The notes under the pieces were generated by a model. That model saw only the letters and a program-made list of their open reading frames with translations, was not told the origin of the DNA and did no database searches. From NCBI GenBank assembly GCA_022385755.1, contig MU278362.1, positions 450,251-514,250 on the forward strand: a stretch of DNA of 64,000 bases, given 5' to 3'. Shown here piece by piece: positions 1 to 64,000 of the stretch. The translations under genes and the position numbers were made by a program. Every line of letters starts with the position of its first letter. Within the stretch, counting starts at the first letter, position 1. Source of the stretch: Trametopsis cervina. Lineage: Eukaryota; Basidiomycota; Agaricomycetes; Polyporales; Irpicaceae.

Positions 1-2183
1 ATGTTCTGAAACAAGAATAGAGACTCACATCGTTCTCTGGCATCATGGGAGATTTGCCAAGGTTGATACAATAGCAACGGTCCATGTTATAGCACATGAC
101 ATACGCTCGGAGGCGATTGAGAAGCTCGCGCTCTGCGCGCTCGTCAGCAGGTTTAGTGCTGGGTATACGTCCCAGATCCAGGTCCACTGCCAGGCTAAAC
201 AGATAGTTGACTGAGTATGTTATCGATGTCTTCGAGTTCCAACGTGTGCATACCGGAATGCGATCCCACTGTAAAACCACGTGCGGTCTTCGTCCCAACG
301 CCTGGCTGGAGGCATGTATGCGGCCATTAGCAGAAACGCTTGGCACATCTCAACTGTTTTCCAGCCATCTAGAAAAGCGTTTGCCGCTGACGCCTTCGCC
401 ATGTGCATGGCCATAGCGTATATTTCCGGCTTCTCAGTGTAGAATCTCGAGGAGATTGCGCATACTATACAGTCACCATCAGCGACTGTTTGATAACGTG
501 GGTAGAGTAGTGTGACGCACCAACTGTGAAAAGGAATGGGCACCGTCCTAGAACGGCGGAAGGAGTATGGATATTCTCGTCAAGGACGGGAACCGCTGGC
601 TGCGATTCGAAGTCAGCTGGAGTGTTCAACGATCCATATCGAACATCTCACATTCACCCATCTCCAGTAACTGGGATCAACGGATAATGAGCTTCGTGGC
701 GCTGGAACTTTGAAAGAGCGACCGATAGACGTACATATCAAACAGCTTGCCCACATCTTCGTTCGTCACGAGCCCAGACAGGAGAATATCAGGTGCAGCC
801 TGACGCTCAATGATCAGTCTTCGAAGATCGAGATTCGCAGATGGGCCTTGAAAACCAAACGCTTGACGTCAGCATATCCCGCGCAGAGCAATCTTCATTC
901 CAACAGCGGAGACAATTGGCCTACGTACCTGGTTCGAAGTAGGCCAGATTTCCAATGCCTGTATCCTGAGCCGCGACCATTTCTTCATGATCTCCGTCTG
1001 AGGATTCAGGCTCTCGTGAGGAGACGGGTGAGCCCAACCTGGATCTGCTCTCCAAAGCCGTCTTGGCGACCAGACCTGTGGGCGCCTCTGCTGCAGGCAG
1101 AGGGTTTATGTGTAGCGCACTGGCGTGCTCCTGAAGATCCGCGACGTCTGTTGAGTCATCCGAGCCTGAGTCGTACTCGAACTCCTCTTCCAGCGTGGAA
1201 AGGTCAAACTTGCGCAGAGTTTCCCCTGCACTCTTCGACGAGCCCTGGCCCTTCTCGTAGTAGGCCAGCACATCCCGGTAGGTCGTGCGTTGCTGAGCAG
1301 TTAATGCTATGCGAGAGGGTACGATGGACAGTGGGGTAAAGGTGGAAGAAGTAGGATTCAGTCGAGCGAGCAGTTTGTCGATCTTGGCATCCTTCTCTCT
1401 GATTTGTTTGCGAAGGAGCTCTCTCATACTGAGAAGGGGCATAAGCTACGCTTGAAGATGTGCCCGCGCTTCTACTTACCCAGGCGACCTGGGTTTCCGT
1501 CCAAGAACGATGCATTCGTGTCCACCAACAATACACCTGGCGCAAACCGCATCCTCGTCTTGGAAAGAACACTTCATCTGCGTAGTATGGCAATATTAGG
1601 CCATCTTCAGACTTCTCATGTCCCTTCTGCAGCTCACCTTGAGTCTTTTACACCGAGTGCATGCACCCGACGCCCGAGCGGCGTGCGCGGGCTCCTTCCT
1701 AGAGCGCTTGCTGGGCGGGGCTTCGTCCGTAGACCGGTAGGTGTGAGAGGATGCCAATGGATGCTTGCCTGTACTCAGGCGATCGCCTGCAGGCGCAGCC
1801 CGTACATTTCCTGGTAGCTCATATAGACCATCGCTGTCGGCGAACGTTGGATAGGGCATGTGTACAGAAGGGTTGCTCCCGAAAAACTGGAGCTCAGACC
1901 CATCCACTGCAGAATTTGAGAGAGACATCTGAGGTTGTTCCTCGTATTCTAGTGAGCCCATGAGTTCAGTTATGTGAGGCGTGAAAACATATGGGGCATA
2001 GAACATGGCGGGGAGGAGCGTACTTTGGCTGTCTACGGACGAACGCCAGTTGCTTATATCGTTGGGCGGGTATTCAGGCTCAAATAGTCGATCGTAATTG
2101 AACATGGCTACATCGTCATGGGACGAGGTGGAACCAGACCGTGAGGACCCGGAGGGACTTAGCTGATAACGTTGGAAAGACAT
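1..2183 (-). CDS. Zn2Cys6 fungal transcription factor (3' end beyond window)
   Basis: A nuclear DNA-binding regulator of the fungal binuclear zinc-cluster class. After a roughly 195-residue Ser/Pro-rich N-terminus comes CTRCKRLK, an intron of about 57 nt, then MKC...CARC...HEC, giving CX2CX6CX8CX2CX6C. A short linker coiled coil follows (LLRKQIREKDAKIDKLL). Then comes the fungal-specific middle homology region, spread over several exons: APDILLSGLV near 800, KASAANAFLDGWK near 370, and GKSPMMPEND near 40. All introns have GT-AG ends and restore frame. The first ATG in frame is at 2183; the frame is open further upstream but has no earlier ATG. The C-terminal part runs off the left edge. The middle region resembles basidiomycete relatives of PrtT-type regulators, but the target genes cannot be told from sequence. 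Confidence 0.9.
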
Positions 2184-5100
2184 GATTGGTGGCTTCTTTG
2201 CCCAGGCGCGTTGATGTTCACCGTGGGGAGGAGAGTATGCGGCTGAAGTCACTCAGCCCGTACGTGGGGTTGATGTAGATGGCCTCGAGGAAGGGGATTG
2301 GATAAATGTTGAAGATGCAAGTGTGCCTATTAAGGGGGGAAGGCCCTCTTGTACTTATAATTGCGTCGGGCTCTTCGAAGTCGAAGCTTGACAGCTCGTG
2401 TGAGGCGTCTCCGACAGATACCGCCTGTTGGATTTGATGCCGTTCTGAACGGCACGAAAGCTCGCACAGCGTTGCCTTGCTTCACGTTACACCATGGCCC
2501 GTGGCGAGAAGTTGCTCCCGATCTCAGATTCAACCGCCAGCCCCGAATCAAAGGTCAGGGTGCTGTGTGCTCCGGCCCCGTCTCCGCGCTTGTCAGAAGC
2601 ATGGACAATTTGTTGACGCCGCGTCTCCGCTGTCTTGTACCCCAAGAGTCCTGCGTGTCATACTGTGCGCGCCATTATGAGCCGATCGTAATGCAACGTG
2701 TAGGTAAGGGGGTGCTTACGTCTCGAGAAAGTTGGGCGGTGCGCATTCGCGGGAACTGTGCAACCTCGATTGTATTGTGGTGGCGGGAGCGCTCTATATA
2801 TCCATACCGGCCCAAGATACCTACTCGGCAGCTCGTGGTCACGGCTTCGCATCTTCTGGAACAGCATCTTGCCCCTGGATCACTCATACTTACAAACAGA
2901 ATGAACAAGTCTGAGCAATCCATTGATCTGCCTTACACAATCCCTTCCCATAGCAAGCCACATTTGTGTCGTAAAGGTCAGCCTACTCCATATTGAGGCA
3001 TGAGCGTCCAAGACTGATATTGGCACGCTGCGCGTGTACCGTAGCACCACCGAAATGGACGGCAAATTTCGCTGGTCGGAAGGAAGAGAACTATAAATGG
3101 TGTCACGTATACAGTTCATAGGCGCCTCCTACCGCCAGAGAGGCATCTTGTTCGTGGATCTCAGCAATGATTAATGAGGGACAGATGATGTATCGCACCC
3201 AACATGTGGGACTCGAATCCTGTGTTCGTCTTTCACGGGAAAAGTCATCGTCCTCGTCGAGAGTGAGTGCAAATGTTTGTCTCATGCCCGGATCCGGGAT
3301 CTCGTGTGTTAGCCGTATTCAATAGATATGGACGGAAGAGCCAGCCAACCGATATTACGCCCCGACGTCGATCGCCACAAAACCGTGGCTGAGGCCTGTG
3401 GGCCGACAGTCCTCGGACGGAAACAAACCCGTTATGAGCGATGCACACAACATGTGTACAACTGGTGGACGTGCCTCTGCCGCAGAACAGACGGCGGAAT
3501 TCCGCGCATTTGATTGAGGACCTGCGTCAGATAGCCCAAAGAAGATTATTGCAATTGTCGTAAACTTATCGGAGATGATCCAAACTGAGCGAGCGATTGA
3601 CAAGCGGCGCGCGGAATCAGTATGTCGGCTGCATTTGACAGCTAGTAGGCGACTGACTCTCGCGGAAGAGACACCATTGAACGCCAAGAACCCCGCTCTT
3701 CAAAGGGATCGGCGGCCTGGCTAAATTTGGGCCAGGCCTGGGGCATAAGGGATCGATGGGAGAATTGCGAGCAAGACTAGCACAAGGCAACATGTCGCCT
3801 CTGCCACGGATATGTCGGGATTTTCTGGAAAACTTGTGGGGCTGATGCAGTATACAGTATTGCAATGGACTCACTCGTGATCGAGTTAACGTTCATTCTG
3901 TCAGTGCGTTAAGGCTCGTGCTGTGGAATAACGCCATTTGTTCTGAAGTCTATCAACCAGACCTAATGGGATGCCACCGGTTAACCCCACCTTCAAGGTT
4001 CAAGCAAGGTCCTGAGGATCTCGCCTCGTTCGTGCCCACGGCGATAGTCAGCCGTTATCGAGGACAGATGTCATGTCCGGGGAACAGAAAACACGACGAA
4101 AGAGCACAGACAGGTGATGCATAAAGATGATCTGGAGAAAGTACAAGGCAGTGACTTGGGGCGAGACTTCAGCTTTCATGATCTAGGTGGAACCACCGAC
4201 ATACCTATGGAGCGCTCGGCAAGCGCATCTGTCTGGTGATCGTTGCAATCTTGGGTTCAGATGAGAAAGGGACAGAATCCAAAGTACTATCGTGGCGCCC
4301 CTTCTATCTATTAAAATGCAGTTAAACAGCGAACAGACCATCCTCATAAGTCGAAGGTGGACTCACTTTGAGCTAGCCTCCACTCGGGCAGAGCTAATGT
4401 ACATTGAAACTGGAAACACAAAGCGGTAGTAAAGTTGTCCGAGATCTGGACACAGGGCGCGTTAGATACGCTGCTCTCTCTGAAACTCATCCATCCTCAG
4501 GGCAGCTTCAGCAGACTATCACGCACAGCATCTCGGTCCAACAATCTTTGACGCACTGTGGTGGCCGGTATGATCGAGCCAACTTGGGGAAAGATTTTAG
4601 ACTTTGGACGGATCGACTCGTCCCTGGCGTTTGAGTGAGACACTCAGAGGAGAGAAAGAGAAGGTGCCGTATTCATTTAGATGTGCGCCGGATGGCTACG
4701 AGACACTGAGGGAATAACGCCCAGCAAGGCAGTCAAGAGCTCCTTGTATGCGCGTGCTATCCGTTCACGTTTTACGCAACACTTGGTGATCTTTCTTGAA
4801 GATGCGTTGATACAGCTTTAAGCAGCACAAAATGTGAGCGCAAGCTCGCTGTATTTGGTTCCCTTAGCTGGAGCTGTATTGTCTACAGCCGACTGAAGTG
4901 AACTGACCTGAGGTCCGTTGACATACGCATCCGGTGCGCGTCGGAGTGGCCACGTGCGACTGGGCTCATCCTCGCTCTCCGGTCATCGGGGGTTATCTTG
5001 GGCTAGTTTCGAGAATCTTGTAGTTCATTCCGACGGAGGTATGTGTACCAGTGAGTAAAGGACGCGAAACCACATGAGTGGACAGAGGAAAGCGCCACCC

Positions 5101-5340
5101 AACATCGATAGACGCCAGTTGGCGTCTAGCAACGTCTGGGGGCGCTTGCAGTTATCTTCGAAATCGAAAATAAATTGCAATTGATCTGAAGTTTGCAGGA
5201 CGGTCGCGTCCACGCTTGGTGACTGGTACTGTGGCTCAGCTCATTCCCCAGTTCTCTTCTGATTCTTACCGCTTTGAAACTTTTTGACCGCCTTGCGCTT
5301 GATTTCTGGACACACTCTCCTTCATTACACGTCTTGAAAA
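2184..5340. other. Gene-free stretch between the transcription factor and La
   Basis: About 3.1 kb with no reading frame that combines splice sites, domain signal and a plausible ATG. Open frames here (for example 2361-2996) are low-complexity and unlike any family I know. A perfect 8-bp inverted repeat (GGCCTGGC/GCCAGGCC) with a 9-nt spacer lies at 3714-3738. The last few hundred bases presumably hold the La promoter; the context before its ATG is AAAA. Confidence 0.5.
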
Positions 5341-7320
5341 ATGGCTACTGTGGCAGCTTCAACGGACAAACTCGCGGAACTGAAGGCGGAAGATGCCAAG
5401 CAGAGCGAGGTAGCGGTAGCAGAGCCCCCGACAGAGAAGACTACCGCAGATGACGAAACCAGCGGAAACGTCGATACTGGCGACGATGAGGACAAAGAAT
5501 TACGTGCTATCCGCCAGAGTATGTCAGAGATGCAGAACTACGGAAGCTGTCTGACACGGATCCTTGTTACTGTGTTGTCTAGTTGAGTTCTACTTCGCAG
5601 ACGCAAACCTCCCCTATGACAAGTATGTCTATCTTTTATATGGCAACATCTACCGCGGTCTGACATGAACGGGATTTTGCGTCTATCTAGGTTCATGTGG
5701 ACACTCCATACTGCCAATCCAGAACACTGGGTCCCTATCAAAACAGTCGCCTCATTCAAGCGTATGCGAGAGTTCACTGAGCTCGGCTTAGACTGGGTCA
5801 CTAAGGCGCTGCGCACGAGCGACGCTCTCGAAGTTGATGAGAAAGGCGAAAACGTGCGACGGCGAACGGAGGTCACAGAGCCCAAGGGACAGTTCGAGCG
5901 CAGCATCTATGCTGTAAGCCATTACCCATATTACTTATGCTTGCTCATGATTGTTAATAAATGTTGATTGCATTATTCAGAAAGGCTTCGGAGAAGAGGT
6001 CCCGGGGCTCCAACAGAAGCTAGAATCGTTCTTCAACCAATATGGGAGGACGAATGCGGTTCGCATGAGGCGGGAAGAAGGGACAAAGCTGTTTAAAGTC
6101 TGTCCGGCGTTATCTTTGTCTGACCAACTGTACTCACGAATGACCGGCCCAGGGTTCTGTATTCGTCGAGTTCGACGACATGAGCTCTGTCGAGAAGTTC
6201 CTAAATGCAGACCCAAAGCCAACCTGGGAGGGAACGGAGCTCCTCACTATGTCAAAGTGTGTATCTGCGTCACTAAGCATTGCCGGAAGCTGATCTCCCA
6301 CGGTGCGGATGATCTTATCAACAGAGAAGCCTACTGTGAGATGAAGATCAAAGAGAAAGGACTGACCGGAAAGGCCGCGGTCTTGCGGAAGGATACGATG
6401 GTCTCCGCTCAAGGCAGGAAGGGATTCAATGCCTTCAAGGAGATGGCTGCCGCGAATGGTAAGGGCGACAAAAGCCAGAAAGGCAAGGAAAAGTCAAAAC
6501 CCGAGGTCTGGCTCGAATTCTTGGGACACAAGATCCGAGTGCATGACGAAGATGGCGGCAAAATCAACGATGAGGATGTTCCGTATGTCAAGGGCGCCAG
6601 TCTTAAGTTTGAAGGAGTAGAGGGGGATGTCAGCTTTGACGAAATCAAGGTGCTTTTCTGTCGTATGTTTTTGCTGGACATCGCTTAGTTGACGCATGTG
6701 CACCCAGGGCCCTCTGAAGGAGCGTTTCCCTCGTTCTCCCTTCGTACAGTACACCAAGGGCGAGACCTGGGGACTGGTAGGCTTTGACAAAGCGCTGTCG
6801 GAGGAAGAGCTAGCATATGTCAAGGAAAACATTAAGACCCTCGGCGGCAAGACCGTGTCGTGGAACTACTTAGACGGTGAGTTGTTCACCTCCTCTCGCC
6901 GGCCTACCTCCGTTGTACCGGCAAAACACATGCTGACTCGGTATTCGTTATTGTATCACAGAGGACACAGAAAAGTCATTCCAGCGCGAACGAGCGATCT
7001 CGGCCGCTAAGCGGGCCCTCCACTTCTCGCAACGCGATGATCGCGGCAGCGGACGTGGTGGACGTGGCGGGCGTGGTGGACGAGGTGGACGAGGCGGTCG
7101 CGGCGGCAGAGGTGGGGGACGTGGTGGCGACCGCAACCGAGAGCGTGCCAACAAAGACGCTGCGAGCAAGGCTGCTGCGCCTGCTGAGGAGCAAACAGGC
7201 GACAAGCGCAAGCGGGCGGTGGAACCTGACGGTGCTCCCGACACCGGGGTTCGTGGCCAGACTGTCCCCGTCATCCAGAGCGCGAAGAAGGTGAAGACAG
7301 ACGGTGATGCCGCTTCATAG
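5341..7320 (+). CDS. LHP1: La protein (LARP3), RNA 3'-oligo(U) chaperone
   Basis: La binds the UUU-OH end of new RNA polymerase III transcripts, protects them and helps them fold; it is mainly nuclear. I read eight exons: 5341-5518, 5583-5622, 5691-5913, 5981-6097, 6153-6256, 6325-6649, 6708-6876 and 6962-7320. All junctions are GT-AG and in frame. Domain order is an acidic N-terminus, the La motif (EFYFADANLPYDKFMW and following), a canonical RRM (GSVFVEFDDMSS), a second C-terminal RRM-like segment (KPEVWLEFLGHKIRV to VSWNYLD), then an RGG-rich tract of repeated GRGG units and a basic tail (KRKRAVEP, KKVKTDG) that may be the nuclear signal. This is the expected architecture for a full-length La protein. 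Nothing looks broken. Confidence 0.94.
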
Positions 7321-8064
7321 CGGAAGAACGACGAATCTCGGGCTCGGGCTTCAAATGCATCGCATTTGATTGTGTATCACTGACTCGTTGTTTGTTGTGT
7401 TGAAGTTTTGCATTTGTATTAGTATAGCGTGCTGCAATGTCCGAACTTCTTGAGTGTCATATGCGCGTTAGTAAACAGAGGGCACGGGACCCGACCCAAC
7501 TCCCACTCACGGCACGGTGTTATCTGTGTCTGTCTTCGTAGCTGTTGTGTTTACTGGCTGCTCTCCATTCAGACGCAGCGGTGACCTCAATTGCTATCTG
7601 AGTTTGGTCAGCTTAGGCGCTTAAGTGGTATGTATTGGCCTCTGCCTCCTCAACACGAAACACGCGTAATAGCGCGACATACCTCATAATCACGCGTCGG
7701 TCACCTTTCATTAGCAGCTTGAATAATTGGAAAGAGAAATGAGTGTATTTGACGCGTGTCAAACGCGTCTGTGCTATGGATACAGGTGTGATCTATATGG
7801 ATGATGCGTGGAGCGTGGCGTGGTGTAGACCACAAGTGTGTGTTTGAGTGGTTCGACGCTGCTTGAGTATGCTACAGCGCTTGTTAGCAGGTTTCTTAAG
7901 ACGTTAGATAATATCATGCGGGTTGCGCGAGGGCCATTGAAGGATTGAAGTGCGGGTTGAGCGCGGGTCATTGGCAGATTGAAGTGCGGGTTGCGTGTGG
8001 GTCATTTAAGGATTGACAAAAGATTGAGCGTGCAGGAGTATCGTGCCGTTGGAAAGCGAAGCGT
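7321..8064. other. Intergenic, convergent 3' ends
   Basis: About 740 bp between the 3' ends of La (+) and the hypothetical gene (-). It holds their 3' UTRs and a small tandem repeat at 7913-8017. No gene is seen. Confidence 0.6.
7913..8017. repeat. 34-bp minisatellite, about three units
   Basis: Two full 34-bp units start at 7943 and 7977, each opening GATTGAAGTGCGGGTTG and ending GGGTCATT plus 4 nt. A diverged unit precedes them from about 7913, and a partial GATTGA follows at 8011. Confidence 0.75.
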
Positions 8065-8735
8065 TCACCGACTAGGCCATTGGATTTCAACTTCGCCCGT
8101 GTATGTTTTCGGACCACACCTCCACAGCGAGATGAGGAACAGGTCGGATATCCTGGGGCGTCCGTCAAAGATGGCATAGGGTGACGAAGACACATTGGCC
8201 TCATATCGACATATCTCCTACGCAACACATTACTTGAGCTGGCGTATATCGTTTTCTGGGGGGTGGTACTCACGCCAAATAATTTGTAATATGCGTTGCA
8301 AACATAAGCCGCGAGGTCAGCCCGGGTCAGCGCGCCTTTAGCTGTGCGCACGCGAACTCTTTGCTCGTATGTGATATCATACGTAGGCCACTCGTGTGAC
8401 CATAAGTACGAGGAGCCGTGAGACGCGTCGCACGACCGACTTACCGTTAACCTCAACACAATGGCATCCGAGCCAAAAGGGAAGACGTCGTCAGGATTTG
8501 ACATCAGTTCCCGCGCGCGACCGCTATCACAGCCTGAAAAAACCTCTTGTATGTGTAGCCCATATCCTTGTGAACGGTCAGCGTAATCGAAAGCAATCCG
8601 GATGACTTCTCCGGGGTATACCACATCACCAGGAATGTTGCAGATTCGGGATGGGTTCGCATAAGATGCGTCCGGTAGTAAATAACGATCGTTTTCGCCC
8701 GCGTTGTGCTTTTGAATATAATATTCGGGATCCAT
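8065..8735 (-). CDS. Basidiomycete hypothetical protein, 204 aa
   Basis: I read two exons, 8735-8274 and 8217-8065, split by a 56-nt GT-AG intron (phase 0). The ATG at 8733-8735 opens MDPEYYIQKHN. The central part (SNPDDVFPFGSDAIVLRL, WPTYDITYEQRVRVRT) and the helix ADLAAYVCNAYYKLF, followed after the intron by ISDLFLISLWRC, have the layout of a family of short intracellular proteins common in agaricomycetes. I know that layout only from memory and no function is established. There is no signal peptide or membrane segment. The splice choice is supported because it ends the protein with a compact hydrophobic strand; reading through would give a basic low-complexity tail. Confidence 0.65.
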
Positions 8736-9807
8736 CTTCCTTTAAAGCGGCTCGTGGATCACGATCTTCGGGAGTTGTCCAGCAAGCTCAGAAGATGTCG
8801 CCAGAGACCGAGAGAGTTGAGAGAAGGAAGCCAAGGGGTTCATTGCGCAGAATTTATGTCGCACAAACCGTGGAGACATGGCCAAGAAACCAAAGAGAGA
8901 GCAACAAGTCCAAAAGACAGAGTATGCGGCAAATTGGGCCACAGGAAGCACAGCGGCCCTCATTACGAGAACTCAATACTGGGCCGGCAATCAGGGTCTT
9001 GAGTTTTGACAGTCAAAGGTGCCAGCATGAGGACACTGCATGGACAGAGATTGCGATGAGTTGGCCATCTGAGGACTTTTTCCGGTGAGTAGTATATGAA
9101 AGAGCATGAAAGCACTCATCTCTACCCACGTCCTGCCCCCAGCAATTGCAGCCTCCAAGCATACAACGTCAGCAACATCTATCCCACCAAATCACACCTT
9201 CAAATTGCACTGTGTGGGTCCAGGTGTTCGGCGGGCCCACACCGGTGCACACAGAATACGGACCATGAGCGCCCATCCTCGTGGCAGTCAAAAAGGTCAC
9301 CATTGCGCCCAACTAGAGCCTGCAAACACAATAGAGTCAGCCATGGTCGTTCATGGTCTTCTGGCCGCGATCATGCATAGCGTTCCATAGTTACGACGGC
9401 CATAGCTCGAGCGCCACAGAGAGGCCTTGGCCCAAATTCTGGTACCCCGGGTGGTGGCCTGAGAGCACAGCCACAGAAATCGACTGAAGCCCGGAGAGTA
9501 TTGAAGGACATGTTGTACAAGCCCAGTCTACCTTTCGACCAAGAGAAGGACTTCCAGAGGGCAGCGACGCAGAACGAAGAGCAGAGACACGGAAGCAACC
9601 TGAGAGTGTGGAAGCAAAATGAGGAAGACGCGCATGATGATGATGAACGGATCGAACCGTTCAAACCCGGCAAAATCCCGCGCACCCAAACGCCGTCGTA
9701 TTTCGAGCTGCAGCTGCTGAACACTGCACGTCTAGTAAAAATCCTTTGCCCACGGAGAGGTCAATATACAAAAATCTAATGATACACTAAATACCCCAAA
9801 TACGCAG
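8736..9807. other. Intergenic, no supported gene
   Basis: About 1.07 kb. Two medium frames on + (8651-9088 and 9501-9779) and one on - (9371-9724) have no recognisable domain or splice logic. The region lies upstream of the hypothetical gene and downstream of the DUF6533 gene. Confidence 0.5.
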
Positions 9808-11443
9808 TCATCTAGCTATTCCGACTTCCGACTTATGCGTCAAGCCCAGAGCCGAGCCCGAATCTAAGCGGATAGAACAACATCACAATCAGTGATATAT
9901 CCACAGGGACCTCGAAAAGTGGAACTCACCCGAAGACGTCTCGTCGTAACATTCCTGTTGGACCTCTACATGGATCTTCATCGAGCGCGGTGGCTCAGCC
10001 GCTCTAATGTCCCAGCCGGTGGTCGAGTCTCTATTGGCCGGCTTCCAGTCGAAGTACTGCCCCGGTGGGACACGTGAGATGGGCGTCCGAGGCACTGGGC
10101 TGAGGGGGGTCATTGCGATAGACACGCCAGCCCCTCCGCTCAATGCCTCAGACCCTTGTGTTGTGCCTGTGCTCGTCCGCTTTCGGGGGTTTAATATGAG
10201 TCTTGAGCCCTGGACATATGGTCAGATCTAGGCAAACAGCTCGGAGATGAGTTCAACATACAGCGAAGGACAAGACAGATTGCAGCCATCTGTGGGATGC
10301 GGGAGTCAGAGAGGTTACAATTTTGACACCGAGTTGTGGACGCACGTAAAGCAGATCCCGGCCAGTGGCGAATGTACGTTATGGTACAGTGCCGAATTAA
10401 TACACATGGTCACTGGAAGTGCAAAGTTCAGCCCACAAGGACTCCTGAACGCTGGAATGGAACTGACCGAATACGAGAGCGAATGCCCAAGTACCATCTT
10501 GCACAAATTCTTTCATGACCGGCCTCTTTCCCCAGCCCGCCTTTACGGCACCGATAAACTTGAAGACGGTCAAGGCAAAGAGTATGGTCTCAAATATCAA
10601 AGATACAATCCTAATCATACCATTAGTCCCATCAAGATGTCTTCAGAAATTGACAAGCTTACCAGTATAAAATAAATGTCTTGGGGCTGGATCTCACAAA
10701 ACAGTCGTCGGCGACTGTTAACTTCGGAGTCACAGTCGCAAGATTATATGAGAGATACGCGACCTCTGCAATCAAAAGGGTCGATAGACCGATAAGAACC
10801 ACCCGGGATTTGTTGTATAGAGCGTAAACTGGGCGTTGCGCTTAATTTTCCTCATTTATGTCTATTGGAACACAAAGGACAGCTTACCTCGCATTATAAA
10901 CACGATATCGACTGTTGTAATGACGAGTTGTAGGACAACTCCCTGGAAGACTACCCATTGCTTGCACTGTTCTAGGGTGTAGTGCAAGCCAGTCGTGCCA
11001 TCGACATTGATGCCGAGAAGAGCTCTGAGACGAAGAATGGTGAGCACGGAAGACCAATATCCGGTAAGGCGGATCTCACAGTTGGAAACCCAGGGGCAGA
11101 TATCGTATGGCAATGTATAGTGCTTTGGGGGCCGTCCATCTCTTACTAGACGCGTCGAATCCGATCAACGGCGCAGAATCAACAGGCGTCAGTGAGGACT
11201 CACTTCCAGATGCACTCGAGCTGTAACAACCTAGTCAGTAGGGACATATGAAAGATACTGCTGCTCTCACCTCATCGGACATGGTGATAAGAACGTCATA
11301 TGCCAGCACAGTCACGGAGGCAACTGCGAGCAAAAATCAATCAACTGTGGGGAATTCAAATGCAGGTACTCACCCTCGCTGTAGCTGACAGCGCGTGTCT
11401 GGGAAAGAGCCGTTATCAGGCGGCTCGCAGCGTCCGAGGACAT
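9808..11443 (-). CDS. DUF6533-type seven-helix membrane protein
   Basis: This multi-exon gene starts at the ATG at 11443 (MSSDAASRLITALSQTR) and ends at TGA 9808-9810. Exon 1 is 11443-11374, exon 2 11323-11271, exon 3 a 17-nt micro-exon 11220-11204; later exons continue to 9808. The N-terminal DUF6533 core is clear: SEVASVTVLAYDVLITMSDE, then LECIW, then RWTAPKALYIAIRYLPL. Further hydrophobic helices follow: KQWVVFQGVVLQLVITTVD, VYALYNKSRVVLIGLSTLLI, IVSLIFETILFALTVFKFIG, TWAFALVF, and LSFAGSRLILN before a polar tail of about 90 residues. The family is expanded in agaricomycetes and is thought to be membrane-bound, but its function is unknown. Splicing restores frame at every junction I checked. 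Confidence 0.88.
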
Positions 11444-12266
11444 GCCTTAATATGTGAGCCTGCGGACTCTGGGGAGAGGGGAGCAGAGTTTCGGGGTAGG
11501 CATAACACAATCGGCTGGGGTGCGCAATGTGCAGGGTACTTGTACGACCGAGGACTTGATACAGACTTCTGCCGACAGAGTCCGGGGGGGATGACAGTTG
11601 AGGATGTCCATGATGGCATCTCGTGGGCCAAGAGTGCTTCAATGATCTGTCCGATGGTGGCGAGCAGATCTCCCTGTGTTGCAGGTATAATACAGTCTAG
11701 AAGGCCGCCGCTGTGCATGCCTCCCCATGTGCGATCACAGCCAATAAAGCTGCGGTTGAAACCAGGGATAATCGCGAGCACTGCTCTATGCATCGTCCAC
11801 GTTGCGCCGACCGCAACGACAGACTAGTTATTGATTTGAGCAACATGCACAGCGTTCCGAGGTCATCGGCGGACGCATAGGCCGCTTGCCACTTAGGCAG
11901 GATTCCCGTTCAGTTCCAGCTACTGTAAATACTCACGCCTGTGAGAAAAGAGCTACACGTCAGAGGATGGCAAAGGAGTCTGATAGCACCATATCGCACC
12001 GTGGATGGACGACATTCGATGTTCCGTGGTCAATGGAGGTCACAGGGATTCTGGTGGGACCTGGGAAATCGCAGTGACGAAGACACCGACCGAAAGATAT
12101 GTCGCAGTTCGTATCAGAGGAGCCTTAATGCGTCCGAGGCTTGCATGAAGCTTCATGTGTGTCACGTAGATGAACATGCATAACAACGAAAGTGATGAGC
12201 AGCTCAAGTGCGGCATGATCTGGAGAGAGCTGAATTATCATACTCTAAAAGTACTCTATTTTGGTT
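11444..12266. other. Intergenic between the DUF6533 gene and the tRNA
   Basis: About 820 bp upstream of both the DUF6533 gene (-) and the tRNA (+). Antisense frames here, such as 11793-11416, lack domain signal. Nothing else is recognised. Confidence 0.5.
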
Positions 12267-12338
12267 GCCCGTTTAGCTCAGTGGTAGAGCGCGCCACTCG
12301 TAATGGTGAGGTCGGTTGTTCAATCCAGCCAATGGGCA
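12267..12338 (+). tRNA. tRNA-Thr (anticodon CGT)
   Basis: 72 nt that fold as a full cloverleaf. Acceptor GCCCGTT pairs with AATGGGC (one G-T). The D-arm is GCTC/GAGC. The anticodon stem CGCCA/TGGTG has loop CTCGTAA (anticodon CGT, decodes ACG). The T-arm is GGTTG/CAGCC with loop TTCAATC. There is no intron. A T-run follows directly and can serve as the Pol III terminator. The 3' part of this gene was copied to 17576-17600. Confidence 0.93.
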
Positions 12339-12788
12339 TTTTTATTGCCGACGCTCCTATTCCAAGCTGGAAGTTGAGTATTGAACGTTCACTGTTCACT
12401 TTCCGGTTCGGAGTAGAGCACTGGTGAACGGCTGCTCGTCCACCCATCTTTGTTGTTCGCCACGTTTTCGCTGATCCTCACCGTTTGCCTTTTGTCGCGT
12501 CTTCAATGCCGCTTCCTTGTCTGCGAACACCTCCGCTCAAATGGCGCCTCGAATACTCCTCGAATTCGTCGGTTGTTCGTCGGAGGTCACGATGCACCTC
12601 GCGCAATGCGCACGGGCCTTTCTCCTCCACAAGAAATCCACCGTGACTTTCGACGGTCCGCCACTACTGGCATGGATCGGCTATTCTCATCCCCATCCTG
12701 GTCCACTTAAAACAGACTCCCCGATGTTATTGAAGGCACCTTTACCTTTCCTCTCAGTTAAGAACGGAAGACCACCGCGTGAGGGAGG

Positions 12789-14489
12789 ATGCGCAACATT
12801 GTATCGACCCTAGTTGCCTTGTGCAGCGTGCTCGGGAAAGCGGCGACGGCCACGCCACCCCCAACTTCAAGCTCTTTGCACACGAGCACGATAGACATTA
12901 ACAACCCGCTGATACACTATCACGGACGATGGGATTTCCAGCAGGGTACATGGTGGTACGTCCTCCTCATCACCCATCACAGTAGTGTCTACTTATGAAC
13001 CCGTACGCTCGAAGGGCCGGCTCAGGCTTCAAGCTACACGCCTCGAACCTACAGTCCCTCACTCTGAACCTCGGACCACACACTACCTCGCCTCTGACTT
13101 CGGTCGGGGTCTCAGTCGACTATGGCCCGTATATTACTGTGAACGTGTCTGCCGGAACGAATACCATCGCTATTCCTTCGATCAAGGCGGGAAGCGGGAG
13201 CGCCAGGGTTGTGAGGATCACGACGGAGGGTTGGCAGAATAATCGGATGCAGCTGCAGTCGCTTGGTCTGAACGCGGTGAGTGCAGCGGTCAAACCTCCT
13301 GCGAGGAGGTACTTATTGGTGTTCTGTCAGGGTGCGCGGTTGGAGCCGTACACGCCTTCCCCGGTGACATTCCAAGTTATTGGCGATTCTCTATCTGCCG
13401 TACGTCTGTGCATCACCACCATACGTGTATGCGGCGAAGAAGCTTATCTTCTGAATGTGTAGGGGCAATATCTCCCCCAGGGGGTTCTACAGGCCTGGCC
13501 CATCCTCACCGCTGAAAGCTTCAAGGCAGAGCTGAACGTGAATGCGCAGCCTGGGGCAGCCTTGAAGGTACGCTTCTCTACTTCACTGGAAATGCTGATA
13601 TTGATGTGCAAGTGTTCGCAGGATATCCCTGCCTGGGGGAACGTCCACGGAGTCAGCTACGAATTTTTCCGCGTGAGTTGTCAGCATGCCAGACGAAGTT
13701 GTATCTAACGCAACTCATTTCACAGACTGAGGACACCGGGTTCTATTACACCACAGATCACAACTTCACTACTCCATGGAATTTTGCGAAGGACGCACCT
13801 GCTCCTACTCATCTCATAATTCACATTGGGTACGTTCACAGCCTCACTTACCATGTGTAGCTACCAGCTGAGAGTTTTATTTCCCCTCCTAGAGCAAATG
13901 ATGCATCTCAGAATGTTACGTCGGCGGATTTTGAGCAGGTAAGTTCTCATCTTTCTCCAAGGCCTCAATGAGTTCAATGGCTATTGGTATAGACATATCT
14001 GAACTTCGTTGCTCGTCTTCGAACCATATACCCCACGCAGCCCCTGTTTGTCTTCACACCGGTGAGTTGATAGGATTGAACCGAGCGGAAAAAAACCTGA
14101 TATCATATTGCAGTGGGGTTGGCCTGCCGCTGACGGCTCCATTGGCTACTACTACACAGACGTCTATCCCAAGATCGTCGAAAAGCGGTATGCCACACGC
14201 CTCATTCCATCAGCTCCCTTGCATGATCCTGACTGACCTGATAGACACGCTCTGGGGGATAAACATGTGTTCCTGGTCAATACAACGGGGTGGATCAGAT
14301 GGGAAGATGTTTTCCCAGAGTGAGTGATTCTGCTTCACCGTGATATCGTACGCTCTTGCTAACAGGCTGTTGCGCTGTAGCAATACACATCCTACTGTTG
14401 AGGGCCACCAGAGAGTTGCTGGGTTCTTTGAGAAGTGGTTGCAGGACTGGGGTTTGGAACCGCAGGCTAAGTGGTCGACGCCTGCTTGA
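12789..14489 (+). CDS. Secreted SGNH/GDSL esterase (carbohydrate esterase 2-like)
   Basis: This is a probable polysaccharide deacetylase/esterase acting outside the cell. MRNIVSTLVALCSVLG is a signal peptide. An N-terminal jelly-roll-like module follows (YHGRWDF, AGSGFKLHASNLQSLTLNLG, VSVDYGPYITVNV), then the SGNH domain. That domain has block I IGDSLSAG (nucleophile Ser), the Asn block IGANDA, and block V THPTVEGH with the catalytic His. The gene has many small introns, all GT-AG, and ends WSTPA at TGA 14487-14489. Module order matches CE2-type acetyl-xylan esterases; the substrate is inferred. It lies between the tRNA and a secreted FAD enzyme, and the duplicated copy downstream is a pseudogene. 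Confidence 0.87.
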
Positions 14490-15544
14490 GTCTTAATCAT
14501 TCTTAGCCCTGGCGGGCAGGTCGAATGACGTGAAAGATCACTGTAGCCGGAAGCTGTGAATGATTCGATTACAGATTGTCGCACGTGACGCACATCATCA
14601 CTGGCGGCCTGTTCCGTGCTACTGCGCCACAAAGCTCTTTTGAATTTTGACCACGAAGGATCTGCCATCTGCTCTCAGACTCTGTGCATCGCTCTCATTC
14701 ATTGCGACATCAATGCAAGGTCAACCGCGCCCTGCTGTATCGAAACCACCCTTTCTTGGGACCCTGTTGAGCCTGATTCCACCGATCAACAGAGGCAACT
14801 GATGTTAGGCCGCATGATGGAATCATCACGGGGACAAGCTCCCGCGCAAAAATGAACAACACTTACACGTCCCGGCGCATTCCCCCGTACTGTGTCGTTT
14901 TGTGCCCAAACACAGTACACCTCACCTCTGCTCACGTAGGGCACGTTCATAGGGGTCATACAGGCCGAACACCTGTCAATATTGATAGAAGAGGTGTGTA
15001 TATCATAACAGGACGGAGAGAGCTGCTTCCTCTCATTCTCCGGCACAGTGCACATGCAGTATCATGCTACTGACATACAGTGACTCAATACTGTACAACT
15101 TCCATCTTGCACCAGCGGCACCGCCGGAAGTCGATGCGTTCATTCTTATGTAACATTTCATCAATGGATTATCTGGCGTTTAGCAACCGATCCCCCTGAG
15201 TGTGGTGGCGCACTCCAGCGTGGGTCACCACGAATGGTTGTACTGTATCATTCCTCGAACCAACGGAACAGCACGCTAGCAACTCCCATTCGTTGTGGAT
15301 ATGCAAAGGAAGACGTGCACGGCGACGACCTGCTATTTTTGCAGCGATGTTGCCCAATAGCAAGCGGTTCTCCTCTCAGCACCGGTTGCTTCGCATCAGA
15401 AAGCGCGCGCACTAGTGCATGAAGAACTGAATGGCACGGAGATCTGCCACTCTCTGTGCCCCTCTAATCTGGCTGATATGATTCTCAGCGCTGCAGATAT
15501 AAAGCTGGTAACGCGACAATGGTACGCCACCAACCTCCTTCACG
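14490..15544. other. Intergenic between the esterase and FAD oxidoreductase A
   Basis: About 1.05 kb with no gene. The distal half (about 14960-15544) is repeated before copy B. The proximal part (about 14110-14960, including the esterase 3' end) is missing from unit 2. Confidence 0.6.
15498..15504 (+). promoter_or_regulatory. TATA box of FAD oxidoreductase A
   Basis: TATAAAG lies 40 bp before the ATG, within GCTGCAGATATAAAG, which is conserved in copy B. Position and conservation suggest a core promoter. Confidence 0.55.
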
Positions 15545-17208
15545 ATGCCATCGCGGTCTCTTCTCTGCCTACTCGTGTTCGTGGCGAGCTTGTGTGTCGT
15601 GCCTGGCGTGTCCGCCACACAGCTTCCGGTGTGCATCGTCGGTGCTGGGCCTGGCGGGCTCACCATCGCTCACGAGCTCGAGGCCAAAGGCATATCTACC
15701 GTCACTTTCGACAAGCAGCCAGCTGTGGGCGGGAAATGCCAGTCCTACTATGACGGGCCGGGACAGTACGTTCTTTTACTTCCATCGCCACCATTCATCA
15801 TGTAATAATGTTTGCAGGAGTGTCTACCACCCTCTGGGAGCTCTCATTTTCACGAACCAGACATGGGCGAACGCACTGCCGATCATTCTGGCCTCTGGCC
15901 TTCCGCTCTCTGAGGGACCAACGAGCCAATTCCTGGAACACGGGTTCTACTATGGCGCCGGGAGTGCAGCCAGTACCGTCGGACCTGCGCCCGCGCTGAC
16001 AGCCGACCAGCAAGCGGCTATTGGGCAGGAGCTCCAGAAATATGCACAGTATTGGCAGGGCACCTTCGCACCGACATACCTTGTCCCGCGATACACAGTA
16101 CGTACAATAGTGTTCAGACTGTGGCGCCGACTGATGTTCGCTCGCAGAATGGCGTCCCTGCAGACCTTGCGGTTCCAATGGCTCAGTGGCTTCAGACTCA
16201 AGGTTATCAAGCCTTGCCTGCAATCATGCAACTGGGGGCAGCGCCGTACGGCTATGGGGACATCGCTCAGACTCCCGCTGTGAGCCTATTACGATTTACT
16301 GTCGCTGATCTGGACGCTTAATTCCATCTGAAGCTGTACATGCTGACATATTTCACGCCGGAAATCTTGAGCGCATTCTTGGGTGTCGTGCCTTCGTACA
16401 ACGTCGGTTAGTGAGGTTCCGCTTGCGGCTACTTCCAGACGCTGAGCCATTCACGACACAGATTTCCACAAAGTTATGGTATTCTACTCCAGCACCATCA
16501 AGGGGCCTATACATGTCAATGCGCCCGTTACGAAGATCGGTGAGCAAATCCCGCACTTTGATATGGACTACTCATAACAACCAAATTGACACACTAGATC
16601 GCACCGGAAGCAACCCAGTCGTGACGTACACCCAAGGCAGCAAGTCCGCCACTCAGAGCTGCAGGGACGTTGTACTTGCTTTCCCGCCAACACTAGACAA
16701 CCTGAACGCACTCAACATGCCTCTCTCCGCCGGCGAGAAAGACGTCTTCGGCAAAACCGTCATCACGCCCTACTGGTCATCCGCAGTGACTACCAAGATA
16801 GACTTCCCTGCCGTGTACCTGCAGACCCCATTCGAACCGCTGGGCGCCCCCGTCGGCTTCCAACGTACGTCCAGCATCTCCCCCGTCGCAACAGCGTGGT
16901 CCTGGGGCGCATTCGGGAACACCTTGTCTTTGGACGACGTCACGCATCTACTCGCGTCGACGCTGACGAGCGTGCAGACGGGCGCGGGCATCGCGTACCC
17001 GACCGTCTCGGCGTCCGACGTGAAGGCGATCCGGAAGCTCGACTACTTCCCGCGCTTTAACTCGTCGGACCTCGCGGGTGGCGTGTATGGCAGGTATAAC
17101 GCGCTGCAGGGCCAGAAACATACGTATTACTCTTCGGGCTTGAACGAGTTTGAACTCGTTGAGTATACGATGAGGGCGGGGAAGGAGCTTGTGGCGACAT
17201 TCTTCTAG
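15545..17208 (+). CDS. Secreted FAD/NAD(P)-binding oxidoreductase, copy A (464 aa)
   Basis: I read six exons: 15545-15765, 15818-16097, 16148-16279, 16334-16406, 16462-16539 and 16598-17208. They sum to 465 codons with clean GT-AG junctions. A signal peptide (MPSRSLLCLLVFVASLCVV) precedes a Rossmann dinucleotide-binding motif VCIVGAGPGGLTIAHELEAK and the downstream FAD-type element VGGKCQSYYDG. The protein belongs to the broad flavin amine-oxidase/phytoene-desaturase-like superfamily. The rest (WANALPIILASGLPL, DVVLAFPPTLDNL, TPYWSSAVTTKIDFPAVYL) is well conserved among the three copies here. The substrate is unknown. The signal peptide puts it in the secretory pathway, which is unusual for a flavoprotein of this fold but common among fungal oxidases. 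Confidence 0.88.
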
Positions 17209-17575
17209 TGTGTGGCGTAGGTAGGACGATACCTTAACTGTAATACTAATTCTTGACAAGCCATTGGGATAGCGGTCTGTTGTAGCGATTGAGCAGATTC
17301 AGACAGATGAGTGTGTAATCTAACTCCTTTGAGGTGACATTGCTACTGAGGCTTTGAAGAAGGTGCGTACTCTGCATTTCACGTTGGCTCTAAACACCTG
17401 GGCTACACATGGATGGTGTGGGCGAGCCTTCTTGAGCGACGTGAGGGGACATAGCATGCACTATGCAGTTAGTGAGCTTGGAATATTTATGTGGCTGCTT
17501 GTCGGAGGTGAGCAGCGCACATCGTCAATTCTTCAGTGTGTCACCCTGATTACGCCCAAACTTTGTCCGGTTGTA
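17209..17575. other. 3' flank of copy A and duplication junction
   Basis: This is 367 bp matching the 3' flank of copy B. It ends in a truncated unit of the 80-bp repeat (17537-17569) fused to tRNA-derived sequence at about 17570-17576. No gene is seen. Confidence 0.65.
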
Positions 17576-17600
17576 GGTTGTTCAATCCAACCAATGGGCA
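17576..17600 (+). pseudogene. tRNA-Thr 3' fragment
   Basis: GGTTGTTCAATCC and AATGGGCA reproduce the T-arm and 3' acceptor strand of the tRNA at 12267-12338. The 5' two thirds are absent, so it cannot be a tRNA. It marks the 5' end of duplication unit 2. Confidence 0.85.
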
Positions 17601-17842
17601 TTTATATCCCCCGACGCTCTACTCCGAGCTGGAAGGCGAACTGTGAACGTTCAATGTTCACTTTCGGGTTCGGGGTAGAGCACTGGTGAAGTGTCGTTCA
17701 TCCACCACTCTTTGATGTTTGCCATATTTCCGCTGACCATCGCCACATCACCATATCCCTGTTTGTCCGCATACTCGATGCCGCTTCCTTGCCTGCGAAC
17801 ACCTCACCTCCGCTCAAATGGCCCCTCGACAACCCGCCGATA

Positions 17843-18235
17843 CGCGTAAGTTGTCGTTCAAGGTAAAGTTGGACCTTACTCATCTTGCTTTTACAGACTG
17901 AGGACACTGGGTTTTACTACACCACGGACCACAACTTCACGACTCCTTGGAATTTTGGCAAGGCGCTCCCTGCTCCCATTCATCTCATAAGTCAAATTGG
18001 GTACGTTCATAGCTTTGTGCGCAGTACGCGCTACCATCTGGCTTTAACCTCTTTACACAGGGTAAATGTTGCATCCCAGAACGTTACATTCGCTGATTTT
18101 GAGCAGGTAAGCACTTCCTTCACATGAAAGTGTGAATGAATTGAATAGCCGCCTGTGTAGACATATTTGAACTTCGTCGCTCGTCTTGGAACGATATATT
18201 CCACACAGCCTTTGTTCGTCTTCACAGGTAGACTA
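17843..18235 (+). pseudogene. SGNH esterase pseudogene (unit 2)
   Basis: This keeps only middle exons of the esterase: TEDTGFYYTTDHNFTTPWNF, SQNVTFADFEQ and TYLNFVARL. A deletion fuses the 5' flank (equivalent to about 12560) to the intron before the TEDTG exon (about 13670). A second deletion removes everything after the LFVFT exon, including the catalytic-His exon. The signal peptide and GDSL block are gone, and the Asn block reads GVNV instead of GAND. Splice sites of the kept exons survive, so the loss is recent. Confidence 0.85.
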
Positions 18236-18645
18236 TAAGACTGAATCGAGCGACACGAAACCTGACATTATATCCTATTTCGTTTTCTGCTCCCCAAAGA
18301 GGAAGGACTGCCCGGACCGTCTGGGACTGGCTGAACATCTATCAATGTTGTGATTGAAGAGCTCTGTGCATCATAACAGTGACGGAGAGAGCTGCTTCCT
18401 CTCATTCCTCATTCGCCGTCACACTCCACATACCGTAACTCAACATTGCACAACTTCCATCTTTCACCAGCGGCACCACCGGAAGCCGATGCGTTCATTC
18501 TTATGTAAGATTTCATCAATAGGTTATCTGTGGCAGCCCACTCCGGCATAGATGACCACAAATGGTCGTACAATATCATTCCTCCAACGATCTGTCATTC
18601 TCTGTGCCCCTCGAATCTGGCTGATATGATTCCCAGCGCTGCAGA

Positions 18646-18652
18646 TATAATC
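18646..18652 (+). promoter_or_regulatory. TATA-like box of FAD oxidoreductase B
   Basis: TATAATC sits at the place where copy A has TATAAAG, 39 bp before the ATG. The match is weaker, so core promoter strength may differ between the copies. Confidence 0.45.
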
Positions 18653-18691
18653 TGGTAACAGGAGGATGGTACGCCATCAACCTCCCCAACG

Positions 18692-20349
18692 ATGTCATCG
18701 CGGTCTCTTCTCTGCCTACTCGTGTTCGCGGTGAGTATGTGCGCTGTGCCTGGCGTGCTAGCCACACAGCTTCCGGTGTGCATCGTTGGTGCGGGGCCTG
18801 GCGGGCTCACAATTGCCCACGAGCTCGAGGCGAAAGGTATCTCCACCGTTACCTTCGACAAGCAACCAGCTGTAGGCGGGAAATGTCAGTCCTACTACGA
18901 CGGACCGGGCCAGTGCGTACCTTTGATCTTGTCATTGCCCATCTGACGTATGTTGTTGTTTGCAGGAGTGTCTACCACCCTCTCGGAGCCCTCATTTTCA
19001 CAAACCAGACATGGGCGAACGCATTACCGATCATTCTGGCCTCTGGCCTACCGCTCTCTCCGACGAGTCAGTTCATGGAACACGGATTCTACTACGGCGC
19101 GGGGAGTGCAGCCAGCACCGTCGGACCTGTGCCTGCGCTGACGGCCGACCAGCAAGCCGTTATTGCGCAGGAGCTGCAGAAATATGCGCAGTATTGGCAG
19201 GGCACCTTCGCGCCGACGTACCTTGTCCCGAGGTACACAGTGCGTACTGTTGCATTCAGACTGTGATGTCAACTAATGGCTGCTTGCAGAATGGTGTCCC
19301 TGCGGATCTTGCTGTTCCGATGACTCAGTGGCTGCAGACTCAAGGTTACCAAGCTCTACCTTCAATCATGCAACAAGGAACGGTTCCGTACGGCTATGGA
19401 GACATCGCTCAGACGCCTGCTGTGAGCCTATCACGATTTGCTATCTCTGATCTGGATGCTTAACTCCATCTGAAGCTGTACATGCTGACATATTTCACGC
19501 CGGATGTCTTGAGTGCATTCTTAGGTCTTGTGCCTTCGTACAACGTCGGTCAGTGAGGTTCCACTTGTGACTACTTCCAAACGCTGAACCAACCGCGACA
19601 CAGATTTCCACAAAGTTATGGTATTCTACTCCAGCACCGTCAAGGGACCTATACACGTCAATGCGCCTGTCACGAAGATCGGTGAGTACATACCGAACTC
19701 AGATCCGGAACACTCTAACAATCACGTCGACGCGCCAGATCGCACCGGAAGCTACCCAGTCGTGACGTACACCCAAGGCAGCAAGTCCGCCACTCAGAGC
19801 TGCAGGGATGTTGTACTTGCTTTCCCGCCAACACTAGACAACCTGAACGCACTCAACATGCCTCTCTCCGCCGGCGAGAAAGACGTCTTCGGCAAAACCG
19901 TCATCACGCCTTACTGGTCGTTCGCAGTGACAACCAAGATCGACTTCCCCGCGGTTTACCTGCAGAACCCGTTCGAGCCACTCGGTGCACCCGTCGGCTT
20001 CGAACGCACGTCTAGCCTCTCACCCGTCGCAACCGCGTGGTCGTGGGGTGCATTCGGGAATACGTTGTCGTTGGACGACGCCACGCGTCTACTCGCGTCG
20101 ACACTGACGAGCGTGCAGGCGGGTGCGGGCATCGCGTACCCGACCGTCTCCACGTCCGACGTCAAGGCGATCCGGAAGATTGACTACTTCCCGCACTTCA
20201 ACTCGTCCGACCTCGCGGGTGGCGTGTATGGCAGGTATAACGCGCTGCAGGGCCAGAAGCATACGTACTACTCTTCGGGCTTGAATGAGTTTGAACTCGT
20301 TGAGTATACGATGAGGGCGGGGAAGGAGCTGGTGGCGACGTTCTTCTAG
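18692..20349 (+). CDS. Secreted FAD/NAD(P)-binding oxidoreductase, copy B
   Basis: This is the tandem paralogue of copy A with the same exon-intron layout and nearly the same protein: signal peptide MSSRSLLCLLVFAVSMCAV, GAGPGGLTIAHELEAKG, and the C-terminus ending KELVATFF. It is two residues shorter (LPLSPTSQF versus LPLSEGPTSQF), so about 462 aa. All checked introns have intact GT-AG ends, and I found no stop or frameshift. Differences are scattered substitutions, for example YWSFAVTT for YWSSAVTT. The gene seems functional. Its upstream esterase partner is dead, so it is now regulated only by its own short promoter. Confidence 0.87.
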
Positions 20350-21000
20350 TGTTGGAATGAGTGGGAGGTTAACTTGACTATAATAGTAATACATGGCGAG
20401 ACATCGGAATAGAGGCCTATGTTGTAGCTCTGTTGAGTAGATCCAGACTGAGATGAGTATTAAACCTTGAAGGTAGGCTTTTGATAAGATGTGTGCTCTG
20501 CATTTCACGGTAGCTCTCAACTTGGTGCAAGCGTGCCCCCAAGAGCGGCGGCCATACACGCGCCATGTAGTTAGTGGGCTTGGAACATTCGTGTAACTGC
20601 TTCTCGTAGGTGAGCACACATCTTCAGTGTGTCAGCCTGATCACGCCCAAACTTTGTTCGGACTGTATGTGGCATCTTTACAATGATTGCCCATCATTTA
20701 GACACGTTCTGTAATGTGTCAGCCCAATTACGTTGAAACTTTGTCCGAACAGTATCAGGCCTCTAACAATGATTGCCCATCAATTCGACACGTGGATGAA
20801 TGCGTCCGCTGGTAACGCGCGTACGTCCCTCCTGTAGTTTGCTGTACTTACAGTAAGTAATGTCTTCGAATTACCATTTATCAGCACTGTGTATAATATG
20901 CAGCTGATCAATTTCAATAGGACATAATTCATAGCCGTATCGATAAAGTACACTGATTTCTTCACGAGATTGTGCGCAACAACGGCCTGCAATATAGCCT
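20350..21000. other. 3' flank of copy B, with repeats
   Basis: About 650 bp. The first 300 bp match the 3' flank of copy A, followed by an 80-bp tandem repeat (20628-20793). No gene is seen. Confidence 0.65.
20628..20793 (+). repeat. Two tandem 80-bp repeats with GATTGCCCATCA
   Basis: Units start at 20628 and 20715. Each runs TGTGTCAGCC ... AAACTTTGT ... ATGATTGCCCATCA ... GACACGT. A truncated third unit lies at 17537-17569, and the GATTGCCCATCA core recurs near 31600, 31840, 34440 and 42970. Confidence 0.75.
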
Positions 21001-22240
21001 CTACCGCTCGACATTCCTTGCCGGACGAATTGCGATCCCCTTCCTATAGAACAACCTCTCCAAAGCCTGGGCCTGCACAATCCACGAATCAAGTCCTAAC
21101 TCTGCCAGTCTTTCCAGATACCCCTCGACCAATTCGTCGCGAGACACAACGAAGTCCAAATCTTCCTTCGTGAACCACCGCCCCGTCCCGTTCTCCCCGC
21201 CAAACGCAATTTCGTACCACAGCGCCTGAAATTGGCGGATATATTCTTCTTTCATATGCGCCCTTGGACCATGGCCTACACCTTGGGCTATGGCATAGAA
21301 CGTCCCGCGCTTGCCGTGGATTACGCGAGGCTTATATGTTCGCAGGTCTGTGGAGAGACCGTCGAGCAGAAAGAGAGTCTGTGCCGTCGTCGTCCATTCC
21401 GGGTGACTCAACTTCATGACGAGTGTTCCACCGTGTTTAACGGTCTTCAGCGCAATGATAATCTGCGAGATCGTCAAGCGGTGGCTATCCCATCGTTCTG
21501 GGGGCGTCAGCTGGGGGGTGATATAGATGTCGCGCAGGTAGTGTCCATCCAGGATGACAAGGTCAAAGTCTTGATAGCTCTCCGGGAACGGGGACAATGC
21601 CTTCCCTCGTAGCTCGTCTGCAGATGGATGCAGCTTGTAGTAGGTGAGATCTGCCCACTCGAGCTTGAACCGTCGCGTGAGCTGTTGCTCAAGGGTGTAC
21701 TCGTGGCCACCTTGTTCTTGTGGGAGAGATATTCCTTTTCCCCGGGCATCGGGGTTCTTCGACAGGATCCACGACGTGAACCCACAGGGGCAGCATCTGA
21801 AGTGCATTGGTTCGGTGAGCACGATGCCTGTTATTCTTGGTTCTTCTGGTGTGCATGACTGACTCACCCCAGATCCAGAAATGAAAATGCACCGAAAGGC
21901 GGTACGAATCGAGCACACTCGTCCAATTCCCCCATCGCTTTCTTCATGAGCGTAAACCACGCAAGTTTGGCTTTGTCGTTCGGCGCAGCTGCCGTCGCGC
22001 GCTGGGCCGCAAAATCGCGGTCGAACTCCTTCTCTTCCCACCCCTGGACGAGCGGAATATACATTCAATTTTGCATTCATGGCGTGTGCAGCCCAAAGGA
22101 CTCACCTGCTTCCTTAGATCCAGCAGCTGCCGTAGTTCTGGCACGGCCAACTCATCCAAAAGCCATGGAATCAAGTTGTTGCCCGACCTTGGGTGTGGAT
22201 TGTCGTCTTCTGCACCCGTAGAATGCGGATTCGCTGACAT
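21001..22240 (-). CDS. FtsJ-like SAM-dependent RNA methyltransferase
   Basis: A probable RNA 2'-O-methyltransferase of the FtsJ/RrmJ fold. The start is ATG at 22240 (MSANPHSTGAEDDN), and two introns follow. The SAM-binding motif I is split by the second intron: FSFLDLG, then CCPCGFTSWIL. Classical members have GCAPGGF, so two positions here are Cys. Motif IV is DFDLVILDGHYLRD and the later strand is TLVMKLSHPEW, with the Lys expected in the K-D-K-E tetrad region. The C-terminal helical part (GRWFTKEDLDFVVSRDELV and following) is typical of fungal members. The RNA target is unknown. Confidence 0.85.
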
Positions 22241-22674
22241 CGCAAAGCTATAATGCGATAGATCGTGAGCCCTCACTGCTGTGCGGATGCTCTTTATATA
22301 GAGAACAGTGCCCGCCTCAGTAAGTTCATAGATATTCAACCAGTAAGGACGTACAGCTACCAATCATAGCACAAAGGGCAGCCGCAGTCAAACAGACAGG
22401 ATCCAGACCCACTGCAAGGTCGCAGGCTCATATGCAAAGCCGAGATTGGTATCCAAAGAGTAATAGGCATACGAGATAAGCGGCAGCAGTCCGTGGTAAG
22501 GTTATGCACTGTACACCTGATTGTGCTATCGTACTGCGTGAGCTCCATATTGGTAGCGATGTCTGCACTAAACGTAAGAAAGTGACCAGGAAGGCAAGAT
22601 GTGAGGCACGGACCAAGCACCGATCGAGCCAGGAAGAGTATGAGATAGTCCTTGTAGTAAACCGAAGAGTGAAA
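22241..22674. other. Intergenic
   Basis: 434 bp between the FtsJ-like start and the BTB gene 3' end. It should hold the FtsJ promoter and the BTB 3' UTR. No gene is seen. Confidence 0.6.
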
Positions 22675-23818
22675 TCATGATCTAGCCATGTCTTCAACTG
22701 GATGCATATCCGCGTCGGGAACTACATCCTGATTCAGAGGTCCAGTATGTTCGGGTAGATTCCGAACGCTGCTTTCGAAGTACTCTTCAACCACAGCCCA
22801 AGACGTAAGGTCGAACAGTGCCGGCAGCTCTTCCCAGAGGTCTTTCATACCCCTCAGGTTGTGCGTTTCCCAAGAGAGAGTGCAGTTTGTACAGCATGCG
22901 CTGCGGATAGCCTTCCAGTTAAGGCGGAAGAACGGATTCATCCAGGGATCTTCCTTGTGGTCGTAGACAGAGGTGTATATTTTACGGAACTCGGCACACC
23001 GCTCTGCTGTAAGACATTTTTGACCAGACCCTTCGGAAAAGTGGGGGTTGAAGAAGAAGCCTTGGGTGCGCGTCCGCGCGTGGTGCATGAGCAGCGGTCG
23101 TCCGATGAAGATAGCGCGTTTGTTGTCCGGATGGAGGTCGTGGTACACACCATCCACGGAAACGCCGTCGTACAGCGTCCGTGCGTCCGCAGTCGAGCAG
23201 CAGAAAAGAAGAGCAGCAGGAAGGAGAACGAACGACCCTGTTTCGCGCGCAATGTTGGCAATAGTGATGTGGCGGAGCAGGTCTTCCCGTGGAGTAGAAC
23301 TGCTGGAGAGCGAAATATAGGATGAGACGTTGCGAGGATACCACACCTGGAGGGCTTCTATGGCTCTTCGACGAAGGTGAACAACATCGTATTTTGTGCT
23401 GAGGCGCAGAATGGATATGATGCGGGGTATATCCACGAGCTTGAGCGATTTAGCATCAATGTATTGGCTAGAGAAGTCGAGACTGGATTTCAGTGCGCAG
23501 TACCTCTAAGTGGGTCATGATGTACCTCGAGTCGTGCAATGCGGTTAAGAATGCACGCATGTCTGCTGCGGTGTCGCCCGCAGTGGCCACGAGAGGGCGT
23601 CCTTCATACATTTCCGATCGTCCTGCCTCGCTCGTGGAATGTGACGAACCTAGTGCGAACATGTCTCGGAAGACTGGAGAAGCTCGCGAGAGTATGCCAG
23701 CATAGACCTTGAACAGTTTCCTTTCTGCTTGGAGGACGACTGTGCCATCCCTGTACCACAATTGTGTGTCGCGTGTGACGAAGAGCTCTTCGTCTTCAGC
23801 AACCCAGTCTCGCTCCAT
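22675..23818 (-). CDS. BTB/POZ domain protein
   Basis: Agaricomycetes carry many such BTB proteins, presumed to be dimerising adaptors (some for Cullin-3 ligases). Residues 1-100 hold the BTB fold: LWYRDGTVVLQAERKLFKV, ILSRASPVFRDMFALG, then LTALHDS. One short intron follows (GTACAT...CCAG), after which SSQYIDAK resumes and IISILRLSTKYDVVHLRRRA continues the BTB/back region. The C-terminal half has several Cys (SACCTNCTLSWE), a pattern seen in basidiomycete BTB proteins of unknown role. The ATG is at 23818. The partner is unknown. Confidence 0.85.
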
Positions 23819-24203
23819 TATCTGGTTAGAGTGATTTGAGTTATAGCAGGACGGATGGTTGAATGCTACCCATACCTGCGGTAATTGAATGCGGTCGTAC
23901 TACCACACGGTGTTTGTTATTATCGTAACGATAAGCAAGCTGTATGACCTGATAAGGTTGAGATAGAAGCGCCGCTGCTGACCATTAGGTCGAGTTGTAT
24001 TGATGCTTCATTTCTCCTTCATCGATCAATAGACGCTTGTTACATAACCTCCCGTATGTAAAGTCCCTGAACTCTCCTTTCCATCGTCTGAGGGACAGCC
24101 GACCTCTGACTTCTGACTTCCACCTTCTTAGACTCTGCCTGCCGCGGAGCCACCTCCCAATGTTTTAGTCACGAAATAACGCGTACTCGAATGCCATAGG
24201 ACC
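23819..24203. other. Divergent promoter region of BTB gene and CNOT11
   Basis: 385 bp between two head-to-head genes. It must carry both promoters. No clear TATA box is seen. Confidence 0.6.
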
Positions 24204-25788
24204 ATGCAGACCGCAACTTATTTCCATCAGCCCATGGCTAGTATGAAGCAAGCCAATGCTGTCGACCCGCTGCGCTCCTCGGTTGCACATCTCCTCTCAC
24301 GGGCCCTGAATGCACCTTGTTCCACGGCCGCACAGTCGTACATGCAGATGGTTCCGTCAACTTCTCGTTTCCAGCTCGCTCTTGACGTGCTTTTGCCCCT
24401 CCTGGACTCCCCGGCTGAGGTAAGTTCGCCGCGATCGATACCTCCTCCAGATATTGACGTTCATCCATCCGCCTTTTCCATGCAGATTTCGCAACGTATC
24501 CTTGTGTCGTATATCCTTTATGCACTCTATGCGCCCCATCCGATCTCAATCAATCCGTTCCAGTCTGCCCTCGCGGTGACGTTCACGAAGGAGCGCGAAC
24601 TGGCCACCGCCATCGCCGCGGACGGAGGCGTTGGTCAGAACGAGCAGCTCGTCTGGGTGCTGTGGAAGATCCTGAAAGGAGATGGCGGTGACGTGCGTAC
24701 CGCCTGCTTCGCGCTGGACGTCCAGATCAACGCTAACCTGTTCATTAGATCGGCCCGTTCAGTGCCAATGCTCTCGCGCGTTCCGCCGTACCACCGAATC
24801 TGCGCGCGTCAAAGCTGACTCTAAGGGAGGAAGACGGTGAGACTGAACGCTCCAGATTTGACCCGTGAGTACACCGCATAGTGCCCGCTGGTAGCGATCT
24901 TGACCATTCCATCCAGGTTTGCAGATGATAGGCCCACTCTCTCGCGCCGAGATACACCAAGAAGACGTATTGAGCTCGATGGATCTGCGTCTGCGTCTGC
25001 GGTTGGCGGGGAGAACGAGCGCGACCGAGAGGCAGAGAAATTAATGCAGGGCATGACGTTGCTTCTAGCCGCTCGAGATCGTGTGTTAACCTTGTCTGAA
25101 CAGCGGGTAAGCCTAATTCGCATCCTTTCTCACCTGACGATCTAAACTAAGCCAAGTCACTCGCCTCTGATCCAGGTCCTTGGCCCTCTGATCCCACAGC
25201 TGACGTCCACGCCAATCATGACTTCCCATGACCTGCCTTCCCTTGTCGCGAACAACTCGATGCTTGCGCACCCTGTCCTCGCGTCGCTGCTCGCGCAGCC
25301 CGTCATCGATACCTACCTTGACGTACTGCGGCATCTGCCCCCGACGCTGCCGACGTTTGATCTGCTCGGACGACTTATTCGAGATAACACGTACGTGCGT
25401 GATCCGTCGACAGGCGGGCGGACGACCATTGCGGACATTGTCAGGAGCGAGGTCATCGGCTGGTTCTTGCACGAGAGCATCCTGTGGCTCGACAAGGCGG
25501 AAGAAGATGAACGTGCTGGGATGATAAGCGATGATCGTTTTGCCAAGGGCGTCCAGAACGTAAGCGCAGAGCTATGTTTGGTTATACGGGACAGAAAATC
25601 TGACTGGAAATGCGTATCTTTCCGACCATCTCTAGCTGTGCCGCTTCTACGTCTCACTGGCAAACCACAGCATCATCGATCTCAGCTCTGATGCTGACAC
25701 CGCCGAGATGAAGCACTTCACTCTGCGCAACTCTCGGATCGAGGAGGCAAATACGCTGTATCGCCTGCTCGCTCTTAACGGATACTGA
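24204..25788 (+). CDS. CNOT11: CCR4-NOT complex subunit 11
   Basis: CNOT11 binds the N-terminus of NOT1 in the CCR4-NOT deadenylase complex (mRNA decay, cytoplasm). Several exons encode an N-terminal helical region (SSVAHLLSRALNAPC, RFQLALDVLLPLLDS, RILVSYILYALYAPHPISIN, NPFQSALAVTF). A charged linker with SRRDTPRRR follows, then the conserved C-terminal DUF2363 domain (VLGPLIPQLTSTPIMTSHDL, LPSLVANNSMLAHPVLASLL, VIDTYLDVLRHLPPTLPTFD, EVIGWFLHESI, LCRFYVSLANHSIIDLSS). It ends RLLALNGY at TGA 25786-25788. The terminal DUF2363 signature makes the call firm. Confidence 0.9.
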
Positions 25789-26293
25789 CTGACTGGTTCT
25801 ACTTGGGCTCGTATGGATGGCTATTCTCAGGTTACATTTCCTCCTAATCAGTTGCTTGTGTAGTTGCTTTGCAGAAGTAGTGAAACTATGCTGATGTTTT
25901 GACGACCCCATGTTTTTGACGGAGCTCGCTTTCCTCGTGTTCTCCTGCACGTTATGTTTTCACTAAACCTTCATGTGTGTATATGCATACCTGCTATGTA
26001 CAATACTTTAGAAGAAAGAGAAGGGACGCCCCAGTTGTGTGTTTTCTAGCAATCATATGAAGTACATTAAATTTTCCAATCGGAAACCCCAGGGCAACAA
26101 GACGGCAGGGAGTAGAGGAGGGAAATGGGGGATAGTAAATCGCCATGAGTAACAGAGAGGGGCAACAAGTATAGATAGCGATGAGGGAACAGGCAGCGTG
26201 GACAAGAGACAGTGTACATGAAGGGCATGAAGGGGGACGTATGGCGAGTTCAGATGGGGGCAACGATAGACCGCAATACAGTCAAGATGACAA
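25789..26293. other. Convergent 3' flanks of CNOT11 and CLA4
   Basis: 505 bp that hold both 3' UTRs. No gene is seen. Confidence 0.65.
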
Positions 26294-29200
26294 TCATGAG
26301 GCCTGCTTGTTCCTGAATCGGAGTAGCGGAGCAAGCCCTGACAGAGCGCACGACTTCTTGAGGAATTCGTGCTGATAGGGGGAACAACGATTAGGCATTG
26401 TTTCTCAGCGCATATAAAGGGGCTCGGTTGACTTACCTCAAGAAGCTCAGCAGCAGTCGCACGACTCTTGACGTCCACACACAGACACACGCTCAGGAAG
26501 CCCTTGAGCTCCTTGCTCAATGCTTCGGGCTTCTTCAGCGTCGGTGTTCCGTTCGTGGCGATCAGGTACAGCGCCTTCAGAGGCTCCTCATCGAGGTATG
26601 GCGGTTCGTTCTCGATCATCTCGATGGCCATGATACCCAACGACCAGATGTCGACCTTCGCGCCGTACTCCTTTTGCTTCACGACTTCGGGCGCCATCCA
26701 ATACGGCGTACCCACCATCGTCGCACGCTTCGACTTCTGGTCGGTAAGTTTCGCGCAGAATCCGAAATCAGCTGCGGAAGATCGTTAACATCGCACGGAA
26801 GTGTCATGACGTGCAAAACGACGTACTAATTTTCACATGACCCTGTGCATCGAGAAGGACGTTATCGGACTTGATATCACGGTGAATGATATGTTGACTA
26901 TGAAGGTGACCGAGACCCTTGCAAGTCTATTCCAACCACACGTGAGAATCATCGCGCAGATGGATTAACCAGGTAGCGTACCTCGAAGGAGATGCTCGCG
27001 ATCTGGTCTTCCTCCAGAGTGTTGTTCTCAATGATATCCGTCAGTGCACCACCCTCCATGTACTCCATGACCACCCAAAGCTCGTTGTTGCGCACAAGGT
27101 ACGACTCGAGGAAGTTCACAATGTTGGGATGTTGCGACTCCTTCATTACCAAAATCTCGTTGACGATGAGCTCCTTTCTCGGCTGGTTCGAGAGGTCCAT
27201 CTCCTTGATCGCAACCTTCTGGCCGTTCGCGAGGATTTTGGCAACATATACGTGTCCAGAAGCACTGCATAATGAAGAATTATTATTCTGTCCAGCAACA
27301 GCAAGCAAACACATGACTTACCCCTGACCAACCTTCCGGATTTTGCTGTAGAGCTGCTTCGGGTCCTCATCGCTGACGACGCTCCGGAGCTTCTCCATGA
27401 TCTGCGCTTCGCTCATCGTGCTGATTCGCTTCTCCGCCACCTTCGGCTTCTCGAGCGCAGCAGCCGCAGCCGCGACGCCGCCATCCTTCTCAGCAGTAAC
27501 GTGCACGGTAGGTGGCGCAGGCAGAGCATTCGTCGGCAGAGGTTTCTTGGGCTGCAGGGGCTTCACGGGCGGAGGGCCAGCAGTGGCACCGGCTGGGCCT
27601 CGTACAGGCTGACTACCAGGTTGGCTGTTCGCAGGTGCCGACTTAGCTGGAACCATATTTGGGCGAGTTGCCTCTTGTCCCGACTTGTCCATGCCCAGGG
27701 AGTCTTTGCGCATAGGCGTTTCGAGACCAGGCGGCTTCGCAGTCTGAGTCTCCGTTGGAGGTCCATGTGCCTTGGCTCTCGCACGCAAATCAGCAGAGGA
27801 CGGCGTATGGTCAGGCAAAGGAGGCTTCCCGCCGCCAGGCGCAGGGGGCGCTGGTCTGTTGGCGGTGAGAAGTGGTCTAGGGGGTGCAGGTCTTGAGGCC
27901 TGCAGCGATCCAGCGCTCATAGCTGGGATACCTGGTCGCATTTGTCCGTTCTGCGAGGACGAGATTGTGTTCGCGTATTGGGCATGGGAGCCGTTGACGA
28001 GCTCGGCAGCTCGCGCCAGTGCCGCGCTCGACGACAATGGGGCACCATTTTCACCATTAAGCCCAGCGGGGGCAGAGTCCTGTCTCTTAATTCCTGGACG
28101 GTCAAGAGAGGACTGGCTCGAAGCTCCGCCAAGGCCAGTTCCTGCACCAAAGCGTGGTGCACTTGCGCCCTCCGAATACGGCGAGAGAGTTGACTGGCCA
28201 GAAAACTGCGAGCCCATGGAACCACCTGCGCCGTTCCGTGCACTGGGCCCAGCGAAACCCATCTCCTCCAACTCCCGTTTCTGGTGGTCGGTATAGAATT
28301 CGAGCACGTCAAGCACAGCTTGAGGATCTTTGGCGTAGTCTTCGCGAGTGATCGCCGACTTCGTGAGCAGTTTGCTCCATGCATCGGGCAAACCCTACGC
28401 ATGGATGAGACATCGTTGCATCACTTCGAATCTTCTACTCACTGTGAATGCTCCAGATATTGGGTCGAAACCGACGTGCACTTTGTGGACAAAGTTGGTC
28501 GGGTTACTGACGCCCATTAAGGGGCTTCTCGAGTAGATATCGTCTTGCCAGCTGTAGAGTTCTTCATCGCTCTTCAGGGAGAAGAACATGCGCTTGTCTT
28601 TTGTTTCCAGCAGCAAACAGTATGGCTTCAGATCCGTTCTCTCGATGTTGGCAATGTCCCCAAGATGGACGATGGTTTGTGGTTGGGGAGAAGACTACAA
28701 CAACGGTTAGCATCATGACCTCGCAATAACCGGAACAGAGGAGAGTAATGAAACAAAAGGAAATGAAAAGACGAAGGGATCGCTTTCGGTATAGAGATAC
28801 CAGGCCCTCTACCGGACCAGTACATGACGCGTAGCCAGGAAAAGAGTGAGCGTGCCAAAGGTCCTCTGAATGCACAATGGGCATACGAAAACAAGGCACC
28901 CCGAACCAATTGCATGAGCGAGATAGTCCCATAACACAATAGGGAGTATTTCATCACTACGGGCAGGGACGGCTATCACAATGTTGCGCTGCCAGCAAAG
29001 GATGCGCGCCCTGCTTGCCCAGTCTGTGCAGCAATGCAGCAAAAAGCGCTCGGCGAGATGGATCGTGAACACGAAACCAGTGCCTTGCCAGCGAAGAGCC
29101 CAGCCTTCCCGCGAGAGTTTCCTCGGCCAGAAGTATCGAAGGCCAGACGCGTGCTCGATACCAGCAAAGGAGCAGCTGCCATCACGCCGCCATATAGCAG

Positions 29201-29711
29201 CCAAAAAATTGCGAACTACGACCGCACTGTTCGCGGCAAGATCGTTCGGGGAAGGTGTTAATTGATGGATAGGCGTAACCAAAGGGCTGGAAAGACGGCA
29301 TGATGCGACGCGGAGAGAAGCAAGTAATAAAAGGAGGGAGAGAATGATGAGTGGCAATAAAGACTGTAGACGCACTTCGCTCTTATGTATCGACAACGTC
29401 TGTTCCTTCAACACGAGCCACTTCGGTCTCCAGAGCCAGCTAACGAGGCCATCCTCCTTGATGCTAACAACTCCGCAGCGCACGATGTTCGCGTTCGACA
29501 GATTGTCGGTGGACCGATTGGGCGATTCGCCGATGCTAACATAGCTGCTGTAGTTGCTACTGAAGGACGAGCCGGCGGGCGAGGATGGTCCGACGGGGAA
29601 TGAGGTATATCCCGACGACGCGAGGACGTTGTGTACATCGCGGTTGACGGGGGCGGCAGGGGCCGGTCTAGTTGGGGTCAGCGACGTCGCCGACACTTGA
29701 TTGAAGGCCAT
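26294..29711 (-). CDS. CLA4: PAK-family kinase with PH and CRIB domains
   Basis: A Cdc42/Rac effector kinase controlling polarity, septins and cytokinesis. The N-terminus has a PH domain split by intron 1 ([20 protein letters not shown] ... [20 protein letters not shown]). The CRIB/PBD is [18 protein letters not shown], then [10 protein letters not shown] after another intron. A Pro/Ser-rich linker of about 300 residues leads to the STE20-type kinase: [44 protein letters not shown]. The last exon encodes [19 protein letters not shown]. The PH-CRIB-kinase order separates CLA4 from STE20. Intron 1 (28695-29375, 681 nt) is about ten times the usual size here. CLA4 is known to be linked to pheromone-receptor loci in agaricomycetes, and here it lies about 10 kb from the first receptor. 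Confidence 0.95.
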
Positions 29712-30360
29712 GACAAGAGGGGATATGGATGCAGATCAAGAGAGAAGTAGAGCCTCGTGGTGCAAGTTTGGATGTAACACAGGCTCGCAACGGCGTGGTG
29801 AGTTGCCAGTACAGACGGCAGAAGCTGGCGGAGGGGACGGTCGTGTCAGTGAACGTGCTTGCTGGCCGTGTCCTGCGTCGTGGAAGTGGGGGTCGTCACA
29901 GTGGTCGACGAAGAGAAGGAGAGGCTTTGTTGAGGGCTACTGTTACTGTAAGCAATCCCTAATCGGAACTAGCCGAACATGGCAACCCAGATCAATCAAC
30001 TTGAACGTTGTTTGAGATAATGATTTCAGTACAATACCTGGGGGATGTTCGCCGAAGAGGCTGAGCAGGATGTTGAGGCGATGCCAACTTGCGGTTCTGG
30101 CAGTATTGCACGATGATTGGAATCGATGACCGACAATGGCCCAGAGCGGTAATGATGCGCCCGTCACGTGCACCGGGAAGTCATTGTGCAGGAGCCTGCC
30201 GGGTGCTCACTCAGGTCGTTCAGTATTTCGGCCGAGCCACCTCTTTACGCTAACACTCTACCCTCCCTGTACTACCTTCCTCCTTAGACATAAAGGCGTA
30301 TGTTGGCCGTTATACTTGCAGTTGTTTCACACTAAATGCCGCTTGCTCAGACCTGCAGAC
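29712..30360. other. Divergent promoter region of CLA4 and SDH8
   Basis: About 650 bp between head-to-head genes. An in-frame ATG at 30136 could extend Sdh8, but the added residues do not look like a targeting peptide. No other gene is seen. Confidence 0.55.
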
Positions 30361-30768
30361 ATGACGGCTGCTACACGTTTCGCCCGCATATCCCTCCTGC
30401 CGCCTGCGCACCGGATCCGTCTACTTACCTCACAGCCTTTGCGCCTGCGCCACCGTTCCATGTCTAGTAAACCTGCCAACCCGCTGAATAGACCCGCTCC
30501 TCCACCACTCCCCCGTGAAGCCCAGAGGGAATTCGAAGACCTGATCCGCAAAGCCCAGGCGCCACTTTCTCAGCCATCCTCGAACCGTGCACTGGCTGAA
30601 GCCGACCTGGCAATGCATCCAGACGCTCGCAAGCCTGTGGAAGCGGAGTTTGAGGGGGAGGTGAACCCGCAGACAGGAGAGATGGGAGGTCCGAAGAGGG
30701 AACCGGTCAAGAAGTGGGTCGAGGGTGACGGCGACTGGAGTTTCAAAGGGCGTGTGTCGGATTTCTGA
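30361..30768 (+). CDS. SDH8: Succinate dehydrogenase assembly factor 4 (Sdh8)
   Basis: A mitochondrial matrix chaperone that binds flavinated Sdh1 before complex II assembly. Single exon, 135 aa. An Arg-rich N-terminus (MTAATRFARISLLPPAHRIR) fits a mitochondrial presequence. The C-terminus carries the family signature: NPQTGEMGGPKREPVKKW then GDWSFKGRVSDF; animal and yeast proteins likewise end in a GDW..KGR..DF block. The start at 30361 directly precedes the presequence. Confidence 0.93.
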   Translation: MTAATRFARISLLPPAHRIRLLTSQPLRLRHRSMSSKPANPLNRPAPPPLPREAQREFEDLIRKAQAPLSQPSSNRALAEADLAMHPDARKPVEAEFEGEVNPQTGEMGGPKREPVKKWVEGDGDWSFKGRVSDF

Positions 30769-30883
30769 TTTCGAGCAGGCTTATCTGCATCAGTTGTGCA
30801 GTGTTAGAGGGTGTTCATGTATAGGGGAATGACCAAGCCATTAATTAATGAGTATACAATACAAGGGATACAGCTCGTCTGCT

Positions 30884-31331
30884 CTACTTGTTCTTGGTGG
30901 CTCTACACGGCAGACACATGTAAGTTGCATTCCGGAAATATAAACAAGGAATGAAGACGCACTTGTATTTGAACCGCTTTCTCGTCTGCGCGAACTCTCC
31001 CAGCTTGTGCCCAACCATCTCCTGCGTCACCATCACCGGCACGTATGACATTCCATTGTGTACCTCGAAACGCGCACTGAACGGTGACATCAGTACAATG
31101 CATATAGCATAAGTACGAAAGCATACGCACCCGACAAAATTAGGAAGAATTGTGCACGACCGAGCGTCCGTTCGGATAGCCATGTTGTTCTCGATCGACT
31201 GCTTCAAGTTGGGGAAAGACACGAAGAAGGGCCCTGATAGAGTGGTTAAAATTGGTGCCGCTGTCTTGTGTTAAGATACACATACCCTTCCATGCCGACC
31301 GAGCACCACGGACCACCAGGGAGGGATGCAT
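30884..31331 (-). CDS. RSM19: Mitochondrial small-subunit ribosomal protein uS19m
   Basis: Four exons encode about 92 aa. [16 protein letters not shown] is followed after an intron by [17 protein letters not shown], then [19 protein letters not shown] sequence ([15 protein letters not shown]), [32 protein letters not shown], and the last exon ATKNK. uS19 hallmarks are the S-x-I-LP--VG strand, the VHNG turn and the [11 protein letters not shown] helix that contacts 16S-type rRNA. The protein is short, as in bacterial S19. It converges on SDH8 with 115 bp between them, so both genes serve mitochondria. Confidence 0.93.
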
Positions 31332-32029
31332 GTCGTTCGCTGAGAGTGCTAATTAAAGCTGGAGGCCTCTATCAATATTGGCGCTCTTCATGTATGCTAC
31401 GTCACGTGAGCGGTTTAGGCCCAAAGTTGAATGTCTCTCGTAACATATAGGATACAACCCTCCCTCTCCCAATATCCGCCCGAGACTTGGCAGTGCATTT
31501 TATGTATCTGTTGTTGCTCTTACATTAGAGCACACTTGCATGTGTCGCATTTAAATGGGAGAACGAAAAGCTTTGTGGCGTGCGCGTCCGAAATTGATGG
31601 GCAATCATTGTAAAGACCTCGGATGGTTCAATCCCGGCTCGCACTGGGACCGCCTCCAGTACAGCATATCTCTGAAGCCATTTTCCAAACCTCAGTCACA
31701 CGAAGTGGGAATCCAAGAGGCAATCTACACGCGACACTATTGCGCAATCACTGCTGAAGATATCAGGTCTCAAAGGTTTGTGAATAAACCACTATTCTAT
31801 TCAGACCTTGGCTGCTTGCGATGAATTCCTGTCTTAATGGGCAATCACTGTGACGGTCTATGACTCTATTCGGTTCCCAAGAGGCTCTGAGTTTCTGAGG
31901 ACGAGCGAGAGCTCCTGCATCGCTCATGAACTCCATCCATTAACTTTACAGGGGGGAGGCCAACGTAGTCTACACTTTGATCTGGTACTAAACAGAATTA
32001 TTATAGCCTGAGTCCGAGGATAGTGTACA
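31332..32029. other. Intergenic with dispersed repeats
   Basis: About 700 bp holding repeat copies at about 31575-31640 and about 31830-31855. An 89-codon open frame (31555-31824) overlaps the repeats and is not a likely gene. Confidence 0.55.
31570..31640 (-). repeat. Dispersed repeat with GATTGCCCATCA core
   Basis: On the minus strand it reads TCTTTACAATGATTGCCCAT and later CCACAAAG, matching the copy at 34400-34465 (GTGATTGCCCATCAA ... CCACAAAG) and the core of the 80-bp repeats at 20628-20793. A weaker core (TTAATGGGCAATCAC on +) is at about 31835. Confidence 0.6.
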
Positions 32030-33697
32030 TCAAAAGAAAGTCGCCACCAATTCCTTCCCTGCCTGTATCGCATACTCAACCAGCTCAAAGTTATTCAAGG
32101 CAGAGGAGTAGTACGTATGTTGTTGACCCTGCAGAGCGTTATACTTCTTGTAGAATCCGTGCTCGAGCTCCGTCGAGTTAAAGCGTGGAAAGTAGTCGAT
32201 CTTCATGACCTCCTTCACGTCCGCCGGTGTGACGGTCGGGGAAGCTATCGCTGCTCCCTTCTGGACGCTCGTCAGGGTTATGGCCAGTAGATGCTTGATA
32301 TCATCCAGAGAAAAGTGGTTTCCAAACGCGGCCCAGGACCACGCTGTCGCGACGTGCGACAGACTAGAAGTACGCTGGAAGGCGACGGGGGCACCGCTCG
32401 GTACCAACGGAGTCTGGAGGTAGATAGCGGGGAAGTCAATCTTGGTCGTGACTGCAGACGACCAGTAGGGAGTAACAACAGTCTTGCTGAAAACCTCCGT
32501 TTCGCCTCTCGAGAGAGGCATGTCGACGGCATGCAAGTTGTCAAGCGTAGGGGGAAACGCAAGCACTACGTCCCTACATTTCTGAGTGTTTTTCGCGTTG
32601 CCTTTTGTGTATGTTACAGCGGGAGTCTTTCTACTGCGATCTGTTGGGCAAGGGAATTATTACAGCAACCCCAACGGAAATGAAGTGCACTCGCCTATCT
32701 TTGTGACAGCCGCGTTAACGTGAATAGGCCCTTGGATCGACTTCGAGTAGAAGACCATGACCCTGTGAAAGTCTGTCACACTTGGTTCAGTCATGTCCAG
32801 GGCGACAATCTGGATACCACTGACCAACGTTGTATGTGGGTGTTGCTCCCAAGAACGCACTCAGAATATCAGGGGTGATATACGTGAGCATGTAGAGCTG
32901 CAGAATAAATCAGCGATCACATATCAGTAAGCAAATGGTGATACAGGACGAACAGCAGGGGTTTGAGTGATATCACCATATCCGTACGGCGTAATCTTTT
33001 CCTGCAAAACTCTAGGGAGCGCTTGGTAACCTTCCGCCTTGAGCCATTAAGCCATAGGAACCGCAAGTTCCACGGGAACACCATTCTACGAATGACCATC
33101 AGCTACCGCTGCCACGTCATGCTTTATAGACCGCACACCTTAAATCGAGGGTCAAGATACTTCGGGGCGAAACTAGTCTCCCAATATTGCGTATATTTCT
33201 GTGCTTCCTGCACGAGGGAAGCTTGAAAGTCTGCTGGAGTTGGAGGAGATGGTGTAACGACGTTGGCAGCCTTTCCAGCTCCATAGTAGAAGCCGTGCGT
33301 CAGGAACTGGGTTGGAGAACCTTCAGATAGAGGTAGCCCAGAGGCTTGAATTATCGGCAGAGTGTTTGCCCATGTCTGGTTGGTGTAAATCAGTGCGCCC
33401 ATTGGGTGGTAGACGCTTCTGAGATGTCCAATATATCGTCAGCTCGAGTTCACCACCTCTAGGAGAACAGAACACTTACTCGTTCGAGCCGTCGTAATAT
33501 GACTGGCATTTTCCTCCAACAGCTGGCTGCTTCTCGAAAGTGACGGTCGATATGCCCTTTGCCTCGAGCTCATGAGCGATAGTAAGGCCACCAGGTCCTG
33601 CGCCGACAATGCACACCGGGTTCGAAGTGTGTAGAGCGGAGTTCACGTATACGCCAGCCGCGATCGCAAAGAGGGAAAGGGCGAATCTGAGCGACAT
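32030..33697 (-). pseudogene. Secreted FAD oxidoreductase copy C, interrupted by one stop
   Basis: A third, more diverged paralogue of copies A and B with the same layout: signal peptide MSLRFALSLFAIAAGVYV, VGAGPGGLTIAHELEAKG, then exons to KELVATFF and TGA at 32030-32032. Introns have intact GT-AG ends. In the exon starting NGVPVELAVPMA, the next codon is TAA (33047-33049), where A and B have CAG (Gln) in PMAQWLQ. Everything after it still reads as a clean protein (GYQALP, PYGYGDITQTPA, DVVLAFPPTLDNLHA). One C-to-T change in a CAA codon would explain it. The truncated product would lack about half of the enzyme. A sequencing error cannot be excluded. Confidence 0.8.
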
Positions 33698-33738
33698 GCT
33701 GAGAGAGGCTTAGTTGGACGTCTTCGTCTCGCATGGTT

Positions 33739-33746
33739 TATTTATA
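33739..33746 (-). promoter_or_regulatory. TATA box of FAD oxidoreductase C
   Basis: TATAAATA on the minus strand, 41 bp before the ATG, at nearly the same distance as in copy A. The core promoter seems preserved although the reading frame is broken. Confidence 0.6.
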
Positions 33747-34399
33747 CAGACTGCTGTGACCAGAGATATTGTTAGATATGGTGCAGGCAACGTAGATGTA
33801 TGGCTTACTGTAAGATGATACCTGCCAGCTAAGGTGCGCCCGAATCGGTTAGTGAGTAGGATGGCTGCACCGACCTGTGGCGCAGCTCACTTGAACAGCG
33901 CCACTAGGAGCGATCGAGACATCCGCTTACATTTTCTCTTTTCGCGCCTTGGAAACACAGGATATGAGATGCACGCTTCATTCGCGTATCCGATGCAGGC
34001 AACTATTGTATAGGAGTCAGTGTCACAGGGTATGGGCGCCGACCACCAGTCGATGCGCTGCTCAGAAAAAGGGGCATTAAGGGAGCAACGTGCAAGGACA
34101 TCGCTGGAGGTTGCACACAGATTGGTTACCGTGAGGACACTATCCGTGCACCGGTTAATCCGTCGTGTAGCCTAACGTCAGTTGCGCTCCCCCCGTGTTT
34201 TTGATGCATGGAATGCAGATGCGTTCTAGGCACGGACGCACTATGCCATGGGATTGAGTACATTTATGTGTTGGTATCTTCAAGATGACGAGTGTACTGG
34301 GATGAGATGTGACTATTGTGAAGGTAGTCAGCAACATAAAAGGCGGTTGCACTGGTAAAACACCAGCACTTTACCAGGGCATGTCTTCTGGGTTATGTA

Positions 34400-34465
34400 A
34401 GGGAGCCTTTGTGGCGCGTACGGAGCGGTCTGCGATTGATGGGCAATCACTCTAAAGGCCTCTAT
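34400..34465 (-). repeat. Dispersed repeat with GATTGCCCATCA core
   Basis: On the minus strand it reads GTGATTGCCCATCAATCG then CCACAAAGG, homologous to the element at 31570-31640 and in the same orientation. The two flank FAD copy C as direct repeats. Confidence 0.6.
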
Positions 34466-34930
34466 GGGTCAATTCCCAGACCCGAGAACATGCACAGAGA
34501 ACGATTGCACTAGTCAGTGCAACGGATGCAAGTCCTTGAGGCGGCTCAACGTAGTATTTCTCTCCGCTAAACATACAGACCACATCCTAGCAAGAGAGTG
34601 TTAGCCATGGATACGCAAGTGAGGCCAGCAAGTGAACTCACCTAAGTTAAGAGTACTCGGCTAACTTACAGGAAAATAGGAATTACAAAGTAAGGTACTA
34701 AGGTGCATGATACACACACGGGCGCAAGAGAATGAGAGACGCAAAAGGGCAACAAAACGCGAGTCAAGATAGCAACGGATGAGAACAGCGACAAGAGTAC
34801 ACGGACCAACGTTCGGGGGTGAGGCTACAACTTGATTATACTAAGGGTTAGGGAACGAAAATACTGTTCAACGCCAATAATGAATGATGTGCAAAAGATG
34901 AAACTGAGCAATGAATGTGGACGGTGTCTG

Positions 34931-36669
34931 TCATGCCTTCCGCAGAGGGCCAGGCATCATCGCCCCTAACACGCCAGCCGCGAAGTGATATGGCCATCCC
35001 GCGACAGTTGCGGCCATCGCGATAGCTTTGTTGCCGTAGGCAGTGGAGGGCTGTGAAAGATCGACGGGTTTGCGAGGATCGCTGAAGCTCCTGCTCCTGC
35101 TACGACTCTTGCTCCCTGCTCGCCCGGAATCCGTGAGCTTCACGCTCACAGACGGAGGTGACAAGGGCGTGTTCTCAGAGACGTAAGTCCCTTCCGAATC
35201 AGAGTCTTCAGGTATGGTTTCGAGGGGAGTGCCATTGAAATGAGGCACGGAACCCATTGTCGTCGACGATATAGAGCTAGTTATTGATGAAGACAGCAGC
35301 GCACTAGAGGATGCGGAAGGCGAGAGAGGTGGAGTTCCGGATGAGTGCCTCGTTCGTAATTTAGGCCGTTCCTTGAGCATGTACGAAGGCAGGCGGGCCA
35401 GTACTGCCTCGCGAGCACCGTGAAAGAAGGCCCATAGGCGTGTAAAGAACTGCGAAAGAATGGAATGCGACTTCTCTTGAACTGCGGTTGTCATTGCGTG
35501 GCGGGCGATCCGAGTGGTGGCAGTGGCGTCATAGTGTTCTCGCTCCTCCAGGTGCTGTAGGCCTGTTTCCAAAACAGCTAAGCGGGTATTGTGCGCCACT
35601 CGTGCGAGCTCAGTCTTGCGTTCGTGTCGGTGAACAGATCGCTCGAGATCTCCCATGGCCTCCGTCAGGTCCTCGCAAGCCTCCTGCAAAGGCTCAATTT
35701 GCTCGGACTTGTCCGTAATGTTATGTAGAGCTTCTTCCAGGCTGTCCAGGCGGGCCATGATAGCGGCGAGTGTTTGGTCAACAGCTCTGTGACGCTCTTC
35801 ATTCACCGGTTGGTCCACTACGTCCTGAAGGTCATTCGTCCGTTGCTGTAATCGCTCGATGAAATGGGACCATGGTCGAACACCGGTGGCAAGAACGAAG
35901 AGCGTCTGACTGAACCAAGAGAGGCTATCCACTTCCATTGCCATAAATATATGCCGAATCAAGTGCGCACCGATGAAGGGGGCAAAGATGGACAAGCCAA
36001 GATAGAACAATTCCAGTCCCTTTAGCTCAGAGTGCGCGAGTTGTGCAGCGTGGTGTGTGGCATCCTTGACCTCGTCGATACCTTTGCGAAGCTTCTTAGC
36101 CACCGACGGATGCGTACGTGATTTATGGTACAACTGCCATGGGACTGAAACAAAGTAAGCGTGATTTTTCAGTCGAGTGACTCAAATGACGTACCTTCAA
36201 TGAGCTGGTGGAGGTAGAATATGAGGAGCAAGAGCAAGCACAGATGTTTGATGTGGTCGCTGCCCGTGAGCCAGTTGCCGATTGGAGATATAAGAGCGAC
36301 CACAATTGATAAGTTCAAGTCCCTCCATGTGCGAGATTCAGCTGATTGTACGGTATGTCCGGAATACGACTCCGTGCGGCTACGCGTAGGCGACGGGGGA
36401 AGATTAGGTCTGTTTATCCCATGCGCTCTCCGCTTGCCCTTACCCCCTACGTCGTCGCGTATACGTCCTTGCTCCCCATTCGCAAAAGAAGCTGGACCAG
36501 GTCTTCTTTTGTCCTCGTTGTCTTCGTTCTGACCTGAGTCCGCGTCGTAGTCACGGTCGAAATCCGAGTCTGCGTCTGAATAATCAGACAACTCAGGCGA
36601 TGTATGGTTGAGATATTGACGAGGGCGTGAAGGACCTGCTTCGACGCTGCTGGACCCCCCTTCGGCCAT
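34931..36669 (-). CDS. Conserved fungal membrane/coiled-coil protein
   Basis: Two exons with one intron after the LHQLIE codons. The N-terminal 110 residues are acidic and disordered (YSDADSDFDRDYDADSG), then comes a hydrophobic stretch (IVVALISPIGNWL, HLCLLLLLIFYLHQLIE). Two further hydrophobic segments follow (LELFYLGLSIFAPFIGAHLI, WFSQTLFVLATG). A long predicted coiled coil comes next (ERLQQRTNDLQDVVDQPVNE, ALHNITDKSEQIEPLQEACE, RHERKTELARVAHNTRLAVL), then a Ser-rich tail and a last weak hydrophobic patch (AIAMAATVAGWPYHFAAGVL). It is probably an integral membrane protein of ER or a related membrane. I do not know a function. Confidence 0.8.
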
Positions 36670-37602
36670 ATTACCGCCTTTTAGGATGCGTGAGGGACGA
36701 CGGTGCAGATGAGAGCTGTGCCGCGGTCGCGTGCCTTCCCCGTACTAAAGGGCGCCTGTCAACGTCATCTCACACTTAATAACCATCACCAACTTGAAAA
36801 ACTTATTATCTAAATCCCAACTGAATCATGGGCAATGAAAGAATGACTCAATCCCAAAAATGAGCGACGCGCTAAGGAACGGAATGGAGGTCGGATTGCC
36901 ATGAACGCATCTTGGTCGTTCGTTCGGGCTCGTGAGGAACAGGTCGTCTAATCTTATGCTCCTAATCGTATGACACCATCCTTCGTTGCCGCATGTTGCG
37001 ACAAGCCCACATAATGATTATCAGGCAGTCTGGTAAGTGATGCAATTTCCTGAACAGTGCTTTCATAGACCTGACGATCACGCGTACAGGCTGAGACCGC
37101 ATCCAATTGTGATGAAGGAGATCTTGTTCTATCGCACTGGGATCAATGTTGACCTAACCTCTCGAAGTACACTGATAAGCGACTTGTTTCCAGCACAGCT
37201 ACGGCGAATTGGAGTTCTGGCCTCCGATTGTTACCACCCACAGCGCAACCTTCGCCCTGGCGTTACCAGAACCCGGGCGAGATCGCTCTTCTCTCATGAT
37301 CACATCTTATAGCAGTCATCGCCGTAGGCATATAACTGCGATGGAAAGCCTTCTATGCGATATGAACCAATCGTCGTGTGTGAACAAGACGCGACGTGCT
37401 GATTGGTGAGTGTTACGCCTGCCGGGTATATATAATAGTTTCGGGTTTGTACGAACCCCATATACCCTGGCGGTACTTCCATGTCCTATCGACCATTCTC
37501 TTAATTCTTGTGAGTATCCTCAATCATGTCTGGATGATCACACTTACTTACACTTTTTTTTTCTTCCAATAGCGCGAACTTCCGCACACCTCCCGAAGTC
37601 AC
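36670..37602. other. Divergent intergenic region
   Basis: About 930 bp between two head-to-head genes. A GTGAGT (37510) to CCAATAG (37572) pair looks like a 5' UTR intron of the downstream gene, with a pyrimidine-rich acceptor tract. No other gene is seen. Confidence 0.55.
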
Positions 37603-38754
37603 ATGGATGCAAGCCAGCTACTTACTGAATCGCGGGTGGTGGAGCTGCCCCTTTCCTCTGGAGAATGTATCCGAGAGATCGTCATCACCCGAACTGTCGT
37701 AGTGACTGCGACTGTGTCGGCGTGGCCCTCCTTCGTGGCCCTTCCCCTCAGCGGTTTCACCCAAGTTTCACCGGGCGGCAACCCCACGCTTCAACCTACC
37801 AACGGCGTGGGCGAAACCATATACAGCACTACAACGGCGGCGCAAGTTGGCCCTACGAATATACTACATGTCCCATTCAGTATACCTCCGATGACACCGG
37901 GTAGTACGGAGGTTCCAACCTGTACAATCACCCCCACACAAATTGGCACAAGCTCTATGTCGTCTGACCAGTTATCCGTGTCGCGGCCGGTGGTCATAGC
38001 GTTGACACTGTTGTCCTTATTTGCCATATCGGTCGTGGTTACCCTCGCCGCGCTGGTTTATAGACGGCGAAAACGAGGAATTGCTGTTATAAATGTCAGG
38101 GGTCCTTTGGACCAGATCCTAGACTTGTCACCAGGTATGTAACAGGCTCTGTTGTCCGACTTTCACCGTGACTAACGAGCTTGTCGTCCCATAGATAGGA
38201 GGAGCCGTCCGCACGACTTGGAGAATAATCCTTTCGTACCAGACTCACCGCCTCCGGATCCGCAACCAGTCGAAAATCGAGTCTCGAGCTACAGCGACAC
38301 GTCCTCTGTTATGACCGTCGCTCCAACGCAATCAACACAGTCGAAATATATATCTCCGACAAGACCTTACTTTGAGTCTCCAAATAGACGGTCTACGTTT
38401 ACTATCAAAACTGCTGTATCCCCAAGCATCTACCGCGCTTCCGGCTCTAGCGCAAGCACCAGAGCTCGCGCGTTTTCTGCCAACAATCGATCTTTCTTCC
38501 ACATCACCAATGCAGTAGCCTGGCAACGGCGTGCGTCTGATTCGGCAACCTTGTTGCAAAGAGATAGCGTACAAGCCCAGGTAGACCGCGAGAGCGTACG
38601 ACGCTCTGCAGATCGCGCTACGCTTGTCAATATATCAAGAAATGGGTCTCTGTCACAAAGTGAAGCAGGACTCTCACTCAGGTCGAGGTCGACATTGCCC
38701 TCAGATCACAGAGCTGTGGTTGATTCTTGGACATCATGGGCATCTCGTTACTAG
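37603..38754 (+). CDS. Single-pass membrane protein, hypothetical
   Basis: Two exons. Exon 1 ends DLSPG at a GTATGT donor and exon 2 resumes with DRRSRPHDLENNPF after CCCATAG. The N-terminal half is Ser/Thr/Pro-rich and likely glycosylated (TRTVVVTATVSAW and following). Then comes one membrane helix (VVIALTLLSLFAISVVVTLA) followed by YRRRKRG, so the C-terminal half should be cytosolic. The tail contains NPFVPDSPPPDP and many Ser/Arg residues. This SKG6/AXL2-like plan (extracellular STP-rich region, TM, basic stop-transfer, polar tail) is frequent in basidiomycetes. No clear signal peptide is visible at this start, so an upstream exon is possible. Confidence 0.7.
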
Positions 38755-39235
38755 TTACTAGGTGACACTTCTTGTCAAAGAAGCTGGTGCTTTGGCCACA
38801 TAAGTAACGTTTCTCAGACTGTTGTACCGACGTTCCAGATAGATTACTGATAACGATCTGTGCAGGATGATTGATGCTGATACCCATACCTGTAACTTAT
38901 AACCATGTATACTCAATAATCATAATCCGCATCCGGTGGTCCAGAATGGAGGTGTGTGAAAATGACAATGTATCTGCATGCAGATAGATCTAAGATACAG
39001 GGGACCACAGAGGTCAGGTAGGGCTACAGTGGGGTGGACGATGAGTCCGTGCGGAGGGGCAAAGCATGAGTATGTACAGCATATGACACACACATCAAGT
39101 CGTAAGTGAACGTGGGGAGCCCCCGTAGGAATGAAGAAACGAACAAAGATGATGAAAGGGAAGTCGGGATGAAATCAATGAACAAAGATCACATTAAAGT
39201 GAAGGCGATAGATTTAGGATGAGGGTAAATGGGGG
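38755..39235. other. Convergent 3' flanks
   Basis: 481 bp between the membrane-protein gene (+) and the first STE3 gene (-). No gene is seen. Confidence 0.6.
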
Positions 39236-41118
39236 CTAGGCCGTGTCGCTCTCATGGACGACGCTCATGTATACCGCGTCTCCGTAACTCTCCTTCTTGC
39301 GCAATCCTGCGCTGCGCTTGATGCTCAGACTCAGGTTGCGTGATGAGCCGCGCGAGTCCTTATTCGCTGCATGCCGAGGTGCCCAAGGCTTACCAGACTG
39401 TTGGGAAGAAGTGGGAATACCAGCGTTCTGGAACGGTGCTGGACCAGTTGGTGATACAGCGCTATGCAGGAAGAGGTCGGGGTCGGGGACGTAACCACTC
39501 GGATCGATGATAGATGTTAGGCTACCAGTGAATGAAGCCACGCTCGAAGGTCGGATGTGATGACGATCAACTACCGGTACAGGTTCGGTCTCCGGTTGTA
39601 GATAGTTCAACTGAGAAGATACAGGCTTTGAGGGAGAGATGGGGATAGATGAGGGTGGCTGTGGCCATGAGTTCCCGATGATAGAGCTTGCAGGAGAGCC
39701 TGAGGTGAAATTCGAAATCGCAGGAGGAGGGGTAGCGAGGAGGGTGGACCATCGAGGGCCGACCTGAGAAATAGGTCCGGATGTCGGTGACGAGGTTCGT
39801 GAATGGAGCCCTAGGGTCTCGCGGCCTGTGGGAGACTGCAAGTACGCAAGTGTCGCCGCCTTGAACGACGCATCTGAGTCCGACATTGAGCTTGTGGGTG
39901 AAGCGGGAGTGAGAGGCACGTCGCAAGCAATCGGCGCAAGCTTGGGCTTTCGTCGTGTTGACTCGGGAAGGCGGTCGTCCCATGCAGCACTGGAGAGATG
40001 GACCGGGAGCGGTGGCATAGGCGGGATGAACGTAAATCGCTTCGATACGTCTCTTGAAAGTTGAGAGGACTGGATGAACGAGTCTTCATCTCCTGCCGGG
40101 CGGAGGATCGTTGAGCGGAACCACTTTCCGGGATAACGAAAACCTGACGATGACTCGTCATCTGCACAGAGCAAAAGCCCCACCGCCGCCATGACGCTAA
40201 AGACCAGAGTAGTTGCTGGGGACACCCACCACCAGATTTCGATTCTTGCCATAGACAAATTGTCTGTCTTAGACAGGAAGAGAACATGTGACCATTGGGC
40301 ATGCACATCACCAAGAGAGGTCCACGGACGGAAACCATGAGCCGACGAGATTGCCGCGTAGATATCAAAGATGGAGGCTGCGAGGGTGATCATGGAAGTG
40401 AAGAGCGCCGTTAAGAGCGGACGGAGGAACGTGACCGTGATAAGTCGTGAGGGCACACCAGCCCGATCTGTGATGAGGCGGGAGCGGTGAATGTGCCGCC
40501 ACAGAGCGAGTGTGGCGTATGTAGTTGTACAGATGCAGAGTATCATAGGAGGTATCCAGACCAGGAACAAAGCGGGAACGGACGTATAAGTCGAAGACAC
40601 GCAGCCAAAGTCTTCGGCGAGAACAAAGCGGTGGTCCTGAACAATCGTATCTGCAGAATATGTTAGTGGAGAAGAACGAGGGAAGTCAGATTACGCTTAC
40701 GAAGAGCCATATAGATAAATGGGATGATTAAACATGATGTAAATTCAAGCAGGAATCTGTGAGGGCGGCGTCGCGTGTTGCGCGCGGATGAAAGATAGTG
40801 TAGATGGGCGCATATGCATGTACATGTCAGTGGAAGTGCAAGTCTGGATCCAAGCAGTAATTTCGAACCTAACAGAGTCAGTATGCTGGATTTGCTGGAT
40901 ACGAGGAGGAACCACGTACTGATATCGCACCAAACCTCCGAACGAACGGTCTCATTCGCAGACCATATTATGCTGTTTATTCCCTGTATAAGGTTCGCCA
41001 CCAGAAGCCACGATATCAGAGCCAGAACGGCGACGTTCCGCGATTTAGCGTGCAAGAACGCCAACCCCGACAGCAGGACTGTGCAGAGGAACGATACGAT
41101 GGACAGCTCGGGGCGCAT
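39236..41118 (-). CDS. STE3: STE3-type pheromone receptor with long tail (receptor 1)
   Basis: A class D G-protein-coupled receptor for lipopeptide pheromones at the plasma membrane. Start MRPELSIVSFLCTVLLSG at 41118. Exons carry TM1-2 (VAVLALISWLLVANLIQGIN), VWCDIS, TM3 (KLLLGSRLALPLTCTCICAH), TM4 (FLLEFTSCLIIPFIYMALR), then VLAEDFGC, TM5 (ALFLVWIPPMILCICTTTYA), TM6 (RPLLTALFTSMITLAASIFD) and TM7 (TTLVFSVMAAVGLLLC). The cytosolic tail is about 250 residues, Ser/Pro-rich, far longer than in receptors 2 and 3. The conserved GHR(F/Y)-type and EDFGC blocks are partly altered (DHRFVLAEDFGC). Divergence from receptors 2 and 3 suggests a non-mating-type-specific STE3-like gene flanking the locus; this is inference. 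Confidence 0.88.
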
Positions 41119-43718
41119 GGTCAGCCGTCAGGTCGATCCAGCGAGGAGCACGGCCAGCAAAGTATGGATACAGCGTGGGGTATACTGAAGAGATTGAAAA
41201 GGCGAGCCCAGAGAAGCCATCACAGCTGAATATCAGGAAAATGAGAGAGACCCCCGTGTCGAGGACCGAGTCCTGAAAATACAAAAGGTTGCCAACTTGG
41301 ACACAATGCGCACTCACTAGAACACCCTGGGGAACGGAGAGCACGTCACGAGCGGTGGCTGTAACAGACGCACGCGACGAGAGACAACAAGTGGAGGCCC
41401 TAAACGAGGGCATCCTCATGCTGAACCCGAAATGGGAAGAACTATGTCGTTTCCAAATCCGGTAAGACGGTGTTGTTGTTCGCATAAAACGCCGGGAGAG
41501 GAGACAGACTTATCTGGACGGAATATAGCTTGCAGGCTCGCGCAAAAGATACCGGATACCGCTTGTCAGAGTTCAACAGCTATAACTCCACTTGCAGGCC
41601 CCAGAAGCTGAATCAAAACAATTGCTGATCATGAACGAGGCACGTTGAGGGTAGGTTTGGGACAGAAGCACAGGTATCATATTCCAGGCTATCGGAGTGC
41701 TTATACAGCACGGAAATTTATCGGTGAGCTGTGGTGGCTTTCAGTGTTGTGATATGACTTGGTAGAGTGAACCGTGCTTACCATTCACAACAGAAAGAGT
41801 ACATTGGCAGCGGTACCCGGTTGATCCCGAGAGCATGGTGGCGTCAGGCGCGCATTCATGTGACCGGCCATGGTAACCTTCAATCTTTCGAAACTTTTAT
41901 ATCTTACATCTTATATCCACAATGTCAAGACTTCACTTCAAGAATATTGCAGGAGCTCGATGCTACTCTCATAGCAGACTCTGCAAATAACCCCTGAACG
42001 AGATCCGTACATGCTCCAAATTCATCACCTTGCACCCATCGTCATATCTGCCGTACGTGCTCGGGCCTCTGCACTGTTCTGTTCTGATGGCCTCCTGGTG
42101 CATTGCCGGGGCCGCTATCGTCTTGCGCAATTGTGGTCCTGCGTTCTAACTAATTCTAGGCGAGCCGTACAATTGTGCGTTCAAGAAGTTACCCGCCTTA
42201 ATTGTCTCCAGTCCATCCGAACTCTTCGAACTAGCAATAGCGCAAAGGCTCGGAGTACCTTACTTTCTGCGCCTCCATCATCCCGTGTCAAAAGTGAACC
42301 TACACCACTTCTTTTGTTGTGTCTGTATGCTAAGGTTGTGCTTTTCCCCGGCCAATGACAGGCTGCTAGTGGAAGGTGCGCTCGTTGGAAGAATCTGCAC
42401 TTCTGCTCGTGGACTTGATTTTGTACCGAGCGTGTCGTCGCTCATGATATCTGATACACTTACTTTGCGTGGCAATCTAGGTTCCAAGTGCTATGCAGCC
42501 GTGCGTAATTACCCTAACTACAGTACCAACCATGCTCAAGTACGGCTTATTCATGATTTGGGAAGATAACTTCGTGTTGCGATCTTTGCAGCGTTTGGTG
42601 AGTCGTGTCGATCTGGATCATGGCACAGTATTCATGTAAATTTGCCTCTAACCGTCGTAGTTCCCCGCGAGTGGGTTATAATAACCAAGACTATTCCAGA
42701 GGTTTCAAACTCGATGAACGCAAGTAGCACTTATCTACCCAGGTTTTCCTACAGACGAATGCACAACGCCAGTAGCACTCATCGTTCTCTCAGTTGTGTT
42801 TGAGAATGCTCCTAATGGAGGGCACTGATTGAAGCAGCGACCCACGCTTCGCATGGGCGAGTGCATGTCGCTCTCCGCAAGATTGAGTGACAGTACATCG
42901 TAGAGTCCAATTCCCATCCTCTGAGGTAGCTATTCAGAGCATATCTGGTCTGACCTTGTGCCCTCGCAGCGATTGCCCATCAATAATGCCTCTCCGAATA
43001 ATCTTTGAATAGTTGTTTCGCGACGAGCCAATGGAAAGGCGGCGCGTTGGGGGGCGCATCATTCGGGAGATGCCGACTAAGGCAGGCGACGGCCTGGTGG
43101 CGTAACGCCTTCTTCCACTCTGACTTGTCGATCTCCTCGCTGCTCTCCGTGTTGTGCATTCTCTCATCCGTGATATCCTCTACTCAGTGGCATACGGCAT
43201 TGGCGTCATTACTTGAATGTTGAAACGGCCCAGCTCCTACCATACGTTGCCTCCGGTTAGTAGCACTCGCACTGTTGGCTACCAACAGCGAGTGCAACAC
43301 CCTGGCCCAGTGGGCCGTGGCTCGACATGTCATCGTGAAAGAAGCCATTGCCACTGTACTGCGCTCATCAACCGCCTTTTGTCTGCTTTGTCGTGCCTGG
43401 ATCTTCCGACGATGCGGCAGACAATAGGGCCTTTGATTATGTAAGCACGCCTAATTGTCTTGCGCTGTCTCCAAACCACCCGGCCACACCGACTGTGGGA
43501 CACTCAAAACCGAGTGGCAGAGGCCGTCGATGGGTTCCTTCTCGCTCTTGACTCTCCCCCTTGACTGTGGGTTGAACACCGTCTCCCATCCACCCTCCTC
43601 CGCAGCATTCGTCTTTGTAGCATCCGGCTGGCTTGAACTGCACGTCATAGGACATCACATTCTTTCATAACATCATCCCGAATAGTTTTTCAATTTGCAC
43701 ACCCTCACGTCTCAGAAG
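41119..43718. other. Gene-poor stretch within the PR region
   Basis: About 2.6 kb with no supported gene. I checked both strands for MDxF starts and CaaX-stop ends and found none. It holds a hairpin at 43262-43294 and a GATTGCCCATCA copy at about 42971-42983. Confidence 0.5.
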
Positions 43719-44562
43719 ATGGTGTCTCTCCCAAACTTCGTGTTGTGTCTCATTTCGTTCGTGTCTCGTGAGTCGCACTTCTTTGGTTCTTAGAGTCGCG
43801 CTGATCTCAACGCGCAACAGTGCTCCAGGTCGCCCACAGTCGGCCCTGGTTTATTCCCACAGTGGAACTGAGCCTATGCAGCTCTGAATCCACTGCCATT
43901 TCGCCTCCTAGCGAGGTAAGTCTTGATCAATCTCTGACAATATGCGGAACGGTGTATCTAAAGACCCCCTCAACAGTGCGCTTCCCTTTGTGAACCGGTC
44001 CGAGTGGCACAAGAGGTACGCACCTACTTTTATCTATGTTATAACCAAAACTAATTCCCGTCTCGTATAGACGTGCCAAGGCGACTCACCATGCACATGC
44101 TCTGCCGCACCCCCATCCGTCGTGGATTCTTGTCTCGAGTGTCATATAGGTCGTCGAGATGGCCTTCAACCACAATGGGTCGCGTCTCTGTCACAGGCCC
44201 GCGCAAGTATGTGTAGTGAAGTTTCAATAACTGTATCATTGACTGACACTCCTGCTTCGATAGGCTACGCGCAGCTGTGCAATGACCTTGTACTAACAAT
44301 TACAGTAGCCATTCCTCCTCCATCTTCACCTTCACCTTCGTCCTCCAACTCCTCTTCAACTGTTACACCGTCGCCTTCCCATTCACGCAGGGAATCCACG
44401 ATAGCTGACGACTCTTGTGTGTACGGCCTTCCCGTTATAACATGGAAGTTTCCCGAGAACGCCGAGATCTCGCCATACCTTACCGACCGCAACCTATTCA
44501 TGAGCATGTTCTTTATCATCGCTGTAGCCATATGTATTATACAGAATCAGAGACGTTCCTAG
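43719..44562 (+). CDS. Small Cys-rich secreted protein with C-terminal membrane segment
   Basis: Several short exons: MVSLPNFVLCLISFVS (signal peptide), VLQVAHSRPWFIPTVELSLC, a Cys-rich middle (CASLCEP, TCQGDSPCTCS, VVDSCLECHI, YAQLCNDL), a Ser/Pro-rich spacer (PSSSNSSSTVTPSPSHS) and a hydrophobic end (LFMSMFFIIAVAICII then QNQRRS). About nine Cys in the middle recall CFEM-like or related fungal surface proteins, but spacing does not let me assign the family. The junctions around 43920, 43978 and 44070 are GT-AG. It sits between receptor 1 and the pheromone genes and is probably a surface protein. Confidence 0.65.
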
Positions 44563-45299
44563 CATCTACTTGTCGAGCACGAAGACTGACGACCAACTCT
44601 ATTGTTCGAACACTGTCTACAGCACATGCGCGTAACAGGAAATTGAACGCGTCGCTAGAAATCACAGTGCAGGCTTGTGTTCATTGTAATCATCGCTCTC
44701 CCCATGTCACGAATCTCATTGTTTCACTGTACCAGGTCCATGGCTATAACAACCTCCATGATCGGTTCTCCAGTGACGTATGCGAGGTTCGAACAATGGG
44801 ATACATAAACGATCGTACATTCAAGTTGCATACGAAGACAATGGACGGACAATGGTGATGCACGAGTTAAGCAGAGATCGGGGTGGGTGCTCGTATGTAT
44901 GATGGCGATAGCAAGGAAAGCACGTTGAGCAACGATATAGATACACAAGCGACACACAATGGAACCTAATTTCCTGACGTTCCACAGCTCCTTCCTCCTT
45001 TGGGAGGACCCCGACCCCAGATTTCTCATACATACAACAATAAGTTACGTTCCCGAACACATAAATAATGCCAACGTCGAAAGGCGGGCAGAAGAGTAGT
45101 GCCAATGCAGGCGAAAGCGTGTGTGAATGGCGGCGATGCCGGGGTGAATGTCGAATGGGGTACAATATGCGCCACGTAGGGGATAATACCTGCATGTCCA
45201 GAAGCTATATCAGTATTCACGGCAAAGACATATTATTGTGCGATGAAGACGTACCGGCCCTATTCATGTAAGCGTGCGAAGGGGAGTGCGCGGATGCGT
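44563..45299. other. Intergenic
   Basis: 737 bp. Open frames on - (45029-44724 and 45195-44821) have no domain signal and no CaaX end. Nothing else is seen. Confidence 0.5.
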
Positions 45300-45470
45300 T
45301 CATGCAATAATGCACAGCACCCCGGGAGGGTTCGTGTCCCTATGGTCCATGTCGACGGGCGTCGACTGTGTCCCGATGCTCGAAAATCCTGGCGGGTCTC
45401 CGCACGGGTCGGGAGCGATGTGCTCAAGCGTAGTGGCGAATACGTCGAGGGTGTCTGCGAAGGTGTCCAT
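45300..45470 (-). CDS. Pheromone precursor 1 (56 aa, CaaX CIIA)
   Basis: A lipopeptide mating-pheromone precursor. It opens MDTFADTLDVF, the MDxF start typical of agaricomycete precursors, and ends PPGVLCIIA then TGA (45300-45302). CIIA is a farnesyltransferase CaaX box. The body is acidic and has no membrane segment. Maturation would farnesylate the Cys, remove IIA, methylate, and cut the N-terminal part. Single exon, on the strand opposite to receptor 2. An open frame on the other strand spans it and hides it. Confidence 0.9.
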   Translation of the reverse strand: MDTFADTLDVFATTLEHIAPDPCGDPPGFSSIGTQSTPVDMDHRDTNPPGVLCIIA

Positions 45471-46660
45471 TGAGGATGCGGTGATTGTAAAGTGGTGGGC
45501 TACTAGTAAGCAGCGGGTGCGGGCGAGCAGGAAATGCGATATGCGGCTGTGCGAACGAGGGGAGGCATGCCTTTAAAGATTTGAGGGTTAATTGTGACTC
45601 AGCTCGAGGTTCAGTTTACAGTAGAGATGCTGTCGAAACAATACAGTACAGCATGACCGGCTGCGCCCCGATAATTGTTCAGGGCACCTGCACTATGCAA
45701 GTAGGACCCCGGGCACTCACAGGATCAGCGTCGGCTATTTGGTGTTGCTTGCACACTGATCGATCCTTGCGCGGTTGTCCAGACTTCCTTGCTGCACTTC
45801 CACCACGGCGGGATGCTGGAGACTCTAGGCTCAGGGTCAATGAAGGTACGCTGATGAATGTATGAGAAATCAGTCACTACTGATAGGCCGTTCCATCCGA
45901 AAATTAGGGTGCATGCGAGGATACATAGCCTCGTGCCGAAATCGCCAGAGCGTGAGGACACGGAGCAGGAGCTCAAAGCCATACGATCAAGGCCAACCAC
46001 CCCAAGCGACTGCGGATAGCTTTCATGGTGCACCTCCTGCAGTGCGGCGGGTTTCGCGGTGGCTGCGCGATCTAACAACCATTGTTCGGCCGCCACTAGC
46101 AGGCGGGGCGATTATACATAGCGGACCACTCCTCGCCGGAACTTCTGACGGGTTCCTTGAAACTAGCGTGAGCCTCGATATCTACCCCAGAACTCAAGTG
46201 GACTCTTCCGCTGACTATCGAACCGTTATCACGGGTCTCACGATTCCGCGTAATGCTCCAGATGCCATTTCGTGGTGCAGGAATTGGGACAATGCAAGCA
46301 CAAGCAGCTGCGCAGGTACTATATGCGCTCAAATACCAGTAAAATACGCAAAGCTACCGCGGTGCATTGTTGCTCATTAGCGAAATCTAGAGATGTGTAT
46401 CGAATTTACTGCCGACGCGCTATCGGGACCCCGGGTACCTTCTTAACGCCCGTGCAATGTGGTTGTGTTTGAATCGCCCCTGCTGTACTATTGTACGTGT
46501 GCTATAAGATGAGGGCAGCAGACCAGGCTAACACCCCATTATCGCAAACCCACAGCTTTCCCCAAGCGCTGCTTCGAATCGCACACACACCTGCTATTTA
46601 CCTTCGAACGCGTACACCACAACCACTACTCATATCATTCGCACACACCGCGCGATTATC
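45471..46660. other. Intergenic between pheromone genes 1 and 2
   Basis: About 1.19 kb. A 172-codon frame (45862-46380) shows no domain. A possible TATA (CTATAAGATG, about 46503) lies before pheromone gene 2. Confidence 0.5.
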
Positions 46661-46798
46661 ATGGACACCTTTACCGACTCCGTCGATATCATCAACCTCA
46701 TTGAGGAGAAACTAGACCTCAGCAACTCATCGGATCCTCAGGTCGTCGTTGATACAGACCGACCGTATGAGTTTGGCACTATGTGCGTTATCGCATAA
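46661..46798 (+). CDS. Pheromone precursor 2 (45 aa, CaaX CVIA)
   Basis: Starts MDTFTDSVDIINLIEEK and ends YEFGTMCVIA then TAA (46796-46798). The short acidic precursor, MDTF start and CVIA farnesylation box all match agaricomycete pheromone precursors. The segment before the CaaX box (FGT-x-C) resembles that of precursor 4. Single exon, no signal peptide, as expected for export by an ABC transporter of the Ste6 type. Confidence 0.92.
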   Translation: MDTFTDSVDIINLIEEKLDLSNSSDPQVVVDTDRPYEFGTMCVIA

Positions 46799-47545
46799 TT
46801 GGTATGTACACCTCGGACTCGCGCGTGCGAGTATCACTGACTGTTGCGAGAAGCAATTGGATCGTGAACGTTCGCTCTGGCTAGACGTCAGCCGACCTTT
46901 GTTTCGTCGCATGCGTGACGGGTAAGTACCCGCCGGACATCATTTCAATCGTTTCAGAGCTGACCAGTAATCTCTCGCAGCTTTGATGCCATATTCCGCA
47001 TATCATTATCCCATTCGCATGTCTTGAAGCCTTTCTCTTGTTATTTATGTATACATCGCATTCATGCAGTATAGCTACTACGTATGAAAATACATCCGCT
47101 TGTATGTCAAATAACGCCTTCAGAACAATCCGTCAACCAGAAGCATATGAGCTGAAAATAATACGTCTGCAGAAAATTGAGATAACATGACAGCATTGAC
47201 TAGTCATGACCGGTCGCAATACAAATGAAATCGCTATGTTCGAATAAATAAGGTCACTATGTTTAAACAAGGAGTACATAGATAGAGGGGTAGCACTATC
47301 CAACGGACGAAAGCACGAAGGAACTAAATGATTCTGTGGTATGCCGGAACACTTGTTGAGAATCGTGAGGTGGGTAGGTAGTCGCAAAAAACGATAACGG
47401 AAGATGGAGCAGTGACGCGGCGGAGTGAGATTTATTGGAGACAAGTCCGCATGAAATCTGACATCGTGAGGAGCTGCATACGGACAGCCGTCAGCGATAT
47501 ATACCAAGACTCATAGCGAAGTACTTACACGGGAGGATTAAATGC
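46799..47545. other. Intergenic
   Basis: 747 bp between pheromone genes 2 (+) and 3 (-). No gene is seen. Confidence 0.55.
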
Positions 47546-47734
47546 TCAGGAAATTACACAATAAAAGAGGGATCCCTGCCCATTATCGCGCTCTGAGTCA
47601 CAGCATATGGGCCCAGTGTCCGCCCAAGACCCCTGCTGAGACGTGGTAACGGGTGGTGGCGGAATATGTGATGCCATTGAGGACGATTCACTGGGTGGTA
47701 AAGTCAAGTTTGTTATGGTAGAGAATCGATCCAT
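47546..47734 (-). CDS. Pheromone precursor 3 (62 aa, CaaX CVIS)
   Basis: Starts MDRFSTITNLTLPPSESSS and ends GSLFYCVIS then TGA (47546-47548). CVIS is a farnesylation box with Ser as X. The Ser/Pro-rich body includes an inner CC pair (ICCDSE), not found in the other precursors. It ends 418 bp from receptor 2 and points away from it. Single exon. Confidence 0.85.
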   Translation of the reverse strand: MDRFSTITNLTLPPSESSSMASHIPPPPVTTSQQGSWADTGPICCDSERDNGQGSLFYCVIS

Positions 47735-48152
47735 GGTGTAGGGTATCGCTGAAGGCAGGGTTCGGGAATAAAGGCTTGCGTAGTTGACTGCATTACTTCA
47801 GAGAGGGAGCCCATTAAGTATTCCCGGGCCGGCGTCTGCAGATGAGGGGTCAGGTTCTGCAACAGTAGATCACACTCCTGGCGGAGAGAATAGCGGTGCC
47901 ACAGCAGCATTTCGGGGTCTTGCCTGAACAGTTAACGGCCCGAACCGGTACCGCCAAAGCGCCTACCCATCTGCGCGTCTAATCATAATGCAACATTCGT
48001 TCATTGTCCTACGTTCACCAGCATGCGCGAACAATAGTCTTTGTCCTCTCAATGCACGTTAGGATGCATATGTACTCGTGAGCTGCTATACAAGCCTTTA
48101 CTCCCCGCGCTCTGAGTCTTTCCCCTGCGACGCTTGTTCTGCTCACTTCAAC
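47735..48152. other. Divergent promoter region of precursor 3 and receptor 2
   Basis: 418 bp between head-to-head genes, so a possible shared regulatory region. No clear TATA box is seen. Confidence 0.55.
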
Positions 48153-49598
48153 ATGTCAGACCCTCTCTACCCGGCATACACTGTCATAGCATTCATTACT
48201 GCATTCATCGTTCTGATACCCCTCCCATGGCATTTACAAGCTTGGAATGCTGGGACATGTCTTTTCATGATCTGGACATCCATTTCGTGTCTGAACCTGG
48301 CGATTAACTCAATTCTCTTCCATTCTACTGCAGTCGATCTGGCACCTGTGTGGTGCGATATCTGTGCGTTCTAGCCTTTTTGGTTATGCGTTTGGTAGTC
48401 CTGAATGTTTGAATATTCTAGCATCTAGACTCCTTGTAGCTCAAGGAGTTGCTATCCCCGCTGCTTCTCTCTGCATTAACAGGCGGCTGTACAAAATTGC
48501 GTCCATCTCCTCCGTAGCTCGAGTTACACATGCAGAGGTTTGCTGGTGCTCACTTGCTGCCTTAATTTGGAACTTATCATCTTTCAATTCTAGAAACGGC
48601 GCTCGGTGCTGGTAGATATGGCGATTGGGTTGGGCATACCTCTGTTGCAGATTGTCATGCGTAAGTCGTTAACGGTAGTCCTGCTCGGTCGCTATCGCTA
48701 ATTACTATATGTGCAGAATACATTGTTTCAGGTGTGTATGCTCTCGATTTTCTGTCACAGCCACTAAACATGATGCAGGGCATCGCTATGATATCTTCGA
48801 AGATATCGGATGTCTTCCCTTCACTTATAATACCCCGGTTGCGTACCCTCTTTCGATCGTCTGGCCGGTCGTCATAGGCCTTGTATCTGCTTTATATTGC
48901 AGTACGTATTCTCCATGGATTTTGGTGCACGCATCTGTTAACTCGTCTGTAGTACTCACTCTACGCGCGTTTTTCAAACGCCGTGTACAGTTTAACCAGT
49001 TTCTATCACGCAATAACTCTCTTACCGCCAACCGTTACTTCCGCCTCATGGGCCTCGCTACTACAGAGCTGCTCTGTACGACACCCATAGCCGCATATGG
49101 CATGTGGCTCAACATTCAGAACTCTCCAATCAGTCCATGGATAAGCTGGGCGGACACGCACTTCAACTACTCTCAAGTTGACCAGTATCCCGCTTTGCTC
49201 TGGCGCGCTAGTCGCAATACTGTCATCTCCTTCGAGATGACTCGGTGGTCTCCCGTGTTCTGTGGTATCGTCTTCTTCGCATTCTTTGGCTTTGCCGGAG
49301 AGGCTAGGCGCCATTACCGTGAAATATTCGTTCACGCTAGAACAACAATGCAGCGTCCCTTCAAGAAGGTTACCACTGGCAAGCAATGTCCAGAGTACGT
49401 TCCTCATTTTTGTACCATCTATGGACGCTAACCGCATTGAATAGCTCCCCGCTACCTTCATATGCGGTTCATACCGACTCTGTGTCGCTCACGTTCAAGC
49501 CACAGGTCTTCATGCTCGACAAATTTGGCGAAAAGGGTTCCCCATTTGATATCACGAAGTCGCAAATATCGGACTCGGACAGTTCTACCATAGTTTGA
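48153..49598 (+). CDS. STE3: STE3-type mating pheromone receptor (receptor 2)
   Basis: Class D GPCR. Start MSDPLYPAYTVIAFITAF. TM1-2 (LIPLPWHLQAWNAGTCLFMI, LNLAINSILF), VWCDI, TM3 (RLLVAQGVAIPAASLCINRR then LYKIA), the KRRSVLVDMAIGLGIPLL segment, QYIVSGHRYDIFEDIGC (the canonical second extracellular loop), TM5 (PLSIVWPVVIGLVSALYC), LTLRAFFKRRVQFNQFLS, TM6 (GLATTELLCTTPIAAYGMWL) and TM7 (FCGIVFFAFFGFAGEA). The C-tail is short (about 100 aa). Seven exons with GT-AG junctions in frame; one micro-exon encodes QYIVS. It is close in sequence to receptor 3. Pheromone genes lie on both sides, as expected of a PR sublocus. Confidence 0.93.
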
Positions 49599-50331
49599 TT
49601 ACGATATATGTCAATGTATCATGTACTATCACCTTTACGCGTGTACTAATCCGCTATACCGCATCTTAGAGCAGCACAACGTCTTTGAAAGACGATAGCA
49701 CCCCATGTAGTCATATTTACCTTTTGAATACACATCTTAGCCTTGGTCGAATGTTATGGCAAGCATACTTGTACTGACTTGAATTTCTACGGGCACGAAA
49801 TCCTCTATATGTAGTGTACTAGTTGTTGCATCAACCTGTCGATAGAGTAAGATGAACCACATTTGTTGTGCAAACCCGTCTATGATAGATACAGCTGGAG
49901 TTAGGAGTTCTCAGATGAGCCGATAGGTAGAGTGTATTTGCCGACAGTGGACTCCGCCTTAGCATTTCGATGAAATTTGAGGACACGATACATTGAGAAC
50001 AGATAGAAACGAGAGTTACAATCAGAGCAGACCGGACGAACCCCTCGACGAAGCGTTGAGGGATAGTGCTACTACAGATAAAAGTACGGAGACCCTTCGG
50101 AGACCAACAGCTCCGGACGATAGATAGAAAATAAATATAAATAGAACAAGTTCTAATGAGAGTAATCAGGCAATGAAGGAGCACCATATTGAGATGGTTA
50201 CCTACAGAGTTAGACCCCACGGGCTAACAACCCCACGCTGGTGCGTTGGTGAGGCCAAACCATCACGCTATAATATAACGTTCGTCAAGACCATGGTAGC
50301 AAGATAAGCAAACGAGCATACACACCACATC
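49599..50331. other. Intergenic
   Basis: 733 bp between receptor 2 and precursor 4. The minus-strand frame 50220-49831 is hydrophobic but has no match to a receptor or CaaX peptide. No gene is seen. Confidence 0.5.
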
Positions 50332-50490
50332 TCACGCAATGGTGCAGAAGGTGCCGAAGCCCGCAGGCCTGTCTTGATCGGTCGGTACCTGACCAGAGTC
50401 AGGCGAAGCTTGAGCATCCGATGACAGGCTGAGGGACGAGATGTCGTCGCATCCTATGTCTACAGGAAGCACGAGAGCAAATTGGTCCAT
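50332..50490 (-). CDS. Pheromone precursor 4 (52 aa, CaaX CTIA)
   Basis: Starts MDQFALVLPVDIG and ends AGFGTFCTIA then TGA (50332-50334). The reading frame is open further upstream, but the MDxF ATG at 50490 fits the family. CTIA is an acceptable farnesylation box. The FGTFC end resembles FGTMC of precursor 2. Single exon. Confidence 0.88.
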   Translation of the reverse strand: MDQFALVLPVDIGCDDISSLSLSSDAQASPDSGQVPTDQDRPAGFGTFCTIA

Positions 50491-51219
50491 GGTCGATGAT
50501 AGTTTGTATGGAGAACACTGAGAGTGTGTGAGGTGCGGATGGCGGTCTAATGACTCGGCCGAAATGCAGTGCCTATTGGACGAGATATGGGTGAGCAAAG
50601 AGTAAGATGGGGAATATTTCGAGAGGTGTCCTACATCTTATGCCTGACCTATGAGATAGACAATGAAGTACCGGTGGGCACCAATTCACAATCGGGGGTA
50701 TTGTGGATTGAGGCGAGACTCGGCAGGAGCGGCAAGTATTGAGCGTCGTGGGAGAGAATGGGTGGAAGGGTTGGGACAGTGAAAATGCCTCGCAATTCTG
50801 TACTGTTCGAAGAAATTGCGTAGAGCGTAGTTGTCATAGGTGGATGGAATTGTTTGACGGGGTAGATGAGAGTAATTGTACGGGTAATATTGTGGCTTGT
50901 TTGGTGACCAGTGCGACTCATTCACAAGTTAACAAGGACAAATAACGGATCAACTTCTCGGGGTCCCGATATCCGCCACCTCCATCAAGGGCCTGTGCCG
51001 ATCAGAGTTCGAGCGCACGCCGCACAGCGTTGTGAGTTCCGGGGTCTCGATATTCGCGTCCGATCTCCGTGGTCTGATCCGTGAAGGCGTTGCAAATTAA
51101 CGGAAGAATCTGCATTCGTGCAACGAATGTGTATCTCAGAAGGTGCAGATTTGCATGGGCAATAATATCAGCTTCGAGTACTGGGTGTCTCCAATCGAGA
51201 GCAGAAACTGGCAAAGATT
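50491..51219. other. Intergenic, left flank of the retrotransposon
   Basis: About 730 bp ending in the target-site copy AGATT. No gene or CaaX frame is seen. Confidence 0.5.
51215..51219. repeat. Target-site duplication, left (AGATT)
   Basis: AGATT directly before the left LTR, repeated exactly after the right LTR at 56617-56621. A 5-bp duplication is usual for copia integrases. Confidence 0.9.
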
Positions 51220-51665
51220 TAAAGGAAGGTTCGGCGGTTAACTGGACCTTCGTGGCGCGGTAAGCGCGGGCTCGGATCAAGCAGACGAGGACTGGAGAGA
51301 ATAACTTCAATGTCGAGTAGACACTGAGAATGACATATGTATTTACCTGGAGAGAATACTATGTAACGTGTATAAGTAAACGAGTAGGAAATACGAGGGT
51401 ATAAGACTTACACTTCAATGTCGAGTAGACACTGAAGTGAAGGAGTACGAAAGCTACACTATAAATACTAATTCGTCGTGGCTATGCTATACTATGGTCG
51501 CATGCACGACGGCACGAATAGTAGAGTGATCAGTGAAGCGGGAGTTTTACATGGGATGAAACGGAAACAGTATCAGTAAGAGATTTTGTTATCTACACTA
51601 ACCATGTGTGCTCTGCGCACTTATCCTGTCGGCGTCGCAGTCGTTCCGCGACTGGATCTCCAACA
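51220..51665 (-). repeat. 3' LTR of the copia element
   Basis: 446 bp, identical to the LTR at 56171-56616 except CACTGAGAA here versus CACTCAGAA there. It contains an internal direct repeat, ACTTCAATGTCGAGTAGACA, at about 51304 and 51411. Confidence 0.95.
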
Positions 51666-51676
51666 CTCCCCCTCAA
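51666..51676 (-). promoter_or_regulatory. Polypurine tract
   Basis: On the coding strand GAGGGGGAG directly precedes the 3' LTR. This is the plus-strand primer expected for an LTR element. Confidence 0.8.
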
Positions 51677-54600
51677 GCCTCGACGAGTCCCATTGACGCG
51701 GCGAAGTGCTTGGCTTTCATGGACGGCAGTGCTTTCGTGAGGGTATCTGCGGTCATGTCTTCCGTGGGGCAGTAGACGAGGCGGATCTTGTTGTTCTCGA
51801 CGGAGAACCGAATGAAATGGAAGCGAATGTCTATGTGCTTCGTGCGCGCGTGGAATTTGTCGTCGCGAGCGAGCGCGATCGCTCCTTGGTTGTCTGAATT
51901 GATGAGAACCGGTTCGTCGTGGCCGCCGTATACTTCTGCGAGAAAGCTGCAAAGCCAGATGGCTTCCTTTGATGCATGGGTGAGCGCGACGTATTCGGCC
52001 TCGGTGGTCGATAGCGCCACGATGTCTTGTCGCTTTGATGACCATGAGATGGCGCCGCCGATGAGGAAGACATACCCAGAGATGGCGTGGCGGTCCTCGT
52101 TCGACATGCCATCGGCGTCCGAGTAACCAACCAGGTCGACGTCGGAGCTCCCCCCCAAGACCAGACGGAGGTTGCGGGTCTTCTTTAGGTAGGCGTAGAC
52201 ACGCTTGAGAGCTGTCCAGTGAGTGACGCCAGGGTTCGCGGCGAAACGCGCAAGTTGTGTGACTGCAAAAGTGATGTCGGGGCGTGTGGCGACGGAGATG
52301 TACATGAGTGCGCCGAGAGCTTCGCGATACGGCTTATCGCGCATGAATGCAAGGTCGGCGGCGGTCGCGGGACACTGATCCTTTGTGAGGGCGACGTTGG
52401 GGTCGATGGGGAGAGCAAGTGGTTTGATGTCGGCAAATCCATACCGTTCCAGGATTTGGTCGATGTAGCTGCCCTGCGACAGCTGTATCGTTCGCTTGCG
52501 TCGGTCTCTCCTTAACTCGATACCCAGCATCCATCGGATTTCGCCCGAGTCCACTATCTCCAAGTGGGATTTGATCGCGGCCTTGAGTGAGTCGACTGTT
52601 TTGCGGTCGTGTCCTACAAGTGACATGTCGTCGACGTGCACAAAGACAATCAGTACGGTTTGGTCGCGTGGACGTTTATAGTATACCGCGTGATCGTGTT
52701 CCGACCTCGTGAACCCCAGCCGAGTCATGACTTGCCGAAGCGTTTTCGCCCATCGTCGTCCGGCTTGTTTGAGACCGTAGAGGCACGCAGAGAGTTTGAG
52801 GACCTGTCCGGGTTCGAGGCCCTTGAGCTCGATACCTTTTGGTGATTTCATGTAGATGTCTTCGCCATGCTCTAGTCGTCCATAGAGGTAAGCAGACTTG
52901 ACGTCGATTTGGTCGATCTCGTAGCCTTCTTTTGCTGCCAAAGCAAGGATCGCGCGGATAGATGCCATCTTCGCGACTGGTGCAAAAGTGTCGTCAGCGT
53001 TGTAGTCGATCCCATCTACTTGAGTATCGCCTCTAGCAACAAGACGTGCACGCTGCGATGTCTCATTGCCGTGTTCATCTCTCTTGGTGCGGAAGACCCA
53101 TTTGGAATTGATGATGTTGACTCCAGAGGGTGGTGTGACGTATGTCCAAGACTTGCGCTCTTCTAGTCGAGTGATCTCGTCGTCCATCGCAGCTTTGATA
53201 GCTGGCCAGTTCGGGCGTCGCATAGCCTCAGGGAGAGAACGCGGGTCAGCGGATGCAACATCGGACATTGCATGTACCATGTTCGCTGCTAAGACAGACT
53301 CCGGCTCGTCTAGCTCGTCTCCAGTGATGGCTCTGCCTTCCGTGATTTCGCGAAGCTTTGCAGAGGGCTTGCGAATACGCTTCTCGGTGGGCACGTCGTC
53401 TTCAGAAGGGATGATGACGTCGGACGGAACTTCGGTGACCGTGTAGTCCATGGGCGTGAGAGCATGAGTGTGAGCGGGGAGTTTCTCGTTGACAACTTCA
53501 AGATCAAGATCCATATCACCGCGCTCCCCCTCAACGAGAGATGGGGTGCGAGTAGAGAACACAATGTTCCGCTCGACAGTGGCACGGCGTGTCGTTGGCC
53601 AGTAAACCCAGTACCCATTGGAGGTGAGATCGGGCCCCAGCCAGCGACCCTCCTCAGCTCGGTCAGAGAGCTTCGAAGTTTTCGCGGCCTTGCGCACAAA
53701 ACAGATGGCACCGAAAGGATGGAGGTCACTGACATCGGGCACTGTCCCAAACCGGCACTCGTAAGGCGTGCGGTAGTCAATCGCACGCCGCGCAGTGCGG
53801 TTGAAGAGGTAGACGGCGTACTGGTGAGCATAGCCCCACAGCGTCCGTGGCAGACCTGAACCGGCTAGCATGGCGCGCACAGCATTGAAAATGGTGCGGT
53901 GGCAGCGCTCAGCGGCGCCGTTGTGTTCAGGTGTGTCGTGCACAGTTAACTTGCGCTCAATGCCGCGACGAGCAAGGTAGGCGGTCATGTCATCTGAGAG
54001 AAACTCGCCGCCGCGGTCGGAGTGAACAATCTTGATGCGGACACCATGCTGAGTGTCACAGCTGGCCTCAAAGGTGACGAATTTGACGAAGGCTTCGTCC
54101 TTGGAGCGCAGAATGGGTTCCTCCAGCCAAGACGTGGCGTCGTCGAGCAAGGTGAGGGTGTAGAGGCCATGGTGAGCCGTCTGTACCGGCGCGGGACCCC
54201 AGACATCCATATGAATGATATCGCCAAAGGATGTCGCGCGTGGTGAAGTGCGGTAGGCAGCAATAGCTTTCCGCGTAGCTTTAGAGCGAAGGCAAGCTTC
54301 ACACTCGACCTCAGTGCGGTCAGTGAGTGAAACGCCCGCAATAGCGCCATTCGCGAGCATGCGGCGGATGTAGGAGTACGAGATGTGCCCTAGACGAGTG
54401 TGTAGCTCGTAGAGGGACACTCCGACAGCTCCAGCGGTCAAGGCCTGCTCATCGTGGGTGACTCGATAAAGGCCGTCGACCTTGGGGATAGTCGCCACGC
54501 GCGATCCTGTGGGCCCGCGCCGAATGGTACAGGTGCCTTGCCAGAAGGACACATGCAGGCCGGCGTCGTCCAGTCGAGGTAGCGAGACCAGGGTTGCTGA

Positions 54601-56109
54601 CATGGCGGGCGCATAGAGGACGTTGGTAAGGCGGTAGCGCGTGGAACCGGTGCCGTTGGGTGCATTGACATACAGGTCGCCGGCGCCGACAGCCTGGAAG
54701 TGTTGTGAGTTGGCGGCGCGGATAGGACGTGGATGGATGTCGCGAAAGTTTTCGAGTAGGTGGCGGTAGGGCGTCATGTGACTGGTAGCGCCCGAGTCAT
54801 AGATTTCCACGGTTGAAGTTGGCTCGTCGTCTGGTTCAGTGATGACCGCCACGGCCAGCTCAAACGCGGCCCATCCTTCGTCAATGGTGACAGCTGCAGA
54901 TGCGGCTGTCTCCTTTGGCTTAGCAGTTGCGGCAGCCTTTGCAGGTGCGTCCGCGGCTGAATTCGCTTTCTCACCCCCCTTCTTTTGAGCAGGAGTGGGG
55001 CACACGTTCGACTTGTGGCCCTTACCAGTACAGCGATAACAGGTAACGTCGCTGTCTGCAGATGAAGGGTTGTCAGATGACTGACGACCTTTTCCCTTCA
55101 GCTTCGAAGGTTTCCCTCGCGGCTTCCCCCTCTGCGGCGCGGTCGCCACGTTGGCGCTCTCCTCCCGCTTCGGAGTTTTCGACCCTCCGGAAGATGTTTC
55201 ACGGGATCGCGCTTCGGCACGCAGCAGCGCAATCACCTCGTACGGATCAACAACAAGAGGTGCGGCCGCAGTCGCGTTATGCACGCGAATGGAGTTTTCG
55301 TATGCCCAAACCATAGGTTTGAAGGCGTGCGGAATGGAGGAGATAATGGCGCTCAGAAACTGGGAGTCCGTGATGGGCGTGTTGGCCTCAGTGAGGTCGT
55401 CGCGGATTTGAAGCAGTTCATCAAGGTGAGCTTGTAGCTTCTTCCCGTCGTTGCATTTCATTGAGAAGAGCTTCTCTAGCGTCGATGCACGTGTGAGGGA
55501 AGTGTGCATGCCGAAACGTCGTCGTAGAGCCTCCATGACGTTGAATGGCTCCTTCTGAGACTTCACCGTCAGCAAGATGGCATCAGGCATTTTTGACATC
55601 AACGCCGCACGCAGCGCACTGCGTTCGGCTTCCTTATCCTCCTTGAGGATATCCGCTGTTCCGCAGCCATCAGCAGCGATAGCAACGCGTTCGGACCAAA
55701 TGTGATAATTGGATCCATCAGTTCTGAGTTTTGGTACGTCGGCAAAGGCTTTGATGATGTTGCTAGCCATTGCTGATTTGGATCGAGGTGCCGCAGCGCC
55801 GTGATTTTCCAGTAGGACTTGAACTTCCTCCGCAGAGTCCGCTCGTGGGATTTCGGAGTTACGAGTTCCGCGAGATCGACGAAAGATCCGTGTGACCTGA
55901 CTAGGGTCGGTGTCTTCGTTCCAATCAGAATCGACAGAGGTACCTGCTACACGCGAGTAGCGGTTTGGACAAGGGGATTCCTCGCAAGGTTCCCAGAGAC
56001 TTTCCGGATCAGTGTGATCACGAGAGCAGTCGCAAAGCTCAACTTTGTCGAAGTAGTGATGTAGTCCTTCACAGGGAAGTAGATTTTGGTCCCTCCTTTG
56101 CCTCGGCAT
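51673..56109 (-). CDS. Copia gag-pol polyprotein, 1478 aa
   Basis: One continuous frame. An N-terminal extension of about 113 residues leads to the gag region (MASNIIKAFADVPKL, DGSNYHIWSERV). Then come the CCHC zinc knuckle CYRCTGKGHKSNVC (about 357-370), aspartic protease DSGATSHM (about 437), GAG-pre-integrase (LHTRLGHISYSYIRRML), integrase (HMDVWG, HSDRGGEF, then EHNGAAER; about 635-720), reverse transcriptase (KWVFRTKRDEHG about 1004, DQIDVKSAYLYG, FVHVDDMSLVG about 1160) and RNase H (GYSDADGMSNEDR, STTEAEYVAL, TKHIDIRFHFIR; from about 1326). Integrase before reverse transcriptase defines Ty1/copia. All visible catalytic residues are present and no stop or frameshift is seen, so the element may be active. 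Confidence 0.97.
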   Translation of the reverse strand: MPRQRRDQNLLPCEGLHHYFDKVELCDCSRDHTDPESLWEPCEESPCPNRYSRVAGTSVDSDWNEDTDPSQVTRIFRRSRGTRNSEIPRADSAEEVQVLLENHGAAAPRSKSAMASNIIKAFADVPKLRTDGSNYHIWSERVAIAADGCGTADILKEDKEAERSALRAALMSKMPDAILLTVKSQKEPFNVMEALRRRFGMHTSLTRASTLEKLFSMKCNDGKKLQAHLDELLQIRDDLTEANTPITDSQFLSAIISSIPHAFKPMVWAYENSIRVHNATAAAPLVVDPYEVIALLRAEARSRETSSGGSKTPKREESANVATAPQRGKPRGKPSKLKGKGRQSSDNPSSADSDVTCYRCTGKGHKSNVCPTPAQKKGGEKANSAADAPAKAAATAKPKETAASAAVTIDEGWAAFELAVAVITEPDDEPTSTVEIYDSGATSHMTPYRHLLENFRDIHPRPIRAANSQHFQAVGAGDLYVNAPNGTGSTRYRLTNVLYAPAMSATLVSLPRLDDAGLHVSFWQGTCTIRRGPTGSRVATIPKVDGLYRVTHDEQALTAGAVGVSLYELHTRLGHISYSYIRRMLANGAIAGVSLTDRTEVECEACLRSKATRKAIAAYRTSPRATSFGDIIHMDVWGPAPVQTAHHGLYTLTLLDDATSWLEEPILRSKDEAFVKFVTFEASCDTQHGVRIKIVHSDRGGEFLSDDMTAYLARRGIERKLTVHDTPEHNGAAERCHRTIFNAVRAMLAGSGLPRTLWGYAHQYAVYLFNRTARRAIDYRTPYECRFGTVPDVSDLHPFGAICFVRKAAKTSKLSDRAEEGRWLGPDLTSNGYWVYWPTTRRATVERNIVFSTRTPSLVEGERGDMDLDLEVVNEKLPAHTHALTPMDYTVTEVPSDVIIPSEDDVPTEKRIRKPSAKLREITEGRAITGDELDEPESVLAANMVHAMSDVASADPRSLPEAMRRPNWPAIKAAMDDEITRLEERKSWTYVTPPSGVNIINSKWVFRTKRDEHGNETSQRARLVARGDTQVDGIDYNADDTFAPVAKMASIRAILALAAKEGYEIDQIDVKSAYLYGRLEHGEDIYMKSPKGIELKGLEPGQVLKLSACLYGLKQAGRRWAKTLRQVMTRLGFTRSEHDHAVYYKRPRDQTVLIVFVHVDDMSLVGHDRKTVDSLKAAIKSHLEIVDSGEIRWMLGIELRRDRRKRTIQLSQGSYIDQILERYGFADIKPLALPIDPNVALTKDQCPATAADLAFMRDKPYREALGALMYISVATRPDITFAVTQLARFAANPGVTHWTALKRVYAYLKKTRNLRLVLGGSSDVDLVGYSDADGMSNEDRHAISGYVFLIGGAISWSSKRQDIVALSTTEAEYVALTHASKEAIWLCSFLAEVYGGHDEPVLINSDNQGAIALARDDKFHARTKHIDIRFHFIRFSVENNKIRLVYCPTEDMTADTLTKALPSMKAKHFAASMGLVEA

Positions 56110-56158
56110 CCAACAAGGGTGTCGAGATAGAAATCGTCCGCGAGATTAGAGCCTCGCG

Positions 56159-56170
56159 GGGCTCATAACC
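56159..56170 (-). promoter_or_regulatory. Primer-binding site (initiator tRNA-Met anticodon arm)
   Basis: On the coding strand GGTTATGAGCCC directly follows the 5' LTR. Its complement, GGGCTCATAACC, is the anticodon arm of initiator tRNA-Met in yeast and other fungi. This fits copia-type priming by the 5' half of a cleaved tRNA. Confidence 0.85.
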
Positions 56171-56616
56171 TAAAGGAAGGTTCGGCGGTTAACTGGACCT
56201 TCGTGGCGCGGTAAGCGCGGGCTCGGATCAAGCAGACGAGGACTGGAGAGAATAACTTCAATGTCGAGTAGACACTCAGAATGACATATGTATTTACCTG
56301 GAGAGAATACTATGTAACGTGTATAAGTAAACGAGTAGGAAATACGAGGGTATAAGACTTACACTTCAATGTCGAGTAGACACTGAAGTGAAGGAGTACG
56401 AAAGCTACACTATAAATACTAATTCGTCGTGGCTATGCTATACTATGGTCGCATGCACGACGGCACGAATAGTAGAGTGATCAGTGAAGCGGGAGTTTTA
56501 CATGGGATGAAACGGAAACAGTATCAGTAAGAGATTTTGTTATCTACACTAACCATGTGTGCTCTGCGCACTTATCCTGTCGGCGTCGCAGTCGTTCCGC
56601 GACTGGATCTCCAACA
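56171..56616 (-). repeat. 5' LTR of the copia element
   Basis: 446 bp; partner of 51220-51665 with one visible mismatch. It carries the element's promoter. Confidence 0.95.
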
Positions 56617-56621
56617 AGATT
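56617..56621. repeat. Target-site duplication, right (AGATT)
   Basis: Exact copy of 51215-51219. Confidence 0.9.
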
Positions 56622-58311
56622 GGCGGTATAACAGTATCTGAGAGCATTGCAGGTGTAAAAAGTGGCTGTCACGTGGTAAATACGAACACACGGCCGCGGG
56701 CGGCTTTTAGTCGCGTCGTCCCAGTCTGGACACGAACCTTCACCGTTACTCTTCCTCGCGTACCGCAAAACCAACAGATAACTTACAGCAAAAGGTTTGG
56801 GGGCTCTTAGGATGGCTAGCATTACTGTCTCCGCAACGCAGAAACGCGGACCGACTGATCGCGAAACCTATGGTGGTGTTCCACATGATGATCGCGACTG
56901 TGACTGGATCCTAGTAAACTTATGAGGTACGCAGCCTGTGCACGCACTGCTTGGGCTTACTGCTACTTGAATCTTCAGGAGGTTGAAGGGCTTACGGGGC
57001 TGTGTACTCTGTGGCTTTCTTGTGTGGCCCGGGCCGCCTCCTTGGCCAAACAATTTTTATGGCAGTGGCTGCCAGCGTTTCACACGATTCCAGGCTGTGG
57101 AGGGTCGGCCCTCGAGAACAGAAGGAGATAGACTTGAATATTGAGGGTTTGAAGGTGCGTCCTGGCGTTGTCCCCGTGTGTTCGCTTTTCATGATGGCAG
57201 CGGGAGTAGACCCTTATGTCGAAGATTCCTGCGCGCCCGGCAGCGTAAAATCTCGACCACCCTCACACGGCACAACATGGTCTCTACTCCGCTGGTACAT
57301 GGAACGCGATTTCGAACGTGATTAATCCGCCCGACATCAGACTGAGCTGACTCCTAGGGACCAATACGCGCAAAGAAACCACCAAATTTTTGAGGGTTGG
57401 ACTTTACGGTGGTCCGCAGCGGCGAAACATGACCTTCCATGAAGGCGTCGTATCAGATTCCTCTGCTCAGGTGCTCCGTGCGCAGAGTGAAGATTGCACA
57501 CCTTGCAAGCCGCAATGCAGATGGCGGAGGGTCGCCCCCCGGGAACTTACAATCAATATCTCGCGCTACCCTCAAACGAGTCAGCTCCGTTGATGAATAC
57601 TCGAATTTTAGGACTCCGGGCGGGATGCTGTGATAGTCGTGCAGGGTCTGCGCGCCCCGTGCGGGTGTGAGCATGCGGTACTGCGATACCCGCCACTGCA
57701 TGACTCAAGCCAGGGCTGTGAGTGTCAGTGGTCCTGCATCAACTTCACAGGGAGCCTAACTCAGACAGATGCATTCCGGTATCCCGCAATTACAGTAATC
57801 CGCAAGGAAGAGTTATGCAATAAATAAACAGTTTATCGGAAGGGCAAGACTTTACAAGCAAGAATAAATATTATGCTACGACATTGATCTACGGCGAATA
57901 CTGCGCTAAGCAATTATCAAACCAAGTACAATTGCATGCTACCGATGCTGGAAAAAAGGGGGGAAAGAACGGAGAAGGGGAGAGGTGTGCGCGGCGACAA
58001 GTGATGCATCTCAGGCGAAGACAATGGCGAGAGTAACTGTAAGTTTATTGGGCGCCTCGATAGGTGTCGCAAAAGTGAGTGATTCCTGTATAGCGAAGTT
58101 AGATCGGTGTGAGGACGACTGATAGTCAGTTTGGAGCTCACCAGCACTCATCCCGACACAGCGGGGGTCGATGAACGAACAAGATAATGATAACGTGAAC
58201 GGAGGTCGCGGTTGGAGTCGAACGCGGAAGGGAAGAAGAGCTACGGAATAGTTGTTTAGTACGATGCTCGACAACGTCAAGCCTCACGAAATAACTCACG
58301 CAAGAGGACCC
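56622..58311. other. Intergenic, right flank of the retrotransposon
   Basis: About 1.69 kb. Open frames such as 57002-57325 (+) have no recognised domain. A CaaX-like end on - at 57790-57804 has no start. No gene is supported. Confidence 0.5.
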
Positions 58312-58434
58312 TCATGCGATGATGCAGTATACCCCTGGACGACCGGCTTGGGAATCGGTGTCGCAAGGCATGGGGTAGGATGCTGTATCCTCTCGCTCCC
58401 CGGGGATGGCAATGAGCTCGTCGAAACTATCCAT
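58312..58434 (-). CDS. Pheromone precursor 5 (40 aa, CaaX CIIA)
   Basis: Starts MDSFDELIAIPGERED and ends AGRPGVYCIIA then TGA (58312-58314). It is the shortest precursor in the window. The PGVxCIIA end closely matches precursor 1 (PPGVLCIIA) although that gene is 13 kb away on the other side of the retrotransposon. An unrelated + strand frame covers it. Confidence 0.9.
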   Translation of the reverse strand: MDSFDELIAIPGEREDTASYPMPCDTDSQAGRPGVYCIIA

Positions 58435-59067
58435 CTGGATGAAGAAGTGCGAGAGTGTTGGGGTGTTTAGTGTAGGTGAGTGTAAGGTTGGATGCGGGAG
58501 AGTGTGGGCTAGCTGATGGTAGTGTTATACGTGCGGTGTAGGGAATCAGCTATGTGGGAGGATTCCGAACAGTGAACCCTTTTGAAGGTGGGTAGGAACG
58601 CACAGTAGTCGGCCGGAGTGCAATTGTCCAGATACGGGTGCCGTAATAGGCGCTCGTACTACACTGTGCACTTTACAGCGCTCACAGCAAGGTACCGGAC
58701 AATGAAACCCGTATATGTCTTTTTCTGCTGTTGTGCTCTCTAACACGGCTTCGATTTTCACTTACCGGCCAGGACAAGTCTGCGGGCCAGAGTACCACGT
58801 TAAAATCGGATTTCAGCCAGGACCCCGAAACCACATCCCACAATAGCACCGAATAGACGCCGATACACACGAGGCAGCACTATAGGGTGCTGTGCCGGTG
58901 AATCACAAATAACGATAACACCCTCTCAATATAAGGGTATAAGTAACTACAGCTCTCTTTCTCTGCTCCCCACGAACCGTTTTTTCGCGCACAACTTGAA
59001 CAGCCAACCCTCTGTCCAGCCCTCAGCCCATCCGCCCGCATTGCTACGATCATACGCAATGGCAGTC
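58435..59067. other. Divergent region between precursors 5 and 6
   Basis: About 630 bp. TATAAG at 58930-58935 and again at 58938-58943 lie about 130 bp before precursor 6. No other gene is seen. Confidence 0.55.
58930..58943 (+). promoter_or_regulatory. Tandem TATA motif before pheromone precursor 6
   Basis: Two TATAAG motifs two bases apart, about 125-135 bp before the ATG at 59068. Position suits a core promoter with a leader of about 100 nt. Confidence 0.45.
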
Positions 59068-59265
59068 ATGGATACATTTTCGACCATGGACATTACCACC
59101 ATACTCTCCCCCGACGATACCGGAGGATACCCCGAATCGCCTTCCGCACCCTCAGGGGGCGACATCCAAACCACACCATCCCTCGGTGGAGACTCTATGC
59201 CAGTGAGCTACGAACATATCGGCTCGCAGCCCACCTCAGCGTGGAGCTACTGTGTTATTGCGTGA
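59068..59265 (+). CDS. Pheromone precursor 6 (65 aa, CaaX CVIA)
   Basis: Starts MDTFSTMDITTILSPDD and ends TSAWSYCVIA then TGA (59263-59265). An ATG three codons upstream (59059, MAV) is in frame; the MDTF start is preferred because it matches the family. The body is Pro/Gly/Ser-rich and acidic. It lies about 930 bp before receptor 3 on the same strand. Confidence 0.92.
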   Translation: MDTFSTMDITTILSPDDTGGYPESPSAPSGGDIQTTPSLGGDSMPVSYEHIGSQPTSAWSYCVIA

Positions 59266-60195
59266 GCCTCGATGGTGACGCATTTCTATTTATATGGCTG
59301 GGCTAAATTGTAAGTCGTTGATGGCTTTCCGTGTCGCTCTTGAGCTTACTCCTTTACCCGTTAGATCGTATATTTACCGCCCTTCCTCCGTGCCATATCC
59401 CGGAGCTGGTCTTAACCCATTGGAGTGTTGCTTCGTATTTTACGCACGCCCACACTACACTTTTCTATCTTTATTGTTGTATCTCTTCTAGATACGCTGT
59501 CCCATTCACCTTGCTTGTATCGTACGGATGTACACCACCTTCTTTCAAACCCTCCTCACGCTTCTAAAGTTTCAAGTCTCTAGAAACAGGGTGTCGAATC
59601 TGGAAATCAAAGAATGTCTCCCCCGTACTATTATGTCATGGTCTCCTTGCTGTTCTCGCTGTTGCTTTGCTTTGTTTAGCCCTTATTTGGTTGTCTCGCT
59701 TGCAAACCCATATCAGCCCATGTTGCCGATAGACACGAGCACGCTCCCTGAGAGACAGTAAACATGAAATATCCGCATGGGACTGGCCATTGTTGGAGTG
59801 AACGTGACGGACATGATCGTGACGCCCTTTTATGGGATGTTGTGTTGAAATCGGTCACGTCAAGCTGGTATTGATCACACTGGGTCGCTTTATCCTGTTC
59901 ATATTCCAAGACGGACGTTCGCATAGGCTATACGCCTACAATATGAAAGTTGAAAGTTGACAAGAACATAGAACAAAGCTAGCGGCTAAGCTGGATGCAC
60001 GTTTGGGCGCTAATCCTGACAATGGAGCTTGACCAGCACACTCATGTTTGTGTACGACAGGACAATGGCCTCTTTCACTCCCATTATGATTCGCTACGTT
60101 CCCAGTACCGCTTACATTGTGCCCTGTTTCTTAAGATGTGAATCACTGCCCCCATTCCTCTTCCCTACACTCCCCCGCTTGTGCCATTCACAACC
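59266..60195. other. Intergenic before receptor 3
   Basis: 930 bp with no CaaX frame and no recognised gene. It should contain the receptor 3 promoter. Confidence 0.55.
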
Positions 60196-61861
60196 ATGGG
60201 CGATATCAACTACCCTCTATTCCCTGTTTTCGCTTTCGTTGGTTTCTTCGTAGGTCTCATTCCATTCTGCTGGCATCTTCAAGCGTGGAACGCTGCCACA
60301 TGTGCGTATATGCTGTGGTCGTCGATCGCCAGCTTGATTGTCTTCGTCAACTCCATCGTTTGGAATGGCAACATTGCGAACCCAGCTCCGGTCTGGTGTG
60401 ATATCAGTGAGTCGCACGTCGCAGGCATCCTGCTCATTACTAAACGTTTTGCTTTAGCTACGAAATTTATCATTGGTGCTGGGGTCGGTATCCCTGCTTC
60501 TTCTCTCTGCATCAACCGGAGGTTGTACAAAATTGCTTCAGTACGTGCTGTCAGCATAAGCTATGAAGAGGCATGTCATATTGTTTGTTACTGGCGGAAC
60601 AAGGCTCTAACCTACTCCCAGAAACGGCGTTCAGTCATAGTCGACATATCTATCTCTATTGGCATACCCATCATGGTTATGGCGTTGCGTACGTCCAACC
60701 AGCTGCTTTCTCGACTCCTTTTGCTGACGGTAGAGCTCAGATTATATCGTACAAGGTCACCGTTACAATATCATTGAAGATATCGGCTGCATTGCAACCA
60801 TCTTCAATACACCACCCGCATACCCACTGGTATACATGTGGCCGGTTCTTCTCGGCTGTGTATCATTCGTCTATGCATGTGCGTTACTCGCTCTCCAATG
60901 AGTGTACTCTGGCTGACTAGTTTTTAGTCCTCACATTGCGCTCGTTTTGGATGCGCCGCCTTCAGTTCAACGAACTTATTTCTGCGACAAGCTCGATGAC
61001 TATCAATCGATACTTTCGGCTTATGCTGCTGTCGTGTCTCGAAATGATGTTGACAATCCCTCTCACGAGTTACAGTATCTACCTCAACAGCCATGGCCGT
61101 ACCCTGTCCCCGTGGATCTCATGGTCCGACGCTCACTTCAACTTTTCTTTCATTGAAACGATCCCTGCTGTCTACTGGAGGAGTGACAAGCAATATGCGA
61201 TCGCGGTAGAGATGGGTAGATGGATATACCCATGCTCTGCACTTCTGTTCTTCGCACTTTTCGGCTTCGCTGAGGAGGCGAGACGTAACTACCGTGCTGG
61301 GTTCTCCTGGCTGAGAAGAATTGTCACTCTGCGCGGTAGCAACACCAACTCCTTGCGTGGCAGATCGCATCTCAAAGGGTACGCCTTATTGATGCTCAAT
61401 TTAATTCCCCGCCTGACGTGAGTTGTCTTTCCAGCTTTGTTCGAGATACGAAGGCGCAGGCTCTCGCGTCTGAAAGTACTTTGCCGCCCTATTCGCCGCG
61501 AAAATGCCTCCCCAAGAAGACCGACTCCATTTTCTCTTCTGTTATCAGCTTCCCAGACGGCGATCTTGAGAAGGGACTACCCTCCGCAACTTCTACGCTG
61601 CCTACAATCATAAGCCCATCGACAACAATAATCGCTTCGCACGAGGACGATTTCCCCAGTTCGCCGACAGATAGTTTTGACGAACACACTTTACCTCCGC
61701 CTCCCGCTGTCTACCGGCCTTCTCCATCGCCACCATATCATCGCCCATTTTCGCCGCCATCTGTGATGCCGGTGACACCACTAACCGCGGAACCGACAAC
61801 GCCCGATTCCGCAACACCGCTGCGCGTATTAATCCACAGGGAATCAATCCAAGAGTTCTAA
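60196..61861 (+). CDS. STE3: STE3-type mating pheromone receptor (receptor 3)
   Basis: Class D GPCR. Start MGDINYPLFPVFAFVGFF. TM1-2 (VGLIPFCWHLQAWNAATCAY, IVFVNSIVW), VWCDIS, TM3 (KFIIGAGVGIPASSLCINRR then LYKIA), KRRSVIVDISISIGIPIMVM, then DYIVQGHRYNIIEDIGC, TM5 (YPLVYMWPVLLGCVSFVY), LTLRSFWMRRLQFNELIS, TM6 (MLLSCLEMMLTIPLTSYSIY) and TM7 (YPCSALLFFALFGFAEEA). The cytosolic tail (about 170 aa) is Ser/Pro/Thr-rich. The exon layout equals that of receptor 2 and many blocks are shared (HLQAWNA, SLCINRRLYKIAS, INRYFRLM/ANRYFRLM, WISW-D-HFN), so the two arose by duplication. Precursors 5 and 6 lie just upstream. Confidence 0.94.
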
Positions 61862-62644
61862 ATGCCCTGCAACTGGAATCCCTCATTCGCTGAACGCGCT
61901 GGCTGCTCCTCGCTACTGGTCGGCGCATGTCGCTGCTCGACCGTGTATTATTCACAAAACTCGCATAATCGTCACCTATATATACCCTACCTGCATTTGT
62001 TACCTCCAATATCTGACAGACAACCAGATCACATGCCTCTCTTTCGTTGTTTCTGTAGCATACCACTCCGATATTTATAGTCTGTCTTTACGAGCCTGTA
62101 TTTGCATAGAGCACGCATCATCAAAGTAATGCATATGACGTGATGACGATTCACTACGGTTGAGCAAGGCCAACATTCTGAAGTAGAGAGTAACACATTG
62201 CAATACAGAATGTAACGATCTACTCAGCCAGCTGTTGCACGTCGCGTCAATATGAAGGCGCGAGGTTAGTGGAATCAAGTCATGTGACCGTGTTCAACGG
62301 TTTCACCTCAGCTGAAGAAAACTGTAGGGACTGCCACAAAATGCCCCATATAATGTCCACCATCGGAGTATTATCAGTGACGGGGACCGTGTATATACTG
62401 ATTCGTGCTGATTTCCACTGATGCAATTGATCAACGTAAAGGCTACAATCCGGAGCATATGTTTAGATACACTGCAAACACCCGACATTGTATTTCAAAA
62501 CAAAATCTCCAAAGCCCTTTTACAACTATCTCGGACGCAAGACAACGCCCTTACTCACGTTAGAATACACTGCGCAGAGAATCGTCCAGTGAGCAACGGT
62601 CGCTCATAGAAAAAGAAAGGGGAAAGTACCTCAAGACACGGCCC
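61862..62644. other. Convergent 3' flanks of receptor 3 and chitinase
   Basis: 783 bp; no gene seen. Confidence 0.6.
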
Positions 62645-64000
62645 TCAAAGACGGAAGAAGCGCGAGTTCGCAAGCTCCCTGGTAGACGAGCAGGCACCAT
62701 TGTCGGTCCAGACTCCCGTGCTGCCTCCAGGGGTGTCACCCTGGGTCCACCACTTAGCAGTCCAGAGGTGTCCACTATCAGAGACCGTCAGCAACTGGTG
62801 TTAGATATCGAAAGCAAGACCAAAACTCACCCGTATGAGGCTTGCTGGCCGCCGGTGTATACGGCGGTAGCAGACCACGCTGCTACGCCGCCACAGCTAG
62901 TGCCTGTCGGGCTGGTTGAGCCGGCGGTCGAGGACGACGAGGGGGAGGACGGCGAAGAGCCGGAGCCTGTGCAGGCGCTGACTGTGGAATTAGAGGCGTG
63001 ATGAGTTTCTGTAGTGACGAGAAGGAGAATATCACGTACTGGCACTCCACTCGCCACTGGGGTTGTTGGCAGGAGTTGAGCCAGCCCAGTACTTAGCCTG
63101 GTGGAGGGGGAAAGTTTCGTTAGGAAGAGTTACTGGTATGTATGGCAGCGCGAGCGCATATTGCGTACCTGCCAGACGTATCTAGAAAAGAATGATGTCA
63201 GCACGCTGCTTTTGTTACGGTAATACAAAGACTCTGTACTGACCCTCCGTAGGACACCTGCGAGCCGGCGGTGTAGGCAGATCCTGAAACATACGCCGGG
63301 GCGTTGCAAGCAGGGTACGTGAACCCGGTACCGCCGGCAGCCACAAGGGAGTTCTTGATAGCCAAATCGTATCGCGCGTTGTCTATCAGACAGAAACACT
63401 GATCAGGACGGTTCAGATCTCGCAAGATGCAAGACGCTTACTGTAAGCCTGAGAGGCGTCCCAGAGCATGACACCACCGAATGAGGGGAACGACTTGCGC
63501 ATCTGGGTGGCAATGCTCTGGAGCGTGGCGATCGGCTGGTACCCTCCACCCGCAGCTGTGCTCGAGGCAGGTGCACCAATGTAGATCTTCACGTTCTTGT
63601 TGGGGCTGATCGTGCGGGCCCAGTTGTCCCTGCGAAGCATGGGTTAAGATTCCAGAAGTACATTGCTGGTGCGGGACGTCGGACGTACCAGAGACCGAAG
63701 TCCCAGTTAGCCGCAGAGTTGAAGTTCTGCAGACCGCATGGGTTGTTATCTGATAAGGGAGATGACGTCAGTCTCGCTGTCGCGTCCTCATGACAAGCAA
63801 ATTGAACGCACAGAACTGAACGTAGACAGCGTCGAAGGATGCTGCGTTCAGGACGCCGCCGAGGGAAGCGTCGGGGTAGACACACTGGGGCGCAGCGGTA
63901 ACGTAGTATCTGTTTCCACGGGTAAGAAATTGGTCATCTCTTACATGGCGTAGCGATATAGACGTACTTCTTGCTTGCGCCCGAGGCATGGGAGCGAATC
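62645..64000 (-). CDS. GH18 class III chitinase with two CBM5/12 modules (5' end beyond window)
   Basis: A secreted endo-chitinase for cell-wall remodelling or nutrition. The visible part starts mid-domain. It holds the C-terminal half of the GH18 barrel ([75 protein letters not shown]), typical of CTS1-like class III enzymes. Two chitin-binding CBM5/12 modules follow ([40 protein letters not shown]), joined by a Gly/Ser/Pro linker ([20 protein letters not shown]). The stop is TGA 62645-62647. Several short introns with GT-AG ends. The DxxDxDxE catalytic block should lie upstream, outside the window. Confidence 0.9.

Follow-up and report, generated by a model that had tools for sequence, protein, structure and literature searches.

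Do the STE3-type receptor genes and CaaX pheromone precursor genes clustered on contig MU278362.1 of Trametopsis cervina (contig C15) make up a pheromone/receptor (PR, B) mating-type region, and which of the receptors would then govern mating type? The stretch of DNA analysed, 64,000 nucleotides in length, is referred to here as the window. It contains three STE3 receptors (R1, R2, and R3) and six intact CaaX precursor ORFs. A preliminary description had taken this combination as the mark of a PR region, and PF02076 matches, a six-frame ORF scan, and spliced gene models bore it out. It is very probable that the window carries an agaricomycete PR region composed of two subloci and a linked, divergent receptor, R1.

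Receptor and precursor genes

When the 29.4 Mb assembly was searched exon by exon with PF02076, four STE3 receptor genes were found: three in the window and one (R4) on contig C11. All 12 of the exon matches listed belong to one of these four genes, with E values down to 1e-51 for a single ORF. A second haplotype was looked for in the assembly, and none was found, there being only four STE3 genes. The models of R1, R2, and R3 are free of stops across 2–6 introns, which rules out processed or broken copies. The start of R1 was placed at 41,118, correcting an earlier reading, and the second intron of R3 is of the GC-AG type. R2 and R3 had been described as sharing their exon layout; R2 has in fact one intron more than R3 (48,732–48,778). 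The R2 and R3 proteins are already deposited for T. cervina, since our models are 100% identical over their whole length to P0121 and P0001, respectively. For R1, no T. cervina protein was present among 14 database matches (6 of the 14 without a name, these being at most 54% identical).

Table 1. Features of the PR region and its neighbours (positions in the window)
Feature	Position	Strand	Exons or repeats	Basis
CLA4-like PAK kinase gene with several exons (PH-like segment, PBD, and kinase; approximate outer ends)	26053..29735	-		Pfam
R1, divergent STE3-type receptor, 593 aa, 2 introns, long tail	39236..41118	-	40920-41118, 40701-40868, 39236-40650	PF02076, spliced model, tree
Precursor 1, 56 aa, CIIA	45300..45470	-		CaaX ORF scan; PF08015 E 0.008, below cut-off
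Precursor 2, 45 aa, CVIA	46661..46798	+		CaaX ORF scan; PF08015 E 0.036, below cut-off
Precursor 3, 62 aa, CVIS	47546..47734	-		CaaX ORF scan; PF08015 E 0.0015, below cut-off
R2, STE3, Rcb3/B-alpha-3 group, 375 aa, 6 introns	48153..49599	+	48153-48363, 48422-48537, 48594-48660, 48717-48731, 48779-48901, 48953-49394, 49445-49599	PF02076, hand-spliced model, tree
Precursor 4, 52 aa, CTIA	50332..50490	-		CaaX ORF scan; PF08015 E 1.6e-4, above cut-off
Copia-type LTR retrotransposon between subloci	51220..56616	-	LTRs 51220-51665 and 56171-56616	
Precursor 5, 40 aa, CIIA	58312..58434	-		CaaX ORF scan; no Pfam match
Precursor 6, 65 aa from MDTF (68 aa from upstream ATG 59059), CVIA	59068..59265	+		ORF scan; no Pfam match
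R3, STE3, T. pubescens B-alpha-2 group (Bbr2 further out), 468 aa, 5 introns	60196..61861	+	60196-60406, 60458-60570, 60622-60688, 60741-60878, 60928-61378, 61435-61861	PF02076, spliced model, trees

Precursors were sought in all six frames of the whole window as ATG-started ORFs of 25–130 codons with a CaaX end. Exactly six were obtained, all at 45,300–59,265, and all start with MD[TRQS]F. Read by eye, an E/D-R/H pair lies 13–17 residues from the end in five of the six; for Coprinopsis cinerea precursors, the excerpt of PMC3140503 gives an ER/EH pair ~10–15 residues from the end. The count alone is weak evidence, as 60 shuffled versions of the window contained 2.1 any-Met CaaX ORFs on average and as many as 6. 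CaaX ORFs starting with MD[STRQA]F, a pattern defined after the six precursors had been seen, numbered 6 in the real window and 0 in the 60 shuffles. With relaxed CaaX boxes the window yielded 10 ORFs (the six plus four that do not start with MDxF); 44.6 kb from five places elsewhere in the genome yielded none. Chance CaaX ORFs were ruled out by the common MDxF start and by the clustering within 14 kb. Two further ORFs of the window that start with MD were set aside for lack of MDxF, one at 10,972–11,139 (CTTP) and one inside the copia element at 55,599–55,718 (CVRR).

A search of the whole genome with the Pfam pheromone family, at E values up to 10, pointed to two places only, namely precursors 4 and 3. 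On the six precursors themselves PF08015 scored above the cut-off once, weakly three times, and not at all twice. This agrees, as far as profile searches go, with the expectation of the preliminary description that automatic annotation would miss most of these genes; its remark that several lie under antisense frames holds for two of the six (counting frames of 60 codons or more that cover 80% of the precursor). The PR region of an Irpicaceae white-rot polypore is presented here with its six precursors, largely missed by profile searches. A genome-wide search with the pattern TGYRTNATHGCNTRR, which is blind to other CaaX boxes, returned 45 sites, 4 of them known precursors. All of the remaining 41 were examined: six had an ATG ORF ending in C[IVM]IA, and a single one, on contig C11, was precursor-like.

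Organization of the locus and its neighbours

Precursors 1–4 lie within 2.7 kb of R2 and precursors 5 and 6 within 1.8 kb of R3. Because R2 and R3 fall into different receptor groups (see below) and each stands beside its own precursors, the region consists of two subloci, one formed by R2 and four precursor genes, the other by R3 and the remaining two. The two subloci proposed from the layout were thereby upheld by gene positions and the receptor tree together. The locus, taken as precursor 1 through R3, spans ~16.6 kb, with the copia element between the subloci. This element is recent; it has a target-site duplication (AGATT at 51,215–51,219 and 56,617–56,621) and an open gag-pol frame (51,673–56,145). 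The B locus of Schizophyllum commune, in contrast, is given as 32 kb with 7 kb between subloci in PMC8161036.

Taken on its own, the locus is well preserved, ordinary, and of a known kind. It resembles the agaricomycete B loci of S. commune (B-alpha/B-beta), C. cinerea (B), and Flammulina velutipes (matB) in having an STE3 receptor and one or several CaaX precursors in each sublocus, as well as in its receptor groups, in having HD/MIP elsewhere, and in the presence of other STE3-like receptors alongside. The PR loci of Polyporales such as Phanerochaete chrysosporium and Rhodonia placenta likewise contain a receptor cluster. James et al. 2013 reportedly treat this locus in phlebioid fungi and other Polyporales. 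For P. placenta and P. chrysosporium, PMC8161036 mentions receptor-like genes next to B.

CLA4 is a common, though not universal, neighbour of the PR locus. A CLA4-like kinase gene had been noted nearby, and it is confirmed here, ~10 kb from R1, by a PBD and a PAK-type kinase domain at 26.1–28.5 kb. PF00786 PBD matched the ORF 27,321–28,394, with PBD also at 28,293–28,511, and PF00069 kinase matched the ORF 26,056–26,784; the nearest solved kinases are PAK1–PAK3. The PH-like segment was read by eye from the ORFs, without a Pfam match. In F. velutipes, by contrast, CLA4 is described as not linked to matB (PMC3140503). Rfam (curated thresholds) and ARAGORN gave a sole match in the window, a tRNA-Thr at 12.3 kb.

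Another contig (C1, 496–499.6 kb) carries a homeodomain exon next to MIP. If the two contigs adjoined directly, HD/MIP and R3 would still be separated by a physical distance of at least 679 kb. Some minus-strand ORFs may represent the second HD gene; three ORFs tried as candidates for it gave no Pfam homeodomain.

Receptor lineages

In the receptor tree, both R2 and R3 fall inside groups that hold known mating-type receptors. R2 belongs with C. cinerea Rcb3, Hypsizygus STE3.1, and T. pubescens B-alpha-3 (18 rows, 98/95), and R3 with T. pubescens B-alpha-2 (19 rows, 96/95). The wider group of R3 includes S. commune Bbr2 (31 rows, 100/100) and also takes in the long-stemmed clade of R1.

R1 and its relatives form one clade (7 rows, 100/100) with a stem of 4.6 changes per column. 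Inside it, the Irpicaceae rows stay together (99/97), and so does the pair from Phanerochaete/Phlebiopsis (100/99). Three motifs found in receptors of the R2 and R3 types, NRRLY, RYFRLM, and FGFAEEA, are missing from this lineage, and about 300 of the 593 residues of R1 lie beyond the last hydrophobic cluster. R1 had been described as divergent and long-tailed, and perhaps not of mating type; its separate status is supported by the tree and the 593-aa model. Judged by sequence, R1 represents a conserved lineage of its own whose cytoplasmic motifs are altered, and it is probably a receptor linked to the locus but without a mating-type role.

That R1 is instead a third mating-type receptor of the locus is highly improbable. 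It is linked and intact, its start is 4.2 kb away from precursor 1, and its clade attaches within the Bbr2 group, as such a role would allow; the attachment is by a very long stem, and its place is unsure. Against this role stand the absence of the three motifs, a core identity of 72–73% to Cytidiella, and a single clade that keeps the Irpicaceae and the Phanerochaete/Phlebiopsis rows together. As a putative non-mating-type receptor, R1 is comparable in its position beside the B locus and its long tail to the S. commune brl (B receptor-like) and F. velutipes STE3.s genes. The brl products have long variable C-termini and stand apart from mating-type receptors, according to the excerpt of PMC8161036. 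Unlike brl, the R1 lineage makes up a clade of its own, and the 821-aa receptor of S. commune groups with Bbr2 (98/94), not with R1. A divergent receptor lineage is tied to the PR locus, probably across several species.

Comparison between species

Close relatives of the receptors occur in P. carnosa, Cytidiella, and Irpex. The deep lineages of R3-type receptors do not follow the boundaries between genera. Placing the 10 Trametes rows of this type in one clade was rejected (p-AU 6e-7), as was one clade for the 4 Ganoderma rows (p-AU 1e-8), the groups having been named after the tree was seen. Long-lived alleles would be expected to give such a pattern, and old paralogues would do so equally.

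R2 is 71% identical to its counterpart in Phlebia brevispora (Meruliaceae) and 58% to that in Cytidiella melzeri, which belongs to the Irpicaceae, as does T. cervina; this order was recovered in 2000 of 2000 column bootstraps. For R1 the ranking is reversed, with 41% for Phlebia brevispora and 64% for Cytidiella (140 columns; 0 of 2000). Cristinia and Cytidiella show the same reversal (R2 70/58, R1 46/73). R3 ranks Cytidiella (69%) above I. rosettiformis (62%), in the same order as R1 (72% and 66%). The R2-like sequence of Cytidiella sits on a long branch, and unrecognized paralogy, in place of allelic lineages, could account for the discordance. For T. cervina itself, the evidence of trans-species lineages is only suggestive, because one clade for the Irpicaceae R3 rows was not rejected at 0.05 (p-AU 0.091; 0.066 without I. 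rosettiformis), nor were clades of R2 with Cytidiella (p-AU 0.21) or of R2 with Cytidiella and Phlebia (0.43).

Proposed mating-type function

We infer processing, ligand pairing, and mating-type function from known systems. Each precursor would receive a farnesyl group on its CaaX cysteine, be cut at an internal charged site, and leave the cell. When a partner carries a different allele, its pheromone would bind the seven-helix receptor of the corresponding sublocus, and the bound receptor would switch on the G-protein and MAP-kinase pathway that causes nuclei to migrate and clamps to fuse. A strain should not respond through its own receptors to the pheromones that it makes itself. By this analogy, mating type may well be controlled by at least one of R2 and R3; the estimate is lowered because R3, unlike R2, shows no reversed ranking of species. 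The strain sample comprises one haplotype, the deposited T. cervina R2 and R3 being identical to the assembly copies.

Three other readings were weighed. T. cervina could be bipolar and HD-controlled, with pheromones and receptors acting downstream without allele specificity, in an orthologous PR locus that has no mating-type role. We regard this as possible but not likely. According to PMC4101180, P. chrysosporium has a bipolar system and has retained a cluster of three receptors in a B-orthologous locus; the R. placenta locus also seems to have lost its mating function (PMC8305134). T. cervina may differ from P. chrysosporium in not being bipolar. Nor was any paper on T. cervina mating or its PR locus present among the literature matches listed (titles and abstract openings). 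The retention of six divergent precursors and of two intact receptors of mating-type groups speaks against a bipolar system. So does the ranking of species by R2 (not R3) opposite to that by R1, although loss of specificity would still be compatible with all of these observations.

It is rather unlikely that one sublocus alone, R2 or R3, is polymorphic and determines mating type while the other is fixed. For Grifola frondosa, which has six receptors, PMC10607315 suggests that mating type is determined by one PR sublocus, and the reversed ranking in the window concerns R2 only. R2 and R3, however, are both in known mating-type receptor groups and both have adjacent precursors. The strain or species could also be self-activating (homothallic), with one of its six pheromones acting on the R2 or R3 encoded in the same nucleus. 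A single haplotype does combine six pheromones with two receptors of mating-type groups, and its sequence would permit self-activation; one or several pheromones beside each receptor are, however, normal in heterothallic mushroom B subloci (PMC3140503), and we consider self-activation very unlikely.

The receptor and precursors on contig C11

Besides the proposed mating pair R2/R3 and the linked R1, the genome has a second, unlinked receptor–precursor cluster. On contig C11, R4 is flanked on both sides by two similar CaaX precursors, and a search with the precursor peptide gave only two matches in the genome, both beside R4. A relaxed CaaX scan of C11 (seven stretches, 70 kb, minimum length 22) gave 13 ORFs, two of them precursor-like. 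The cluster is perhaps of the reported non-mating-type kind. Like the precursors reported as such, including those of C. cinerea, L. bicolor, and P. cinnabarinus, the C11 pair consists of similar CaaX peptides away from the PR locus; unlike them, it sits on both sides of an STE3 gene. The peptide ends do not match the consensus GGGSGNGAYC given for C. cinerea in PMC8305134. Whether pheromones interact with non-mating receptors is said there to be unknown, and the C11 receptor with its two candidate ligands offers a directly testable case for what such receptors sense.

A tentative and rather doubtful reading is that T. cervina has three kinds of module: the mating pair R2/R3, R1 with changed coupling, and the self-contained, unlinked C11 module. 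The phlebioid lineage of R1 would have kept the helical core and replaced the STE3 cytoplasmic motifs, and R1 would couple outside the usual G-protein route or damp that route. R4 would be the receptor for the two similar peptides encoded on either side of it, their signal acting within the colony and not between mating types. If this is true, C11 provides a concrete ligand–receptor candidate for non-mating receptors. A further ORF starting with MD and ending in CLIL is present on C11 at 623,454–623,555.

The pheromone/receptor region and its receptor genes

The window contains a standard pheromone/receptor (PR) mating-type region along with a flanking receptor. The gene content given in the preliminary description, STE3-type receptors and CaaX precursors, was borne out: three receptor genes (R1, R2, and R3) were spliced and six precursors were recovered by scan, and the identification of these genes was right as far as sequence can show. 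It is likely that the region controls mating type in T. cervina, but this is unproved, because the orthologous regions of bipolar Polyporales have reportedly lost such control.

The assembly comprises 29.4 Mb in 59 contigs, and the window corresponds to C15:450,251-514,250. The models of R2 and R3 were confirmed by the deposited 'STE3-domain-containing protein [Trametopsis cervina]' entries, to which they were 100% identical over the full length. One R3 intron (60571-60621) is of the GC-AG type, and its removal agrees with the deposited protein. R2 and R3 have their intron sites in common, save for one additional intron in R2. When hydropathy clusters were counted at one threshold throughout, with overlapping segments merged by eye, seven were obtained for R1, R3, and R4 (a fourth STE3 gene, on contig C11) and six for R2. 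It may be noted that the deposited R2 and R3 proteins come from a contig of 710,816 bases, whereas C15 has 695,018 bases here, which may reflect a different assembly version or strain.

Features located in the window and on contigs C11 and C1
Feature	Position	Strand	Remarks
R1	39236-41118	minus	593 aa; hand-spliced
R2	window		375 aa; hand-spliced
R3	window		468 aa; hand-spliced
CLA4-like gene	window ~26-29.7 kb		PBD + PAK-type kinase
Copia-type element	window 51220-56616		between R2 and R3 subloci; 5-bp TSD AGATT
HD mating-type locus	C1:494.5-499.6 kb		homeodomain exon adjoining MIP
R4, fourth STE3 receptor	C11:583,100-584,625	plus
CaaX precursor-like ORF	C11:574,707-574,823	minus	38 aa; 8 kb from R4
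CaaX precursor-like ORF	C11:612,985-613,101	plus	38 aa; 28 kb from R4

Pheromone precursors

Scanning of the window in all frames gave six short ATG ORFs with a CaaX end, all at 45.3-59.3 kb, and none in the window beyond this interval. Each of the six starts with MD[TRQS]F, a pattern fixed only after the precursors had been seen; in 60 shuffled windows, CaaX ORFs of any kind numbered 2.1 on average (maximum 6), and an MDxF-type start occurred in none. An acidic-basic pair, read off the sequences, lies 13-17 residues before the C-terminal end in five of the six; a passage of PMC3140503 places the pair of C. cinerea precursors ~10-15 residues from the end. The Pfam pheromone profile passed its cut-off for one precursor, and over the whole genome it matched two places, both within this cluster.

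Precursors 1-4 are placed around R2, and 5 and 6 beside R3. Overall pairwise identity was 27-48%. The ends of precursors 2 and 4 are alike (DRPYEFGTMC, DRPAGFGTFC), as are those of 1 and 5 (GVLC, GVYC), although the latter two belong to different subloci.

The copia insertion between the subloci is recent and disrupts none of the genes found in the window; its LTRs differ at 1 of 446 sites (445/446 identical). The LTR region had further matches on C16; those on C19 and in other parts of C15 were weak.

The minimum distance from the PR region to the homeodomain (HD) locus, computed from the sizes of the contigs, is ~679 kb. ORFs at the latter suggested a second, divergent HD gene; Pfam reported no homeodomain on those candidate ORFs that were tried. 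A further KN-type homeodomain gene (614-aa open frame) occurs at C4:609838-609951, away from MIP.

Receptor lineages

A tree built from 53 receptors placed R2 among the Rcb3/B-alpha-3 rows. R3 fell in a group of 19 rows (support 96/95) that includes T. pubescens B-alpha-2 and further Polyporales, and the set holding Bbr2 is the neighbour of this group. In a 56-row tree of R3-type receptors, Trametes fell into three deep clades, and Ganoderma likewise. Topology tests on these groups, which were named after the tree was seen, strongly rejected either genus as one clade. Deep clades across genera are what long-lived alleles or old paralogues would be expected to produce.

The evidence of trans-species lineages is weaker for T. 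cervina itself than for the R3-type family. In the 53-receptor tree R3 paired with Irpex lacteus (100/99), then with Panus, Somion, and Abortiporus (97/96), which we take to belong to families other than Irpicaceae, and not with Cytidiella or I. rosettiformis. One clade of Irpicaceae R3 rows was not rejected at 0.05 (p-AU 0.091, or 0.066 minus I. rosettiformis), nor was R2 with Cytidiella (p-AU 0.21). By identity, R2 is closer to Phlebia (71%) than to Cytidiella (58%), the order being opposite for R1 (41% and 64%, over 140 columns only); Cristinia gives the same reversal as Phlebia. R3 and R1 agree in ranking Cytidiella above I. rosettiformis. The R2 ranking could be due in part to faster evolution of the R2-like gene in Cytidiella.

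The divergent receptor R1

Relatives of R1 (12 proteins, E < 1e-70) include those of Cytidiella, Irpex rosettiformis, Phlebiopsis, Phanerochaete carnosa, Cristinia, and Phlebia. For four of these six, R1-like and R2- or R3-like proteins are listed on contigs of equal size (all three in Cytidiella); in Phlebia the contigs are of unequal size, and the matches listed (120 per search) include no R2- or R3-like protein of Phlebiopsis. The linkage of R1 to the PR receptors is probably old, equal contig size being the sole evidence of a shared contig.

The R1 lineage is devoid of NRRLY, RYFRLM, and FGFAEEA, three motifs common to the R2 and R3 types, and conserves other motifs at those places, e.g., ITVTFLRPL in four of seven rows. 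We read R1 as a non-mating receptor, the coupling of which may have changed. Its clade attaches inside the Bbr2 group of the 53-receptor tree by a very long stem, and this placement is unsure. Since no T. cervina protein was among the matches to R1 in the deposited proteins, though R2 and R3 are deposited, R1 may be missing or differently modelled in that annotation, a possible annotation gap.

A second cluster on C11

The most useful new lead of the analysis is a second pheromone/receptor cluster on C11, unlinked to the PR region of the window. Its two CaaX ORFs are 71-73% identical to each other, and their likeness spans the ORF and ~18 bases beyond (of one 5' flank, 176 bases were compared). 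When the genome was searched with the peptide, only those two places matched at E up to 10; Pfam did not recognise it. Because both ORFs bracket R4, this receptor is their natural candidate. According to passages in PMC4101180 and PMC8305134, other mushrooms also have peptides of this sort outside the PR locus, where they are classed as non-mating-type pheromone-like genes. An ORF starting with MD (33 aa from MD) and having a CaaX-like end, CLIL, also occurs at C11:623454-623555 (+), and is unlike the C11 pair.
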